Below are positions 1 through 64,000 of a DNA stretch of 64,000 nucleotides, piece by piece; positions within the stretch are counted from its first letter, which is position 1, and the number at the start of each line of letters is the position of its first letter. The stretch is taken from NCBI RefSeq assembly GCF_003330765.1, contig NZ_CP024904.1, forward strand, positions 372,001-436,000, written 5' to 3'. The notes below the pieces were generated by a model. It ran no database searches, was not told the origin of the DNA, and worked only from the letters and a program-made list of their open reading frames with translations. Source of the DNA: Burkholderia pyrrocinia. Its GTDB lineage: Bacteria; Pseudomonadota; Gammaproteobacteria; Burkholderiales; Burkholderiaceae. Position numbers and translations under genes: made by a program.

Positions 1-119
1 GTGGTGTATTCGATGAACCGGTGCAAGCGTTGGGTTTGGCCTCGTAGCACGTTGGAGCGACGTCGGACCTTCCCACGCATACTTCATGCAAATCATCATG
101 CAATTCGTAGGAGGATGAA
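1..119. other. Upstream region of hsp20
   Basis: No coding sequence is visible. The heptamer CATGCAA occurs twice 13 bases apart (about 84-90 and 97-103) just before the ribosome-binding site. I see no clear sigma-32 or sigma-54 promoter, and no inverted repeat of the CIRCE type. Confidence 0.4.
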
Positions 120-686
120 ATGAACACTGAGCTGAGTAAATGGAACCCGTTCAAATTCCTGCGCAAAACGCAAACCGAAAAGGTTGGCGAGCAATCGTCA
201 TCCAACGCGCCAACGTCGAAGCACTGGCCGGCCGAGTGGCCCGATGTGTCGCGGCTCCTCTCGTCGGACCCGTGGCACGCGATGGGTGAATTGCTGCGCG
301 ATCCGTTCGCAGGCTTCGGCGGTCTTGACCGATGGTTCGGCGACTTCAGCTCGTCGCGCTTCCAGCCGCGCATCGATGTCGTCGACGACGGCGACGCGCT
401 GCGCATCACCGCCGAGCTGCCGGGAATGGATCGCGAGGATTTGCAGACGTCCATCGAAGACGGCGTCCTGGTCCTGCGTGGCGACAAGAAGCAGGACACG
501 AGGAGCGAGGAAAACGGCTGCTATCGGCTGGAACGGTCGCACGGCTCATTCACGCGCACGATTCCGCTGCCCGATGGGGTCGATGTCGACAAGGTGGACG
601 CGAAGTTTGATAAGGGCGTCTTGACGCTTCGATTGCCGAAGACGGCTTCCGCTCGCTCCGCAGTCAGGAAGATCGAGATCAACTAA
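120..686 (+). CDS. Hsp20/alpha-crystallin family small heat-shock protein
   Basis: ATP-independent holdase chaperone that binds unfolding cytoplasmic proteins and hands them to ATP-driven chaperones. The alpha-crystallin domain spans residues about 82-176 (PRIDVVDDGDAL, AELPGMDREDL, KGVLTLRLPK). The C-terminal I-E-I at 185-187 is the usual IXI oligomerisation motif. At 188 residues it is somewhat long, with a hydrophilic N-terminal arm of about 80 residues. A TAGGAGG site five bases before the ATG fixes the start. Codon use is less GC-biased than in genes after 2 kb. It is followed by a hairpin and then psiE. Confidence 0.95.
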   Translation: MNTELSKWNPFKFLRKTQTEKVGEQSSSNAPTSKHWPAEWPDVSRLLSSDPWHAMGELLRDPFAGFGGLDRWFGDFSSSRFQPRIDVVDDGDALRITAELPGMDREDLQTSIEDGVLVLRGDKKQDTRSEENGCYRLERSHGSFTRTIPLPDGVDVDKVDAKFDKGVLTLRLPKTASARSAVRKIEIN

Positions 687-722
687 AAACCTTCTGCACG
701 TAGGATCGAACGGTAGCGTGCC

Positions 723-758
723 CCGGGCGGCGTGGTATTCATTCGCTACGCCGCCCGG
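723..758 (+). terminator. Hairpin between hsp20 and psiE
   Basis: A perfect 11-bp stem (CCGGGCGGCGT at 723-733 pairing with 748-758) with a 14-base loop follows hsp20 by 37 bases. There is no T-run, so it may stabilise the mRNA 3' end or act as a weak terminator. Confidence 0.55.
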
Positions 759-915
759 CGACACTGCGGGATCGACACCGCTAACGGCGAGCATACTACA
801 CGCTCGGAAGAAGCTCGCAAGCACGCACCAACGAACAAGGAAGCCTGCGAGCAACCAGGGGTAGCTGGAAACAACGCGGCGATAGCAGAAACCACGAACA
901 ATCTGGAGGGACACA

Positions 916-1407
916 ATGAATGACATAAGGAATGTGGCCAACAGACTGATGGACGCACTCCGGTGGGAGCCGCGCGTCCTTGGCTTTTACGAGCGTTTCG
1001 AACAGGCTGTCGCGCACATCCTGAGCACCGTCATTTCCGTCATCATCGCCATATCACTGTGGCAACTCATCCGTGCGGTAGGCGTATTGCTCGTTCGGGA
1101 AGCGCTGAACCCGCTGGATCATGCCGTGTTCCAGACGGTCTTTGGCATGATCATGACGTTGCTGATTGCGATGGAATTCAAGCACTCCATCATCCGCGTG
1201 ATGCTTCGACGTGACCATATCGTGCAGGTGAAAACGGTCGTGCTGATCGCTTTGCTCGCGATTGCGCGCAAATTCATTATTCTTGATCCGAACACCGATC
1301 CGGAACGGATTGGAGCCTTGGCCGCTGCCCTTCTGGCTCTGGGCGGGGTCTATTGGCTCATGCGTCAGCGCGATGATCGGGTTGAAGTGGAAGGCTTGCC
1401 GGACTGA
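916..1407 (+). CDS. PsiE-family inner-membrane protein
   Basis: Member of the phosphate-starvation-inducible PsiE family, small integral membrane proteins of unknown biochemical role. 163 residues with about four hydrophobic segments (starting near residues 30, 70, 105 and 135), the first preceded by a soluble helix. The start is supported by CTGGAGGG five bases upstream. A second PsiE-family gene lies at 59282-59788. PsiE homologues are also cargo of mobile heat-resistance islands, where they travel with Hsp20 and ClpK/ClpG. Base composition here is lower in GC than the rest of the window. Confidence 0.85.
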   Translation: MNDIRNVANRLMDALRWEPRVLGFYERFEQAVAHILSTVISVIIAISLWQLIRAVGVLLVREALNPLDHAVFQTVFGMIMTLLIAMEFKHSIIRVMLRRDHIVQVKTVVLIALLAIARKFIILDPNTDPERIGALAAALLALGGVYWLMRQRDDRVEVEGLPD

Positions 1408-1813
1408 CATTGACTGACGACGCTCTCACAGCGGGACGCCGAACAGACTCGATTGAAAGGGCTACAGGCCGGGTCGAGAGGGATCCTGCGGCGCGGACAG
1501 CCGCGGCGGTGAGCGACCTTTGCCCGCGATCCGCAGGCGTCCGGAAAGGCCGACAGCGGTGAGTCCGCGCGTCAGGATCGACTGTCTGATGTCGACGTGA
1601 AAGCTGCCCGTCGCACATTGCATCCGACCGTCTCTTGCGGGTCGGGTGGCACCGATCGGGACGGCGGGGAAAGGATCTCGTTGATTAGCGCATCGATCTC
1701 CTATGCGAAGTCTCTGACGCGAATTGACGACATTATTTTGGTGAGACTGTCGACAAAGTCGTCAATTCAAGCGCCAGATACGATGAAGCGTGAGGATTCT
1801 GGCTCGATGCCGG
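1408..1813. other. Non-coding region with an inverted repeat
   Basis: No convincing gene is seen in this 406-base stretch. It holds the long inverted repeat at 1721-1768, described separately, and is lower in GC near its right end. It separates the hsp20/psiE segment from the convergent small gene at 1814. Confidence 0.5.
1721..1768. repeat. 11-bp perfect inverted repeat, 26-base spacer
   Basis: GAATTGACGAC at 1721-1731 is repeated in inverted form at 1758-1768. The spacer is AT-rich. It could be an operator for a dimeric regulator, an RNA hairpin or the scar of a small mobile element. Confidence 0.6.
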
Positions 1814-2056
1814 TCAATCATCATCAATGCGCTTGTCAATCAGGTAGCGACCGCGCTCGACGCCCGCGAGCAACGCTTCGTTCTCGGTCATCCAGTCGGG
1901 GCCGTCGGCCGCCGGCACGACCAGTTCGATGCGCTCGCCGCCGACATACACCTGCACCTCGTCGCGCCACGCGCCGCTGTCGTTGCGCCGCGCCCACACG
2001 CGGATCTCGTGGCCGCGATACGGGTCGCGAATCTGTGCGTCCTGTTGATGCTGCAC
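1814..2056 (-). CDS. Small conserved protein (DUF6566-like)
   Basis: 80-residue soluble protein of unknown function. A GTG start at 2056 is chosen because a TGGAGG site lies five bases before it. The core pattern HEIRVWARRN-x-SGAW, then WMTENEA and GRYLIDKR, recurs in the 72-residue protein at 52685-52903, so the two are paralogues in one window. The family name is tentative. A possible sigma-54 promoter lies at 2150-2163, back to back with a stronger one serving the + strand. Confidence 0.75.
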   Translation of the reverse strand: MQHQQDAQIRDPYRGHEIRVWARRNDSGAWRDEVQVYVGGERIELVVPAADGPDWMTENEALLAGVERGRYLIDKRIDDD

Positions 2057-2149
2057 GGTGGCCTCCAGTGCTTGTCTGCGATGACGATGCAAAAAGCGAT
2101 GCAAAAAATGCGCGCTGCAAAGCCGCCGCGCGCCCCGTCGGCGCTGCGC

Positions 2150-2163
2150 GCACGCGCCGTGCC
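2150..2163 (-). promoter_or_regulatory. Possible sigma-54 promoter, leftward
   Basis: Reads GGCACGGCGCGTGC on the - strand: perfect GGCACG at -24, and GTGC instead of TTGC at -12. The predicted leader to the GTG at 2056 is about 80 bases. It is weaker than most in this window, but it lies 11 bases from the rightward promoter at 2175. Confidence 0.45.
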
Positions 2164-2174
2164 CGGTGCCGGCC

Positions 2175-2188
2175 GGCACGCGGCTTGC
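2175..2188 (+). promoter_or_regulatory. Sigma-54 promoter for the glucan/trehalose region
   Basis: GGCACGCGGCTTGC is an exact match to GGCAYG-N4-TTGC with GG and GC separated by 10 bases. The start point would be near 2200, about 185 bases before the gene at 2385, which is followed by glgE after 142 bases without another clear promoter. Confidence 0.7.
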
Positions 2189-2384
2189 GTCCTCCCTGAT
2201 TGCGCGTCGAACCGCTACCGGCACGCGCCGTGTGCACATGGGGCGCTTCCTCACCCGGCAATCGGACGGCGAACCGGGCACCGATGCCGTCCCTGTTTCG
2301 CCCCCGCGAACCGGCGAACCGGAATGCGCAGCGATCCGCCAGCCTGCGGATCGACCATCCCGACACTTCGCCAAGGAGTTTCGT

Positions 2385-2726
2385 GTGAACCAGACGACCG
2401 ACCTGCTCTCCTATCTCGTGACGAGCCAACTGGCCACGCGCATGCGGTCCGGCGCATGGCTCACGACCGGTCAGCTCGTCGGCGCGCAGCGCGCGTGGCT
2501 CGCGTGCCATCACGCCGAACGCAGCTGGCTCGCCCGGATCAGGATCGCGAACGCGTCCGCGACGATCGCGCAAGGAATCTACGACATCGCGGTCGCGAAC
2601 GGCGATCCCGACAACGGCGAACGCGTGCGGCTCGACGCGGATTCGCCGGAACTGCACGCGCTGCGCGCACGTTGCGATGCACTGTTGCAGCGCATCGACG
2701 GCGATCGGGACCTCGACCCGCAATGA
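2385..2726 (+). CDS. Hypothetical protein ahead of glgE
   Basis: 113-residue soluble protein that I do not recognise. The GTG start is chosen because AAGGAG lies six bases upstream; the longer upstream reading has no ribosome-binding site. The sequence is helical and polar, with two Trp residues (GAWL, RAWLACHHAE) and an acidic C-terminus. Its size and middle region suggest a phasin-like coiled helix, but this is only an impression. It is the first gene after the sigma-54 promoter at 2175 and may lead the glgE operon. Confidence 0.75.
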   Translation: MNQTTDLLSYLVTSQLATRMRSGAWLTTGQLVGAQRAWLACHHAERSWLARIRIANASATIAQGIYDIAVANGDPDNGERVRLDADSPELHALRARCDALLQRIDGDRDLDPQ

Positions 2727-2868
2727 GCGCGCGGAACCCCGATCGTGTAAAAACGACAGTCCCCGACCACCGGCATCCCGCCCAAGCCCCGTCGCACGGG
2801 AAACCGCGCCGCAGGCACGCGCGTTGCGGCGAAGCGCCGTCACCGATCGCCACCGCCCGCCCCGCGCC

Positions 2869-5800
2869 ATGGACTCCACGCCGACCTTCGCTCCGCACAT
2901 CTATTTCTGCGACGCCCGCCTCGTCGGGCCGCTCGACGCGTGGCCGCAGACGTTCGCGCGAATCGCGGGAATGGGCTTCGATCACGTGCTCGTCGGTGCA
3001 TTCTGGGCCGCGGGCGTCGCCGGCTTTCCGCGCCACGTGGCCGATTTTCGCCGGCCGGCCCAACCGTTCGCGACACGCGCGAGCGCGCTCGAGACGTTCT
3101 CGCGGCTCGCGCAGCTCGCGCACGGCCACGGGCTGCGCCTGCTGCTCGAAGTCGTGCCGGATCGCATCGCGCGCGAGAACCCGCTGCGCGCCGAGCATCC
3201 GGACTGGTACGTCGAGCGTACGCACGACGACGCGCTGATCGATCCGCGCGGCACCGCACACGCACTGGACGTCGCGCACGCGAACCTTGGCGACGAGGCG
3301 GCACGCGACGCGCTGTCGGCGTGGTGGTGCGCGCACCTCGCCACCTTCGCGGATGCGGGCGCGGCCGGCTTCCTGATCGACGCGCCGCATCATCTGCCGG
3401 CCGACTGGTGGCCCGGCTGGCGCGCGGCGCTGCGCCGCGCGCGCCCGGATGTCGCGGTGCTGGCCGCCGTGCCCGGCCATGCGCGCGACGCGCTCGCGCA
3501 GCTCGAAGCGGCCGGGTTCGACGCAGTGTTTTCATCGGTGCGCTGGTGGGACCTGCGCGCACCGTGGTTCGCCGACGAACACCGGCTGCTGCGGCGCATC
3601 GGCTCGCCGATCGCGTTTCCCGACGCGCTCGACGGCCCGCGCCTCGCCGACGACTGGCCCGACGCGCCGGACGATACCGTCGCACGCGCGTACCGCCGCG
3701 CGCTGTGGACGGCCGCGGCCGTCGGCACCGGCTGGCTCGTGCCGATGGGCTTCGAGCACGGCGTCGCGCTGCCGCTGATGGCGCGCGACGCGGACGCCGG
3801 GCGCTATCGCGCCGCATTCGAGCGCGCGCGCTTCGACCTGTCCGGCACGATCGCCGATGCGAACGCATGGCGCCGCGCGACGCCCGTAGCAGCCGCGCGC
3901 GGCGAAATCGCGCAACTGAGCGCGCCCGGCGCACCCGCAACGGTGCTGCTGCGCGGCACCGGGCCGTCGCTCGAACACGACGAAGCGGCACTGCTGATCG
4001 CGTTGAATCCCGATCTAGACGCGGCGGTGACGGTCGATCCCGCGACGATCCTGCCCGGCGTACCGGGCGGATTCACACGCGTCGTCACGCAGCATGGCGC
4101 GCAAACCCACCCGCCGGCCGCGCTCGAACCCTTCACGCTCGGGCCCGGCGCGTACGCGATGCTGCATGCGTGGCAGGCGCCGCCCGTCACGACGCTTCCC
4201 GACGATGCGCGCGAGCGCACGGCGCTGTCCGATGCACTCGTGGCCGACCGGATCGCGATCGAGCGCGTCGAGCCGTCGGTCGATGGCGGCCGCTTCGCGG
4301 TCAAGCGCGTGATCGGCGAACCGCTCGTTGTACGCGCATCGATCTTCTCGGACGGGCACGCGCATCTGGCGGCCGCGCTGCAGTGGCGCGCGGACGGCGA
4401 AGACGGCTGGCGCGAAGTGCCGTTCGAAGCCGAACCGAACGACCGCTGGCACGCGTGCGTCACGCTCGATCAGCTCGGCCGCCACGCCTTTCGCGTGATC
4501 GCGTGGCGCGACGACTGGGCGTCGCTGGTCGACGACGTCGCGAAGAAACACGCGGCCGGCCAGGACGTGACACTCGAACTGCGCGAAGCGCAGCTGCTGC
4601 TCGCGACCGCGCTCAAGCTCGCCGAGCCGGCCGATGCACGCGCGGTCGCGCAGATGGAACGCCTCGTCGCCGAGTTCAAGGACGCGCCGGCCGACGCCCG
4701 CCTCGCGCTGCTCGGCGCGGCGCCGCTCGCCGATGCGTTCGCGGCGCTGCGCTACCGCCCGTTCGTCACGCACGACGAAACCACCTACCCGGTCGACGTC
4801 GAGCGCCGCGCGGCGCGCTTCTCGAGCTGGTACGAGATGTTCCCGCGCTCGGCGAGCAACGATCCGCATCGGCACGGCACGTTCGACGACGTGATCGCGC
4901 AACTGCCGCGCATCCGCGACATGGGTTTCGACGTGCTGTATTTCCCGCCGATCCACCCGATCGGCATGGCCGCGCGCAAGGGCCGCAACAACAGCCTGAC
5001 AGCCGGCCCCGACGATGTCGGCAGCCCGTACGCGATCGGCTCGCCCGACGGCGGACACACGGCCGTGCATCCGCAGCTCGGCACGCTCGCGTCGTTCCGC
5101 ACGCTGGTCGATGCCGCGCGCGCGCACGGGCTCGAGATCGCGCTGGATTTCGCGATCCAGTGCTCGCCCGACCACCCGTGGCTCGCCGCGCATCCGGGCT
5201 GGTTCGCGTGGCGGCCCGACGGTTCGCTGCGCTTTGCGGAGAATCCGCCGAAGCGCTACCAGGACATCGTGAACCCCGATTTCTACGCGCCGGATGCACT
5301 GCCCGGCGTGTGGCTCGCGTTGCGTGACGCCGTGCTGTTCTGGGTCGACGCGGGCGTGCGGATCTTCCGCGTCGACAACCCGCACACGAAGCCGCTGCCG
5401 TTCTGGGCATGGATGATCGACGACGTGCGCGGCCGGCATCCGGACGTCGTGTTCCTGTCCGAAGCGTTTACGCGGCCGGGCATGATGTACCGGCTCGCGA
5501 AAATCGGTTTCTCGCAGTCGTACACGTACTTCACGTGGCGCGAGTCGAAGCGCGAATTCATCGATTACCTGACCGAGCTTGCGACCGGCCCCGCGCGCGA
5601 ATTCTTCCGGCCGAACTTCTTCGTCAACACGCCCGATATCAACCCGCGCCACCTGCAGAACGCGCCGCGCACGCAGTTCGTGATCCGCGCGGCGCTCGCG
5701 GCGACGCTGGCCGGTTCATGGGGCATGTACTCGGGCTTCGAGCTCGGCGAATCGGCGCCCCTGCCGAACAGCGAGGAATACGCGAACGCGGAGAAGTACG

Positions 5801-6257
5801 AACTGCGCGCGCGCGACTGGAGCCTCGCCGCGCACATCGGTACAGAAGTCGCGCGGCTGAACCGCGCACGGCGCGAGCACCCGGCGCTGCAGACGCACCT
5901 CGGCATCACGTTCGCCGACGCGGACAACGACATGGTGCTGGTGTTCGTCAAGGCCACACCTGCGTTCGACAGCGTGATCGTCGTCGCGATCAGCATCGAC
6001 CCGTGGCATCCGCAGGCCGCGAACTTCACGCTCGATTCAGCGCTGTGGCGCGGCTTCGGGCTCGTCGACGGCGAACCGCTCGATGCGCTCGAACAGGACG
6101 CCGCGCAAGCGGAAACGTGGCGCGGGCATCGCCAGTACGTGTCGCTCGATCCACATGTGCGGCCGTACGCAATCTGGCGGCTCGCGCCGTCTCCGGGCGC
6201 CGCGCGGGCGGCGGCGCCGATGTCGGACCACGCCCGATCCCCTTCGGGAGCCCACGC

Positions 6258-6261
<4 letters not shown>
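2869..6261 (+). CDS. glgE: Maltosyltransferase GlgE with an extra N-terminal GH13-like domain
   Basis: Transfers maltosyl units from alpha-maltose-1-phosphate to the non-reducing end of an alpha-1,4-glucan. 1130 residues, against about 660-700 for usual GlgE. Residues about 450-600 are the GlgE N-terminal (DUF3416) domain and about 640-1100 the GH13_3 catalytic domain, with nucleophile D836 (RIFRVDN), acid E865 (VFLSEAF) and D923 (NTPDINP). Residues 1-400 form a second barrel-like domain that keeps D171 (FLIDAPHH) but has Ala/Val where the acid should be (VLAAVPG, 197-203), so it is probably inactive. The ATG is placed at the first conserved residue; the ribosome-binding site is weak. The stop overlaps treS. 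Confidence 0.93.
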
Positions 6262-9670
<3,409 letters not shown>

Positions 9671-9674
<4 letters not shown>

Positions 9675-11878
9675 CCGATACGCTGTTCGAACGCGCCGAT
9701 ATCGATGCGCTGCTCGCCGGCCGCCATCCCGATCCGTTCGCATGCCTCGGCCCGCACGGGCAAGCCGACCGGATCGTCGTGCGCGCGCTGCTGCCCGGCG
9801 CCGAACGCGTGCGCGCGCTGTCGCCGGACGGCGACGAACTCGGCGCGCTCGCGTGCGTCGATCGCGCCGGCTGCTTCGCGGGAACGATCGCACGCAACGG
9901 CGATGTTTCCCGTTACCGGCTCGCGATCGACTGGCCTGACGCGCGGCAGGTGACCGACGACGCGTATGCGTTCGGCACGCTGCTCGACGACGCGGCGCTC
10001 GCGCGTTTCTCGGCCGGCGACCCGGCTGCCGTGCTCGACTGCCTCGGCGCGACGCCCGCGCGCATCGACGATATCGACGGCGTGCGTTTCGCGGTATGGG
10101 CGCCGAACGCGCAGCGCGTGTCGGTGGTCGGCAATTTCAACGCGTGGGACGGGCGCCGTCATCCGATGCGGCTGCGGCGGCCGTCGGGCGTGTGGGAGCT
10201 GTTCGTGCCGGGCATCGGCGCGGGCGAGCACTACAAGTACGAGCTGCGCGCGCCCGACGGGCGCGTGCTGCCGAACAAGGCCGATCCGTGTGCACGCGCG
10301 ACCGAAGCGCCGCCGCACACGGCGTCCGTCGTCGCCGACGTCGCGGCGCTCGACGCGTTCGCATGGCACGACCACGGCTGGATGCACGCGCGGCCGCACA
10401 CTGACCGCTACCGCGTGCCGTGGTCGATCTACGAGGTGCATGCGGAATCGTGGCAGCGCGTGCCCGAGGAGATGGACCGCAGCGCGACGTGGGACGAGCT
10501 TGCCGAGCGGCTGATTCCGTACGTGCAGGGGATGGGCTTCACGCACGTCGAGTTCATGCCGATCGCCGAATACCCGTTCGGCGGCTCGTGGGGCTACCAG
10601 CCGCTCGCGCAGTTCGCGCCGTCGGCGCGCTTCGGGCCGGTCGACGGCTTCGCGCGGTTCGTCGACCGCGCGCATGCGGCCGGCATCGGCGTGATCGTCG
10701 ACTGGGTGCCCGCGCACTTCCCGGACGACCCGCACGGCCTCGCGCAGTTCGACGGCAGCGCGCTGTACGAGCACGCCGATCCGCGAGAAGGCTTGCATCC
10801 CGACTGGCACACGTGCGTGTTCAACGTCGGGCGCACCGAAGTCGGCGCGTTCCTCGTCGCGTCGGCGCTCGCGTGGGCGCGCCGGTATCACGTCGACGGC
10901 ATCCGCGTCGATGCGGTCGCGTCGATGCTGTACCGCGACTATTCGCGCAAGGAAGGCGAATGGGTGCCGAACGTGCACGGCGGCCGCGAGAACCTCGAAT
11001 CGGTCGCGTTCCTGCGCCTGCTGAACGATACGATGCACGGTGCGGCCGCACCGGCCGGCGTCGTCACCGTCGCCGAGGAATCGACCGCGTGGCCGGGCGT
11101 CACCGCGCCGACCGGCGACGGCGGGCTCGGCTTCGACTTCAAGTGGAACATGGGATGGATGCACGACACGCTCGCGTATCTGCGCGAGGACCCCGTGCAC
11201 CGCCGCTATCACCACGACCGGATGACGTTCGGGCTCATCTATGCGTTCTCCGAGCGCTTCGTGCTGCCGCTGTCGCACGACGAGGTCGTGCACGGCAAGG
11301 GCTCGCTCGTCACGAAAATGCCGGGCGACGCATGGCAGAAGCTCGCGACGCTGCGCGCGTATTTCGGCTTCATGTGGGCGCACCCCGGCAAGAAGCTGCT
11401 GTTCATGGGCAACGAATTCGCGCAATGGGCCGAGTTCGCGCACGACGCGACGCCGCACTGGGACCTGCTCGACGCGCCCGCGCATCGCGGCGTGCAACGG
11501 CTCGTGCGCGACCTGAACCGCGCGTATGCGGCCGAACCGGCGCTGCATGCGCTCGACTGCCACGCGGCCGGCTTCGCCTGGCTGATCGGTGACGATCGCG
11601 ACAACAGCGTGTTCGCGTTCGCGCGCCGCGACGAGGCCGGGCACATGGTGGTCGCCGTCTGCAACTTCACGCCGGTGCCGCGCACCGGCTACCGCGTCGG
11701 CCTGCCCGCGCCCGGACCGTGGCGCGAATTGATGAACACCGATGCCGCATCGTACGGCGGCACCAACGCCGGCAACGACGGTACTGTGCAAGCCGAGGCC
11801 GTCCCCGCGCACGGCGAGGCGTGGTCGGCCACGCTGCGCCTGCCGCCGCTCGCCACGCTGTGGCTGAGCCCCGCCTGA
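9671..11878 (+). CDS. glgB: 1,4-alpha-glucan branching enzyme
   Basis: Cuts alpha-1,4 chains and re-attaches them through alpha-1,6 links. 735 residues, the normal GlgB length. Order: N1 module (1-110), CBM48 (about 120-215, NFNAWDG), GH13_9 barrel (about 250-600) and C-terminal beta domain. Catalytic residues are D414 (GIRVDAV), E469 (VAEES) and D537 ([13 protein letters not shown]). GGAGG lies six bases before the ATG, which overlaps the treS stop by four bases. Here it would branch the polymer made by GlgE. Confidence 0.97.
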
Positions 11879-11911
11879 TTTCCCGCGCCTTCGACACGGA
11901 GATTCGCCCCC

Positions 11912-14029
11912 ATGCCGACCGCCCTGCCTGCCCGTCTCGAATCCGGCCGCAGCTATCCGCTCGGCGCGACCTGGGACGGTCTCGGGACCAACTTCGCGGT
12001 GTTTTCCGCGCACGCGCAGCGCATCCAGCTCTGCGTGTTCGATCCGACCGGCCGCAAGGAACTCGCGCGCCTCGACCTGCCCGAGTGCACCGACGAGGTG
12101 TGGCACGGCTACCTGCCCAACGCGCATCCGGGCACCGTGTACGGGTTTCGCGCGGACGGCCCGTACCAGCCGCAGAACGGCCATCGCTTCAATCCGACCA
12201 AGCTGCTGCTCGACCCGTACGCGCGCAAGCTCGTCGGCCACTTCCGCTGGTCGGACGCGCTGTTCGGCTATCGCGTCCATTCGAACCGCGCGGACCTGTC
12301 GATGGACCGCCGCGACTCGGCGCCCGCGATGCCGAAGTGCGTGGTGGTCGACGAGGCGTTCGACTGGGGTAACGACCGGCGCCCGCGCGTGTCGTGGCGC
12401 AACACGGTGATCTACGAGACCCACGTGCGCGGCGCGTCGATGCGGCGCGCCGGGTTGCGCCCGCCCGAACGCGGCACCTTCTCGGCGTTCGCGCATCCGG
12501 CGTTCATCGATCATCTGCTGTCGATCGGCGTGACGACGGTCGAGCTGCTGCCCGTCCACGCGTTCCTGCAGCAGCGCGCGCTGGTGAACCGCGGGCTGCG
12601 CAACTACTGGGGCTACGACACGGCCGCGTTCTTCGCGCCGGAGCCCGCGTATCTCGCGACGCGGCGGCTCGACGAGATGCGCATCGCGATCCGCCAGCTT
12701 CATGCGGCCGGCATCGAGGTCGTGCTCGACGTCGTCTACAACCATACCTGCGAGGGCAACCAGCTCGGCCCGACGCTGTCGTGGCGTGGCCTCGACAACG
12801 CGAGCTACTACCGCCTCGTGCCGGGCGACCACCGCCTGCATGTCGACGAGACGGGCTGCGGCAACACGCTGAACCTGTCGCACCCGCGCGTCGTGCAGAT
12901 GGTGATGGATTCGCTGCGCTACTGGGCCAGCGCATTCAACGTCGACGGCTTCCGCTTCGATCTCGGCGTGACGCTCGGCCGCGAGGAGCACGGCTTCGAT
13001 CCCGGCGCGGGTTTTTTCGACGCGTTGCGGCAGGACCCGCTGCTCTCGCAACGCAAGCTGATCACCGAGCCGTGGGATCTCGGCCCCGGCGGCTACCAGC
13101 TCGGCCGTCACCCGCCCGGCTTCGCCGAATGGAACGACCGCTTTCGCGACACCGTGCGGTGTTTCTGGCGCGGCGACGCCGGCCAGCGGCCCGAGCTCGC
13201 CGCGCGGCTCGCGGGGTCGGCGGACCTGTTCAACCACCAGCGGCGCCATACGTGGGCATCGGTCAATTTCGTCACCGCGCACGACGGCTTCACGCTCGCC
13301 GATCTCGTGTCGTATGCGGCGAAACACAACGACGCGAACGGCGAGGACAACCACGACGGTCACGGCGGCAACTGCAGCGCGAACTGGGGCGTCGAAGGGC
13401 CGACCGACGATCCGGCGATCCGCGCCGTGCGCGCGCGCGTCGCGCGCTCGATGCTCGCGACGCTGTTCACCGCGCTCGGCACGCCGATGCTCGTCGCCGG
13501 CGACGAATTCGGCCGCACGCAGCACGGCAACAACAACGCGTACTGCCAGGATAACGAAATGTCGTGGCTCGACTGGGATCTGGCGCGCAGCGACGAAGCC
13601 GTGACGCTGATGCGCTTCGTGTCGCGGCTCGCCGCGCTGCGGCGCATGTATCCGGTGATGTCGGCGCCGCGCTATCCGTCGGGCGATCGCGACGGCGCGC
13701 CGGGAATGGCCGAGATCGGCTGGTTCGACGAGCGCGGCGATGCGCTGACCGTGCCCGCGTGGCAGGACCGCGAGCGCCGCGCGCTGACGATGCGGCGTGT
13801 CGGCACGGGCCGCACCGGCCGCACCGAGGCGCTGCTCGTGATACTGAACGCGTCGTCCGAGACGATCACTTTCGCGCCGCCCGCGCCCGTGCTCGATTAT
13901 CGCGTGCTGGTCGACTCGGCCACGCCGGACGCCGGCCCGCGCGCGTGGCCGGCCGACGGTCTCGAGGTCGCCGCGCACGCGGCCGCGATCGCGGTCGCGC
14001 CCGTGACGCCGCCCGGCCCGCCTTCGTGA
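11912..14029 (+). CDS. glgX: Glycogen debranching enzyme (isoamylase type)
   Basis: Hydrolyses alpha-1,6 branch points of limit dextrins. 705 residues: an N-terminal CBM48 (about 10-100, GTNFAVFSAHA) and a GH13_11 barrel with D350 (GFRFDLG), E386 (LITEPWDLG) and D458 (VTAHDGFTL). It begins 33 bases after glgB behind a weak CGGAG site, the only real gap between two enzymes in this operon. With TreY and TreZ next door it would supply linear maltodextrins for conversion to trehalose. Confidence 0.96.
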   Translation: MPTALPARLESGRSYPLGATWDGLGTNFAVFSAHAQRIQLCVFDPTGRKELARLDLPECTDEVWHGYLPNAHPGTVYGFRADGPYQPQNGHRFNPTKLLLDPYARKLVGHFRWSDALFGYRVHSNRADLSMDRRDSAPAMPKCVVVDEAFDWGNDRRPRVSWRNTVIYETHVRGASMRRAGLRPPERGTFSAFAHPAFIDHLLSIGVTTVELLPVHAFLQQRALVNRGLRNYWGYDTAAFFAPEPAYLATRRLDEMRIAIRQLHAAGIEVVLDVVYNHTCEGNQLGPTLSWRGLDNASYYRLVPGDHRLHVDETGCGNTLNLSHPRVVQMVMDSLRYWASAFNVDGFRFDLGVTLGREEHGFDPGAGFFDALRQDPLLSQRKLITEPWDLGPGGYQLGRHPPGFAEWNDRFRDTVRCFWRGDAGQRPELAARLAGSADLFNHQRRHTWASVNFVTAHDGFTLADLVSYAAKHNDANGEDNHDGHGGNCSANWGVEGPTDDPAIRAVRARVARSMLATLFTALGTPMLVAGDEFGRTQHGNNNAYCQDNEMSWLDWDLARSDEAVTLMRFVSRLAALRRMYPVMSAPRYPSGDRDGAPGMAEIGWFDERGDALTVPAWQDRERRALTMRRVGTGRTGRTEALLVILNASSETITFAPPAPVLDYRVLVDSATPDAGPRAWPADGLEVAAHAAAIAVAPVTPPGPPS

Positions 14030-14037
14030 GGATCGCC

Positions 14038-15909
14038 ATGACGTCAGGTTCCGCCCGTCCACCCGGCACGCACGCGTTCGAATCGTCGTTCGGCGCGACC
14101 TGCATCGATGCCGATCACACGCGCTTCCGGTTGTGGGCGCCCGCGAGCCGCACGGCCGCCGTCGAGCTGCACGACCAGCGCGACCACACGTTCGCGATGA
14201 CACCCGTCGGCGACGGCTGGTTCGAGGCGGTCGCGCCGTGCGGCCCCGGCACGCTGTATCGCTACCGGCTCGACGGCGAGCTCGCGGTGCCCGATCCCGC
14301 GTCGCGCTTCCAGCCTGCCAGCGTGCACGGCCCGAGCCAGGTCGTCGATCCGGCCGCGTATCGCTGGTGCCACGACGCGTGGCGCGGCCGCCCGTGGCAC
14401 GAGACGGTGCTGTACGAGTTGCACGTCGGCGCGTGCGGCGGCTACGCGAGCGTCGCGCGGCGCCTGCCGGCCATCGCCGCGCTCGGCGTGACCGCGATCG
14501 AGCTGATGCCCGTCAATGCGTTCCCCGGCGCGCGCAACTGGGGCTACGACGGCGTGCTGCCGTTCGCGCCCGACGCGTCGTACGGACGGCCCGAGGAACT
14601 GAAGGCGCTGGTCGATGCCGCGCACGGGCTCGGGCTGCAGGTGTTCCTCGACGTCGTCTACAACCACTTCGGCCCCGAAGGCAACCTGCTGCCGCGCTAC
14701 GCGCCCGCGTTCTTCCGCGCGGACCGGCAGACCGCGTGGGGGCCCGCGATCGACTTTTCGCGCGCGCAGACGAGTGCATTTTTCATCGGGAACGCGTTGT
14801 ACTGGCTCGACGAATACCGTTTCGACGGGTTGCGCATCGACGCCGCGCACGCGATCGACAACGACGCGTGGCTGCGCGAACTCGCGCGCCGCGTGCGCGC
14901 GTATGCGGGCGACGCGCGCCACGTGCACCTGGTGCTCGAGAACGAGCGCAATACGGCGAGCCTGCTCGGGCCCGGCGGCTTCGACGCACAGTGGAACGAC
15001 GACTTCCACAACAGCGCGCACGTGCTGCTGACCGGCGAGCGCGCCGGCTACTACCGCGCTTACGCCGATGCGCCGCTGCGCCATTTCGCGCGCACGCTCG
15101 GCGAAGGCTTCGCGTACCAGGGCGAACCGTCGCCGCTGCACGACGGCGCCGCGCGCGGCGAGCCGAGTGCGCACCTGCCGCCGACCGCGTTCGTCACGTT
15201 CCTGCAGAACCACGACCAGATCGGCAACCGCGCGTTCGGCGAACGGCTGCGCGCGCTCGCGAACGACGATGCGGTGCGCGCAGCCACCGCGCTGATGCTG
15301 CTCGCGCCGCCGATCCCGCTGCTGTTCATGGGCGAGGAAGACGGCAGCACGCAGCCGTTCCAGTTCTTCACCGACTATCGCGGCGCGCTCGCCGACGCCG
15401 TGCGCGAAGGCCGGCGCCGCGAATTCGCGGCGTTTCCCGCGTTCGCCGACGCCGTGCATCGCGCCGCGATTCCCGATCCGAACGACATCGCGACGTTCGT
15501 CCGCTCGTCGGCGAGCCACCCGGCCGACGACACCTGGCCCGACGCCGCCGCATGGCGACGCTTCTATCGCAGCGCGCTGACGGTTCGCGCAGCACTCGTG
15601 ACGCCGCACCTGGCCGGCGCGCGCGCGCTCGGCGTCGACCTGCTCGCGGGCGACGGCAATCCGCCGGCGCTCGTCGCGCGCTGGCGTCTCGGCGACGGCA
15701 GCACGCTGACGATCGCGCTGAACCTCGGTTCGCACGACGCGGCGCTGCCCGCGCTGCCGGTCGGCAAGATCGTGTTCGAGACGCCGCCGCGCGCGCGCGA
15801 CCGGCTGCCCGACCAGCGGCTGCCGCCACGGACCTGCATCGCGTGGCGCGACGGCGCAGTCAATCACGATGCGCTCAATCACCGCGCGAACGGGCGGAGG
15901 CGATCATGA
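14038..15909 (+). CDS. treZ: Malto-oligosyltrehalose trehalohydrolase
   Basis: Releases trehalose from the malto-oligosyltrehalose made by TreY. 623 residues: N-terminal beta sandwich (about 15-100, TRFRLWAPAS) and a GH13_10 barrel with D268 (GLRIDAAHAI), E301 (LVLENERN) and D393 (FLQNHDQIGNRA). GAGG of the ribosome-binding site overlaps the glgX stop, eight bases separating stop and start. The stop codon overlaps the malQ ATG. treZ and treY are split by malQ, which still allows coordinated production. Confidence 0.95.
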   Translation: MTSGSARPPGTHAFESSFGATCIDADHTRFRLWAPASRTAAVELHDQRDHTFAMTPVGDGWFEAVAPCGPGTLYRYRLDGELAVPDPASRFQPASVHGPSQVVDPAAYRWCHDAWRGRPWHETVLYELHVGACGGYASVARRLPAIAALGVTAIELMPVNAFPGARNWGYDGVLPFAPDASYGRPEELKALVDAAHGLGLQVFLDVVYNHFGPEGNLLPRYAPAFFRADRQTAWGPAIDFSRAQTSAFFIGNALYWLDEYRFDGLRIDAAHAIDNDAWLRELARRVRAYAGDARHVHLVLENERNTASLLGPGGFDAQWNDDFHNSAHVLLTGERAGYYRAYADAPLRHFARTLGEGFAYQGEPSPLHDGAARGEPSAHLPPTAFVTFLQNHDQIGNRAFGERLRALANDDAVRAATALMLLAPPIPLLFMGEEDGSTQPFQFFTDYRGALADAVREGRRREFAAFPAFADAVHRAAIPDPNDIATFVRSSASHPADDTWPDAAAWRRFYRSALTVRAALVTPHLAGARALGVDLLAGDGNPPALVARWRLGDGSTLTIALNLGSHDAALPALPVGKIVFETPPRARDRLPDQRLPPRTCIAWRDGAVNHDALNHRANGRRRS

Positions 15910-18128
15910 CGACCGACGTCTCGATCGCGGAACTCGCCCGTGCGGCCGGACTGGACACCGACTGGACCGACGCGGGCGGCGTCGCGCGGCGGGTGGACGA
16001 CGAAGCGCTCGTCGCGCTGGTCGATGCGCTCGGCTGGCCGTGCGGCACGGCGATCCAGCGGGTCGACAGCGCGGCGGCGCTCGCCGATGCGAACGCGGAG
16101 GCGCCGCGCATCGTCACCGGCGACGCGGGCCTGCCGCTGATGCTGCCGGCGACGATCGCGCCGCCTGGCGCGCGCTTCCGGATCGCGCTCGAGACCGGCG
16201 GGCATGTCGACGGACGCGTAGACGCGCACGGCACGCTGCCGCCACTCGCGATGCCCGGCTATCACGTGCTCGACATCGAAGATCAGCGCATCGGGCTCGC
16301 GATCGCACCGCCGCGCGCCCGCCCGTTCGATGCGCGCGCAGCAGGCGCCGACAGCCGCTGGGGCATCGCAGCCCAACTCTACAGCCTGCGCCGCACCGGC
16401 GACGACGGTGCGGGCGACTACACCGCGCTCGCGCGGCTGGCCGCGCACGCGGCGCGGCACGGCGCGCAAGCGGTGGCGATCAGCCCGACGCACGCCGGCT
16501 ATCCGGCGCTACCCACACATGACAGCCCGTATTCGCCGTCGTCGCGGCGCTGGCACAACGTCGCGTATCTCGACTGCGACGCGGTGCCGGGCGCCGAAGC
16601 CGCGCGTCACGTGCCCGACGCGGCCAATGCGATCGACATGCCGCTGATCGACTGGCCGCGCGTACTGCCGATGAAGCTGCGCCGCCTGCGCGCGCACTTC
16701 GATGCATGGCGCGCCGGCGACGATCCATCGCGCGACGCGTTCCAGCGGTTTCGCGCGACGGGCGGCGCGGCGCTCGACGCACATGCGCGCTTCGATGCGC
16801 TGCAGGCGTTCTGCATCGAACACGGGATCGGTGCGGACTGGCGGCATTGGCCGGCGCCGTGGCGCATGCCGGCCTCGGCCGAGGTCGACGCCTTCGCGCA
16901 CGCGCATGCCGACACGATCGCGTTCCATGCATTCCTGCAATGGTGCGCGGCGCGCGCGCTCGGCGACGCCCAGCACGTGGCGCGCGGCGCCGGCATGGCG
17001 ACCGGGCTGATCGCCGATCTCGCGGTCGGCTCCGATCGGGCCGGCAGCGACGCGTGGGCGCACGGCCCGACGCTGCTGCGCGGCGTGTCGCTCGGCGCGC
17101 CGCCCGACCTGTTCAATGCGGCCGGCCAGGCGTGGGGCGTGACGACGTGGACGCCCGCCGCGCTGCGTGCGGACGGTTTCGCGCCGTTCGTCGAGTTGTT
17201 GCGCGCCGCGTTCGCGCATGCGGGCGGCATCCGCATCGATCACGTGCTCGGCTTCGCGCGGATATGGATCGTGCCGGACGGCGGCACGCCGCGCGACGGC
17301 GCGTACCTGCGCTATCCGGTCGACGACCTCGTGCGGCTCGTCGCGCTCGAAGCGGCCCGCCATCGCGCAATCGCGATTGGCGAGGATCTCGGCACGGTGC
17401 CGGCCGGTTTTCGCGAGCGGCTCGGCGCGCAGGGCATCGCGGGAACGCGCGTGCTGTGGTTCGAGCGCGACGCGAGCGGCGCGTTCCGGCCGCCGTCGGC
17501 GTGGGATCGCGATGCGATCGCAATGACGTCGACGCATGATTTGCCGACCGTGGCCGGCTGGTGGCGTGGGGTCGATCTGGGGTGGCGGCGGGTGGCGGCC
17601 GACGCCGCGAAACAGCGCAACGCAGCGGGCGCGCACGATGTGGCCGGCACCGCGCCGAGCGATGCGAGTGCGCATGACTCGAACGAAATCGTGCAACACG
17701 CAGCGCTCGGGCACGACGCCGTGCCCCGCACGGAAGCAGGCAGCACCGCGCCCGCCATGCCCCCGCCTGCGTCCCATTCCGACCTGATCGCCGCCCAGGC
17801 GGAACGCGCAACCGAACGCGCGGCGCTGTGGCGCGCGTTGCAGCACGCGGGCTGTGCGCCCGCCGACCGTGCTGTCCCGCCGGCCAGCGCGCCGCCCGTT
17901 GGCGCCATACTCGCGTACGTCGCGCGCAGCCCGTCGCCGCTCGCGATCCTGCCGCTCGAGGATCTGCTCGCGCTGGACGCGCAGCCGAACCTGCCGGGGC
18001 CGCCGTGCGGCCATCCGAACTGGCGGCAGCGCCTGCCGCGCGCGATCGACGCGCTATTCGACGCCGACGTGCGCGAACGCATCGCGGCCATCGTGCACGC
18101 ACGCCGTTCGCGCGAGCGCGGCCCATGA
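15906..18128 (+). CDS. malQ: 4-alpha-glucanotransferase
   Basis: Amylomaltase that disproportionates maltodextrins and so adjusts chain length for TreY and the debrancher. 740 residues, GH77. Catalytic residues: D445 (IRIDHVLGF), E493 (IGEDLGTV) and D545 (STHDLPTVAGWW). GGAGG lies five bases before the ATG. An Ala/His-rich stretch of about 80 residues (about 559-640) interrupts the region between GWWRG and the ERAALW helix and looks like a disordered insertion. Start and stop both overlap neighbours by four bases. Confidence 0.94.
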   Translation: MTTDVSIAELARAAGLDTDWTDAGGVARRVDDEALVALVDALGWPCGTAIQRVDSAAALADANAEAPRIVTGDAGLPLMLPATIAPPGARFRIALETGGHVDGRVDAHGTLPPLAMPGYHVLDIEDQRIGLAIAPPRARPFDARAAGADSRWGIAAQLYSLRRTGDDGAGDYTALARLAAHAARHGAQAVAISPTHAGYPALPTHDSPYSPSSRRWHNVAYLDCDAVPGAEAARHVPDAANAIDMPLIDWPRVLPMKLRRLRAHFDAWRAGDDPSRDAFQRFRATGGAALDAHARFDALQAFCIEHGIGADWRHWPAPWRMPASAEVDAFAHAHADTIAFHAFLQWCAARALGDAQHVARGAGMATGLIADLAVGSDRAGSDAWAHGPTLLRGVSLGAPPDLFNAAGQAWGVTTWTPAALRADGFAPFVELLRAAFAHAGGIRIDHVLGFARIWIVPDGGTPRDGAYLRYPVDDLVRLVALEAARHRAIAIGEDLGTVPAGFRERLGAQGIAGTRVLWFERDASGAFRPPSAWDRDAIAMTSTHDLPTVAGWWRGVDLGWRRVAADAAKQRNAAGAHDVAGTAPSDASAHDSNEIVQHAALGHDAVPRTEAGSTAPAMPPPASHSDLIAAQAERATERAALWRALQHAGCAPADRAVPPASAPPVGAILAYVARSPSPLAILPLEDLLALDAQPNLPGPPCGHPNWRQRLPRAIDALFDADVRERIAAIVHARRSRERGP

Positions 18129-20890
18129 CACCGCGCGCGACGCTGCGGCTGCAGTTGCATGCGGGCTTCACGTTCGACGACGCAGCCGCACATGTCGACT
18201 ACTTCGCGCGGCTCGGCGTGAGCCACCTGTACCTGTCACCGGTCTCGACGGCCGAACCCGGTTCGCTGCACGGCTACGACACCGTCGACTACGGCGCGCT
18301 CAGTGCCGAACTCGGCGGCGAGGCCGGCTTCGTCCGGCTCGTCGACGCGCTGCGCGCACGCGGCCTCGGCCTGATCGTCGACATCGTGCCGAACCACATG
18401 GGCGTCGGCGGATCGTCGAACGGCTGGTGGAACGACGTGCTCGAATGGGGGCCCGCGAGCCCGTACGCAAGCTACTTCGACATCGACTGGCATCCGCCCG
18501 ACGCGACGCTCGACGGCAAGGTACTGCTGCCCTGCCTCGGCGCACCGTACGGCGACGCGCTCGCGGCCGGCGACATCGCGCTCGGCGCCGATCCGGCCAC
18601 CGGGCGCTTCTTCGTTGCGTGCCCGGGCAGAAGGCTGCCGGTCGCCGCCGCCACCTATGCGGACATCCTGCGCGTCGCGAACCGCGCGGACCTGAACGCG
18701 CTCGCCGAACGCTTCGACGCCGCGCCGGCACGCGACAGCGCGCGGCTGGCCGCCGCGCACGCGGCGTTGCGCGATTACGCGGCCGCGCACGGCCCGCATG
18801 CGCTCGACGCGGTGCTGCGCGGCGCCGATCCGCGCCGTGCGCGCTCGCGCGCGTGCCTGCACCGGTTGCTCGAACGCCAGCACTACCGGCTCGCGTGGTG
18901 GCGCACGGCCGCCGACGAACTGAACTGGCGGCGCTTCTTCGACATCGCGACGCTCGCGGCCATGCGCGTCGACGACGATGCAGTGTTCGACGCCGTCCAT
19001 GCGCTGCCGTTGCGCCTGCATGCGGCCGGGCTCGTCGACGGCGTGCGTGTCGATCACGTCGACGGCCTCGCCGATCCGCGCGCGTACTGCCGCCGGCTGC
19101 ATGCGCGACTCGCCGCGCAGCGCGACGCGCGGCCGTATGTCGTGGTCGAGAAGATCCTCGCGCGCAGCGAGACGCTGTGCGCCGACTGGGCCGTCGATGG
19201 CACGACCGGCTACGACTTCATGAACGACGTCGGCGCGCTGCTGCACGATCCGGCCGGCGCCGCGCCGCTGGCCGCGCACTGGGCGGCTATTTCAGGTTCG
19301 TCGCGCACGTTCGCGCAGGAGGCGCTCGACGGCAAGCGGCGCGTGCTGATGCGTCAGCTCGCCGTCGAGCATGCGCGCGTCGCGCGTGCGTTGCACGGCA
19401 TTGCGCGCGCCTCGCCCGCGACGCGCGACGTCAGCCTGATCGCGATTCAGCGCGTGCTGCGCGAACTCGCGGTGCGGCTGCCCGTGTACCGGATGTATCC
19501 GGCGCGGGACGACGAGCCGTCGAACGCCGACCGCCGGGTGCTCGCGCATGCCTATGAACGCGCATGCGCGGCCGTCGATCCGGCCGACCGTTACGCGCTC
19601 GACCGCGTCGCCGCGTGGCTCGGGTTGCCGGTCGTGCACGTGCCGCGTGCGGACGCCACCGCGCTGCAGGCAGCGCGCGTCGCATTTGCGCAGCTCACCG
19701 CGCCGCTGGCCGCGAAGGGCGTCGAGGATACGGCCAACTATCGCTACGGCCGGCTGCTGTCGCGCAACGAGGTCGGCGCCGACGCGGACGACTTCAGCCT
19801 GTCGCGCGGCGCATTCCATGCGCGCAACCGGCGCCGCGCGCGCACCATGCCGCATACGCTCGTCGCAACAGCCACGCACGACCACAAGCGCGGCGAGGAT
19901 GCGCGTGCGCGACAGGCCGTGCTCAGCGAGATGCCCGACGCGTGGCGCGCGGTGTCGCTCGACTGGTCCGCGCTCAACCTGTCGCATCGCGGCGGCGCGC
20001 AGCGCGACCTTGCGTGGGCGCCGGGGCCGGCCGCCGAGGCGACGCTGTATCAGACGCTCGTCGGCTGCTGGCCGCCGGAACTCGCACCCGACGATGCAAC
20101 GGCTCTCGCGGCGCTCGCCGACCGCGTGGTGCGGTGGCAGACGAAGGCACTGCGCGAAGCGAAGCAGCATACGGACTGGCTCGCGCCCGATGCGGACTAC
20201 GAGCGCGGTTGCGAAGCGTTCGTTCGCGCAATCCTGACGCCGCGCGGCGCCGGCGATTTCGTGCACCGGCTGCATGCGTTCGTCGCGCGGATCGCGCCGG
20301 CCGGCGTCGTCAACAGCCTCACGCAGGCCGTGCTGCGGATGGCGTCGCCCGGCGTGCCCGATCTCTATCAAGGTACCGAGCTATGGGACCACTCGCTCGT
20401 CGATCCGGACAATCGGCGCGACGTGCCGTTCGCGACGCTCGCGGCCGAACGGGTCGACGGGCCGGTCGCGTCGTACCTGCCCGCATGGCCCGATGCGCGC
20501 GTGAAACGGGCGCTGGTCGAGCGGATGCTGGCGCTGCGCGCGCGGTGGCCGGCGACGTTTGCTGATGGGGCGTATGTCCCGTTGCGCGTGCGCGGCAAGC
20601 TCGGGCGTCATGCGGTTGCGTTCGCGCGGTGCGACGATGCGGCCACCGTGGTGATCGTGACGACGCGGCTCGCGTGCCGGCTGCTCGGCGAAGCGCCCGG
20701 GTTGCCGCGTGTCGAGCCCACGCTATGGGGCGATACGGCGGTCGTGCTGCCGCGCGGAGCCGACGGGCCGTGGTCGGACTGGCTGAATGCGCAGGACGAA
20801 ATCGACGCGGCGGGCGGCTTGCTCAGGCTCGATCGCTGTCTGGCTGCGATGCCGGTTGCGGTGCTCGTTGCGGCGCATGCCGGCGATTGA
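18125..20890 (+). CDS. treY: Malto-oligosyltrehalose synthase
   Basis: Converts the reducing-end alpha-1,4 bond of maltodextrins to the alpha,alpha-1,1 bond of trehalose. 921 residues, GH13_26. The N-terminus (RLQLHAGFTFDDA, LGVSHLYLSP) and VDIVPNHMGV are typical of the family. Catalytic residues are D310 (GVRVDHVDGL), E342 (VVVEKIL) and D586 (THDHKRGED). The ATG overlaps the malQ stop and has only a weak ribosome-binding site, which suggests coupled translation. Last gene of the + strand run; no clear terminator follows. Confidence 0.95.
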   Translation: MTPRATLRLQLHAGFTFDDAAAHVDYFARLGVSHLYLSPVSTAEPGSLHGYDTVDYGALSAELGGEAGFVRLVDALRARGLGLIVDIVPNHMGVGGSSNGWWNDVLEWGPASPYASYFDIDWHPPDATLDGKVLLPCLGAPYGDALAAGDIALGADPATGRFFVACPGRRLPVAAATYADILRVANRADLNALAERFDAAPARDSARLAAAHAALRDYAAAHGPHALDAVLRGADPRRARSRACLHRLLERQHYRLAWWRTAADELNWRRFFDIATLAAMRVDDDAVFDAVHALPLRLHAAGLVDGVRVDHVDGLADPRAYCRRLHARLAAQRDARPYVVVEKILARSETLCADWAVDGTTGYDFMNDVGALLHDPAGAAPLAAHWAAISGSSRTFAQEALDGKRRVLMRQLAVEHARVARALHGIARASPATRDVSLIAIQRVLRELAVRLPVYRMYPARDDEPSNADRRVLAHAYERACAAVDPADRYALDRVAAWLGLPVVHVPRADATALQAARVAFAQLTAPLAAKGVEDTANYRYGRLLSRNEVGADADDFSLSRGAFHARNRRRARTMPHTLVATATHDHKRGEDARARQAVLSEMPDAWRAVSLDWSALNLSHRGGAQRDLAWAPGPAAEATLYQTLVGCWPPELAPDDATALAALADRVVRWQTKALREAKQHTDWLAPDADYERGCEAFVRAILTPRGAGDFVHRLHAFVARIAPAGVVNSLTQAVLRMASPGVPDLYQGTELWDHSLVDPDNRRDVPFATLAAERVDGPVASYLPAWPDARVKRALVERMLALRARWPATFADGAYVPLRVRGKLGRHAVAFARCDDAATVVIVTTRLACRLLGEAPGLPRVEPTLWGDTAVVLPRGADGPWSDWLNAQDEIDAAGGLLRLDRCLAAMPVAVLVAAHAGD

Positions 20891-20926
20891 AACCCGCTTG
20901 GACGTGGGTAGCACGTGCCGTACCGG

Positions 20927-21016
20927 AATCGATTTTGCGCAAATCACGCCGCAGATAATCGATTTTGGACGCCCGTAATCGATTTCCGACCGAAACTGCC
21001 GTCCGTAATCGATTTT
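20927..21016. repeat. Four palindromic AATCGATT boxes at 30/20/30 spacing
   Basis: AATCGATT, itself a perfect palindrome, begins at 20927, 20957, 20977 and 21007; all four continue into T-rich sequence (AATCGATTT). Steps of 30, 20 and 30 bases put all boxes close to one face of the helix. They lie between the convergent treY and 21043 genes, so they are not an obvious operator for either. Confidence 0.8.
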
Positions 21017-21042
21017 GTGCAGGCCCCGATACCGCTTGCATC

Positions 21043-21288
21043 TTACGACCACTCTTCCGGCGGCAACGCGCCGCCGTCGTCCTCCCAAAGCGGCTTGCCC
21101 GCCGCGTCGCCGCCGCTCGTGGTCACTGGCCCGCTCGCGCCGCGTTCCTGCCGCCGCCGCGTCTCGCGCGACGTTGCCTTGGCCGCCCGCGTATGCGTCG
21201 GCGTCGGCGTATGCTGCCCGCCGCCGCGACGCTCGTCGGCCGATCCCGGATCCTTCTTCGTCTGTCGCGCATTCGAAACCGCGTTCAT
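21043..21288 (-). CDS. Small hydrophilic hypothetical protein
   Basis: 81 residues, highly polar and probably disordered, rich in Gly, Thr, Arg and Pro, ending in PLWEDDGGALPPEEWS. No family recognised. The reading frame is supported by a GGGAGAAG ribosome-binding site before the ATG and by a sigma-54 promoter match at 21330-21343, 42 bases upstream. Confidence 0.65.
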   Translation of the reverse strand: MNAVSNARQTKKDPGSADERRGGGQHTPTPTHTRAAKATSRETRRRQERGASGPVTTSGGDAAGKPLWEDDGGALPPEEWS

Positions 21289-21329
21289 CTTGCTTCTCCC
21301 GTGTCATAAAAACCGGTCGAACGATCGCA

Positions 21330-21343
21330 GCAATTTCGATGCC
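21330..21343 (-). promoter_or_regulatory. Sigma-54 promoter, leftward
   Basis: GGCATCGAAATTGC on the - strand: GG and GC are in register and TTGC is perfect. Start point near 21318, giving a leader of about 30 bases to the gene at 21288. Its partner at 21351 points the other way, seven bases apart. Confidence 0.65.
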
Positions 21344-21350
21344 GCCGCCA

Positions 21351-21364
21351 GGCAAGCATGTTGC
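21351..21364 (+). promoter_or_regulatory. Sigma-54 promoter, rightward
   Basis: GGCAAGCATGTTGC: GG-N10-GC with perfect TTGC and one mismatch (A for C) in GGCACG. Start point near 21376, about 27 bases before the decarboxylase ATG. Confidence 0.6.
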
Positions 21365-21402
21365 TATGCGTACTTACCCCGTATCCATTCCCGGAGATGA
21401 CG

Positions 21403-22653
21403 ATGCCGACAGACTGCAACACGCCGCCCGCCACGCGCCATCGGCTCGGCGAATGGTTGGCCCGCGAGGAAGCGCACATGGCCGCGTTCCGCGAAAAGAT
21501 CGCGGCCGACGCCCGCGCAAATGCCGGCGAGCATCTGCGCACGCCGGCCGTACAGGATCTCGCGCGGTTGTTCGACGACGATCCCGTGCTGCGCATGGCT
21601 CTGACCCGCGCGATCGACGAGGCCGTCGAAGCCGGCCGCCGGCTCGGCTACGCATCGATCGCCGAGCTGATGACCGTGATCGACCACCTGATGAGCTACA
21701 CGCCGCCGTTCAGCGAATCGAGCCTGATCGTGTGCCCGCTGAACGCGTTCCTCGACTGGCCGATGTGCATGCCGTCGGGCCACGCGGTGTTTCGCGACGC
21801 AGCCGTAAACGCGCAACTGAAACGCGTGCTGAACGTGTGGTGCGATTTCCTCGGCGGCCCGCATTCGCGTGCGCATCTCGACACGTCGGCACCCGACGGC
21901 TGGTTCTGCGACGAAGCGCGCCAGCGCATCGGCCTGTCGCAGTTCCGGTATCGCGACGACCAGCCGCACGGAGGCTTCGATTCGTGGAACGACTTCTTTA
22001 CGCGGCGCTTTCGCGATGGCGCACGGCCTGTCGCCGCACCCGACGATCCGCACGTGATCGTCAGCGCGTGCGAGGCCGCGCCGTATCACACCGAGTCGAA
22101 CGTGAAAATGCGCGACACGTTCTGGATCAAGGCGCAACCCTATTCGCTGCGCGACATCTTCGCGCCCGCGTGGCTGCCGCTCGCCGAACGCTTCGTCGGC
22201 GGCGATCTCTACCAGGCCTATCTCAGCGCATACAACTACCATCGCTGGCATGCACCGGTGCGCGGCCTCGTCACGCATGCCTACCGGATCGACGGCACCT
22301 ACTACTCGGTCGCCGAAGCGGAAGGCCCGGACCCGGCCGGGCTCAACGACTCGCAGGGCTACATGACGGCTGTCGCCGCACGCGCGATCGTCGCGATCGC
22401 GAGCGACGATCCGGGCGTCGGCACCGTGGCGGCCGTATTCATCGGAATGGGCGACGTGTCGTCGTGCGTGATCGAGGCCGTGCCGGGCCAGCGCGTCGAC
22501 AAGGGCGACGAGATCGGCTACTTCCAGTTCGGCGGCTCGACGTACTGCCTGCTGTTCGAGGCCGGCGTGATCGACCGCTTCCTGTACGCGCCGCCGTTCG
22601 ACGGCCACACGCCCGTCGTGCCGGTCAACGCGCCCGTCGCGATCGCACGGTGA
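21403..22653 (+). CDS. Phosphatidylserine decarboxylase-like enzyme (PsiD-type)
   Basis: 416 residues. The C-terminal half is the pyruvoyl-dependent decarboxylase fold: YHRWHAPVRG near residues 276-285 and FGGSTY with the self-cleavage Ser at 379. The N-terminal 170 residues match the extra domain seen in PsiD-type aromatic amino acid decarboxylases and related bacterial proteins rather than membrane Psd. No signal peptide or membrane segment is visible, consistent with a soluble enzyme acting on an amino acid or related amine precursor. The ATG at 21403 is preferred over 21397 because GGAG sits six bases upstream. Confidence 0.82.
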   Translation: MPTDCNTPPATRHRLGEWLAREEAHMAAFREKIAADARANAGEHLRTPAVQDLARLFDDDPVLRMALTRAIDEAVEAGRRLGYASIAELMTVIDHLMSYTPPFSESSLIVCPLNAFLDWPMCMPSGHAVFRDAAVNAQLKRVLNVWCDFLGGPHSRAHLDTSAPDGWFCDEARQRIGLSQFRYRDDQPHGGFDSWNDFFTRRFRDGARPVAAPDDPHVIVSACEAAPYHTESNVKMRDTFWIKAQPYSLRDIFAPAWLPLAERFVGGDLYQAYLSAYNYHRWHAPVRGLVTHAYRIDGTYYSVAEAEGPDPAGLNDSQGYMTAVAARAIVAIASDDPGVGTVAAVFIGMGDVSSCVIEAVPGQRVDKGDEIGYFQFGGSTYCLLFEAGVIDRFLYAPPFDGHTPVVPVNAPVAIAR

Positions 22654-22675
22654 ACGCCGCGCCTGCGTCAGTCCG

Positions 22676-22903
22676 TCATGTGTCGGTGACGTCGGGCTCG
22701 CCCGCGTCATTGCGCTGCACGCACTGCAGGACCGACAGGCCGTCGGCCGTCAGCGCGGGCCGGTGCTCGCCCGACGCGTCGTCGTGCTGCATCACGATCA
22801 GGTGCTGTTCGACCAGCGCGACGACATCCTCGCGGTCGGTCTGGATCTGTTCCGGTGCGCGATGCACCAGGAACAGCGCGGAAAATTCGTGGGCAGTCAG
22901 CAT
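22676..22903 (-). CDS. Small hypothetical protein
   Basis: 75 residues: MLTAHEFSALFLVHRAPEQI at the start, then DREDVVALVEQHLIV and TADGLSVLQCV. It looks like a compact winged-helix or helical protein, but I do not recognise a family. The ATG is placed after GGGGAAACGAGC. It converges with the decarboxylase gene and has a candidate sigma-54 promoter at 22996-23009. Confidence 0.7.
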   Translation of the reverse strand: MLTAHEFSALFLVHRAPEQIQTDREDVVALVEQHLIVMQHDDASGEHRPALTADGLSVLQCVQRNDAGEPDVTDT

Positions 22904-22995
22904 GCTCGTTTCCCCGTTGAAGGCTGCGCGCGATGCGACAACGGCGTCGCATCGGCATGCGGCGCACATTGCGCGCCGGCGTCGGGAAAATGCAC

Positions 22996-23009
22996 GCAGG
23001 GACCATGCC
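22996..23009 (-). promoter_or_regulatory. Possible sigma-54 promoter, leftward
   Basis: GGCATGGTCCCTGC: good -24 element, CTGC instead of TTGC at -12. The leader to the gene at 22903 would be about 80 bases. Confidence 0.45.
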
Positions 23010-23155
23010 AATGCGCACGATGCGACGACCGTCCACGCCGCCCGCGCGCGGCGCGATGTGGCACTGCGAAGCGTCCGGCGGTCGGTGCAAAGTTTTCAAC
23101 CGCATGTAATGGCGGACGCCAGCCAGAGCAAACGTGCGAGGAAACAGCCAACGGG

Positions 23156-23485
23156 TCAGGACTGCCGCGGGCGAGACAGGCCGGCCCTCGCGGTGCCCGT
23201 CGGCGCGCGGAAATAGCCGCTATGCAGCACCAGGCCGCCAGTGCCGTCGGCCAGCGCTTCCGCGCACGCGGTTTCGATACGCGCACGGCCGCGTTCGAAC
23301 GCCTCGCGCAGGTCGGCTTCCAGCGCGGAAGGCGCGCCGAAATGATCCTCGAGCGCCTCGGCCGTGATCGCCCAGGTTTCCGGTTGGCCGTCGACGTCGA
23401 CAGTGAAGCGCAGTTGCAGCGCCGCGCCGTCGAACTCGGGCGGCACGTCGGCCAGCGTGACGCGGCGGGTGGAATCGGCCGGCAT
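23156..23485 (-). CDS. DUF1488 family protein
   Basis: 109-residue soluble protein of unknown function. The pattern VxFxVDVDGQPETWAITAEAL-EDHFG and ESxRxRIE-like helix (FERGRARIETACAEAL) fits DUF1488 proteins, which are small and often occur beside stress genes. It starts four bases after the stop of the PfpI gene, so it is the second gene of that operon. Ribosome-binding site weak, consistent with coupling. Confidence 0.75.
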   Translation of the reverse strand: MPADSTRRVTLADVPPEFDGAALQLRFTVDVDGQPETWAITAEALEDHFGAPSALEADLREAFERGRARIETACAEALADGTGGLVLHSGYFRAPTGTARAGLSRPRQS

Positions 23486-23489
23486 CGGT

Positions 23490-24038
23490 TTATGCGCCCC
23501 GCGCCGCGAGACGATCGACCAGCGCGCCGTTGAACGCGGGCAGGTCGTCGGGCTTGCGGCTCGTGATCAGGTTGCCGTCGCGCACGACCTCCTCGTCGAC
23601 CCACTTGCCGCCCGCATGACGGATATCGTCCTGCAGGCTCGGCCAGCTCGTCATCGTGCGCCCGTCCACGAGCCCGGCTGACACAAGCAGCCAGCCGCCG
23701 TGGCAGATCGCGGCGATCGGCTTGCCGGCGCCGACGGCCGCCGTCACGAACTCGCGCGCCGCGGGGATCATCCGGATCGCGTCGCCGTTCACGACGCCGC
23801 CGGGCAGCACGACCGCATCGTAATCGCCCTCGCGCGCATCGTCGAACGTGCGGTCGACCTTCACGCGCTCGCCCTTGTCGACGTGCCTGAATCCCTGGAT
23901 CTCGCCGCGCTTCTGCGAAATCACGTCGACCTGTGCACCTTCGGCCGCCAGCGCACGCTGCGATTCGACGAGTTCGGCTTCCTCGAAGCCGTCGACCGCG
24001 AGGATTGCCACCTTGCAATGGTCCAGCCTGCCGCTCAT
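23490..24038 (-). CDS. PfpI/DJ-1 family type 1 glutamine amidotransferase
   Basis: 182-residue class I amidotransferase-like protein; relatives act as general stress proteins, proteases or deglycases. The nucleophile elbow is AAICHGGW with C112, and the conserved Glu is in DGFEEAEL near residue 18. The ATG at 24038 is chosen for GGAGG five bases upstream. Transcribed from a textbook sigma-54 promoter 51 bases before the ATG, together with the DUF1488 gene. Confidence 0.93.
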   Translation of the reverse strand: MSGRLDHCKVAILAVDGFEEAELVESQRALAAEGAQVDVISQKRGEIQGFRHVDKGERVKVDRTFDDAREGDYDAVVLPGGVVNGDAIRMIPAAREFVTAAVGAGKPIAAICHGGWLLVSAGLVDGRTMTSWPSLQDDIRHAGGKWVDEEVVRDGNLITSRKPDDLPAFNGALVDRLAARGA

Positions 24039-24088
24039 GAGCGCCTCCGTCGGAATGGCGGCACGCGTCGTGCCGTGCCGGTCGTGCA

Positions 24089-24102
24089 GCAATCCGCGTG
24101 CC
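24089..24102 (-). promoter_or_regulatory. Sigma-54 promoter of the pfpI operon
   Basis: GGCACGCGGATTGC on the - strand, an exact consensus match. Start point near 24077 and a leader of about 39 bases. Confidence 0.8.
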
Positions 24103-24190
24103 GGCCGTGCCCCGGATTGCGCGCGTCAACGCATCGGCCGGGGTTCGACCCGCGACCGGACGACAGCCGCGCGCGCCCGCGCCGATACGG

Positions 24191-24556
24191 TTACTGCAGG
24201 TGACGCGCCGTGTCGAGCATCGCGTCGGTCAACTCGACCGTCAGCGTCACGTTCTCGTCGACGTCGGGGACACGGTCGAGCATGTCCTGCACGGTGTCGT
24301 GCAGGAGCGCATGCACGCGCCTCCGCGTGCTTTCGTCGAGATCCGCATAACGCTCCATCGTGTCGCAGTCGAGCACGAGCACGACCGAATGCCGCGCGGT
24401 CTCGGGCGGCGGCTCGGCCGCCAGCGCCCACGCCGCATGAAACATGATCCTGCCCGTTGCGACGTCGACCTGAACCGTCGTATCGAGATCGTCGGCGTCG
24501 ATCGCCTCGCCGTCGGTCTCATCGTTCCCCAGCCAGATCCGGGAATTCGATTGCAT
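24191..24556 (-). CDS. Small conserved protein (DUF3022-like)
   Basis: 121-residue soluble protein of unknown function. The ATG at 24556 follows AGGAGG. The C-terminal half (MERYADLDESTRRRV, then VDENVTLTVELT, then LDTA) matches the protein at 31113-31499 position by position, so the two are paralogues. Family name tentative. Own sigma-54 promoter at 24607-24620, divergent from the DUF3175 promoter. Confidence 0.78.
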   Translation of the reverse strand: MQSNSRIWLGNDETDGEAIDADDLDTTVQVDVATGRIMFHAAWALAAEPPPETARHSVVLVLDCDTMERYADLDESTRRRVHALLHDTVQDMLDRVPDVDENVTLTVELTDAMLDTARHLQ

Positions 24557-24606
24557 GATGTCCTCCTGCGTGGTGGCGGGATGGCATGTCCAGCTTGTCT
24601 TTGTCA

Positions 24607-24620
24607 GCAAGACCCATGCC
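24607..24620 (-). promoter_or_regulatory. Sigma-54 promoter, leftward
   Basis: GGCATGGGTCTTGC, exact match to GGCAYG-N4-TTGC. Start point near 24595, about 39 bases before the gene at 24556. Confidence 0.75.
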
Positions 24621-24662
24621 GCCGGCGGCACGGGTTCGCCGCGCATGCGATGCGCGCCGCAC

Positions 24663-24676
24663 GGCACGCGATTTGC
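24663..24676 (+). promoter_or_regulatory. Sigma-54 promoter, rightward
   Basis: GGCACGCGATTTGC, exact match. Start point near 24688, about 39 bases before the DUF3175 ATG. Back to back with the promoter at 24607. Confidence 0.8.
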
Positions 24677-24726
24677 GTCGCCAACATCCGTACTACGTCC
24701 CTCTGACCCCATACGGAGCCCATCCA

Positions 24727-25083
24727 ATGTCTTCAGCTTCCGCTTCCCACGCGCACGGCAAGCGCCTGACGCGACACCCGGGTCGCGCCCGCAATACCGA
24801 TCCGCAACACCGCAAGCGCTGGTCCGGCGAAGTCACGCAAAAGAGCGACGCGCTCGACATCGAGCCCGACATCTTCAAGTCCGACGATCCGGGCGCGATC
24901 GCCGCGTCGCTGAAGCGTTCGGCCGAGCACAGCCGCCGCCGCAAGGCATCGCCGTTCCAGTCGGCGATGTCGATGCTGAACTTCTACGTGAACCGCGCGG
25001 GCCGCAACCTGCCGAAAACGCGCCGCGCGACGCTGGAACGCGCGAAGCGCAAGCTGCGCGAGGCATTCGGCCGCAAGCCCTGA
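24727..25083 (+). CDS. DUF3175 family protein
   Basis: 118-residue, very basic cytoplasmic protein. Hallmarks are KRWSGEVTQKSDALDIEPDI, LKRSAEHSRRRK, SMLNFYVNRAGRNL and a Lys/Arg-rich tail; this matches DUF3175, whose members are small, often stress-linked and probably nucleic-acid associated (inference from charge). GGAG lies eight bases before the ATG. The antiporter gene follows after 42 bases, so they are probably co-transcribed. Confidence 0.88.
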   Translation: MSSASASHAHGKRLTRHPGRARNTDPQHRKRWSGEVTQKSDALDIEPDIFKSDDPGAIAASLKRSAEHSRRRKASPFQSAMSMLNFYVNRAGRNLPKTRRATLERAKRKLREAFGRKP

Positions 25084-25125
25084 CGGCGCGCGCGACCGCC
25101 GTATCGACCTGCCCCGGCTACACGC

Positions 25126-26448
25126 ATGCACGAAACGCTGTGGTACCTGATCATCGGCGCGGTGCTGCTGGCCATGGGCATCGCGACGTCCGCGCTGCGC
25201 CACCTGCCGTGCAGCGCCGCGATGATCTATCTCGCGCTGGGCGTCGCACTCGGCCCGACCGGCGCCGGGCTGCTGAATCTCGACCTCGCGCGCGATGCGC
25301 GGCTGCTGCGCGAGATCGTCGAAGTTGCGCTGCTCGTATCGCTGTTCGCGATCGGGCTGCGGCTGCGCGTGCCGCTGTCCGACAAACTGTGGCTCGTGCC
25401 GTGCCGCCTCGGGCTGCTCGCGATGAGCATCACCGTGCCGCTGCTCGCCGCATGCGCGGTGCTCGCGCTCGGGCTCGACCTGGGCCCCGCGCTGCTGCTC
25501 GCGGCGATCCTCGCGCCGACCGACCCCGTGCTCGCGCACGACGTGCAGGTGCACGACCCGGGCGATCGTGATCTCGTGCGCTTCGCGCTGTCGGGCGAAG
25601 GCGGCCTGAATGACGGGATCGCGCTGCCGTTCGCCCTGGCCGGGCTCGCGCTGTGCGGCGCGCACGACGCGACGCACGGGCTGCCGCCGCTGTCGGGCGC
25701 GTTCGCGCTCGCCGCGCTGTGGGGCATCGCGGGCGCGGCCGCGATCGGCGGCGGCCTCGGCTGGGTGACGACGAAGACGATCGGCTGGCTGCGCACGCGT
25801 CACGCGCAGGCGCTCGGCCTCGAAGGCTTCTTCGCGCTCGCGCTGATCGTGCTGTCGTTCGGCGCCGCGCAGTTCGCGCATACGTTCGGGTTCATCGCGG
25901 CGTTCGCGGCCGGCGTCGCGATGCGCCGCGTCGAGCATCGCGCAAGCGGCGACCGCACGCCGCGCGAAGTGATCGGCCAGATCGATTCGGCGGACGTGGT
26001 CGCGACCGAGAAGCATCCGGATAAAGCGCACGCGTACATGGCCGAATCGGTGCTCGGCTTCACGATCGAACTCGAACGGATCGCGGAAGCCGTCGTGATG
26101 ACGATGATCGGCAGCGTGCTCGCGACGCTGCCGGGGCCGCTGATCACGTGGGGCACGGCCGCGCTGGCCGCCGTGCTGTTCGTCGTCGTGCGGCCGTTCG
26201 CGGTGCTGGCCACGCTTGCCGGTTCGCGCGCGACGCTTGCGCAGCGGCGACTGATGGCGTGGTTCGGGATACGCGGGATCGGCTCGTTCTACTACCTGCT
26301 GTTCGCGCTGGAGCTCGGGCCGTCCGGCACGATACGCCCGCTCGCGGCGCCCGTGCTGGCCATCGTGTCGGCGTCGGTGATCGTGCACGGAATCTCCGCA
26401 ACGCCGCTGATGAACTGGTATCACCGGCTGCAGCAGCATCGGCGCTGA
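25126..26448 (+). CDS. Cation:proton antiporter (CPA family)
   Basis: 440-residue inner-membrane protein with 11-13 hydrophobic segments. LLLAAILAPTDPVLA near residue 130 and SGEGGLNDG near 162 are the conserved unwound-helix motifs of Na+/H+ exchangers of the CPA1/NhaP type. Likely exchanges Na+ or K+ for protons. The ribosome-binding site is poor, and the gene follows DUF3175 closely, so its expression probably depends on the sigma-54 promoter at 24663. It converges with ligD five bases away. Confidence 0.9.
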   Translation: MHETLWYLIIGAVLLAMGIATSALRHLPCSAAMIYLALGVALGPTGAGLLNLDLARDARLLREIVEVALLVSLFAIGLRLRVPLSDKLWLVPCRLGLLAMSITVPLLAACAVLALGLDLGPALLLAAILAPTDPVLAHDVQVHDPGDRDLVRFALSGEGGLNDGIALPFALAGLALCGAHDATHGLPPLSGAFALAALWGIAGAAAIGGGLGWVTTKTIGWLRTRHAQALGLEGFFALALIVLSFGAAQFAHTFGFIAAFAAGVAMRRVEHRASGDRTPREVIGQIDSADVVATEKHPDKAHAYMAESVLGFTIELERIAEAVVMTMIGSVLATLPGPLITWGTAALAAVLFVVVRPFAVLATLAGSRATLAQRRLMAWFGIRGIGSFYYLLFALELGPSGTIRPLAAPVLAIVSASVIVHGISATPLMNWYHRLQQHRR

Positions 26449-26453
26449 CGCGC

Positions 26454-29231
26454 TCACGACGCGTCACCGAGCCGAGCGCGCATTGACGCAGTGATCCGCT
26501 GGCGCGTGTCGGCATAGCCTTCCCACGGATCGTGTTTCAGCGTGTCGAGACGCGCGCGGAGCGTATCGATCGTCCATTGCGCACCACCCGTCGTATCGGG
26601 TACCTCGTCCCAGCCGAGCGGCACCGACACGCCCATGCCGGGCCGCGCGCGCACCGAATACGCGGCGATCGTGCTCGCGCCGCGGCCGTTGCGCAGATAG
26701 TCGACGAAGATCTTGCCGCGCCGGTGGCGCGGCCCCATCGTCGCGGTGAAGCGATCGGGCAGCGCACCGGCGACATGCTGCGCGATCGCGCGCGAGAATT
26801 CCTTCACGTCGTCCCATCCCGCGTGCCGCGTGATCGGCACGACGACGTGCAGCCCCTTGCCGCCGCTCGTCTTGCAGAACGACGCGAGGCCGAGCTCGTC
26901 GAGCAGCCCGCGCACGAGCTGCGCGGCGTCGATCATCGCGCGCCACGGCAGCGCCGGATCGGGATCGAGGTCGAACACGATACGGTCCGGCCGCTCGATG
27001 TTCGATGCATGCGCGTTCCACGTGTGCAGCTCGATCGTGCCCATCTGCGCGGCGCCGAGCAGCGCATCGACGCTGTCGATCGACAGCAGCGGCCCGTGGC
27101 CGGGATCGAGCCCTTCGTGCTGCGTGACGAACGGGATCTCGCGGCGCTCCGCATGCCTCTGGAAGAACAGCTCGCCCGCGATGTCGCCCGGCGCGCGTAC
27201 GAGCGAGACGGGCCGGCCCTTCAGGTCCGGCAGCAGCCACGGCGCGACCCATTGCCAGTAGTGCGCGAGATCGATCTTGCGCGTGCCGTGCGGCGGATCG
27301 AGCACGCGATCGGGATGCGTGATGCGCACGCGGCCGACCTGGTCGGCGCCGGATTCGCCGCGCGCGCTGCCGGAGGCGGCCGGCGATCGCACGCGCCGCC
27401 TGGGTCCGTTCGCCGTATCCGTGCGAGGTGCGCGTTCAGGTTGGTCGTGCGCGGCGTGGCGTTCTCCCATCGTCGTCTCCGTTTCGGTGCGGCGCGGCAT
27501 CTCGCGGACGATCCGCGACGCCGGCTTGTCGTCGCGCAGCGCGATGAACGCCGCCTGCCGCACGATGCCGTCGCCCGTCCATTCCGCGAATTCGCATTCG
27601 GCAACGAGCGTCGGCTCGATCCAGTGCACGTGCGTGCGCGACCGTTCGCGCGGCGGTGGGTCGAACGGCGTCGTGTCGCGTTCATGCTTGCGCAAGGTGG
27701 CGGCGAGCCGGTCGAGCATCCGTGCATCGAACCCGGTGCCGACGCGGCCGACATAGTGCAGCGGCGGCTTGCCGCGCCGCCTCCTGCCGTCCGGCGCCGG
27801 CTCATACACGCCGAGCAGCAGCGCGCCGAAGCCGTGCCGGCTGCCCGACGGTTCCGTGTAGCCGCCGATCACGAACTCCTGCCGCCGCCGGCATTTCAGC
27901 TTGATCCATGCGGACGAGCGGCCCGCGCGATAGCGCGAATCCGCACGCTTGCCGACCAGCCCTTCGAGTCCCGTGTCGCACGCGCTCGCGATCAGCGACG
28001 CGACATCGCCGCCGAGATCGGGCGAGTAGCGCAGTCGCGCGGGATCGCTGCCGGCCAGCAGCGGCTCGAGCAGCGTGCGGCGCGCGGTGAGCGGCGCATC
28101 GCGCAGGTCATAGCCGTCGAGATAGGGCAAGTCGAACACGAACAGCGTCACCGCGTCCGAGCGTCCCGCGCCGAGCGCGTTCTGCAATGCCTGGAAATCG
28201 GGCAGGCCGGTTTCGCCGAGCACGACGGCCTCGCCGTCGAACCACGCATTGCCGAGATCGAGCGCGGCGAGCGCGTCGCACTGCGCGCGCAATTTCGCGG
28301 TCCAGTCGCGGCCCTCGCGCGTCATCAGCGCGACGTGCCGCCGCGCACCACGGCCCGAGACGCGCGCAAGAATCCGGTAGCCGTCGAACTTCACTTCGTA
28401 GCGCCAGTCGCCGTGCGCGGGCGGCCCGTCGACCAGCGTCGCGAGTTGCGGCGCGACGCGCTCGGGCAGCGGTGCGCGGACGGCGCCTTCGACGCGCGCC
28501 GGTTCGACCGCCGGCCTTCGATCGTTGCCGTCGCGCCGCATACCGCGTGGGCCGCGCGCGTCGGGCGAAGCGGCGCGGCCGCTGCGCGACGCGCGCGAGC
28601 GTGGCGGCGCATCGGCGGCCCCCGCTCCGCTGCCATGCACGCTGCCCGGCCGCTGCGCGACGACGTCGAATTCATCCGCGTCGCGCGCGTCATCGTCGCG
28701 TTCCTTGATCAGCAGCCACTGCTGCTGGCGCCCCTGCTGCCGACCGCTGCGCACGAGCGCCCAGCCGCCGTGCAGCTTTTCGCCGTCGAGCCGGAACGTC
28801 AGCTTGCCCGCGCGATAACCGTCGCGCGCGTGCGCGATGCCGCCGTCGGGCGTCCACGTGCCTTCGTCCCACACGACGACCGAGCCCGCGCCGTAATGCC
28901 CGGCCGGGATCTCGCCTTCGAACGACGCGTATTCGAGCGGATGATCCTCGACATGCACGGCCAGACGCTTCACCGCCGGATCGACGCTCGGCCCCTTCGG
29001 CACGGCCCACGATTTGAGCGTGCCGTCGAGTTCGAGACGGAAGTCGTAATGGAGCCGCCTCGCGTGATGTTCCTGGATCACGAACCGCAACGGACGGGTC
29101 GTGCGTGCGGACGGTTGCACCTTCTTCGATTCGGCATCGCCGTTCGCGCGACGCCCCCCGTGCGCGCCTTCGGGCTCCGGCGTTGCGTCGAAACGGCGTT
29201 TGCGGCGATAGGGATCGAGCTTGCCGGGCAT
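26454..29231 (-). CDS. ligD: Multifunctional end-joining DNA ligase LigD
   Basis: ATP-dependent ligase/polymerase/phosphoesterase of bacterial non-homologous end joining. 925 residues in the order phosphoesterase (about 45-190, HHARRLHYDFRLELDG), ligase (about 255-590, catalytic K281 in KFDGYR) and primase-type polymerase (about 640-915, catalytic D754 and D756 in FDLDPDP). Low-complexity Arg/Ala-rich linkers separate the modules. GAGGTGA precedes the ATG. It lies 24 bases behind ku, its partner. Confidence 0.96.
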   Translation of the reverse strand: MPGKLDPYRRKRRFDATPEPEGAHGGRRANGDAESKKVQPSARTTRPLRFVIQEHHARRLHYDFRLELDGTLKSWAVPKGPSVDPAVKRLAVHVEDHPLEYASFEGEIPAGHYGAGSVVVWDEGTWTPDGGIAHARDGYRAGKLTFRLDGEKLHGGWALVRSGRQQGRQQQWLLIKERDDDARDADEFDVVAQRPGSVHGSGAGAADAPPRSRASRSGRAASPDARGPRGMRRDGNDRRPAVEPARVEGAVRAPLPERVAPQLATLVDGPPAHGDWRYEVKFDGYRILARVSGRGARRHVALMTREGRDWTAKLRAQCDALAALDLGNAWFDGEAVVLGETGLPDFQALQNALGAGRSDAVTLFVFDLPYLDGYDLRDAPLTARRTLLEPLLAGSDPARLRYSPDLGGDVASLIASACDTGLEGLVGKRADSRYRAGRSSAWIKLKCRRRQEFVIGGYTEPSGSRHGFGALLLGVYEPAPDGRRRRGKPPLHYVGRVGTGFDARMLDRLAATLRKHERDTTPFDPPPRERSRTHVHWIEPTLVAECEFAEWTGDGIVRQAAFIALRDDKPASRIVREMPRRTETETTMGERHAAHDQPERAPRTDTANGPRRRVRSPAASGSARGESGADQVGRVRITHPDRVLDPPHGTRKIDLAHYWQWVAPWLLPDLKGRPVSLVRAPGDIAGELFFQRHAERREIPFVTQHEGLDPGHGPLLSIDSVDALLGAAQMGTIELHTWNAHASNIERPDRIVFDLDPDPALPWRAMIDAAQLVRGLLDELGLASFCKTSGGKGLHVVVPITRHAGWDDVKEFSRAIAQHVAGALPDRFTATMGPRHRRGKIFVDYLRNGRGASTIAAYSVRARPGMGVSVPLGWDEVPDTTGGAQWTIDTLRARLDTLKHDPWEGYADTRQRITASMRARLGDAS

Positions 29232-29255
29232 CGCGTCACCTCGTGTCGTGCGGCG

Positions 29256-30266
29256 TCATGCGGCGTGTTTCCGGCGCGCGGAGGTTTTCTTCGCCGCAGG
29301 CGCGCCTGTGGCACCCCGCTTCGCGGCCGTGCGTTTCGCGGTGGCTTTCGCGGTGGCTTTCGCGGCGGCGTGCGTGACGCGTGCCTTCGCGGCCGGCTTG
29401 CGCCGCCCGCCGCCGGCTCGCGACGTGGACGGTGCGGCATCCTCGTCGCCTGCGCCGCCGGCTGCACGCGCGCCGCCGCCCTTCAGGCTGCGCTTCAACA
29501 GCTCGGTCAGGTCGACGACGTTGGACGCCGCGCGCCCCGTTTTCGCCGGCCGGTCCTCGATCGCCTCGACGCTGCCCGCGCGCACCTTGCGCTCGACCAG
29601 CTCGAGGATGTCGTCGCGGAACGTGTCGCGGTATTCGTCCGGCGTCCAGGTGCCCGACATGTCGTCGATCAGCTTCTTCGCCATCGCGAGCTCGCGCGCG
29701 CTGACGCCCGCGCGCTTCGCGTCGGCAGCCGGCACCGAAAGCTCGTCGAGCGGGCGCAGTTCCTCCTGCCAGCGCAGCGTATCGAGCGCGAGCAGCGGCC
29801 CGACCGGGATCAGTGCACCGAGATGCTGCCGATCGTGCATCACGACATGCGCGATACCGACCTTGCCGCTGTCCTTCAACGCGTCGCGCAGCAGCGCATA
29901 GACTTTCTCGCCCTTGCGGTCGGGCACCAGGTAGTACGGCGTGTCGAGATACAGGAACGATACGGCGTCCTCGTCGACGAACGTGACGATGTCGACGCTC
30001 TGCGTCGATTCGGGGTTCGCCGCGCGGATCTCGTCATCGGTCAGCACGACGTAGCGCTCCTTCTCGTACTCGTAGCCGCGCACGATGTCCTCGCGCGCGA
30101 CCTCCTTGCCGGTGCGCTTGTTGATCTGCCGATAGCCGACCGGGTCCATCGAACGCTTGTCGAGCAGCCGGAACGACGGCTTCACGGTGCGCGTCGCCGG
30201 GAACAGCTGCACCGGCACGTGAACGAGCCCGAAGCTGATCGCGCCTTTCCAGATCATGCGTGCCAT
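29256..30266 (-). CDS. ku: Ku protein, non-homologous end joining
   Basis: Homodimeric ring that binds DNA double-strand ends and recruits LigD. 336 residues: MARMIWKGAISFGLVHVPV begins the Ku core (1-260). The tail of about 70 residues is Lys/Ala-rich with short repeats (AAKATAKATAKRTAAKR), like a histone-H1-type DNA-binding extension. The ATG at 30266 is set by AGGAGG upstream. Together with YetF upstream and LigD downstream it forms a - strand operon. Confidence 0.95.
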   Translation of the reverse strand: MARMIWKGAISFGLVHVPVQLFPATRTVKPSFRLLDKRSMDPVGYRQINKRTGKEVAREDIVRGYEYEKERYVVLTDDEIRAANPESTQSVDIVTFVDEDAVSFLYLDTPYYLVPDRKGEKVYALLRDALKDSGKVGIAHVVMHDRQHLGALIPVGPLLALDTLRWQEELRPLDELSVPAADAKRAGVSARELAMAKKLIDDMSGTWTPDEYRDTFRDDILELVERKVRAGSVEAIEDRPAKTGRAASNVVDLTELLKRSLKGGGARAAGGAGDEDAAPSTSRAGGGRRKPAAKARVTHAAAKATAKATAKRTAAKRGATGAPAAKKTSARRKHAA

Positions 30267-30310
30267 GCGTGTCCTCCTTGCGGCGTCGTTGGCCTCGTCC
30301 GTGGCCAACG

Positions 30311-30814
30311 CTATGGCCTGCGGCAGCGGCTACGGCGCACGATGCTCACGCGCCCGTTGCGCTCCAGGATCGCCGCGTCGACGTCGGCCAGATCGGTCGC
30401 GCCGATCGTCTGCCGCACGCTTTCGCGTATGTCGGTCGGCGTGATCAACGCGGCGCGCATCTGCGCGTCGTCGAAGCGGCCGTTGCGATACAGCTCGCGC
30501 TCGGCACCCACCAGCAGCCGCTCGAGCCGGCGCGAGCGCACGCATGCCCAGCCGATCGCGCGATGCAGCAGCGCGATCGCGAACGAGGCCGCGACGGTTG
30601 CCACGAACGGCGACGCACCGACCACCGCACGACTCAGGATCGCGCCGAGCAGGATCCCGACCACGTAGTCGAACGGCGAACGCTGGCCGAACGCGCGGCG
30701 CCCGGCGATGCGGATCAGCACGAGCGCGACCACGAATATCACGATCGCGCGCAGCGCCATCTGGCCGGGGCCGAGCATCCGCCCCTGTCCGAATAGCGCG
30801 ACGACGGCGTCCAT
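30311..30814 (-). CDS. YetF/DUF421 family membrane protein
   Basis: 167 residues: three N-terminal membrane helices (from about residues 15, 45 and 65), with RRAFGQRSPFDYVVGILLGA between, then a small cytoplasmic domain (ERELYRNGRFDDAQMRAALI) typical of YetF/YcaP proteins of unknown role. Shorter than many members, but all core parts are present. Follows a 53-residue gene by 12 bases and precedes ku by 44. Confidence 0.85.
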   Translation of the reverse strand: MDAVVALFGQGRMLGPGQMALRAIVIFVVALVLIRIAGRRAFGQRSPFDYVVGILLGAILSRAVVGASPFVATVAASFAIALLHRAIGWACVRSRRLERLLVGAERELYRNGRFDDAQMRAALITPTDIRESVRQTIGATDLADVDAAILERNGRVSIVRRSRCRRP

Positions 30815-30826
30815 GATCGCGGGGCG

Positions 30827-30988
30827 CTATGCCGGCGGCTCGGCCGCCTGCGCGTCGCGCGCCCACACGCGGTGCCGGCCGATATCGCCCGGGAATGCGC
30901 GCGGCACCGCGTCGAACTGGTGCGACTTCGCGCTACCGTATGGCCGCGCGGGCGGCGGTATCTTGCCAGCGGGTGGGGGATGCGTCAT
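30827..30988 (-). CDS. Small hypothetical protein upstream of yetF
   Basis: 53-residue ORF beginning MTHPPPAGKIPPPARPYG and ending with DAQAAEPPA. The evidence is position: GAGG lies eight bases before the ATG and the stop is 12 bases before yetF, in the same orientation. Polar and Pro-rich, with GRHRVWARD near the end. No family recognised. Confidence 0.55.
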   Translation of the reverse strand: MTHPPPAGKIPPPARPYGSAKSHQFDAVPRAFPGDIGRHRVWARDAQAAEPPA

Positions 30989-31112
30989 CGAAAGGTCCTC
31001 ATGCAGTTCGGTGAGCGGCCGACGCGCGCGCAGCCGCGCCGCGGCGCGCGCGGGCGGCAGGACAGGCCCGCGCAGCGATCGCGACCGTGCCCCGCGGGTG
31101 TCGGCTCCGGCG

Positions 31113-31499
31113 TCAGGGCGCGCGCAGTGCCGCGTCGAATTCGGCGCGCGTCACGTCGAGCGCCACATTGCATTCGATCGCGGTGTCCTCGACGCGCGGC
31201 TTGCGCTCATCCACCGCGCGTCGCGCACTGTCGCACAGATGCGTGCGCACGCGCAGCCGGTCGGCCGCGTCGAGCGACGCGTAGCGCGTGATCACGTCCG
31301 GATCGAACCGCAGGTCGACCGCGCAGCGCCATTCGCGCGCGCTTTCGTCGACCGGCTCGCGCACCCACGACACCTGGATCGTCAGCCGCCCGGACGCGTC
31401 GTCCGCATGCACGACGACGGTCGATTGCGACGGGAAGCCGATCGCGAGCGCGTGCTCGAGTTCCGCGACGCGCTGCGACCGGTCGGGCGCGCTACTCAT
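31113..31499 (-). CDS. Small conserved protein (DUF3022-like)
   Basis: 128-residue soluble protein, paralogue of the one at 24191-24556 (shared [16 protein letters not shown] / METRYADLDESTRRRV-type segment, then a conserved Val/Asp-rich end). The ATG overlaps the stop of the DUF1328 gene (ATGA), so the two are translationally coupled. Function unknown; family name tentative. Confidence 0.75.
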
Positions 31500-31657
31500 C
31501 GTCGCACGACCCCCAGCAGCAGCGTCACCAGGAAGATCACGACGAAGATGTAGAACAGAATCTTCGCGATCTCGGCAGCACCGGCCGCGATGCCGCCGAA
31601 GCCGAACACGGCCGCGACGATCGCGATGATGAAAAAGATGATGGCATATCGCAGCAT
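31496..31657 (-). CDS. DUF1328 family small membrane protein
   Basis: 53 residues with two membrane helices: [19 protein letters not shown] and a second from about residue 30, joined by [13 protein letters not shown], ending LLLGVVRR. This is the YtjA/DUF1328 pattern; members are stress-induced inner-membrane proteins of unknown function. AGGAGG lies before the ATG. Coupled to the following gene. Confidence 0.9.
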
Positions 31658-31706
31658 GGATACCTCCTGGATGACAGCACTCGTCACAGCACGCCGTCGT
31701 CGTCGT

Positions 31707-31895
31707 TCACGCATCGTGCTTGTGCCTGGGTTTGCCGTGTACCGGCGTGGAAGCCATTTTTTCCAGCTCCTTCTCGCTCATCGACCTGGCCATCGACTTC
31801 GCCGGCGACTTGAGATCCTTCATTTTCGTGTCGCCGCGCTTGGCCGACAGCGCCGCCCCGGCGGCACGCTGCTGGGCCTGGGATTTTGCTGGCAT
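31707..31895 (-). CDS. DUF3008 family protein
   Basis: 62-residue, Lys-rich cytoplasmic protein beginning [20 protein letters not shown] and containing [18 protein letters not shown] and a GKPRHK tail, the DUF3008 pattern. Function unknown; members are common in stress gene sets. GAGGAG precedes the ATG. It lies 86 bases after rpoN on the same strand and may be read from the rpoN promoter. Confidence 0.88.
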
Positions 31896-31981
31896 GGTTG
31901 CGCTCCTCTCGTTGACACGCGCGATAGGTCGGGATGTCGACGCGACAGGCGGCACGCGCGCGGTTTGGGCCGCCCGACCCG

Positions 31982-33415
31982 TCACGCGGCATCGCGCCGC
32001 CGCAGGTCGGCCGGCGGAATCTTCATTGCCTGGCGATACTTCGTCACCGTGCGGCGCGCAAGCAGGATGCCGCGGCCCTCGAGGTTGTGCGCGAGCGCGA
32101 CGTCGGACAGCGGTTCGGTGTGCCGCTCGGCCGCGATCATGTCGCGGATCAGCACCTTCGCGGACGCTGCCGAGCACACGCCCTTGCCGGCCGCCTCGAG
32201 CTTGCGCGGGAAGAAGTGCTTGAATTCGAATGTGCCATGCGGCGTGGCCATGTACTTGTTGCCCGTTGCTCGCGACACGGTCGATTCGTGCAGGTCGAGT
32301 TCTTCCGCGATGTCGCGCAGCACCAGCGGCTTCATCGCGATCTCGCCGTAGCGGAAGAAATCGCGCTGCCGCGCGACGATGCATTCGCCGACGCGCTGGA
32401 TCGTGTCGAAGCGCTTCTGCACGTTGCGGATCAGCCAGCGCGCTTCCTGCAGTTGCTGGCCGAGCGGCGAATCGCGCTCGCCGCTCGACTGCGCGAACAG
32501 CGTCGCATAGCGCTCGTGCAGGCGCGCGCGCGGCAGCACGGCCGGGTTGATCGTCACGATCCATTCGTCGCGCACCTGGCGCACGATCAAGTCGGGCACC
32601 ACGTAGTCGCCGCGCGTGCTGCCGTAGTGATTGCCGGGCCGCGGGTCGAGCCCGCGCACCAGCGCGCAAGCCGCATGCATCGCCTGCTGGTTGCAGCCGA
32701 TGCGCCGCTGGATCTCGGCCGTCTCGCGGCGCGCGAGCCGTTCGAGATGCTCGCGCGCAATCGCTTTCGCTTCCGCGAGCGCCGGCGTGCCGGCCGGAAT
32801 CGCGTCGAGCTGCAGCACCAGGCATTCGGACAGCGAGCGCGCGGCGATGCCCGGACGGTCGAGCATCTGCACGAGCCGCAGCGCGATCGCGAGATCCTGC
32901 TCCGACAGCAGCAGCGCCGGATCGGCCGCGACCAGCAGTTCGGGCAGTTCCTGGCGCAGGTAGCCGTCGTCATCGAGCGCGTCGATCACGAGGCGCGCGG
33001 CTTCGCGGTCGCGTTTGTTCAGCGGGTAGAGCCGCAACGCATCGTGCAGTTGCTGGTTCAGCGACGGCTCGGCCGCCATCCATTCGCCGGGCGACAGGCC
33101 GTCCGCATCGTCGCCCTGGCGGCCCGTGCTACGCGGCGCGGGCGCGGCCGTCAACGGCACCTCGCCGTCAGGCGGGCGCACGTCGTCCGGTTCGGGCGCC
33201 GCTTCGGGCGCGGCCGCTTCGGCCGTCTGCCCGGGCGCATCGGCGGCGGTTTCCTCGTCGCCCTGGCCGTCTTCGAGAAACGGATTCTGGTCGAGCGCCT
33301 GCCGCAATTCCTGTTGAAATTCGAGCGAGGACAACTGCAGCAGCCGCAGCGACTGCTGAAGCCTCGGCGTAAGTGCCAGATGCTGTCGCATCTGCAGCGC
33401 AAGCGAGACGGTCAT
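31982..33415 (-). CDS. rpoN: RNA polymerase sigma-54 factor
   Basis: Directs core polymerase to -24/-12 promoters and needs an AAA+ activator to open them. 477 residues: region I (1-50, QMRQHLALTPRLQQSLRLLQ), an acidic region II, the core-binding domain (about 120-300), the HTH (LHESTVSRATGNKY) and the RpoN box ARRTVTKYRQ at 453-462. The start is set by AGGAGG. Burkholderia carry more than one rpoN; this copy sits among many sigma-54-type promoters and has a candidate one of its own. Confidence 0.97.
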   Translation of the reverse strand: MTVSLALQMRQHLALTPRLQQSLRLLQLSSLEFQQELRQALDQNPFLEDGQGDEETAADAPGQTAEAAAPEAAPEPDDVRPPDGEVPLTAAPAPRSTGRQGDDADGLSPGEWMAAEPSLNQQLHDALRLYPLNKRDREAARLVIDALDDDGYLRQELPELLVAADPALLLSEQDLAIALRLVQMLDRPGIAARSLSECLVLQLDAIPAGTPALAEAKAIAREHLERLARRETAEIQRRIGCNQQAMHAACALVRGLDPRPGNHYGSTRGDYVVPDLIVRQVRDEWIVTINPAVLPRARLHERYATLFAQSSGERDSPLGQQLQEARWLIRNVQKRFDTIQRVGECIVARQRDFFRYGEIAMKPLVLRDIAEELDLHESTVSRATGNKYMATPHGTFEFKHFFPRKLEAAGKGVCSAASAKVLIRDMIAAERHTEPLSDVALAHNLEGRGILLARRTVTKYRQAMKIPPADLRRRDAA

Positions 33416-33716
33416 CGAAAGCCCTCCTGACGTTTCGGTTCGCGGTATTTCGTCTACAGGATTCATGCAGCTTTCGTGCCAGCCCGGCCAGGGGCGGCTC
33501 GTCACGGTTTTCGCGGATTCGTACCCCGTCGCACAGCCCGCCGGAGCCGCTTTTTTACAAGCCGGCGGCAAGTTTTGGGCATGCATTTCGCGCGTCAGAA
33601 AACGCACCCGCCCGCCTGCACCGTCCCCGCTTCGCATCGACGCGATCGACCGCCGAGCGATCAAGAAACGCCGTGGTCAGCGCCGGCAGATGGTGCAGCA
33701 GCCACGCGGCGTCGGT
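33416..33716. other. rpoN leader and spacer
   Basis: No gene is seen. It contains the candidate sigma-54 promoter at 33467-33480 and a CCGCCGG/CCGGCGG inverted repeat near 33538-33568 whose loop holds six Ts. Confidence 0.4.
33467..33480 (-). promoter_or_regulatory. Possible sigma-54 promoter of rpoN
   Basis: GGCACGAAAGCTGC: perfect GGCACG, GC in register, CTGC for TTGC. Start point near 33455 and a leader of about 40 bases to rpoN. Suggests autoregulation. Confidence 0.5.
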
Positions 33717-34025
33717 TCAGTACTGCATCGGCGGCGGCGTGCCCGGCAGCGGCGGGGCGCCCTGCACGCCGTTCGGGCCCGGTGGCGGCACGTCGGCCGG
33801 TTCGCCGCCGCCCGCCCCCTGCGGCATCATGTTGCCCGGCGACGGACGCGTCTCGTAACGCGTGTTCGCGTCCGGCATCGTCGCGGTCGGCGGCGCAGCG
33901 TGGCCGTCGGGCGGCGCGGGCGGCGCGGCCCGCGTGCCGTAAGTGGTGGTTTGCGTGCACGCGACCAGCGCGCACGCGGCGGCAATCACGCATGCGCCCA
34001 CGCGTATCGTCTGAATCGTGCTCAT
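33717..34025 (-). CDS. Proline-rich lipoprotein
   Basis: 102 residues. A signal peptide (VGACVIAAACALVAC) ends in a lipobox LVAC with the lipidated Cys near residue 22, followed by a Pro/Gly-rich, disordered periplasmic segment ending PPPMQY. GGGAGG precedes the ATG at 34025. It begins 25 bases after the gene at 34051 and shares its promoter. Function unknown, possibly an envelope stress lipoprotein. Confidence 0.78.
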   Translation of the reverse strand: MSTIQTIRVGACVIAAACALVACTQTTTYGTRAAPPAPPDGHAAPPTATMPDANTRYETRPSPGNMMPQGAGGGEPADVPPPGPNGVQGAPPLPGTPPPMQY

Positions 34026-34050
34026 CGGATTCCTCCCTCGGATCGACGGC

Positions 34051-34362
34051 TCAAAGCCGGTTGAAATGGAAATCCCCCGCATACGCGGTGGATGCGCGGC
34101 GCGCCATCATCGCGTCGAATTCGGCCGCGACGCGCGTGAGCGTGCCGCGTTGCCGCCCGATGTCGGCCTGTTCGAGCGCGGTGAATGCATCGATGTCGAA
34201 GGTCACGGTCAGCGACACCGGATGACCGTCGGCGCGAAAGCCGATATGCAATGCGCCGGCCGGTTGCTCCTCGACATGGAACGGCATCGCGCGCGCCTCG
34301 AAATGGCGGCCGAGCGTCTCGGCGATGTCGCGCAGCATGCCGGGTTTCACACGAATGCTCAT
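34051..34362 (-). CDS. Small hypothetical protein
   Basis: 103 residues, soluble, not recognised. It has alternating strands (HIGFRADGHPVSLTVTFDI) followed by a helix (DIGRQRGTLTRVAAEFDAMM). AGGAGG lies seven bases before the ATG at 34362. Its own sigma-54 promoter at 34430-34443 is an exact consensus match. Confidence 0.75.
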   Translation of the reverse strand: MSIRVKPGMLRDIAETLGRHFEARAMPFHVEEQPAGALHIGFRADGHPVSLTVTFDIDAFTALEQADIGRQRGTLTRVAAEFDAMMARRASTAYAGDFHFNRL

Positions 34363-34429
34363 CGCATGCCCTCCTTTCGCGCCGGCGTCGCCTCGCCCGC
34401 CGGCGGTGCGTTGTCCTGGCGGATGGTCC

Positions 34430-34443
34430 GCAATCTGCGTGCC
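34430..34443 (-). promoter_or_regulatory. Sigma-54 promoter, leftward
   Basis: GGCACGCAGATTGC, exact match. Start point near 34418, a leader of about 56 bases to the gene at 34362 and the lipoprotein behind it. Confidence 0.78.
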
Positions 34444-34559
34444 GTCCGTTCGCGGCGCCCGCACGCATCCATCCATGCCGCCGATACGCCGGAGCGCAGC
34501 CACGCGCAATGCGCCGTGTCTTCGCTACACCGTTCGCTGCAAATCTTGCAAGCATGCCG

Positions 34560-34862
34560 CTACGCGTCGTACGCGGCCATCACGAGCCACAGCTCGCGGC
34601 CGTCGTCCTGCACGCGCGCCGCGAGCGCATACGAATCGGCCGGCTCGCATGCGCACTGCAGCGCGAACCGCGCCGGCTCGGTCGAGCCGAATGTCTCGTC
34701 GCCGAGCGGCCGCACGTCGGCCTTGCCTTCGAACATCCGGCGCTCGGGCCGGTAGATCAGCGGTTCCTGCTTCCATTCGCTGAAATGACTCTTCACCGAA
34801 TTGAATTCGCCGCCGCATACGTTGACTTCATAGCGCACGCCTGGTCGTCGTTTCGGAATCAT
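34560..34862 (-). CDS. Small hypothetical protein
   Basis: 100 residues beginning MIPKRRPGVRYEVNVCGGEF. Strand-rich and soluble, ending with RELWLVMAAYDA; no family recognised. GGGAG lies about eight bases before the ATG. A sigma-54 promoter at 34950-34963 serves it, back to back with one for the gene at 35031. Confidence 0.75.
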   Translation of the reverse strand: MIPKRRPGVRYEVNVCGGEFNSVKSHFSEWKQEPLIYRPERRMFEGKADVRPLGDETFGSTEPARFALQCACEPADSYALAARVQDDGRELWLVMAAYDA

Positions 34863-34949
34863 TGTCGTGGCTCCCGCTCAATGTGTGCACGGCAGGCACC
34901 GATTGCGCCGCGCGTGGTCGTCACCTTCATCGTCGTCGCCGTCGACATG

Positions 34950-34963
34950 GCAAGTCGCGTGCC
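34950..34963 (-). promoter_or_regulatory. Sigma-54 promoter, leftward
   Basis: GGCACGCGACTTGC, exact match. Start point near 34938 and a leader of about 76 bases. Confidence 0.77.
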
Positions 34964-34976
34964 GCGCCGCGATTCG

Positions 34977-34990
34977 GGAACGGCCGTTGC
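34977..34990 (+). promoter_or_regulatory. Sigma-54 promoter, rightward
   Basis: GGAACGGCCGTTGC: perfect TTGC and GG-N10-GC, one mismatch in GGCACG. Start point near 35002, about 29 bases before the ATG at 35031. Confidence 0.6.
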
Positions 34991-35030
34991 GGAGAAATGC
35001 GCGTCATCGCCAACGACACGGAGCCTCGCC

Positions 35031-35285
35031 ATGAAGGATTCGACCCGGTCCGGCCATCATGCGCCGGCGCGCGAGCGGGGGACCGACCCGTCGCCGCCGC
35101 TGAAGCACCAGGATCGCACCCACACGCGTCATTCGGAACGCCATATCGACCAGCAACTCGAGGACACGTTTCCGGCCAGCGACCCGCCTGCGACCGGCGG
35201 CGTCACGCGCATCGAGCCGGACACGCCACCCGGCACGCATGACGAAGGACCGTGGCAGGACAAGCGCGAACGCGGCGGCGAATGA
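35031..35285 (+). CDS. Small hydrophilic hypothetical protein
   Basis: 84 residues, His- and Pro-rich and probably disordered. The segment DQQLEDTFPASDPPATGG resembles a short motif (LEETFPASDPP) seen in small stress-linked proteins of several proteobacteria. GGAG lies eight bases before the ATG. Followed by the CBS gene, which has its own promoter. Confidence 0.75.
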   Translation: MKDSTRSGHHAPARERGTDPSPPLKHQDRTHTRHSERHIDQQLEDTFPASDPPATGGVTRIEPDTPPGTHDEGPWQDKRERGGE

Positions 35286-35304
35286 CCGGCCGTGCATGCC
35301 GGAC

Positions 35305-35318
35305 GGCATGCGGTTTGC
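35305..35318 (+). promoter_or_regulatory. Sigma-54 promoter of the CBS/PRC operon
   Basis: GGCATGCGGTTTGC, exact match to GGCAYG-N4-TTGC. Start point near 35330, a leader of about 23 bases. The -24 element is half of an 8-bp inverted repeat, GCATGCCG-GA-CGGCATGC at 35294-35311. Confidence 0.78.
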
Positions 35319-35352
35319 TGAGGAATCGCCCCCAATCCGCAAGGAGGACTTC

Positions 35353-35784
35353 ATGCATCGCGTCAACGAAATCATGTCGCAGGACGTCGTGCGCATCGCG
35401 CCGACCGATTCGATCCGTCATGCGGCGCAACTGATGGAGCGCTACGACATCGGCGCGCTGCCCGTGTGCGACAACAACCGGCTGGTCGGGATGGTGACGG
35501 ACCGCGATCTCGCCGTGCGCGCGATCTCGGCCGGCAAGCCGCCGGAAACACGGATCCAGGAAGTCGCGTCAGGCCCGATCGAATGGTGTTTCGACGACGA
35601 TTCACTGGACGAGATCCAGCACTACATGGCCGACGCACAGTTGCGCCGCCTGCCCGTCGTCGATCACGACAAGCGGCTGGTCGGCATGCTGTCGCTCGCG
35701 GACATCGCGACGCGCACAGCGGGCCCGGCGCGCGACGACGTCGCGAACACGCTCGAAGGTGTGTCGCAACCGAAGCGGACGTGA
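35353..35784 (+). CDS. Two-CBS-domain protein
   Basis: 143 residues made of two CBS motifs (about 8-60 and 75-125: IMSQDVVRIAPTDS, GMVTDRDLAVRA, RRLPVVDHDKRLVGML). CBS pairs bind adenosyl ligands and sense energy state. Stand-alone proteins of this kind are often stress induced. AGGAGG precedes the ATG. Followed by the PRC-barrel gene after 92 bases, then a strong terminator. Confidence 0.93.
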   Translation: MHRVNEIMSQDVVRIAPTDSIRHAAQLMERYDIGALPVCDNNRLVGMVTDRDLAVRAISAGKPPETRIQEVASGPIEWCFDDDSLDEIQHYMADAQLRRLPVVDHDKRLVGMLSLADIATRTAGPARDDVANTLEGVSQPKRT

Positions 35785-35876
35785 CGGGGCAGATCGCCGC
35801 TTCGCCCCGCCCCGACCACCCGCGCGACCCGCGGCCCGCACGGGCACGGCCGCGCTCACACAGCCTGGAGGAAACC

Positions 35877-36362
35877 ATGCAGACTTCCGATCAAGGACAG
35901 ACCCGCATCATCGGCAAGGGCGCCGCGACGGCGGCCGGCCCCGGCCCCGACGTGATGGCCGCCAACACGCTGGAAGGCGACAAGGTCTATACGACCGATG
36001 GCGACGATGTCGGCAAGATCAAGGAAATCATGCTCGACGTGCGCTCGGGCCGCGTCGCGTACGCAGTGCTGTCGAGCGGCGGCCTGCTCGGCATCGGCGA
36101 CAAGCTGCTCGCGATCCCGTGGAGCGCGCTGACGCTCGACACCGAGCGCAAGTGCTTCCTGCTGTCGGTGTCGTCCGAACGGATCCGCAACGCGCCCGGC
36201 TTCAACAAGGACCATTGGCCGGCAATGGCCGATCCGCAATGGGCCGAGCCGCTGCACGCGTTCTACGGCAGCGTGCCGTACTGGAGTGCCGGCGACGAGC
36301 TCGGGCTGACCGACCCGACCGAAGAGTTGAACGATCCGCGCACGCGCGGCGACCATCACTGA
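35877..36362 (+). CDS. PRC-barrel domain protein
   Basis: 161 residues. After a short polar N-terminus, the PRC barrel covers about residues 30-105 (EGDKVYTTDGDDVGKIKEIM, DVRSGRVAYAVLSSGGLLG, IPWSALT). The C-terminal part is rich in Trp and acidic residues. PRC-barrel proteins of this stand-alone type are widespread in desiccation/stress clusters. GGAGG lies seven bases before the ATG. Co-transcribed with the CBS gene. Confidence 0.9.
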   Translation: MQTSDQGQTRIIGKGAATAAGPGPDVMAANTLEGDKVYTTDGDDVGKIKEIMLDVRSGRVAYAVLSSGGLLGIGDKLLAIPWSALTLDTERKCFLLSVSSERIRNAPGFNKDHWPAMADPQWAEPLHAFYGSVPYWSAGDELGLTDPTEELNDPRTRGDHH

Positions 36363-36403
36363 GCGCGATGATGCGGTGCCGGTTCGCCGGCGCATCGCTC
36401 GAC

Positions 36404-36429
36404 ATGCCCCGCACGCGCGGGGCATTTTT
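36404..36429 (+). terminator. Rho-independent terminator
   Basis: A 9-bp stem (ATGCCCCGC at 36404-36412 with 36417-36425), four-base loop and a run of Ts, 42 bases after the PRC-barrel stop. The clearest intrinsic terminator in the window. Confidence 0.88.
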
Positions 36430-36485
36430 CATGCGCACCGGGCGTGCGGCGCACGGGCCGCGATCGCGGCCGGCCGCACGACGCG

Positions 36486-37379
36486 TTACGACCGGTGCCG
36501 CAACGCGTCGATCACGATGGAAAACGCGCGCGATGCCTGGCGACGGCTCGGATAGTACGCGTGGAAGCCGGGAAAGACCGGACACCAGTCCGGCATCACG
36601 ATTTGCAGGTCTCCGCTGCGGAGGTGATCGCGCACGACGTCCTCGGCGACGAACGCGATGCCGAATCCGTCAAGGGCCGCCTGCACCATGTGCGGCTGCG
36701 TATTGCAGGTAATCCGGCCGTTCACGCGCGCCTGAATCTCGTTCTTGCCCTTCCTCAGTTCCCACGCGTAGATGCCCTTCGCAGTCGCGAGCCGCAACGT
36801 GACGCAGTCGTGATCGAGCAGGTCCTGCGGTGTTTTTGGCGGCTTTCGGCCGTCGAGATAGGACGGCGCCGCGACCATCGCCATCCGGATGTCCGGGCTG
36901 ATGCGCACCGCGATCATGTCCTTCGCCACCTGGTCGCCGTACCGCACGCCGATGTCATAGCGTTCCTCGACGATGTTCGACAGCCCGTAGTCGACCGACA
37001 GCTCGATGCGGATGTCCGGGTAGTCGGGCAGGACTTTCCTGAGTTTCGGCCAGATGACCGTGTCGATCGGATGCTCGGTGGCCGTGATGCGCACGACGCC
37101 GGCCGGCTTGTCCCTGAAATCGGAGAGCGCGGCGAGCTTCGCCTCGATCTCGTCGATGCGCGGTGCGACCGCCTCGAACAGCGCTTCGCCCGCCTCGGTC
37201 GTCGACACGCTGCGCGTCGTGCGCGTCAGCAGCCGCACGCCAAGCCGCGCTTCGAGATCGCGAACGGTCTGGCTGAGCGTCGACTGCGACACGCCGAGCC
37301 GCGCCGCCGCGCGCGTGAAGCTCCGGTCGCGAGCCACCGCGAGAAAGACGAGCAGGTCGTTGAGATTTTCGCGCGCCAT
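36486..37379 (-). CDS. LysR-family transcriptional regulator
   Basis: 297 residues, the usual LysR length: winged HTH at 1-62 (FTRAAARLGVSQSTLSQTV) and an effector domain at about 90-295 (SVDYGLSNIVEERYDIGVRYG). Divergent from the DUF4148 gene at 37584, with paired TAATAAGT/ACTTAAT half-sites between them. Probably controls the MFS/hydrolase module to its right. No sigma-54 promoter is present here, unlike the surrounding genes. Confidence 0.93.
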   Translation of the reverse strand: MARENLNDLLVFLAVARDRSFTRAAARLGVSQSTLSQTVRDLEARLGVRLLTRTTRSVSTTEAGEALFEAVAPRIDEIEAKLAALSDFRDKPAGVVRITATEHPIDTVIWPKLRKVLPDYPDIRIELSVDYGLSNIVEERYDIGVRYGDQVAKDMIAVRISPDIRMAMVAAPSYLDGRKPPKTPQDLLDHDCVTLRLATAKGIYAWELRKGKNEIQARVNGRITCNTQPHMVQAALDGFGIAFVAEDVVRDHLRSGDLQIVMPDWCPVFPGFHAYYPSRRQASRAFSIVIDALRHRS

Positions 37380-37455
37380 GTCGGAAGGCTCCTGTCGAAA
37401 CGGACGCCAATCCTAGCACTGCCCAGGGCGCCGCGAGCCGATTCATCGGCGTGGC

Positions 37456-37486
37456 TAATAAGTCCAAGCGGGTCACGCTACTTAAT
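37456..37486. promoter_or_regulatory. Candidate LysR operator
   Basis: TAATAAGT (37456-37463) and ACTTAAT (37480-37486) form an imperfect inverted repeat in the divergent region. The only notably AT-rich patch between the LysR gene and DUF4148. Confidence 0.35.
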
Positions 37487-37583
37487 CGATCGCGCATGCA
37501 TCGATAGACTGCGAAGCCGTCGGGTCCGCCGCGTCGCTGCACCGCCCGACGGCGCCGTCCCCTATTTTCCGGAGTCGAACATC

Positions 37584-37850
37584 GTGAATACCCGCCTTTT
37601 GCCCGTCATCGCCGCGCTTGTCGCTTCCAGTCCTCTGCTCGCACACGCGCAATCCGCGCCGGGCCTGACGCGCGAGCAGGTTCGCGAGGACATGATTCGC
37701 TACGCGGCGGCCGGCTTCAACCCCGCGCACGCGAATCCCCGCACGTGGGTCGACGATGCGCAGGCCGCGTCGGCCAACATACTGGCTGCACGCAACGACG
37801 CCCCCCGCACGCGTCTGGCCGGTCGCGGCATGGCCGCCGGTTGCGACTGA
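37584..37850 (+). CDS. DUF4148 small secreted protein
   Basis: 88 residues with a cleavable signal peptide (about 1-22, ending LLAHAQ) and the pattern LTREQVREDMIRYAAAGFNP typical of DUF4148 proteins of Burkholderiales. Function unknown. GTG start at 37584 with CGGAG nine bases upstream. Divergent from the LysR gene and followed by the hydrolase remnant. Confidence 0.82.
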   Translation: MNTRLLPVIAALVASSPLLAHAQSAPGLTREQVREDMIRYAAAGFNPAHANPRTWVDDAQAASANILAARNDAPRTRLAGRGMAAGCD

Positions 37851-37878
37851 GTGCGCAACCGGTGCAAGACAGGCCCGA

Positions 37879-38048
37879 ATGAACAAGCTCGTCGCCCTGT
37901 TCATCTGTTCGCGTTCAGTCATGGCTCAACCCGTTTCAGGCAGCGCCGATAATTTTTACAAAAGCGACAAGGTGTCCGTACCGAAGATCGCGTGAACCTG
38001 ATTCCGTTCGACACGCTGACCGCGTTCTTCCGACGCAATCTGGCCTGA
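37879..38048 (+). pseudogene. Internally deleted alpha/beta-hydrolase remnant
   Basis: Starts with a signal-peptide-like segment and SGSADNFYKSDKVSVPKIA, the N-terminus expected of a secreted alpha/beta hydrolase of about 330 residues. It stops at 37995, and immediately in a shifted frame NLIPFDTLTAFFRRNLA follows, which resembles the C-terminal end of the same family. The middle, including the catalytic Ser and His, is missing. Identification is from memory of the family and should be treated as likely, not certain. Confidence 0.55.
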
Positions 38049-38061
38049 ACCAATTTCCATC

Positions 38062-39279
38062 ATGCAATCCGTTTCCACTCCCTCTTCAGATCGCGGCGCG
38101 ACACCCGACAGCACCGCAGCGTGGGGCGCCGTCCTCGCGATGTCGCTCGGCGCGTTCGCGCTGGTCGCTTCCGAATTCATGCCGGTCAGCCTGCTCACGC
38201 CGATCGCGCGCGACCTGCACGTCAGCGAAGGCCAGGCCGGCCAGGGCATCGCCGTATCGGGCGCATTCGCGCTGGGGACGAGCCTGTTCATCGCGTCGAT
38301 CGCCGGACAGCGCGATCGCAAACGGATGCTGCTGTCGCTGACGCTGCTGATGATCGTATCCGGAACGGTCGTCGCGTTCGCGCCGAACTATGCGGCGTTC
38401 ATCGTCGGCCGCGCGCTGATCGGCGTGGCGATCGGTGGCTTCTGGTCGATGTCGGCCGCGACCGCGATGCGCCTCGTGCCGGACCGGCACGTCCCGCGAG
38501 CGTTGGCGATCGTGAATGGCGGCAATGCGCTGGCGACCGTCGTGGCGGCCCCGCTCGGCAGCTTTCTCGGCGGAATCGTCGGTTGGCGATGGGCGTTCTT
38601 CTGCGTCGTGCCGGTCGCCGCGATCGCGTTCGGCTGGAAGCTGGTCAGCCTGCCGTCGATGCAATCCGCGCAGCGCGGCAGGCCCGGCAACGTCGCGCGG
38701 CTGCTGGCCCGGCCGCCGGTCGCGCTCGGCATGGCGGCAGTCGGCCTCTTCTTCATGGGGCAGTTCGCCCTGTTTACCTACCTGCGCCCGTTCCTCGAAA
38801 CCGTCACGCACGTGGGCACCGCCACGCTGTCGCTGATGCTGCTCGTCATCGGCGTGGCGGGCGTCGCGGGAACGGTCCTGATCGGCGGTTTCCTGAAGAA
38901 CGGGCTCTACCGGACGCTCGTCGTCACGCCGGCGCTGATGGCCGCGATTGCCGTGGCGCTCACGTTCTTCGGCGAATCGACCGCGGCAACCGCCTGCCTG
39001 CTCGGTCTGTGGGGCCTGCTCGGCACGGCGGCGCCCGTCGGCTGGTGGACGTGGCTCGCCCGCACGCTGCCGCACGATGCGGAGGCCGGCGGCGGGCTCA
39101 TGGTGGCGGTCGTGCAGTTGGCGATCGCGCTCGGGGCGACGGGAGGCGGGCTGCTGTTCGACCTGCACGGCTACCGGGCGACGTTCGCGACGAGCGCGGC
39201 GCTGCTCGTGCTCGCCGGCGGGCTGGCCATCGCGGCAGGCCGGTCGGCCAAGCGCGCTGCGCAGCGCAGCGACGACTGA
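38062..39279 (+). CDS. MFS efflux transporter (DHA1 type)
   Basis: 405 residues with 12 hydrophobic segments. GRALIGVAIGGFWSMSAATAMRL and the N-terminal EFMPVSLLTPIARDL are typical of the NepI/AraJ-like DHA1 group, which export drugs, nucleosides or sugars by proton antiport. No strong ribosome-binding site. Lies behind the hydrolase remnant and probably belongs to the LysR-controlled module. The stop is directly followed by a truncated uracil-DNA glycosylase. Confidence 0.9.
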   Translation: MQSVSTPSSDRGATPDSTAAWGAVLAMSLGAFALVASEFMPVSLLTPIARDLHVSEGQAGQGIAVSGAFALGTSLFIASIAGQRDRKRMLLSLTLLMIVSGTVVAFAPNYAAFIVGRALIGVAIGGFWSMSAATAMRLVPDRHVPRALAIVNGGNALATVVAAPLGSFLGGIVGWRWAFFCVVPVAAIAFGWKLVSLPSMQSAQRGRPGNVARLLARPPVALGMAAVGLFFMGQFALFTYLRPFLETVTHVGTATLSLMLLVIGVAGVAGTVLIGGFLKNGLYRTLVVTPALMAAIAVALTFFGESTAATACLLGLWGLLGTAAPVGWWTWLARTLPHDAEAGGGLMVAVVQLAIALGATGGGLLFDLHGYRATFATSAALLVLAGGLAIAAGRSAKRAAQRSDD

Positions 39280-39280
39280 C

Positions 39281-39571
39281 GGCCGCATGCTCGACCGTGC
39301 GCTCGACGAAGCCGGGATCGAGCGCACGCATGTCTACCTGACGAACGCGGTCAAGCATTTCAAATGGGAACCGCGCGGCAAGCGGCGGCTGCACAAGACG
39401 CCTGCGCAACGCGAAGTGGCCGCATGCCGCTACTGGCTCGAGCGCGAACTCGACGCGGTGCGGCCACGCGTGATCGTCGCACTCGGCGGCACCGCGTTGC
39501 GCACCGCATCGCGCCTCGCACACGACATGGACCACGGCGGCAGTCGCGATGCCCATGGAGACGCCGGATGA
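39281..39571 (+). pseudogene. Truncated UdgX-type uracil-DNA glycosylase
   Basis: The reading frame beginning right after the MFS stop gives GRMLDRALDEAGIERTHVYL, then TNAVKHFKWEPRGKRRLH and RPRVIVALGGTALRT. This is the middle of a family 4/UdgX uracil-DNA glycosylase, including the KRRIH-like loop that binds uracil covalently in UdgX. About 80 N-terminal residues are absent and homology ends near 39510, after which the sequence is unrelated. Neither end is intact, so it is a remnant. Confidence 0.75.
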
Positions 39572-39748
39572 ACGGGCTGGTCGAAGACGCACGGCCGGCG
39601 GCGGGCGCCGCGAAGCCGTGGTACCGGCGGCTCGACCCGTCACATCATCTTGGCGCGCGAGCGTTCGGCACGGGCCGCGTCGGCCGCCGATTCGATCTTC
39701 TTCACGAAGCAGGCCGCACGCGCGGCCCGGGCTTGAATCGGGCACGCG

Positions 39749-40354
39749 TTACCGCGCGCCCACCTTGCGTTCGAGCGCCTGCGCCATGCTCAGGTGATGC
39801 CTGAGCGTCGGCAGCGTGGCATTCGCGAACGCACGCAGGTCGGCGTCCTTGCCGTCGCGCGCCTCGCTTTCGAACAACGCGACGGCCTTGCGGTGCGCGT
39901 CGGGGCCGACCGCCGCGACATACGCGACATCGAAGTCGCGACCGCTCTTGCCGCGCAGCGCCTCGACGTCGGGGTCCGCGATCTGTTCGGCCTGCGGCTT
40001 CATGCCCTTGCGCGCGGCGATTTCGTTGAGCCGCGCGTTCGCCTTGCCGTGATCGGCCACCATGCGCTGCGCAAACGCGCGCACCTCTGGCGACTGCGCC
40101 TGCTTCAGCGCGAGCTGGCTCGCCTGCACTTCGGCCTTGCCGGCCATCGCGGCCTTGTCGATGAATTCCGCGTCACCGCCTTGCGGCGCCTTCGCGATTC
40201 GCGCGTCGCCCGCGCCGGACGCCGGATTGATCAGGTCGCCCGGCGGATGCGAATGCGACGCGGGTGGCTCGCTCGGCATCTGTGCGCGGGCCAACCCCGG
40301 GACGGCGAGTACACACGCGGCGAGTGCCGCGATCGTCCAGTTGGGTTGTTTCAT
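39749..40354 (-). CDS. DUF4142 secreted protein
   Basis: 201 residues: signal peptide (about 1-24, ending LARAQ), a polar linker, then a DUF4142 helical bundle (about 60-200: FIDKAAMAGKAEVQASQLAL, FAQRMVADHGKAN). The domain is ferritin-like in outline; members are periplasmic stress proteins of unknown function. AGGAGA lies before the ATG. Last gene of the - strand BON operon, 87 bases after the preceding stop. Confidence 0.9.
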   Translation of the reverse strand: MKQPNWTIAALAACVLAVPGLARAQMPSEPPASHSHPPGDLINPASGAGDARIAKAPQGGDAEFIDKAAMAGKAEVQASQLALKQAQSPEVRAFAQRMVADHGKANARLNEIAARKGMKPQAEQIADPDVEALRGKSGRDFDVAYVAAVGPDAHRKAVALFESEARDGKDADLRAFANATLPTLRHHLSMAQALERKVGAR

Positions 40355-40441
40355 ACAATTTCTCCTTGCAATTGCGTAGAGGCGGCGTCCGCGCCGTCAT
40401 GTCGCTCGCGCCGTCCGACGCGGGCAGCACGTAGCAGTCGA

Positions 40442-41011
40442 TCAGTTCGTCCGACCGCCCGACGCGGCCTCGTCGGGCCGGCGCACCGGATCGAAGTCGC
40501 GCCATTGGCCGTCCTGCCAGTCGCCTTCGACGCGCTCGATCGATGCAGCGCCGTTCGCGCGCAGCACCTCCTCCGCGGTGTTCGCTGTGTCGGTCGTCAC
40601 GCGCGCCGCGAGGATCACACCTGTTTCGCTGTGCGCGAGCGTGCCCTTGCCTTCGGCCGGCTCGCCGCGCATCCGGCCGAGCGCGCCGACCAACGCGCCG
40701 AGATAGGCGCCGGCCAGCGCGCCGGCGGCCGGCACGAACCAGTAGCGCACGCCGAGCGCATAGGCGACCAGCCCCACGACGATGCCGATCAGCAACCCGC
40801 AGAGCGTGCCGACCATGGCGCCGCGGCCGCCGGGCTTCGCCGCCGTATCGGCATACACGTCGCCGCCGATCGGAAAGCGCGCATGCTGGCCGCCCGGGTT
40901 CAGAAAGAAGATCGACACGTCGTCCGACCCGAACGCGCGCTCGTAAAGGTGGCGCGCCCCACCTTCCGCTTCATCGAACGTCGTGAAGCGGCCTGCGACG
41001 ATCATCGCCAT
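40442..41011 (-). CDS. Membrane protein with glycine-zipper region
   Basis: 189 residues. A soluble N-terminal part (GRFTTFDEAEGGARHLYERA) resembles DUF1269-type proteins; two adjacent membrane helices (about 75-125) are Gly-rich (GTLCGLLIGIVVGLVAYALG and AAGALAGAYLGALVGALG), and a soluble tail follows. Probably a general-stress membrane protein, function unknown. GAGGAG precedes the first ATG; a second ATG two codons later is possible. Confidence 0.75.
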   Translation of the reverse strand: MAMIVAGRFTTFDEAEGGARHLYERAFGSDDVSIFFLNPGGQHARFPIGGDVYADTAAKPGGRGAMVGTLCGLLIGIVVGLVAYALGVRYWFVPAAGALAGAYLGALVGALGRMRGEPAEGKGTLAHSETGVILAARVTTDTANTAEEVLRANGAASIERVEGDWQDGQWRDFDPVRRPDEAASGGRTN

Positions 41012-41073
41012 GCTCGTGCTCCTCGTGACGATAGTGCGCCGCGCGCGGTGGCGCACGGCGCGCGGGGCGGCGC

Positions 41074-41373
41074 TTACATCAGCCGCCCCAGTTCCTTCGC
41101 TACGGATGCCGGCGTGCCGTACTCGCGATCAGGAATGCGCGTAAGCATGTCGATCACGTCACGGCCCGCATGCGAGCGCTCCGCGCACTGGACGACCTCC
41201 GCCTTGCTCGCCGGATAGTCCATCCCCTTCAGCGCCTTCTGCACGTCGACCGGGCTCGGCGCCTTGCCGTGCCCAGTCTGGTGGCCGCCCTTGTCGTGAT
41301 CCTGCTGTATGCGCTCGCCTTCGTGCGCGCGCGAGTGACTGAGCTCGTGGCCCGTGTGCAATCGGGATGTCAT
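41074..41373 (-). CDS. DUF2795 domain protein
   Basis: 99-residue soluble protein. The N-terminal third is His-rich (HTGHELSHSRAHEGERI) and the C-terminal part is a DUF2795 domain (SPVDVQKALKGMDYPASKAE to LTRIPDREYGTPASVAKEL). Function unknown; common in Burkholderia stress sets. AGGAGG lies before the ATG. In operon with the SDR gene 29 bases upstream. Confidence 0.9.
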   Translation of the reverse strand: MTSRLHTGHELSHSRAHEGERIQQDHDKGGHQTGHGKAPSPVDVQKALKGMDYPASKAEVVQCAERSHAGRDVIDMLTRIPDREYGTPASVAKELGRLM

Positions 41374-41402
41374 CGAAACCTCCTTCGGAAAACGTACCGG
41401 AC

Positions 41403-42431
41403 TCACGTGGAAGCGCGCCGCGAACGCGCCAGCGCGGCCACCACGAGCGCCGCCGCGCCGAGCACGACCGCGCTCGCGAGCTTCGGTCGCTGCACCACCG
41501 CGTTGTATGCGCAGCCGCGCAGCACGTACCCTTCCATGCCTTCGCGCTCATGCAGCGCATGGCGCGACTCGTACAGCGCGTTGTCGTCGCGCGGCCGCGC
41601 GGGCCGCACCGTGCGCTGGGCACGCGAGAACAGCGTGGCCGCGACGCGATCGAACAGGCGCGGCGCGTGGTACGCGCTCGCCGATGCGAATTTCGCGGCG
41701 CCGCCGACGAACAGCGTGCGGCGCACATGCGCGGCCGCGAACAGGATCGCGTCGGCCACGAGGCCGGGGTCGTAGATCGGCGGCGGCAGCTTCGCCTCGA
41801 CGTCCATGTAATTCTTCGCGTGCATCACGAACATCGTATCGATCGCGGCCGGCTTGATCAGCGTGACGGACACCGGCAGGCGATCCGATTCCATCTCGAG
41901 CCGCAGCGAATCGGTGAAACCCTTCACCGCGTGCTTCGACGCCACGTACGCGCTTTGCAGCGGCACGGGCGCGTCGGAGGCCTCGCTGCCCATGTTGATG
42001 ATCGCGCCGCCATGGAAATCGCTCTTGCGACGGAAATGATCGGCCGCGACCAGCGAGCCGTGCACGACGCCCCAGTAATTGGTGTCGAACAGCCGGCGCT
42101 GGTCCTCGAGCGGCACCGCGGCCGCTGCACCGAAGATCGACACGCCCGCGTTGTTGATCCACGTGTCGATGCCGCCGTACGTGTCGACCGCCTTCGCGGC
42201 CGCGCGCTGCAGGTCCTCGAGGTTGCCGACGTCGCCGGCAACCGGCACCGCGAGGCCGCCGTGCTGGCGGATTTCCTCGCACAGCGTGTTCAGCGCATCC
42301 TCGTTGCGCGCGAACAGCACGAGCTTCGCGCCGCGCCGTGCCGCCTTGCGCGCGGTGACAAGGCCGATGCCGCTGGTCGCGCCGGTGATCACGATCGTCT
42401 GTTCGCCGACCGGTTTGAGCATGCAGTTCAT
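41403..42431 (-). CDS. Short-chain dehydrogenase/reductase with C-terminal membrane tail
   Basis: 342 residues. A classical SDR core: cofactor motif TGATSGIG (about 17-24), NNAG near 93, catalytic Ser in NMGSEASD and YVASK with Tyr/Lys near 162-166. The C-terminal 80 residues extend beyond a normal SDR and end in a single hydrophobic segment (LASAVVLGAAALVVAAL) and an Arg-rich tail, suggesting membrane anchoring. Substrate unknown. AAAGGAG precedes the ATG. Confidence 0.92.
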   Translation of the reverse strand: MNCMLKPVGEQTIVITGATSGIGLVTARKAARRGAKLVLFARNEDALNTLCEEIRQHGGLAVPVAGDVGNLEDLQRAAAKAVDTYGGIDTWINNAGVSIFGAAAAVPLEDQRRLFDTNYWGVVHGSLVAADHFRRKSDFHGGAIINMGSEASDAPVPLQSAYVASKHAVKGFTDSLRLEMESDRLPVSVTLIKPAAIDTMFVMHAKNYMDVEAKLPPPIYDPGLVADAILFAAAHVRRTLFVGGAAKFASASAYHAPRLFDRVAATLFSRAQRTVRPARPRDDNALYESRHALHEREGMEGYVLRGCAYNAVVQRPKLASAVVLGAAALVVAALARSRRAST

Positions 42432-42458
42432 CCATGGACTCCTTTTACGGCGCCGCCG

Positions 42459-42863
42459 TCACTTGGGCCGGATGGTCAACTGGTCGTGCACGTTCCGCAC
42501 GCCGTCGATCTGCTTCACGACGCCGACAGCCTGCGTGCGTTGCTGCTCGTCGGGCACGCTGCCGGTGAGCGTCACCGTGCCGCGCCGCGTCTTGACGTGG
42601 ATGTCGCCTGATGAAAGGCCGTTCGTGCCGACGAGTTCGGCCTTCGCCTTGGTCGTGATCGTCACGTCGCGGATCTTCGTGCCGGTCGTCGAATGTGACG
42701 ACGACTCGGACGACGAAGCGGCGCTATCGTCGCCGGCGGCGAGCACGTTCGGCGCGACTGCCGCGCAGGCAGCGGCCGCCGCGATCGCGACGGCCATGCC
42801 GATGCGCTTCGCGGGTTGACGACGAAATCGCGGGGAGCGGGCCAGCAGTGGGAATACCTTCAA
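42459..42863 (-). CDS. BON-domain periplasmic protein
   Basis: 134 residues: a basic N-terminus and signal peptide (about 20-43, AVAIAAAAACAAVAPNVLAA), a Ser-rich linker, then one BON domain (IRDVTITTKAKAELVGTNGL to VRNVHDQLTI). BON domains bind membranes; OsmY-like members are osmotic-stress proteins. The start is TTG, fixed by AGGAGG five bases upstream. First gene of a five-gene operon behind an exact sigma-54 promoter. Confidence 0.9.
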   Translation of the reverse strand: MKVFPLLARSPRFRRQPAKRIGMAVAIAAAAACAAVAPNVLAAGDDSAASSSESSSHSTTGTKIRDVTITTKAKAELVGTNGLSSGDIHVKTRRGTVTLTGSVPDEQQRTQAVGVVKQIDGVRNVHDQLTIRPK

Positions 42864-42914
42864 CGTGACCTCCTTTCGTCAGGGCCGGCATTGCCGGCGG
42901 GCACCGGGCACCGC

Positions 42915-42928
42915 GCAAGGCGCGTGCC
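42915..42928 (-). promoter_or_regulatory. Sigma-54 promoter of the BON operon
   Basis: GGCACGCGCCTTGC, exact match. Start point near 42903 and a leader of about 40 bases to the TTG at 42863. Confidence 0.8.
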
Positions 42929-43179
42929 GCGGCGCCGGTGCCGTATGCGCCTGACTGACGCCGACCGGAAGTCCTTTCATCCAACGCGTTGTAATTTTTT
43001 CGGCGCACGGTTGCCGGGCATGACGATTGCCGGACGACGGGAAACGGGCGCGCATCGGCGTGGCCCCGACAGCGGACACCATGCAGGAAATCGCATCGAT
43101 CAGTGAATACGCATCGGCGCGGGCAAGGACATGCGCGCGGAATCCCCGGGCATGACGGCGCACGACGGCATGCGCAGCC

Positions 43180-45486
43180 TCAGCCGTCGCGCTTCGTCAC
43201 GTGCGCGATCTTGTGCGCCAGTTCGCGCACGTCGACGGGCTTGCACAGGTAGCCGTCGAACCCGGCTTCGAGCGCGCGGCGCTCGTCGGCAAGGCCCGCG
43301 TGCGCGGTTACGGCCAGCACACGCACGGCGGGCGAACCGCTGCCGCCGTTCATCGCACCGTGCCGCAGCGCGTCCAGCAGCCAGAAGCCGTCGCCGTCCG
43401 GCATCGCGAGATCGGACAGCACGACGGTCGGCCGCATGTCGGCGACCACCGCGAGCGCCTCCCTGCCCGACGACGCGATCGAGACGGCCGCGCCGAAGGT
43501 GGTCAGCGCGGCGGTCAGGCTCGCGCGCGTCGTCGCATCGTCGTCGACGATCAGGATGCGCTGCGTATCCAGCATGAGCGGCTCGCGATGGCCGGCCACC
43601 TGCGCGCCCCCCCAGGCCATCACGCCCATCGGCTGCCAGCCGGTCGGCAGCGTCACCGTAAAGGTCGCGCCGCGATTACGGCCCGCGCTCTCGACGGCGA
43701 CGCTGCCGCCGTGCAGTTCGACGATATGCCGCACGATCGACAGGCCGAGTCCGAGCCCGCGCCGCGACGATGCGGGCGAATCGTCCGCGCGGCGGAACAT
43801 GTCGAACACGAACGGCACGAACTCCGCCGCGACACCCTGCCCCGTGTCGGATACGGTCAGCACTACGCGCGCGTTGTCGCGCGCGAGCGCAACCGTCACG
43901 GCGCCGCCGCCCGGCGTGAACTTGAGCGCGTTCGACACGAGGTTCGACAGCATCTGCCTTAGCCGCTCGGCATCGCCCGACACGATGCAGGTGGCCACGG
44001 CGCAGTCGAACTCGAGCGTGATGCCGGCCGACGACGCCGCTGTCTGGAACGCGCCGACCGAATCGGAGAACAGCCGCACGACATCCACCGGCATCGCGTC
44101 GAGCTGCAGCTTGCCGGTCGCGAGCGACGATGCGTCGAGGATGTCGCCGACCATCCGCGTGAGCGAGCGCGCGCTGCGGTCGATCGCGTCGATCGCCTGC
44201 TGCTGCAGCGTGTTGTCGCCCGAATTGCGCAGCACCTCGATCCAGCCGTAGATCACGTTCAGCGGCGTACGCAGTTCGTGCGACACCGTCGCGAGCAGTT
44301 CGTCCTTCAGGCGATTCGACGTAGCGGCCCGGTCGCGCGCATTGCGCGCCCCTTGCAGCGAACGCTGCGCGCGCAGGTCGCGGCGGCGCTGTGCGCCGGC
44401 TTCGCGCAGCGTCAGCGACAGCGCGACACAAGCGCGCGCATCGCCGTGCACCGGACACGCCGCGACCGTCGCACGAAAGCGCCGGCCATCGCGTCGCACG
44501 CACAGCAGGTCGATCGGCCCGACCGCTTCGCGCATGTCGTCAAACGCTTCGAAGAACGGCCTGCGTTTCAGCCAGCGCATCGCAATCAGTGTTTCGAACG
44601 CACGCCCGCGCGCATCGCTTTCGTCATAGCCGAACATGCGCTGCGCGGCCGGGTTCCAACTGACGATTCGGCCGTCGGCGTCGATGCCGACGATCGCGTC
44701 CGGCGACGCGTCGACGACCGCGCGCTGCAGCCGCAACGCGTCGGCGCGCGCGCGATCCGGGCCCGCATCGCGCAGCAGCAGCACGGCCCCCGCGACATTG
44801 CCGTCGGCATCGCCGATCGGCGACGCGACCTCGACGATCGGCACCGGCTCGCCGCCGTCCGCATGCAGCCAGTGCCGATCGGACACTGTGCCGGCACCGC
44901 CGAGCGCCCGATCGAGCGGCGTCGCCTGCACACGGCGGCCGTCGCGGTCGAACACCCGCAGCACGTCGCGCGCGGCACGGCCTGTCGCATCGCCCGGCCT
45001 GCAGCCAACGAGCGCGGCCGCGGCCGCGTTCATGTACGTGAGCCGTCCGTTCGTGTCGGTTGCGATCACACCATGCGGCAGCGCCTGCAACACGGCCTCG
45101 AGCCGCCGATGCGCGGCCGCCTCTCGCCGGCGCGCGTCGTCGTTCGTGACTCGCGCGTGTCGCAGCATCGACGCGATCGCGCACACGAGCGCGCCGACCA
45201 GGACGAGCGTGCCAAGCCGGACGAGCCGTTCGGGCAGCGGCTCCGTGTAGGCGGCCGGATCGGACAGGAACAGCGTCCACGCCAGCATGCCGCTGACGAC
45301 GGTCGCGACCATCCCGAACAGGAACGAGGTGGCCCATGCGGTGCCTGCGAGCAGCGGGTAGTACAGGACGAACGGCAGGTTCACGCCACCGAAGCGGATC
45401 GCCAGCGCCTGCAGCACGGTCGCGATCGCGACCAGCATCACGGCCGTCGCGTAATTCCCGGCGTGTGTCCGCGAGAAATCAATCAT
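43180..45486 (-). CDS. Hybrid membrane histidine kinase with PAS domains
   Basis: 768 residues: four membrane helices in a DUF4118-like sensor (about 10-110), two PAS domains (about 127-240 and 250-370), HisKA with H403 (SHELRTPLN), HATPase (about 510-630, GLGLGLSIVRHIV) and a receiver domain (about 650-765, VVLSDLAMPDGDG). No Hpt domain is present. It lies 90 bases downstream of the sigma-54 response regulator on the same strand, which makes that protein its probable partner. Confidence 0.94.
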   Translation of the reverse strand: MIDFSRTHAGNYATAVMLVAIATVLQALAIRFGGVNLPFVLYYPLLAGTAWATSFLFGMVATVVSGMLAWTLFLSDPAAYTEPLPERLVRLGTLVLVGALVCAIASMLRHARVTNDDARRREAAAHRRLEAVLQALPHGVIATDTNGRLTYMNAAAAALVGCRPGDATGRAARDVLRVFDRDGRRVQATPLDRALGGAGTVSDRHWLHADGGEPVPIVEVASPIGDADGNVAGAVLLLRDAGPDRARADALRLQRAVVDASPDAIVGIDADGRIVSWNPAAQRMFGYDESDARGRAFETLIAMRWLKRRPFFEAFDDMREAVGPIDLLCVRRDGRRFRATVAACPVHGDARACVALSLTLREAGAQRRRDLRAQRSLQGARNARDRAATSNRLKDELLATVSHELRTPLNVIYGWIEVLRNSGDNTLQQQAIDAIDRSARSLTRMVGDILDASSLATGKLQLDAMPVDVVRLFSDSVGAFQTAASSAGITLEFDCAVATCIVSGDAERLRQMLSNLVSNALKFTPGGGAVTVALARDNARVVLTVSDTGQGVAAEFVPFVFDMFRRADDSPASSRRGLGLGLSIVRHIVELHGGSVAVESAGRNRGATFTVTLPTGWQPMGVMAWGGAQVAGHREPLMLDTQRILIVDDDATTRASLTAALTTFGAAVSIASSGREALAVVADMRPTVVLSDLAMPDGDGFWLLDALRHGAMNGGSGSPAVRVLAVTAHAGLADERRALEAGFDGYLCKPVDVRELAHKIAHVTKRDG

Positions 45487-45576
45487 CAGGCATGCTCCCG
45501 CCGGCCGCGCCGCCGCGCGTGACGACGATGCGCGGCACCAAGCGGGAACGGGTGCATGAGCGCGATCGCGGCGGCA

Positions 45577-46944
<1,368 letters not shown>

Positions 46945-47300
46945 CGAGGCTCCTTGTGATGCGGCCCCGGCTTAAGCGCTGGCGCTGGCCGGAACCGCGA
47001 CGGGCGTGCAGCGCAATCCCGCGACAGGCACACGACAGTACACATTCCGCGCTGCACACTAACGAGCAGACAAGCTGTCCTGCCATGACGTACGAATGCT
47101 TAGAAGTATAGAAGAAGCGCGTTGCGCATTCGCCCGTCATCGAATAAATCTATCCGTTCACGCAGCCCGCATTGCGAGATTCAATGTCCCGCCGCCGGCA
47201 TAAGCAGTAAGCTCGGTTCATGAAATAGGGCGCGTGCCACGTCATTTTTTCATCCGATCCGGACGCGTTCGGTCAGATCTTCCCCATCCGAAGTCACGCC
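46945..47300. other. Divergent region between two sigma-54 activators
   Basis: No gene is seen. The centre (about 47090-47150) is AT-rich compared with flanks and would suit sigma-70 promoters for both genes. I found no GG-N10-GC promoter in good register. Confidence 0.4.
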
Positions 47301-48335
47301 ATGTCGAAATCCGTCGATGACGGCATGCGGCTGTCCGGCCGCTCGCGTTCGATCCAGACCCTGTTGCTGCAGGTGTCGCGCGTGGCCGCGACCGGCGTCG
47401 GCGTGCTGATCGTCGGCGAGAGCGGCGCCGGCAAGGACATCGTCGCGCGGCTGTTGCACGACATGAGCCCGCGGCGGCGCGGGCCGTTCGTCCCCGTCAA
47501 CTGCGGCGCGATCCCGCACGACATCGCGGAATCGCATCTGTTCGGTCACGAGAAAGGCAGCTTCACCGGCGCGATTGCCCAGCATGTGGGCCTGTTCGAG
47601 GCCGCGTGCGGCGGCACGCTGTTTCTCGACGAGATCGCCGAGATGCCGGCCGAGTTGCAGGTCAAGCTGCTGCGCACGCTCGAATCGAACACGATCGTGC
47701 GGGTCGGCGGCCACGAATCGATTCCGCTCGACATACGGATCGTCGCGGCCACGCATCACGATCCTGTCGAGGCCGTGCGCAGCGGGCGCCTGCGCGAAGA
47801 CCTGTTCTTCCGGATCGCGACGGTCGCGCTGCACGTTCCCGCGCTCAGGAAGCGCGGGGACGACGTCGGCGACATCGCGCTGCAGATCGTCGAGCGGTTG
47901 AATGCGCGGCACCGCACGCGCAAGCGGCTGTCGATGCAGGCCATGAAGGCGCTGCACGCGTACACGTGGCCCGGCAACGTGCGCGAACTACGCAATGCGC
48001 TCGAGCGCGCGTTCATCCTCGCGGACGAGCAGATCGAGCTGCAGTTGCCGCGCCGCCAGCCGCCGCGCGAGGAAGTGCGCCACAACGCGATGACGCTGCA
48101 TATCGGCACGACGCTCGCGCACACGCAGCAGCGCTTCATCTTCGCGTCGCTGCAGCATTTCAAGGGCGACAAGCCGCGCACCGCGAAGGCGCTCGGCATC
48201 AGCCTGAAGACGCTATACAACCGTCTCGCGTTGCTGCCCGAGCACGAGCGCGACGCGGCCAGCGCGGACGGCGCGCCGCCCCCGAACGCGACGAGCGCCG
48301 CCAACGCCGCCGCGCCGAACCTGCCGCATCACTGA
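47301..48335 (+). CDS. Sigma-54 activator lacking a receiver domain
   Basis: 344 residues: AAA+ domain (about 10-250) with Walker A GESGAGKD at 39-46, GSFTGA at 86-91 and Walker B TLFLDEI near 106, then a Fis-type HTH (KALGISLKTLYNRL) near 290-310 and a disordered Ala/Pro tail. With no sensory N-terminus it should be constitutively competent or be controlled by another protein, as in PspF/HrpR-type activators. Divergent from the NtrC-type gene; the ribosome-binding site is weak. Confidence 0.93.
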   Translation: MSKSVDDGMRLSGRSRSIQTLLLQVSRVAATGVGVLIVGESGAGKDIVARLLHDMSPRRRGPFVPVNCGAIPHDIAESHLFGHEKGSFTGAIAQHVGLFEAACGGTLFLDEIAEMPAELQVKLLRTLESNTIVRVGGHESIPLDIRIVAATHHDPVEAVRSGRLREDLFFRIATVALHVPALRKRGDDVGDIALQIVERLNARHRTRKRLSMQAMKALHAYTWPGNVRELRNALERAFILADEQIELQLPRRQPPREEVRHNAMTLHIGTTLAHTQQRFIFASLQHFKGDKPRTAKALGISLKTLYNRLALLPEHERDAASADGAPPPNATSAANAAAPNLPHH

Positions 48336-48356
48336 GTGACGCCGCGCGGCGTCACT
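48335..48356 (+). terminator. Hairpin at the end of the activator gene
   Basis: A 9-bp perfect stem (AGTGACGCC with GGCGTCACT) and a GCGC loop begins at the stop codon. No T-run, so termination is plausible but not proven. Confidence 0.5.
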
Positions 48357-48471
48357 TGCGACGCGACGTCGTGCAGTGCGTTGTCCCGGTCGCGCACGCA
48401 CCGCCCGATGCCGACGCACTCGCATGCCGCGCGGCGCGCGATCGCGGCCGGGCTGCCTCGCGCATGAGCGG

Positions 48472-49317
48472 TCAGTGACGCGGTTCGCGGTCGCGGTCGG
48501 CGGTGCTGCCCGGCTCGGGATCGCGCGCGACCGGCTCCGTCGGCGTGACGGTCCGTTGGTCGGGATGCAGCACCATGCCCGTATCGTGCTCGCCGTCGCG
48601 ACGCACGCGCACGCGGTTCTCGACGTCGCGCACGCACATGCAGTTGTCGGCGATATCCTCGATGTCGTGCTTCATCCAGCGCGCGGGCACGGTGCCGTCG
48701 AGTTCGACGCGGCCGTCGTGTACCTGGACCTCGACGTCGCTCACATCGATGTCGAGCGCATGCGCGAGCCGCTCGCAGACATCCTCGCGGATACGTTCGT
48801 CCGAACGCGTATAGCCTTTCGGCCCGCGACGATGGCGCAATGCCTCGCGCTCCGCGTCGCCGCCGAAGCGCGACACGTCCCGTGCACCGCCACCGTAGCG
48901 CGGATCGTCGTCGCGCTCGCCGCCGTACCAGCCCGGCCGGTGATGGCCACGAAACTCCGGACGGTCGCCGCTGTACTGCGCACGGCTTTCTCCGTGGCGG
49001 CCGGGGCCGCGCTCGGTCTCCCAAGCCACGTGGCGCGACGCACCCGGCTCACCGTGCCAATCCGCGCCGTAACCGCGGCTGCGCTGTTCGGCCGCCGGCC
49101 GCGCCGAGCGTTCGCTCCACTCGCTGCCCCAGTCTTCCGGGCCGACGTCTTCGTTCGCGAAACGGCGGTATGCGGACGCATCGTCGTCGTCCTGACGAGA
49201 TGCCGCGTCATCGGGAATGCCGTGCTTGCCGGCGCCCCGGTACGCGCGTTCGCCACGTTCCTGCCAGTCGGGCGGGCCGCCGCGCTCGCCCTGTCGTCCG
49301 GGATATCGTCGTTGCAT
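48472..49317 (-). CDS. BON-domain protein with long disordered N-terminus
   Basis: 281 residues. The first 190 are Arg/Gly/Asp/Trp-rich and low in hydrophobics (PGRQGERGGPPDWQERGER), probably disordered. A BON domain covers about 200-265 (SDERIREDVCERLAH, VEVQVHDGRVELDGTV). No signal peptide, so cytoplasmic. AGGAGAG precedes the ATG at 49317. Driven by an exact sigma-54 promoter. Confidence 0.88.
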   Translation of the reverse strand: MQRRYPGRQGERGGPPDWQERGERAYRGAGKHGIPDDAASRQDDDDASAYRRFANEDVGPEDWGSEWSERSARPAAEQRSRGYGADWHGEPGASRHVAWETERGPGRHGESRAQYSGDRPEFRGHHRPGWYGGERDDDPRYGGGARDVSRFGGDAEREALRHRRGPKGYTRSDERIREDVCERLAHALDIDVSDVEVQVHDGRVELDGTVPARWMKHDIEDIADNCMCVRDVENRVRVRRDGEHDTGMVLHPDQRTVTPTEPVARDPEPGSTADRDREPRH

Positions 49318-49386
49318 CGTGTCTCTCCTTGATCGCGCCTGCGCCGCGAACGGCCCCATGCCGCTCCGCGGCCTGGTTCGGTCAGT

Positions 49387-49400
49387 GCAAATCGCGTGCC
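49387..49400 (-). promoter_or_regulatory. Sigma-54 promoter, leftward
   Basis: GGCACGCGATTTGC, exact match. Start point near 49375, about 58 bases before the BON gene. A palindrome GGCCAGGG-CGC-CCCTGGCC at 49453-49471 lies about 87 bases upstream of the start point, where an activator could bind. Confidence 0.8.
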
Positions 49401-49518
49401 GCGGCCGTTGCCGGCGCACGACAGATGCGCGGCGCGACGATGATCCGTCGCCGGCCAGGGCGCCCCTGGCCGGGCGCCCCTATCTGCAACGCGATTGCAG
49501 TTTTTGCGCACGGCGGCA

Positions 49519-49884
49519 CTACGCACCGCCGGAATCCGGTTCATCCGGGTCCTCCGGTTCGCCGGTGCGGCCAAGCTCGTTCAGCCACCCGGTACGGTCC
49601 GGCCCGATGTCCGCGCCGTCCTCCAGCGTCGAGTCTCCGTCCGCCGACGCGCGTTCGCCGGTGCCCGCGCGATCGGTATCGCTGTCGAGCGACGCATCGC
49701 CGCGCTCGAGCGCATGATCGTCGAGCGGCGAATCGACGTCGAACGGATGACGCCGCGCGCCGGCCATGTCGCTGCCGCTGTCTGACGAATCGCTCGGCCC
49801 CAGCGCGCGGCCGTCGCGGCCGCGCCGCGCGTTGTCGTCGTCCGGGCCGGCCGGTTCGTTGTCGGGGTCCAGTGTGCTGTTCAT
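49519..49884 (-). CDS. Acidic disordered hypothetical protein
   Basis: 121 residues, about a quarter Asp/Glu, with many Ser/Gly and almost no hydrophobic core (MNSTLDPDNEPAGPDDDN, EPEDPDEPDSGGA). Not recognised. Composition is like that of hydrophilic stress-protective proteins, which is an inference. AGGAG lies seven bases before the ATG. Exact sigma-54 promoter at 49959-49972. Confidence 0.72.
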   Translation of the reverse strand: MNSTLDPDNEPAGPDDDNARRGRDGRALGPSDSSDSGSDMAGARRHPFDVDSPLDDHALERGDASLDSDTDRAGTGERASADGDSTLEDGADIGPDRTGWLNELGRTGEPEDPDEPDSGGA

Positions 49885-49958
49885 GTCGATCTCCTTGCCT
49901 GACGCGTCGCCGCACGCGGCCGGGCGGTCGCGGCACGGCATGCGGGTCGCATGGCCGG

Positions 49959-49972
49959 GCAAGCGGCATGCC
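49959..49972 (-). promoter_or_regulatory. Sigma-54 promoter, leftward
   Basis: GGCATGCCGCTTGC, exact match. Start point near 49947 and a leader of about 63 bases to the gene at 49884. Confidence 0.75.
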
Positions 49973-50162
49973 GCACCGGGCACCCGCCGGTACGTCGGCG
50001 ACCATTTTTCGGCGCGCATGCCGCGCGGCACGGATGATGCGCGTCGTCCATTGATCAGCCGAATCGAGCCCCTTTACGCTTTCGGGGTGCCAATCCGGTT
50101 CGTATCGCCATATCGCCGCGGGCGGGCCGCGATTGCCCGCCTGCATTCGACCTTTCGCTCCG

Positions 50163-51755
50163 ATGACGACAGACGACACCGTGCCTCACTCGCATCAGTT
50201 GCCGCCCGGGTTACCCGATGCGCGCGACCTGCTGCACCGTTTCGCCGAGTTCCGTTTCCAGACCGTGGTCGAGTCGATCACGGACTACGCGGTCTTCATG
50301 CTCGACCCGGATGGCAACGTCGCGACCTGGAATGCGGGCGCGGAACGCATCAAGGGCTACCGCGCCGCCGAGATCATCGGCCGCCACTTCTCGCGCTTCT
50401 ATCCGCCCGACGCGATCGCGGCCGGCCGCCCGTCGCACGGGCTCGACGAGGCAGCCGCGCATGGCCGCTTCGAGGACGAGGGCTGGCGCGTACGCAACGA
50501 CGGCTCGCTGTTCTGGGCGAGCGTGACGATCACGGCCGTGCGCGACTCTACCCATCAGCTCCGCGGCTTCATCAAGATCACGCGCGACATGACGGAGCGC
50601 AAGCGACTCGAGGAACTCGAAGCGTCGACGCACCGGCTCAGCGTGTTCATCGCGATGCTCGCGCACGAACTGCGCAACCATCTCGCACCGCTGCGCCATT
50701 CGGTCGGCGTGCTGCAGAGCCTGCCCGATCCCGCGCCCGCGCTCGCGCAGTGCCGCGACGCCGTGGATCGCCAGATCGGGCAACTGACGCGGCTTGTCGA
50801 CGATCTGCTCGACGTCGGGCGCATCACGGCCGGCAAGGTCGAACTCGACGACCACGCCTTCACCGTGCGTGACATCGTGTGCCGCGGCGTCGAGAGCATC
50901 CAGTCGAAACTGGCCGTGCGCGGGCAGCACATCCACGTCGATCTGCCGGCCGAATCCGTGGTGCTGCACGGCGATGACGCGCGGCTCGTCCAGGTGCTGC
51001 ACAACCTGCTCGACAACGCGTCGAAATTCTCGCCGCGCGGCGGACGCATCGACGTGGGCGCGCGCGTCGACGGGCCTGTCATCGCGATCCAGGTTGCCGA
51101 TCACGGCGTCGGCATCGCGGCAGGCGCGCTCGAAACGATCTTCGACCTGTTCGAACAGGAAGGCATGCCGGGCCGGCGCCCGTCGGACGGTTTCGGACTC
51201 GGGCTGGCGATCTGCCGATCGTTCGTCGAACTGCATGGCGGGCGGATTTCCGCGGAAAGCGACGGGCCGGGCCACGGCGCGACGATTACCGTGCGGCTGC
51301 CGATCGAGCGCATGGAACGCTTCGCGCCCGCCGATACGCCCGCGCCGGCGGCACCCGTGCGGCCGGCCACCGCACCGCTGCGCATCGTCGTGGTCGACGA
51401 CAACCGCGACTCGGCCGACACGCTTGCCGTGCTGCTGCAGGTGAAGGGACACGCGCCGAGAGTCGCGTATAACGGCGACGACGCGCTGGCGCTCGCCGTC
51501 GACTACGCTCCTCAGTTGATGTTCGTCGACCTGTCGATGCCCGACATCGACGGCTTCACGCTGCTGCACGCGCTGCGCGCGCTCGACACGCTGGCGAACA
51601 CGACCTGCGTCGCGCTGTCCGGCCATGCGCGCGCGTCCGACCTCGCGCGCACCGAGCGGGCGGGTTTCGACGACCACCTCGTGAAGCCCGTCGAGATGGC
51701 GGTGCTCGACGCGCTGCTGCAGCGCGTCGCACGCAACGCGCAGGACAATGCATGA
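50163..51755 (+). CDS. Soluble PAS hybrid histidine kinase
   Basis: 530 residues: PAS domain (about 30-145, ESITDYAVFMLDPDGNVATW), HisKA with H168 (AHELRNHLAPL), HATPase (about 270-390, GFGLGLAICRSFVELHGG) and a receiver (about 410-525, LMFVDLSMPDIDG). No membrane helices, so it senses an intracellular cue. The Pro usual after the H-box Asn is His here. No clear ribosome-binding site before the ATG. No adjacent response regulator. Confidence 0.93.
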   Translation: MTTDDTVPHSHQLPPGLPDARDLLHRFAEFRFQTVVESITDYAVFMLDPDGNVATWNAGAERIKGYRAAEIIGRHFSRFYPPDAIAAGRPSHGLDEAAAHGRFEDEGWRVRNDGSLFWASVTITAVRDSTHQLRGFIKITRDMTERKRLEELEASTHRLSVFIAMLAHELRNHLAPLRHSVGVLQSLPDPAPALAQCRDAVDRQIGQLTRLVDDLLDVGRITAGKVELDDHAFTVRDIVCRGVESIQSKLAVRGQHIHVDLPAESVVLHGDDARLVQVLHNLLDNASKFSPRGGRIDVGARVDGPVIAIQVADHGVGIAAGALETIFDLFEQEGMPGRRPSDGFGLGLAICRSFVELHGGRISAESDGPGHGATITVRLPIERMERFAPADTPAPAAPVRPATAPLRIVVVDDNRDSADTLAVLLQVKGHAPRVAYNGDDALALAVDYAPQLMFVDLSMPDIDGFTLLHALRALDTLANTTCVALSGHARASDLARTERAGFDDHLVKPVEMAVLDALLQRVARNAQDNA

Positions 51756-51923
51756 GCGCGCACGCAGCGCACGCGTGCATGCGTGCATGCGTCATGAGCT
51801 TGAGCTTCAACTTCACCCAGCCCGGTTCGCGTACGTCGAATGCGCCGCGGTCCACCTTCCGGGTCCGGCACGTATCGATGCGCATGTCGCCGATGCCGGG
51901 TTGCGTCGGGCCGGGCGCCACGC

Positions 51924-52562
51924 TCAATGCAGCGGTGCAAACGCAGCCTTCAGGCTCGCGACGATCATCTGCATCGCGATCGCAGCGAGAATCATCCCCA
52001 TCAGGCGCTGCGTGACAGCCGTCACGCGCGGCGACAGGTAATGGCCGATCAGCGGCGCCGACAGCAACGCGACGGCCAGCAGCACGAGAAACGCGGCGAG
52101 CCCGAGTGCGAACGCAAGTTCCTGCCCGCTCGAGAACGCGCTGTGCCCGAGCACGATCATCGTCGCGATCGTGCCGGGGCCCACGAGCAGCGGAATCGTC
52201 AGCGGATAGATCGCGATGCTCTCGGCCGCCGCCGGATCGGCGCCTTCGTCATCGCCCGGCGAATGCTGGCGGCTCGGCGCGCCGTGCAGCATCGATAGCG
52301 CGATCAGCAGCACCAGCAGCCCGCCCGCGAGGCGGAAATCGTCGATCGTCAGGCCGAACACGTGCAGGATCGTGCCGCCCGCGACGGCCGACACGATGCA
52401 GCCGGTCGTCACGCCGATCGCGGCCGTCAGCGCGACCTTGCGGCGCACGCCGTCCGCCGCGCCTTCCGTCAGCGACAGGAACACCGGGATGTTCGCGATC
52501 GGGTTCATGATCGCGAACAGCGCCGCGAACACCTTGATGGAAAACGTCAGGTCGAAGGCCAC
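51924..52562 (-). CDS. MarC-family inner-membrane protein
   Basis: 212 residues with six membrane helices: FAALFAIMNPIANIPVFLSL at the start and IPLLVGPGTIATMIVLG in the second half are the MarC signatures. Transport function unproven for the family. The GTG at 52562 is preferred, with GGGAGCGG six bases upstream; the longer reading to 52634 adds a basic, non-conserved tail. Confidence 0.88.
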   Translation of the reverse strand: MAFDLTFSIKVFAALFAIMNPIANIPVFLSLTEGAADGVRRKVALTAAIGVTTGCIVSAVAGGTILHVFGLTIDDFRLAGGLLVLLIALSMLHGAPSRQHSPGDDEGADPAAAESIAIYPLTIPLLVGPGTIATMIVLGHSAFSSGQELAFALGLAAFLVLLAVALLSAPLIGHYLSPRVTAVTQRLMGMILAAIAMQMIVASLKAAFAPLH

Positions 52563-52684
52563 AGGTCCGCTCCCGTATTGCTCGGCAAATCGAAGGAAAA
52601 TATCGATTCGTTTCCGGTGCGCGGCGCGCGCCATGCTGATACGATCGACGCACCGCGTTCATGCACGACGGAGGGCCCCGACCG

Positions 52685-52903
52685 ATGCAAGCCACCGATA
52701 CCTTCATGGATCACGAGATTCGCGTCGAAGCGACGCGCAACCCGAACGGCGCGTGGGTCGCGCAGGTGCGGATCTTCCGCGACGGCGCGCCGGTCGACCT
52801 GCCGGCGCCCGAGCTCGTCACGCCCGAATGGCTCACGTGCGATGAAGCGCTGCGCGGCGGCATCGACCAGGGGCGCGTGATGATCAAGACGCATGACCGG
52901 TAA
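52685..52903 (+). CDS. Small conserved protein (DUF6566-like)
   Basis: 72 residues, paralogue of the protein at 1814-2056 (shared HEIRVEATRNPNGAWVAQV pattern, WLTCDEALRGGIDQGR). Function unknown. ATG at 52685 chosen for GGAGGG nine bases upstream; an in-frame ATG at 52661 lies before that site. No sigma-54 match found upstream, unlike its paralogue. Confidence 0.75.
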   Translation: MQATDTFMDHEIRVEATRNPNGAWVAQVRIFRDGAPVDLPAPELVTPEWLTCDEALRGGIDQGRVMIKTHDR

Positions 52904-52982
52904 CGGCGATCGGTTCATCGGCGGGCATCGCACCGGTAGTCAGTCAGTCGTCCGCACAGCTCGCGTGCATCGCACGATGCGA

Positions 52983-53360
52983 TCACGCGTCGAAATCCAG
53001 GTCGCCGATCAGGATCTCGCGGTCGCGCTGGGTCCGTGTGCTGAAGTCGACCGGCAATTCCATCTGCCATCGTTCGATCGTGACCGGCAGCGCCGCGAGA
53101 TAGCGATCGAAGCGGCTGCGGTCGGGCTCGGCCAGCAGCGCGTCGATCGCGTCGTCGCGCCACGCGAGCCGCACGTTCAGCCGGTTCGACAGCCCGGGCG
53201 TCGACGTGAGGCCGATCACTTCGACGCAGGTCGGGCTGCCTTGCCCGTCGTGCGGCACGACGTCGACCTTCACTTCGCCAGGCCGGTACAAGCCGAGCAC
53301 GCGCGCCGCAATGTGCGGCGCGAACTCGGTTTCGAAACGTGCGCGGACGTCGGAATTCAT
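52983..53360 (-). CDS. Small conserved protein (DUF5594-like)
   Basis: 125-residue soluble protein beginning MNSDVRARFETEFAPHIAAR; beta strands in the middle (EVKVDVVPHDG, LNVRLAWRDDAIDALL) and an acidic end. I recall similar Burkholderia proteins as DUF5594, without certainty. TGGAGG precedes the ATG by four bases. It lies 37 bases behind the oxidoreductase gene and is probably its operon partner. Confidence 0.78.
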   Translation of the reverse strand: MNSDVRARFETEFAPHIAARVLGLYRPGEVKVDVVPHDGQGSPTCVEVIGLTSTPGLSNRLNVRLAWRDDAIDALLAEPDRSRFDRYLAALPVTIERWQMELPVDFSTRTQRDREILIGDLDFDA

Positions 53361-53397
53361 TTCGCCTCCAGGGTCGCATCGTGTGGTCAGGCCGCTG

Positions 53398-54927
53398 TCA
53401 CGCGGCTGCAATCTGCCGCTCCAATGCCGCTTCCGCCTTCAGGCTGTCGAGATCGCGACCGACCGTCGCGACCGCGAGCCGTACGTCGCCGCGCCAGTAC
53501 GCGATCGAACAATCGTGCGCGCCGAGGTCGCCGTCGATCTCGACGCGGTCCCATTGCTCCGCATGCCCGACATAGTTGATCGTCATGTCGTAATGCTGGC
53601 TCCAGAAGAACGGCACTGCGTCGAACGGCCGCTGCTGCCCGAGCATGTTGCGCGCCGCGACGATGCCCTGCCGCTCGGCGACGACCCAGTGCTCGACGCG
53701 AATGCGCTCGCCCGTCAGCGGATCGGGCCAGCGCGCGATGTCGCCGGCCGCGTAGATGCCGGGCGCACTCGTCTGCAGAAAGCGGTCGACGGTCACGCCG
53801 CGCTCGACGGCCAGCCCCGCGTCCTGCGCGAGCGCCACGTTCGGATGAACGCCGATGCCGACCACCACGAGGTCGGCCGGCAATACGTCGCCGGTCGATA
53901 GCGTCACGCTGTCCGGCGCGATCTGCGCGGGCGTCGCACCGAGATGGAACACGACGCCGTGCGACTCATGCAGCGCCTTGATCGTGTCGCCGAGCGCATC
54001 GCCGAGCACACGCGCCATCGGACGCGCTTCGGGTGCAACGACATGCACGTCGAGCCCGCGCGTGCGCAACGCAGCCGCCGCTTCGAGCCCGATGAAGCTC
54101 GTGCCGACCACGACGCAGCGGCGCGCGGTTTTCAGCTTGCCGATCAGCGCATCGCAATCGGCGCGCGAGCGAAGCACGCATACGTGCGGCAGATCCGCAC
54201 CGGGCACGGTCAGCCGGTTCGGCTCGGCGCCCGTTGCAAGCAGCAGCGCACCGTACCCGACGCGGCTGCCGTCGGCCAGTTCGACCGCATGCTGCGCGGG
54301 ATCGATCCGTGCGACACGCGTGTCGCACCGCACGTCGATGCGATGGTCGGTATAGAACGACGGCGCGCGCAGCGGCAGCCAGTCGGCCTCGGCCGTGCCC
54401 GCGAGATAGTCCTTCGACAGGTTCGGCCGGTCGTACGGCGGATCGCGATCGGCGCTCAGCAGCGTGACGGGATGCGGATAGCCTTCCTGCCGCAGCGTCA
54501 CGGCGGCCGCGATCGCAGCGGCGCCGCCGCCGACGATCACCACCGATGCGGGCAACCCGGCCGCATTCAGCACAGGCGGCGCGGCCGGCTGCGCATCGAG
54601 CACGACGGCGCGGCCGGCGCGGCGTTCGACGCGCCAGCACGGCAGCCCGTCGAGCGCCGGCGCGCGCAGCAATCCGCCCGTGCGCAGGCAGAACGCCGCG
54701 TGGTGCCACGGGCAGCGGATCGTGTCGCCGACCAGCAGGCCGTCGGCCAGCGGCGCACCGTAGTGCGGGCATTGTGCGCCCACGGCAAACAGTTCGTCGG
54801 CGCGGCGGATGAGCAGCACCGCTGCGTCGCCGACATGGCCCTCGATCATCGCGCCGTCGGCGAGATCGTCGAGCGCGATGCCCTGCGCGAGATCGGGGCG
54901 TGAAGACGAGGAATCGCTTCCGGACAT
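53398..54927 (-). CDS. Rieske-domain FAD/NAD oxidoreductase (AIF-like)
   Basis: 509 residues. An N-terminal Rieske [2Fe-2S] domain (about 15-110) has C53-x-H55 and C72-x2-H75. A pyridine-nucleotide:disulfide-type flavoprotein follows: FAD motif IVGGGAAA near 125, NAD motif VVGTSFIGLEAA near 275, and FAD-binding GIYAAGDIA. A reductase C-terminal domain ends it. Likely passes electrons from NAD(P)H to an unknown ferredoxin or quinone. GGGAGCG precedes the ATG. An exact sigma-54 promoter lies about 190 bases upstream. Confidence 0.92.
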   Translation of the reverse strand: MSGSDSSSSRPDLAQGIALDDLADGAMIEGHVGDAAVLLIRRADELFAVGAQCPHYGAPLADGLLVGDTIRCPWHHAAFCLRTGGLLRAPALDGLPCWRVERRAGRAVVLDAQPAAPPVLNAAGLPASVVIVGGGAAAIAAAVTLRQEGYPHPVTLLSADRDPPYDRPNLSKDYLAGTAEADWLPLRAPSFYTDHRIDVRCDTRVARIDPAQHAVELADGSRVGYGALLLATGAEPNRLTVPGADLPHVCVLRSRADCDALIGKLKTARRCVVVGTSFIGLEAAAALRTRGLDVHVVAPEARPMARVLGDALGDTIKALHESHGVVFHLGATPAQIAPDSVTLSTGDVLPADLVVVGIGVHPNVALAQDAGLAVERGVTVDRFLQTSAPGIYAAGDIARWPDPLTGERIRVEHWVVAERQGIVAARNMLGQQRPFDAVPFFWSQHYDMTINYVGHAEQWDRVEIDGDLGAHDCSIAYWRGDVRLAVATVGRDLDSLKAEAALERQIAAA

Positions 54928-55119
54928 GACGTCGCTCCCTGAGAGTCGGGTAACGATCCCATTATCGGCGTCCTTCATGAAAAGAACAGGTACAGACGAC
55001 CCCGCAGCGCACGCAAACACCGACTGTAGCTTGTACGCGGTCCATGACCGGCGTAGAACGTCATCAACGTTGCGGCGCAGCACACCGCTGCCATCCGCGA
55101 AGGTTTCCGCACGGCCCGC

Positions 55120-55133
55120 GCAATCCGCGTGCC
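55120..55133 (-). promoter_or_regulatory. Sigma-54 promoter, leftward
   Basis: GGCACGCGGATTGC, exact match, identical to the pfpI promoter. Start point near 55108; the leader to the oxidoreductase ATG would be about 180 bases, longer than for other genes here. Confidence 0.7.
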
Positions 55134-55170
55134 ACGCCCGCCGTCATTCCGTCACCAGGAGCGCTACCCG

Positions 55171-56331
55171 ATGGCCACCGTCCTGTGCGTGCTCTACCCC
55201 GATCCCGTCGACGGTTATCCGCCGCGCTACGTGCGCGACGCGATTCCGGTCATCACGCAGTACGCGGACGGACAAACCGCGCCGACGCCGGCCGGCCCGC
55301 TCGGCTTCAGGCCCGGCGAACTCGTCGGCTCGGTATCCGGCGCGCTCGGATTGCGCGAGTACATGGAAGCGCACGGTCACACGCTGATCGTGACAAGCGA
55401 CAAGGACGGCCCCGACTCCGAATTCGAGCGCCGGCTGCCCGACGCGGACGTGGTGATTTCGCAGCCGTTCTGGCCTGCGTACCTGACGGCTGAACGGATC
55501 GCCCGTGCGCCGAAGCTGAAGCTCGCGCTGACGGCCGGCATCGGCTCGGATCACGTCGATCTCGATGCCGCGGCGCGCGCGCACATCACCGTCGCCGAAG
55601 TCACCGGCTCGAACAGCATCAGCGTGGCCGAACACGTGGTGATGACGACGCTCGCGCTGGTGCGCAACTACCTGCCGTCGCATGCGGTCGCGCAGCAAGG
55701 CGGCTGGAACATCGCCGATTGCGTATCGCGCAGCTACGACATCGAAGGGATGCATTTCGGCACGGTCGGCGCGGGGCGCATCGGTCTCGCGGTGCTGCGC
55801 CGGCTGAAGCCGTTCGATCTGCATCTGCACTACACGCAGCGGCGCCGGCTCGACGCCGCGATCGAGCAGGAACTCGGGCTCACGTATCACGCCGATGCCG
55901 CATCGCTCGCCGGCGCCGTCGATATCGTCAACCTGCAGATCCCGTTGTACCCGTCGACCGAGCATCTGTTCGACGCGGCGATGATCGCGCGGATGAAGCG
56001 CGGCGCGTACCTGATCAACACCGCGCGCGCGAAGCTGGTCGACCGAGACGCGGTCGTGCGCGCCGTCACGTCCGGGCATCTCGCCGGCTATGGCGGCGAC
56101 GTGTGGTTTCCGCAGCCGGCGCCGGCCGATCATCCATGGCGGGCGATGCCGTTCAACGGGATGACGCCGCATATCTCCGGCACGTCGCTGTCCGCGCAGG
56201 CGCGCTATGCGGCCGGCACGCTGGAGATCCTGCAGTGCTGGTTCGACGGGAAGCCGATCCGCAATGAATACCTGATCGTCGACGGCGGCACACTCGCGGG
56301 AACGGGCGCGCAATCGTACCGGCTGACCTGA
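55171..56331 (+). CDS. fdh: Formate dehydrogenase, probably NADP-preferring
   Basis: 386-residue metal-free D-2-hydroxyacid dehydrogenase-type formate dehydrogenase: formate to CO2 with reduction of NAD(P). Catalytic R286 (NTARAKLVD) and H334 (TPHISGTS) are present, with the Rossmann motif GAGRIG at 200-205. After the second strand, Q223 (HYTQRR) replaces the Asp that selects NAD in most such enzymes. The sequence agrees closely with my recollection of the NADP-dependent enzyme of Burkholderia stabilis. AGGAG lies nine bases before the ATG. No sigma-54 match points to it. Confidence 0.95.
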   Translation: MATVLCVLYPDPVDGYPPRYVRDAIPVITQYADGQTAPTPAGPLGFRPGELVGSVSGALGLREYMEAHGHTLIVTSDKDGPDSEFERRLPDADVVISQPFWPAYLTAERIARAPKLKLALTAGIGSDHVDLDAAARAHITVAEVTGSNSISVAEHVVMTTLALVRNYLPSHAVAQQGGWNIADCVSRSYDIEGMHFGTVGAGRIGLAVLRRLKPFDLHLHYTQRRRLDAAIEQELGLTYHADAASLAGAVDIVNLQIPLYPSTEHLFDAAMIARMKRGAYLINTARAKLVDRDAVVRAVTSGHLAGYGGDVWFPQPAPADHPWRAMPFNGMTPHISGTSLSAQARYAAGTLEILQCWFDGKPIRNEYLIVDGGTLAGTGAQSYRLT

Positions 56332-56364
56332 TGCGACGCGCGACGGCGCGCCCTGGCCGCGTGG

Positions 56365-57789
56365 TCAACCGAGGCAGGACGCGGCGAGCTTGCCGACGGT
56401 GACGACCGCGCGCTCGATCTCCGGCGACCACGGGCTGCTGTAGTTCAGGCGGATGAAGTTCCGGTAGCTGTCCGCGATCGAGAACATGTAGCCGGGCCCG
56501 ATCGTGATCCCCTGCTCCAGCGCGAGCTGGTACAACCGCATCGCATCGACCTGTGCCGGCAGCTCGATCCACAGCACGTACCCGCCCGCCGGGGTCGAAA
56601 TGCGCGTCCCTTCCGGAAAGAACCGCGACACCATCGTGCGCATCAGGTTCGCCTGCTGTGCATACGCCTTGCGAATCCGCCGCAGGTGATGCTCGTAGCC
56701 GTCCCGTTCGAGAAACTCCGCGATCGCAAGCTGCGGCAGCGACGGCGTCGCGAGCGTGTTCAGGAATTTCAGCTTCTCGACCTGTTCGCGATAGCGGCCC
56801 GGCAATGCCCAGCCGATCCGGTACGCGGCCGTCAGGCTCTTCGAGAACGACGAGCAATGCAGAACGATGTCATCGCGGTCGAACGACTTCAGCGTGCTCG
56901 GATGCATGTTGCCGAAGTACAGTTCGTTGTACACGCCGTTCTCGATGATCGGCAGGTCGGCCTTCGTTGCGAACGCCACCAGTTCGCGCTTGCGCTCGTC
57001 GGGCATCTGGAAGCCGAGCGGGTTCTGGAAGTTCGGCATCACCATGCACGCGGCGATCGGCTGCGACTTCGCGATCGCGGCCAGTGCCGCAATGTCGATC
57101 CCGTATTCCGGATGCGTCGCGACCTCGATCGCCTTCATCCCCATCCGCTCGATCGCATGCAGCATCGCGTAGAACGTCGGCGATTCCACCGCGATCGTGT
57201 CACCCGGCTTCGCGACCGCCTGCAAACACAGGTTGATCGCCTCCGTCGCGCCGACCGTCACGATGATCTCGTTCGGGTCCACCGACATCCCGTTTTCCAG
57301 GTAGCGGCGCGCAATCTGCCGGATCAGCCGCGGATGGCCGGGCGGCAGCCCGTCCGTCACGCCCCACAGCGACTTGTCGCGGCCGGCCGCATATGCGTAG
57401 CGGTTCAGCTTCTCGAACGGAAACAGGCTCGGGTCCGGATATGGCGAGCCGAGCGGCACCGCGTCGTCCGTGCCGATCGAGCGCAGCGTCGACAGCACGA
57501 GCCGGCTCACGTCGACCGACGACGAGATCGCGATCGGCTTCGACGGCCGCAGCTCGCGCACGGGCGCATGACTGTCGTCGCGACGCAGGTTCACGAAATA
57601 GCCCGACTGCGGCCGGCTTTCCAGCAGCCCGCGGCTTTCGAGCAGCAGGTACGCATGCAGCACGGTCGTGATGCTGATCCGGTGCTGCTGGCTTGCCTGC
57701 CGCACCGACGGCACACGATCGCCGTGTCGATACACGCGTTGCCGGATGAGTCGCTCTATGTCGTTTGCAAATTTCTCGTAGAGCTTCAT
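56365..57789 (-). CDS. MocR-type GntR/aminotransferase regulator
   Basis: 474 residues: GntR winged HTH (1-75, YRHGDRVPSVRQASQQHRIS) joined to a fold-type I aminotransferase domain (about 110-470). The PLP lysine is K317 (SSFSKSLTAAYR). The Asp that contacts the PLP ring nitrogen in these folds is replaced: the motif reads IIENGVYNEL with N284. Such proteins are transcription factors that sense PLP or an amine. Convergent with fdh. A hyphenated palindrome lies upstream at 57997-58016. Confidence 0.92.
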   Translation of the reverse strand: MKLYEKFANDIERLIRQRVYRHGDRVPSVRQASQQHRISITTVLHAYLLLESRGLLESRPQSGYFVNLRRDDSHAPVRELRPSKPIAISSSVDVSRLVLSTLRSIGTDDAVPLGSPYPDPSLFPFEKLNRYAYAAGRDKSLWGVTDGLPPGHPRLIRQIARRYLENGMSVDPNEIIVTVGATEAINLCLQAVAKPGDTIAVESPTFYAMLHAIERMGMKAIEVATHPEYGIDIAALAAIAKSQPIAACMVMPNFQNPLGFQMPDERKRELVAFATKADLPIIENGVYNELYFGNMHPSTLKSFDRDDIVLHCSSFSKSLTAAYRIGWALPGRYREQVEKLKFLNTLATPSLPQLAIAEFLERDGYEHHLRRIRKAYAQQANLMRTMVSRFFPEGTRISTPAGGYVLWIELPAQVDAMRLYQLALEQGITIGPGYMFSIADSYRNFIRLNYSSPWSPEIERAVVTVGKLAASCLG

Positions 57790-58172
57790 CCGCCTCGCCC
57801 CGCCGGCGGTGAACCGACCTGCAATGCATGGGCGTTCCGGCCGCGCCGATGCACGAAGCCGGATAGCCGTGGCCGGCCGCGGGCGTCCCGGTTCGAGCCT
57901 CGTCCGTTACCGAAATTGAAGGCGGATAGCAATGCGGATTCCATCAAGACAAGGATCGGCATCCTACTGCTTCAATTCGACGAATGTAAGTGACAGTTTG
58001 ACGATCAAACGTCAAATTCGGTCGACGTGGTGAACAGATTGAAATGCCACGGCATGGCACCACGCGATCGCGCGGTGCTGCATCGTCGCCCGGCGTTTTG
58101 TATTTCTGATTGACGTCAGCCGGCGCCGACGCGATGCGTGGTCGGCCCGGCGATGCGCGGGCCTGCGCGAAC
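57790..58172. other. Upstream region of the MocR gene
   Basis: No gene is seen. The segment 57960-58020 is AT-rich and carries the inverted repeat at 57997-58016 and the TGACAG-W-TTGACGAT motif that recurs at 60214. It could hold the MocR promoter and operator. Confidence 0.5.
57997..58016. promoter_or_regulatory. Palindromic operator candidate
   Basis: TTTGACG-N6-CGTCAAA is a perfect 7-bp inverted repeat. It overlaps TGACAGTTTGACGAT (57991-58005), which is repeated with one change at 60214-60228. Confidence 0.5.
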
Positions 58173-58421
58173 TCAAGCGTCGTCGACGTTGTCCGCATAG
58201 TGGTCGATCGCCACCTTGCACTCGTCGAACACCACCGTCAGCAGCTCGATGTCGTTCGACTCGACCCACTTCCTGATCTGCAGGAAATAGCCGGTGCCGA
58301 GATCGGCGATGCGGGCCGGATCGTCGGTCGTCACGTCGACGGTCGCGAGCGCGCGGTTGCCGGGCAGCGGCGACAGCGTCGCCGCAATGTCGAAGCGCCG
58401 GTACGATTGATCGATGCGCAT
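58173..58421 (-). CDS. Small hypothetical protein
   Basis: 82 residues, soluble, not recognised: RFDIAATLSPLPGNRALATV at the start, then FLQIRKWVESNDIELLTVVF and an acidic end. Reads like a compact alpha/beta protein. GGGAG precedes the ATG. Lies 36 bases after the DUF1269-like gene on the same strand. Confidence 0.75.
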   Translation of the reverse strand: MRIDQSYRRFDIAATLSPLPGNRALATVDVTTDDPARIADLGTGYFLQIRKWVESNDIELLTVVFDECKVAIDHYADNVDDA

Positions 58422-58457
58422 GCTGTTCTCCCGAGAAGCGGTTCGAAAATGGCGCGC

Positions 58458-58913
58458 TCAGTCGAGCGCCTGGCGGAAGACCTTGCCGCCGAATCCCGTC
58501 ACGACGTTGTCGACCGAGAACGGCGTGGCTTCCTTCGCCTCGAGAATGATCGCGACGCTGCCGGGCACGAGCCGCGCCGCCACCGTCTCGACGAAGGTGC
58601 CATCGAGCAGCGCGTTGCCGGCCGCTTCCGCGAGGATGCCGGCGCCCGCGCCGGCCGCCATGCCGGTGACCACGCCGAGCGGCCCGGCGAGTACCCCGAG
58701 CAGGCCGCCCGCGATCGCACCGATCAGGCCACCCTTGAACGGCCGCGATTCGGCGTCGAGCACCGCGAGCTTGCCGGCCGCGTCCTTTTCGACGACGACG
58801 CCGTTCTCGATGTGGAATCCTTCATTCTTCTCCGATAGCGCCTCGAAATCGTTCGCGGCCTGGCGGGCCGTTTCGACGCTGCCGAACACGGCGACGATCA
58901 GTTGCTTGGTCAT
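58458..58913 (-). CDS. DUF1269-like membrane protein
   Basis: 151 residues. A soluble N-terminal domain (MTKQLIVAVFGSVETARQAA, then VVVEKDAAGK) is followed by a Gly-rich paired membrane segment (about 62-100, GGLIGAIAGGLLGVLAGPLG and GMAAGAGAGILAEAAG) and a second soluble stretch (VPGSVAIILEAKEATPF). This order fits DUF1269 proteins, of unknown function. A GGGAGAGGTG site precedes the ATG at 58913. Confidence 0.85.
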   Translation of the reverse strand: MTKQLIVAVFGSVETARQAANDFEALSEKNEGFHIENGVVVEKDAAGKLAVLDAESRPFKGGLIGAIAGGLLGVLAGPLGVVTGMAAGAGAGILAEAAGNALLDGTFVETVAARLVPGSVAIILEAKEATPFSVDNVVTGFGGKVFRQALD

Positions 58914-59030
58914 TCGACACCTCTCCCGTGAAGATGGGCTGCGCGGCCGCCGCACGCCGTACGGCGCGACGGTCCTGCGCAGCAGATTCGGACCGGGCAC
59001 GCACGGCGCGCCGGCAACCCGGTGTTCGAT

Positions 59031-59228
59031 TCAGAGGCCGGTGGCCGCCGCACGTGCGCGGGCCGCATCCCCATACGCGTGCGCGGCCGCCTGCTGCATC
59101 GCGACGACGGACGGCACCCGTGCGCGTGCCGTATCGGCGTCACGCGCGTCGCGCGCCTGCCGGTACGCGTCCGACGCCGCATGCTGCAATTCGATCGCCT
59201 GCTCCGCTTCGACGGAATGCGTGCTCAT
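59031..59228 (-). CDS. Small Ala-rich helical protein
   Basis: 65 residues, almost entirely predicted helix (ELQHAASDAYRQARDARDAD, MQQAAAHAYGDAARARAAA). No family recognised. AGGAGGGTG lies before the ATG. Between the PsiE and DUF1269-like genes on the same strand. Confidence 0.7.
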   Translation of the reverse strand: MSTHSVEAEQAIELQHAASDAYRQARDARDADTARARVPSVVAMQQAAAHAYGDAARARAAATGL

Positions 59229-59281
59229 CCGACACCCTCCTGTAAAGACATTGCATAGCACCGCGGCATGCCGCTCGCCTG

Positions 59282-59788
59282 TCATCTGCGCGCATGCACA
59301 TCGTCCTCGACATCGTCGACGTCGGCCGGAAAGCGATGCTGGCCGAAACTCAGGATCAGCACGCCCACCGCGAGCAGCACGATCCCGAACATCGTCATCA
59401 GCATCCGCTCGGGGCTGTCGGTCGCGCCACGCAGGATCAGGTCGCGCGCGAGCGACGTCATCGCAATGAACAGCGGAAACCGCACGGGCAGCCGGCCGAG
59501 CCGCAGATAGCGCACGTCCATCGCGAGCACTTCCAGATAGAGGAACATCAGCAGCAGGTCCGTCAGCGATACCTCGCCCGCCAGCACGACCTTCCACGCT
59601 TCCTGCATCATCGCGAACGCGGTCGCGAGCCCGATCACGATCAGCCCGGCCAGTTCGGCCGCGTGAAGGAAATGACCGAAGCGACGACGGATGCGCTCGG
59701 CGGGCGAACAGGAAACGGTAGACGTATTCAAGGTGACAGTCGCTGTGATGATGCGCGTGCGGCGCCGGGCGGCGGAAAATCGGTGCAA
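59282..59788 (-). CDS. PsiE-family inner-membrane protein
   Basis: 168 residues if the TTG at 59788 is the start; the true start could lie up to 20 codons further in, as no ribosome-binding site is clear. Four hydrophobic segments (AELAGLIVIGLATAFAMMQ first) and a MFLYLEVLAMDVRYLRLG loop define PsiE. Ends in an acidic/His tail (DVDDVEDDVHARR). Second PsiE of the window; its 5' end overlaps the LysR-like gene at 59728. Confidence 0.78.
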   Translation of the reverse strand: MHRFSAARRRTRIITATVTLNTSTVSCSPAERIRRRFGHFLHAAELAGLIVIGLATAFAMMQEAWKVVLAGEVSLTDLLLMFLYLEVLAMDVRYLRLGRLPVRFPLFIAMTSLARDLILRGATDSPERMLMTMFGIVLLAVGVLILSFGQHRFPADVDDVEDDVHARR

Positions 59789-60072
59789 TGCGCGGTGTCG
59801 TGTGCATCCGGCGCTTGCGCACCGGCCGAGTCAATCGCCTGCTCGACCGCGGACAGCGTCCGGCGGCAGCACACATGGAACGCGACGCCCGCGTCCGTGC
59901 AAGCGACGTCGTGCACGCGGCACTGCAGCAGCCGACAGCCGAGGTAACGTTCGAGGCAATCGATCCGGTCGCTCACCTGCGCCTCGTCGAGCTTCAATTC
60001 GGACGCGGCGCCGGACAGGCCGCCATGCTCGACCACCGCAACAAAAACACGCATCGCTTCCAGCAGGTTCAT
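59728..60072 (-). CDS. HTH-only LysR-type protein
   Basis: 114 residues. Residues 1-65 match a LysR HTH (MNLLEAMRVFVAVVEHGGLS, AASELKLDEAQVSDRIDCLE, RYLGCRLLQ) and the next 25 the linker helix (CRRTLSAVEQAID). The 200-residue effector domain is missing; the rest is a Pro/Ala tail. GAGGAG supports the start. It may be a truncated gene or a mini-regulator. Its end overlaps the psiE 5' end. Confidence 0.65.
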   Translation of the reverse strand: MNLLEAMRVFVAVVEHGGLSGAASELKLDEAQVSDRIDCLERYLGCRLLQCRVHDVACTDAGVAFHVCCRRTLSAVEQAIDSAGAQAPDAHDTAHCTDFPPPGAARASSQRLSP

Positions 60073-60388
60073 GATGTCGCTCCTCGTCCGCGGGCGCAGC
60101 GGGACCTAATCTACTGCACGCGGCACGCACGCTCAAGAGCACAGCGCCGCAGGCGCCAGGAGTACAGCTGCGCGGGTCCGACGCAAAATCCGGCCCTGTT
60201 TGACGCATTCGAATGACAGATTGACGATACGTGTTCCAAAGACCTGCCGAAGCTGCTAGATTGCATGCTCGACGACGTTACGCGGTGCGGGCAGGTCACG
60301 CGCCGGGCGGCCGGCCGCCGCCGCTGCGGCCCGTTGCGCGATGCCCGCGCAACGTCCTTCATCCGCATGTCACAAAGAGAACAGTCGC
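60073..60388. other. Upstream region of the DyP/encapsulin operon
   Basis: No gene apart from the short leader that follows. It contains TTTGACG and TTGACGAT about 22 bases apart, with the palindrome CATTCGAATG between them (60198-60228). Confidence 0.45.
60214..60228 (+). promoter_or_regulatory. Second copy of the TGACAG-W-TTGACGAT motif
   Basis: TGACAGATTGACGAT differs at one of 15 bases from 57991-58005 upstream of the MocR gene. Next to CATTCGAATG. Candidate shared operator. Confidence 0.45.
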
Positions 60389-60457
60389 ATGACACAGTTC
60401 AACCGTTCGCCTTCGCGCGCCGCGGCAGCCGCGGCCCGTCCGCCTCGACATGACTGA
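60389..60457 (+). CDS. 22-residue leader ORF overlapping the DyP start
   Basis: Encodes MTQFNRSPSRAAAAARPPRH plus Asp. An AAGAGAA sequence lies 8-10 bases before its ATG, while the DyP ATG at 60450 has no ribosome-binding site of its own; the two overlap by eight bases (ATGACTGA). Could be a translational-coupling leader. It may also be chance. Confidence 0.4.
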   Translation: MTQFNRSPSRAAAAAARPPRHD

Positions 60458-61517
60458 CCGGCAGGCCGCGATGCAGACACCTCCCCCGCTCTCCCAGGCC
60501 GTTCACAGCACGATCACGCGCAGCGCGATCTTCCTCGTGGCGACGATCAATCCCGGTGCCGATCATGCCGACACGATCCGTGCATGGTGCGGCGACATCG
60601 CCGCGCTCGTGCGCTCGGTCGGCAAGCGCGTGCCGGGCGGCAACCTGACGTGCGTGTGCGGCTTCGGCGCCGACGCATGGAATGCGCTGTTCGGCGACCC
60701 GCGCCCCGCGTCGCTGCATCCGTTCCGCGAATTCGGCGCCGGGCAGCGCGTCGCGGTCGCGACGCCGGGCGACATCCTGCTGCACATCCGCGCCGACGCG
60801 ATGGACCTGTGCTTCGAACTCGCGACGCAACTGCTCGGCGCGCTCGGCGAAGCCGTCACGGTGGTCGACGAGGTGCACGGCTTCCGCAATTTCGACCAGC
60901 GCGCGATGATCGGCTTCGTCGACGGCACCGAGAACCCGGAAGGCCGCGACGCGGTCGACTTCACTGTGATCGGCGACGAAGACGCGGCATTCACGGGCGG
61001 CAGCTACGTGATCGTGCAGAAGTACCTGCACGACATGGCCGGCTGGAACGCGCTCGCGGTCGAGACGCAGGAGCGCATCATCGGCCGCACCAAGCTGTCC
61101 GACATCGAGCTCGCGCCGGACGTGAAGCCGTCGTCGTCGCACAGCTCGCTGACCACGCTCGACGAGAACGGCCAGGAAGTGAAGATCCTGCGCGACAACA
61201 TGCCGTTCGGGCGCCCGGGCGCCGGCGAATTCGGCACCTATTTCATCGGCTATGCGCGCTCGCCGGCACCGATCGAGCAGATGCTCGAGAACATGTTCGT
61301 CGGCCGCCCACCCGGCAACTACGACCGCCTGCTCGACTACAGCCGCGCCGTCACCGGCTCGCTGTTCTTCGTGCCGTCGGCCGACCTGCTCGAGGCGCTC
61401 GCCGATCGCGCGGCGCCGGCCGCCGACGTCGCGCAACCGGAATCCTCGTCGTCCGCGCCGCATCGCGACGGCTCGCTGAAAATCGGATCGCTGAAAGGGA
61501 CCCAAGCCTATGAATAA
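60450..61517 (+). CDS. DyP-type heme peroxidase, encapsulin cargo
   Basis: 355 residues. The DyP GxxDG motif is GFVDG with catalytic D158; proximal heme ligand H231 (SSSHSS) and distal R248 (ILRDNMPFG) are in place. After a Ser/Pro linker the C-terminus carries DGSLKIGSLKG at 340-350, the targeting peptide that docks cargo inside encapsulin shells. Oxidises dyes, phenolics or other substrates with H2O2. The start at 60450 is uncertain; 60471 is an alternative. Its stop overlaps the encapsulin ATG by eight bases. Confidence 0.95.
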   Translation: MTDRQAAMQTPPPLSQAVHSTITRSAIFLVATINPGADHADTIRAWCGDIAALVRSVGKRVPGGNLTCVCGFGADAWNALFGDPRPASLHPFREFGAGQRVAVATPGDILLHIRADAMDLCFELATQLLGALGEAVTVVDEVHGFRNFDQRAMIGFVDGTENPEGRDAVDFTVIGDEDAAFTGGSYVIVQKYLHDMAGWNALAVETQERIIGRTKLSDIELAPDVKPSSSHSSLTTLDENGQEVKILRDNMPFGRPGAGEFGTYFIGYARSPAPIEQMLENMFVGRPPGNYDRLLDYSRAVTGSLFFVPSADLLEALADRAAPAADVAQPESSSSAPHRDGSLKIGSLKGTQAYE

Positions 61518-62325
61518 CCTGCACCGCGAACTCGCCCCCGTCTCCTCGTCCGCCTGGGAACAAATCGAGGAGGAAGTGGCGCGCACCTTCAAACGATCGG
61601 TGGCCGGCCGCCGCGTCGTCGACGTCGACGGCCCCGAGGGCCCCGAGTTGTCGGCCGTCGGCACCGGGCACCTGGTGGAGGTCGCCGCGCCGCGCGAGCA
61701 CGTGAGCGCACGGCTGCGCGAAGTCCGCACGATCGTCGAGCTGACGGTGCCGTTCGAGCTGAGCCGCGATGCGATCGACAGCGTCGAGCGCGGTGCGCGC
61801 GACGCCGACTGGCAACCGGCGAAGGACGCCGCGCAGCGGCTCGCGTTCGCCGAAGACAACGCGATTTTCGACGGCTACCTGGCCGCCGGCATCGTCGGCA
61901 TCCGCGAAGGCACGTCGAACCGCAAGCTCACGCTGCCGGCGGACGTCGGCGCGTACCCGGACGCGATCAGCGACGCACTCGAGGCGCTGCGCCTCGCGGG
62001 CGTGGACGGCCCGTACTCGGTGGTGCTCGGCTCGGACGCGTACACGGCGCTCAGCGAAGCGCGCGACCAGGGCTATCCGGTCCTCGGCCACATCAAGCGC
62101 ATCGTCAGCGGCGAGATCATCTGGGCGCCGGCGATCAGCGGCGGCTGCGTGCTGTCCACGCGCGGCGGCGATTATGAGCTGCACCTCGGGGAAGACGTAT
62201 CGATCGGCTACACGAGCCATACCGACAAGGTCGTCCGCCTGTACCTGCGCGAAACGTTCACGTTCCTGATGCTGACGAGCGAAGCATCGGTGGCCGTGGC
62301 GCCGCAGGCCAATCCGGCGGCCTGA
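61510..62325 (+). CDS. Family 1 encapsulin shell protein
   Basis: 271 residues, HK97-fold shell protein that assembles into an icosahedral nanocompartment. MNNLHRELAPVSSSAWEQIE, the P-domain helix around DAISDALEALRLAG and VVLGSDAYTALSE are characteristic. The start lies inside the DyP gene, with AAAGGGA upstream, which keeps cargo and shell expression linked. The pair probably protects against peroxide stress. Confidence 0.96.
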   Translation: MNNLHRELAPVSSSAWEQIEEEVARTFKRSVAGRRVVDVDGPEGPELSAVGTGHLVEVAAPREHVSARLREVRTIVELTVPFELSRDAIDSVERGARDADWQPAKDAAQRLAFAEDNAIFDGYLAAGIVGIREGTSNRKLTLPADVGAYPDAISDALEALRLAGVDGPYSVVLGSDAYTALSEARDQGYPVLGHIKRIVSGEIIWAPAISGGCVLSTRGGDYELHLGEDVSIGYTSHTDKVVRLYLRETFTFLMLTSEASVAVAPQANPAA

Positions 62326-62337
62326 CCCCGGTTGCCT

Positions 62338-62366
62338 GCGCGCGATGCCCGCCGGGCGTCGCGCGC
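62338..62366 (+). terminator. Strong hairpin after the encapsulin gene
   Basis: A 13-bp stem with one G.U pair (62338-62350 with 62354-62366) and a three-base loop, 12 bases after the encapsulin stop. No T-run; may terminate or protect the mRNA end. Confidence 0.5.
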
Positions 62367-62429
62367 GACCGGCCGCGCCGCCGGCCGCATGTTCGTCGCC
62401 GATCGAACCCATCTTGCATGGAGAATGTC

Positions 62430-62699
62430 ATGAGCGATACGAATGATGCACTGCAGGCGCTGCAAGCGTCGGTCGACAGCCTGAAGAAGACGGTCGATGC
62501 GAACGCGGGCAGCCAGGCCGGCGACACCGCCGTGCTGTTTACCGTCGTGTCGTTGCTGCTGGCCGAGTTGCCGCCCGACACGCGCAACCTGATCGAGGAT
62601 TCGTTCTCCGTCTGGGCCAATGGTCTGCCGAATGCGACACTCTCGACCGACGTGAAGCAGATCGCCCGGCAGCGGCTCGCGATGAAATTCGACGGTTGA
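62430..62699 (+). CDS. Small hypothetical protein after encapsulin
   Basis: 89-residue helical protein: MSDTNDALQALQASVDSLKK as a coiled-coil-like start, a hydrophobic helix (VLFTVVSLLLAELP), then a polar end. Not recognised. The ATG at 62430 is preferred over 62418 because TGGAGAA lies five bases before it. Same strand as the encapsulin, 104 bases on, beyond a hairpin. Confidence 0.72.
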   Translation: MSDTNDALQALQASVDSLKKTVDANAGSQAGDTAVLFTVVSLLLAELPPDTRNLIEDSFSVWANGLPNATLSTDVKQIARQRLAMKFDG

Positions 62700-63343
62700 C
62701 GCCCGTTCACCACGGTTGCGCCATGTCCGGCCCGTACCGTGCAACCCGCCCGCTCCGTCGCCGGCCCCACGGCACGCATCGGCCACGCTGCGCGCGCGGC
62801 AGGATGTGACCGGCTTGCGCCCGCCACCGGCGCATGCGCTCACACTGCGGCACTTTTGCCGCGTTTGCCCTCCTGCATCGCCGTCCGTTTGCCGGCAACC
62901 GGCGCCCTGCGCGCCGATGTCGCACCGCGATCCGTCCGCGTTCCGCGCCTCCCTGCTTCCTGCCACCGCGTGCCACGCATGCTGCGCACGCCCGCGCCGC
63001 CGCGTGCGCGCCCGTCTGTACTCCTTGCCCCCCGTGCGCACGCGCATGTGAGGGTGCAATTCGCAGTCGGCCCGGTGTGGAACTGTGTCTTGGATGACCC
63101 TCGCCGATTCGCTATTTTGAACGCAGTCGAAGCGATGCCGTGGGCTCCTCGCAGCACTCGCGCTTCCCGCCCCGACCGCGACCGTGTGCCACGCCGGCGC
63201 GCGCTGCGCGACTGCGTGGGCGCGGCACGCGCGCCGCCGTGCTGCGCATGGCGGTCGCGTGTTCGCAGTCGGGACGCGCGAGCGCCGCACCGCATCGGGA
63301 CTTCACCCTTCGACCCACCTTCACCGACAGGAGCCAGACCACC
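62700..63343. other. Non-coding stretch before the Clp gene
   Basis: 644 bases in which I see no convincing gene on either strand; open frames here lack ribosome-binding sites and read as Arg/Pro-rich. It contains a weak heat-shock-like promoter at 63089-63118. Confidence 0.5.
63089..63118 (+). promoter_or_regulatory. Weak sigma-32-like promoter
   Basis: CTTGGA, 15 bases, then CGCTATTTT: a partial match to CTTGAA-N13-15-CCCCATNT. It lies about 230 bases before a Clp ATPase gene. Suggestive only. Confidence 0.25.
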
Positions 63344-64000
63344 ATGCCCGCACTTTGCGATATCTGCCACGCCCGACCGGCCGTCGCGCGCGCAACCGTG
63401 ATGCAGGACGGCGAGCGCAAGACGATCTCGATCTGCGACTACCACTTCCGTCAGTTGATGCGGCACCAGAGCATGCTGAATCCGTTCGATTCGCTGCTGG
63501 GCGGTGGCGGCCCGCCCTCGCTGTTCGGCGGGCTCGACGACGAATCGCCGCTCGCCGAGATTCCGCGCGAATCGGTCGACCCGACCGACGCGTTCAGCGA
63601 ACAGACGCTGGAACTGCTGCAGCGCGCGGCCGAAAAGGCGCACGAGTTGCGCCGCAGCGAGCTCGACACCGAACACCTGCTCTACGCGCTCGCGGACACC
63701 GACGTGTGCGCCGCGCTGCTGAAGGAACTGAAGCTGTCGCCGCAGGACATCAAATCGTACATCGACGAGCATGCGCACACCGGCACGGCCGCCCCCGACG
63801 CGCCGCTCGACAAGCTGTCGATCTCGCCGCGCGTGAAGAAGGCCGTGCAATACGCGTTCCAGGCGTCGCGCGATCTCGGCCACTCGTATATCGGCCCCGA
63901 GCACCTGCTGATCGGGCTCGCGTCGGTGACGGACAGCATCGCCGGCACGCTGCTGAAGAAATACGGCGTAACGCCCGAAGCGTTGCGCCAGAAGGTCGTG
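63344..64000 (+). CDS. ClpK/ClpG-like AAA+ disaggregase, 5' part
   Basis: Runs off the window end; 219 residues visible. An N-terminal zinc-finger-like module has C5-x2-C8 and C31-x2-H34 (CDYHFRQL), as in ClpK/ClpG-type stand-alone disaggregases, followed by a Gly-rich linker and two Clp N-terminal repeats (LLQRAAEKAHELRRSELDTE, then VQYAFQASRDLGHSYIGPEH). The AAA+ modules would follow. AGGAG lies about nine bases before the ATG. Alternatives are a ClpC or ClpA-like unfoldase. Confidence 0.85.
   Translation, partial: MPALCDICHARPAVARATVMQDGERKTISICDYHFRQLMRHQSMLNPFDSLLGGGGPPSLFGGLDDESPLAEIPRESVDPTDAFSEQTLELLQRAAEKAHELRRSELDTEHLLYALADTDVCAALLKELKLSPQDIKSYIDEHAHTGTAAPDAPLDKLSISPRVKKAVQYAFQASRDLGHSYIGPEHLLIGLASVTDSIAGTLLKKYGVTPEALRQKVV

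Follow-up and report, generated by a model that had tools for sequence, protein, structure and literature searches.

A probable sigma-54-dependent stress and storage regulon around a second rpoN gene in Burkholderia pyrrocinia

Sigma-54 requires a -24/-12 promoter element and an AAA+ activator with ATP-driven activation. In the 64,000 nt of Burkholderia pyrrocinia DNA analysed here (the window; contig NZ_CP024904.1, positions 372,001-436,000, assembly GCF_003330765.1), such elements crowd around an rpoN gene and two putative activator genes, which raises the question of whether the locus forms a regulon and, if so, which sigma factor reads it.

Scanning for the exact -24/-12 pattern GGCAYG-N4-TTGC, with the reversed pattern as control, gave a full tally of 13 sites in the window. 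A sequence-only reading of this DNA had claimed at least eleven, and 11 of 11 were found on the strands and at the coordinates it gave; absent from its list were 2814(+), ahead of glgE, and 43017(+). The six close variants it named (2150, 21330, 21351, 22996, 33467 and 34977) are all present. One hundred dinucleotide shuffles of the window gave on average 0.63 matches and at most 3, against the real 13, so the chance expectation of 0.25 offered earlier had the right order of magnitude and too low a value. The same reading had proposed a genome scan; when run, it placed 13 of the genome's 112 matches in the window, where about 0.8 would be expected (Poisson P of about 5e-10 after multiplication by 125 windows). 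The exact matches are distributed over the replicons as 32 on C1, 48 on C2 and 32 on C3, and the densest other 64 kb without overlap with the window, on C2, holds 7. A mini-island copy on C2 has sites too.

The pattern is GC-rich, its reversed form occurs 51 times in the whole genome (8.0 Mb) against the 112 exact matches, and 17 of 30 contig-1 matches checked fall within called genes, as an artefact of chance or GC composition would have it. This explanation is contradicted by the shuffles, by the density, by the ortholog counts given below and by the surroundings of the same sigma factor (RpoN2) elsewhere: in 20 other, selected genomes the 40 kb surrounding RpoN2 contain 134 sites and 4 reversed-pattern matches, about 9 sites being expected from the totals of those genomes, although some of them have few (1 in G055, 2 in G048). 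We give it next to no credence.

The sites and the genes that they face are listed below; ortholog counts for exact sites refer to 24 comparison genomes, within 260 bp upstream where stated.

2175-2188, plus strand: -24/-12 site GGCACGCGGCTTGC, exact, 210 bp upstream of a small-protein gene with its called start at GTG 2385
2814-2827, plus strand: -24/-12 site, exact, 55 bp upstream of glgE (start 2869)
2869-20890, plus strand: glycogen/trehalose operon (glgE-like maltosyltransferase, treS, glgB, glgX, treZ, malQ, treY)
21330-21343, minus strand: variant site GGCATCGAAATTGC before small protein 21043-21288, aligned in relatives
21351-21364, plus strand: variant site GGCAAGCATGTTGC upstream of the gene (21397) for a member of the phosphatidylserine-decarboxylase family (Pfam), aligned in relatives
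22996-23009, minus strand: variant site GGCATGGTCCCTGC before small protein 22676-22903
24089-24102, minus strand: -24/-12 site, exact, 61 bp before DJ-1/PfpI gene 23490-24041
24607-24620, minus strand: -24/-12 site, exact, 64 bp before small protein 24191-24556
24663-24676, plus strand: -24/-12 site, exact, 64 bp before DUF3175 gene 24727-25083
34430-34443, minus strand: -24/-12 site, exact, 81 bp upstream of a small-protein gene starting at 34362
34950-34963, minus strand: -24/-12 site, exact, 101 bp upstream of a small-protein gene starting at 34862; 11/16 orthologs
34977-34990, plus strand: variant site upstream of the small-protein gene at 35031; exact in 8/20 orthologs
35305-35318, plus strand: -24/-12 site, exact, 45 bp before CBS-domain gene 35350-35784; 15/16 orthologs
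42915-42928, minus strand: -24/-12 site, exact, 65 bp before BON-domain gene 42459-42863; 14/15 orthologs
43017-43030, plus strand: -24/-12 site, exact, with no gene behind it in the B. pyrrocinia strain analysed
49387-49400, minus strand: -24/-12 site, exact, 83 bp before BON-domain gene 48472-49317
49959-49972, minus strand: -24/-12 site, exact, 88 bp before small acidic protein 49519-49884
55120-55133, minus strand: -24/-12 match, exact, some 206 bp upstream of a gene for a Rieske/FAD oxidoreductase

The earlier statement that nearly all sites point at a nearby start codon stands for 10 of the 13, at which GGC lies 45-101 bp from the start codon. It fails for 2175, which is 210 bp from its called start, for 55120, at roughly 206 bp, and for 43017, which no gene follows in this strain. 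A -24 GG and a -12 GC at fixed spacing, placed before a start codon and conserved, occur together at most sites, not all. In intergenic alignments the flanks and the spacing drift while the motif is retained, and the reversed control was found 0 times before orthologs in the 24 comparison genomes. The site is exact before 15 of 17 DUF3175 and 8 of 14 DJ-1 orthologs. The site at 24607 lies within an aligned intergenic region, and 4 of 16 orthologs of its gene, whose product has a below-cut-off match to DUF3022, possess a site at other distances. For 34430 none was found within 260 bp of 15 orthologs (0/15), and several relatives have one at the corresponding place; in 8 relatives the counterpart of 43017 has a glycosyltransferase gene about 70 bp downstream. 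The sites at 49387 (3/7 orthologs) and 49959 (2/6) are present in the B. multivorans record too.

Upstream of glgE, the site at 2814 is aligned in 4 sequences, and B. multivorans has an exact site 61 bp upstream of its glgE-like gene; none was found in a B. pyrrocinia stretch carrying glgE. The order of the operon genes, whose names were taken over from annotated relatives (GlgE domains are recognized by Pfam in the glgE-like maltosyltransferase), is identical in B. multivorans and B. pyrrocinia. The site at 2175, with sites upstream of 3 of 7 orthologs, is a weaker member, and the GTGC at the -12 of 2150(-) makes that variant weak. For 21330 and 21351 the exact pattern was found in none of 11 orthologs each (0/11), and in 1 of 15 in the case of 22996, about 90 bp upstream of which, near 23099, lies a TTGAAAACTTTGCA element. 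The match at 55120, ahead of the oxidoreductase gene, is kept as an exact match in 0 of 3 orthologs, two core columns vary in an alignment of 6 sequences, and its promoter status appears doubtful. Several neighbours, among them the Ku, LigD, antiporter, LysR and MFS genes, are preceded by no exact site, either in the window or at the orthologs examined; some could be transcribed by read-through from a co-oriented gene further upstream, Ku and LigD from rpoN2 and the antiporter gene from the DUF3175 gene.

The rpoN gene and the site in front of it are the following.

31982-33415, minus strand: rpoN2, second sigma-54, 477 aa (Pfam AID, CBD, DBD)
33467-33480, minus strand: variant -24/-12 site TGGCACG-AAAG-CTGC before rpoN2

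The sequence-only reading was right that this gene encodes a sigma-54, its activator-interacting, core-binding and DNA-binding Pfam domains all scoring over the cut-off; it is, however, a second, divergent RpoN2, not the copy common to all 65 genomes, and shares 44% identity with RpoN1 of the same genome. The canonical form of the RpoN box is ARRTVAKYRE. RpoN2 has ARRTVTKYRQ in 54 of 54 matches from Burkholderia loci (some of which share a genome), and the box of the genome's own RpoN1 ends in E; none of 24 loci from other genera and 53 named loci has E as the last residue, which is H, R, N, Q or G instead. The change is divergence within the sigma-54 family and gives no ground for exclusion. 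RpoN2 proteins outside the genus are 52-66% identical at E <= 1e-115, against 42-46% to RpoN1, and their loci have a -24/-12 site and neighbours in common with Burkholderia.

The site at 33467(-) is the best of the six variants because it is conserved before rpoN2: a relaxed site lies upstream of the gene in 78 of 80 named loci from Burkholderia, Paraburkholderia and Caballeronia, against 0 of 80 for the reversed control and 90 of 1600 random windows, the exact pattern occurring before only 2 of 23 orthologs. In the regulon reading, rpoN2 itself is probably under sigma-54 control. Among the 53 of these loci that lie outside the Burkholderia group, the relaxed pattern within 260 bp precedes rpoN2 in 51 of 53, BON in 47 of 50 and DJ-1 in 27 of 33 (control 0). 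Paraburkholderia xenovorans LB400 has rpoN2 and shows a relaxed site ahead of all three genes. Near RpoN2 in the same loci it was not found before DUF3175 (0/25), the antiporter (0/18) or the gene at 40442-41011 (0/39; control 1), and it precedes DUF1488 in 1 of 44, the PRC-barrel gene in 2 of 30, the small acidic protein in 2 of 25 and, counting whole windows only, DUF4142 in 9 of 38. Most island genes there have no site, and regulon membership therefore shifts between genera.

The window also encodes a candidate signalling pathway.

43180-45486, minus strand: hybrid histidine kinase (Pfam DUF4118, two PAS, HisKA, HATPase, receiver)
45577-46944, minus strand: response regulator of NtrC-like type; AAA+ sigma-54 interaction domain carrying a GSFTGA loop, plus a Fis-type HTH (Pfam, sequence)
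47301-48335, plus strand: receiver-less AAA+ sigma-54 activator with GSFTGA loop and Fis-type HTH (Pfam, sequence)

Both genes put forward as activators (45577-46944 and 47301-48335) thus have the hallmarks of the NtrC type. Of 65 Burkholderia genomes, 54 have both RpoN2 and the NtrC-like regulator and 11 have neither, one of these 11 (G057) being just 82% complete. The DJ-1 gene was found in 0 of the 11, in a search that recovered the positive control G026 and gave no match in the RpoN2-positive G017 either; glgE was not found in the 11 in a search run without a positive control. Outside the Burkholderia group the regulator is found in 160 of 249 genomes, against 125 of 249 for RpoN2, also occurs without it, and lies near it in only 10 of the 53 named loci. 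A dyad scan of the 220 bp before 18 sites did not find an enhancer common to most promoters: the scan ranked the sigma-54 site itself first, and weaker dyads included AGGA-N8-CGGC, before 5 of 18. A multi-genome dyad search was swamped by orthologous copies, and conserved blocks such as TTGAAAWCTTTGCA and CTGCAATCGCGTTGCAG precede a few promoters only. YTGYAAW, noticed by eye, occurs before 5 of 18 sites and in 2.6% of random stretches; elsewhere on contig 3 it precedes 1 of 19 sites, and on contig 1 it precedes 0 of 30. It is one of four A-rich patterns tried, all picked after inspection and therefore not relied on.

Taken together, these data suggest that the region is probably a sigma-54-dependent stress and storage regulon around its own RpoN2 and NtrC-family activators. 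Support at the level of sequence comes from the sites and their clustering in the genome, the conservation of many before orthologs, the rpoN2 site in three genera, and the common distribution of RpoN2 and the regulator in Burkholderia. The regulon proposed at the outset is partly supported, by density, ortholog conservation and co-occurrence, and needs correcting as to its rpoN, a second sigma-54, as to 55120, which is not conserved as an exact match, as to 43017, which no gene follows in this strain, and as to several neighbours that lack an exact site. A signal would be sensed by the hybrid kinase and relayed to the NtrC-like regulator, probably assisted by the receiver-less activator; the activators and sigma-54 RNA polymerase would then open the -24/-12 promoters of rpoN2 itself, of glgE-treS-glgBX-treZ-malQ-treY (trehalose, alpha-glucan), and of BON, CBS, DJ-1, DUF3175 and further small genes of stress type. 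We infer that the sites are active promoters, that the island is read mainly by RpoN2, and that RpoN2 acts in a single pathway with the kinase and the regulator. A general-stress character is proposed from its gene content.

The regulon might instead be read by the ordinary RpoN1, RpoN2 being a copy of minor importance or redundant and located there by coincidence, and this we consider possible but rather unlikely. The core motif is canonical. According to the portions of the reports available, B. pseudomallei RpoN2 largely substitutes for E. coli RpoN, an E. coli rpoN mutant carrying it growing on most nitrogen sources tested (PMC4745423), and the R. solanacearum rpoN2 mutant has no specific phenotype (PMC4371752). 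RpoN specificities therefore overlap, B. pseudomallei RpoN2 and E. coli RpoN being partly interchangeable (PMC4745423). RpoN1 could read all island promoters. Against such a role of RpoN1 speak the common Burkholderia distribution of RpoN2 and the regulator and the genomes that lack RpoN2. The DUF3175 gene is retained in 4 of these 11, and an exact site precedes it in 0 of the 3 in which the upstream region is uncut by a contig end, against 15 of 17 comparison orthologs, kinship being ignored. Genome-wide, 10 of the 11 average 63 sites against 86 in 20 genomes with RpoN2, genome sizes differing slightly. The DJ-1 gene was found in 0 of the 11, in a search that recovered the positive control G026 and gave no match in the RpoN2-positive G017 either; glgE was not found in the 11 in a search run without a positive control.

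In Pseudomonas, the trehalose, Ku/LigD and small stress protein gene sets are run by RpoS. The stress genes of the island could likewise have clustered for other reasons and be transcribed mostly by RpoS or sigma-70, the sigma-54 sites being a secondary input or unused relics. The orphan at 43017 would fit, as a site outliving its gene, and B. pseudomallei KatE was earlier reported as possibly RpoS-controlled, as cited in the available part of a later study (PMC4745423). Unused sites should decay, however, while many persist here amid diverging flanks, and those of rpoN2, BON and DJ-1 are kept across genera; we hold this explanation to be improbable.

Within the preferred reading, in which RpoN2 serves its own island, the sigma factors might act in series. 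Most bacteria run the general stress response by RpoS or ECF sigmas. In a tentative scheme, which we doubt more than we believe, RpoN1 would read a TGG promoter to make RpoN2, which with its altered box would read the island and so run the general stress response. T precedes GG in all 78 rpoN2 promoters found, and at the island sites of 27 Burkholderia loci C precedes it in 100 of 127 and T in 9. Against the relay, six distant Burkholderia genomes with an identical RpoN2 box have C at no more than 12 of their 31 sites, and in 53 loci outside the group no base is preferred (C 22, T 19, G 26, A 17). The eight contig-1 sites followed closely by a called gene start (T 4, C 3, G 1) are too few to decide. 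Co-evolution of the promoter base with the RpoN box, suggestive in the 27 Burkholderia loci, is unsupported in the six distant genomes or outside the group.

A second rpoN has long been known in Burkholderiaceae, with few known targets. The island supplies a list of candidate promoters, a candidate activator of the same Burkholderia distribution and members in other genera, and its location suggests a job for rpoN2, a gene of hitherto enigmatic role. If this is true, stress survival and storage in a soil- and host-associated lineage depend in part on ATP-activated sigma-54, not on RpoS alone.

Known systems resemble parts of this arrangement. RpoS-controlled stress regions of Pseudomonas carry similar genes (trehalose/glycogen, Ku/LigD, small stress proteins) and differ in sigma factor and promoter type. 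The sigma-54 duplications of Rhodobacter sphaeroides and Bradyrhizobium differ from RpoN2 here, and we know of no adjacent stress island among the targets of those paralogues. One-base promoter differences were reported for these likewise duplicated factors (cited in the available part of PMC3162934). In the available part of its main text, the B. cenocepacia start-site paper reports no sigma-specific motifs. B. pseudomallei RpoN2, likened to ours by description, is also a second rpoN on a secondary chromosome, and katE expression late in growth needs it (PMC4745423). The genome analysed here has two catalase gene matches, and no convincing site was found upstream of the one examined, on C3. 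The B. pseudomallei study, in the part available, covers one closely studied target gene and a partial proteome and describes no island, activator or promoter set (PMC4745423). R. solanacearum RpoN2 is, like the protein here, a second, divergent sigma-54 on a secondary replicon, and a -24/-12 site, TGGCACAGCCTTTGCA, lies 63 bp upstream of its gene, as one does before rpoN2 here (PMC4371752). The two are probably of the same class, a likeness drawn from the published description. Expression of R. solanacearum rpoN2 requires rpoN1, and in the available part of that report its role is called enigmatic and no phenotype is assigned to it (PMC4371752). In Burkholderia, by contrast, rpoN2 lies amid conserved, clustered promoters that are candidate targets.

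The window (bases 372001-436000 of the 985-kb contig 3) contains 13 exact matches to the -24/-12 sigma-54 pattern GGCAYG-N4-TTGC, against a mean of 0.63 in shuffled sequence, which bears out the sigma-54 site cluster claimed by the sequence-only reading. The whole-genome density scan that this reading had proposed as a check, with 64-kb frames begun at every site, placed the densest non-overlapping frame on contig 2, with 7 sites versus 13 in the window. The three contigs (8.0 Mb) hold 112 exact sites versus 51 matches to the reversed pattern, contig 3 contributing 32 sites and 8 reversed matches. The cluster is real, and some of its sites form tight groups at 24.1-24.7 kb, 34.4-35.3 kb and 42.9-43.0 kb. 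Four more exact sites lie within 14 kb of the same replicon (contig 3, 61160-75174; similar sites are listed for comparison genome G002), and three lie within 7 kb on contig 2 (1596106-1603307).

The product of 31982-33415 (minus strand) carries all three sigma-54 domains and shows only 44% identity to the contig-1 rpoN product, RpoN1; the name RpoN2 follows Ralstonia and B. pseudomallei usage. Of 65 genomes sampled from the genus, 54 encode RpoN2 (65-100% identity) and all 65 encode the other rpoN product, 42-46% identical to RpoN2; family-wide, 125 of 249 sampled genomes gave an RpoN2 match (E <= 1e-115). No mention of a second rpoN was found in PMC5979394. In the Burkholderia loci read, the RpoN box of RpoN2 is ARRTVTKYRQ in 54/54 hits, some from the same genomes; that of RpoN1 in the source genome is ARRTVAKYRE. 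Fifty-three other named loci, from Paraburkholderia, Caballeronia and eight 'Burkholderia sp.' records, encode RpoN2 of 57-63% identity, with the boxes ARRTVAKYRH (51), ARRTVTKYRR (1) and ARRTVAKYRR (1).

The region upstream of rpoN2 itself was surveyed in 80 named loci, the best of 175 found. In 78 of them a relaxed -24/-12 site, usually TGGYAYG-N4-YTGC, precedes the gene by 57-98 bp: 27/27 in Burkholderia, many of these duplicating genomes of the other surveys and thus not independent, and 51/53 in the others. The base before GG is T in 78/78 sites; the reversed pattern gave 0/80 and random 160-bp windows 90/1600. PMC4371752 reports a similar site upstream of R. solanacearum rpoN2, a gene whose expression was lost when rpoN1 was mutated.

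Within Burkholderia, 40-kb stretches around RpoN2 in 20 other genomes (ten distant and ten near, hand-chosen from the 54) held 134 site matches versus 4 reversed and about 9 expected by arithmetic from genome totals, ranging from 1 (G055) to 11 (G002) per genome. When these 20 genomes and four plasmid records were surveyed upstream of orthologs, the exact pattern preceded DUF3175 in 15/17, CBS in 15/16, BON in 14/15, DJ-1 in 8/14 and two small proteins in 11/16 and 8/20, respectively; the reversed control gave 0 for each gene in all 24. The weak-DUF3022 gene has a site before 4/16 orthologs, at differing distances. Sites 2175 (3/7), 49387 (3/7) and 49959 (2/6) are poorly kept, and 55120 has no exact match before orthologs (0/3). 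Site 34430 is absent within 260 bp upstream of orthologs (0/15); several relatives carry a site at the matching position, where it probably precedes an extra small gene. In the portion of the intergenic alignments that was read, the motif is constant while flanks and spacing drift.

Site 43017(+) has no gene behind it in the source strain (43017-43180). Eight relatives (G063, G026, G041, G012, G039, G064, B. multivorans and B. cenocepacia) carry the same site some 70 bp upstream of a glycosyltransferase gene; G033 has the site without the gene, B. stagnalis a partial gene without the site, and the G002 stretch, ending about 110 bp past the site, is uninformative on the gene. The source strain has probably lost the gene, the promoter remaining.

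Among the 11 RpoN2-less Burkholderia genomes, four keep the DUF3175 gene, with the locus truncated at the edge of a contig in one of them. The other three loci (3.3 kb each) lack the exact site; one of these three, L228, shows relaxed matches only, in a listing that omits the stretch adjoining the gene. DJ-1 was found in 0/11 (the positive control G026 matched, RpoN2-positive G017 did not), as was glgE, in a search run without a positive control.

Outside the Burkholderia group, relatives of window genes lie within 10 kb of RpoN2 in many of the 53 loci: BON in 50 (mean identity only 41%), DUF1488 in 44, DUF4142 and the 40442-41011 gene in 39 each, DJ-1 in 33, PRC-barrel in 30 and DUF3175 in 25. 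Relaxed sites within 260 bp upstream persist before BON (47/50) and DJ-1 (27/33), as before rpoN2, and few precede DUF4142 (9/38), two small proteins (3/13 and 2/25), PRC-barrel (2/30) and DUF1488 (1/44); the remaining relatives had no relaxed site within that distance, and the reversed control gave 0 save 1/39 for the 40442-41011 gene. The cross-genus core is therefore rpoN2, BON and DJ-1, and other membership has shifted.

Sigma-54 polymerase is silent unless an AAA+ activator acts. The window encodes the following candidates for its control:

43180-45486, hybrid histidine kinase, adjoining the NtrC-like regulator
45577-46944, NtrC-like regulator with receiver, AAA+ domain (loop GSFTGA, read from sequence) and Fis-type HTH
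47301-48335, receiver-less activator

The NtrC-like regulator (cut-off 1e-150) and RpoN2 are both present in the same 54 and both missing from the same 11 Burkholderia genomes (n=65). Across the family, regulator matches also occur without RpoN2 (160 versus 125 of 249 genomes). In some genomes of other genera (e.g., G209, G131, G087, G154) a regulator of about 58-63% identity, which may be the ortholog, is encoded no more than about 10 kb from RpoN2; in G134 and G083 a similar regulator and RpoN2 are on different contigs. Contig 2 encodes a relative of the receiver-less activator (63% identity), and there the surrounding stretch (1536924-1543918, L186), with three exact sites and no rpoN called, looks like a copied mini-island: by eye, it resembles the window in its small genes, CBS, PRC-barrel, DUF4142, kinase and receiver-less activator.

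In the simplest route the kinase would signal to the NtrC-like regulator, which would then activate sigma-54 polymerase at promoters across the island. No enhancer was found upstream of the sigma-54 sites; since they sit in tight groups, a single enhancer could serve several promoters. Genes without sites may receive same-strand read-through: from BON into DUF4142 and others, and from rpoN2 into Ku and LigD. LigD and Ku (26454-30266), a non-homologous end-joining pair within the island and downstream of rpoN2 on the same strand, have no exact site of their own. A Dyp-type peroxidase and encapsulin shell pair (60471-62325; Pfam) also lacks one. An ARAGORN tRNA-Val call (17796-17894, minus strand) within the malQ-like gene is probably spurious.

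The roles given here to the island, and to RpoN1 versus RpoN2 in reading it, are predictions from sequence. No prior description was found among the literature titles and abstract openings listed, for most searches the first 15-25 of 48-143 papers, a coverage that omits most subscription journals and leaves absence from print unproven. The feature is real and largely conserved. A sigma-54 paralogue and a sigma-54 regulon are known kinds; the content and arrangement here are unexpected.
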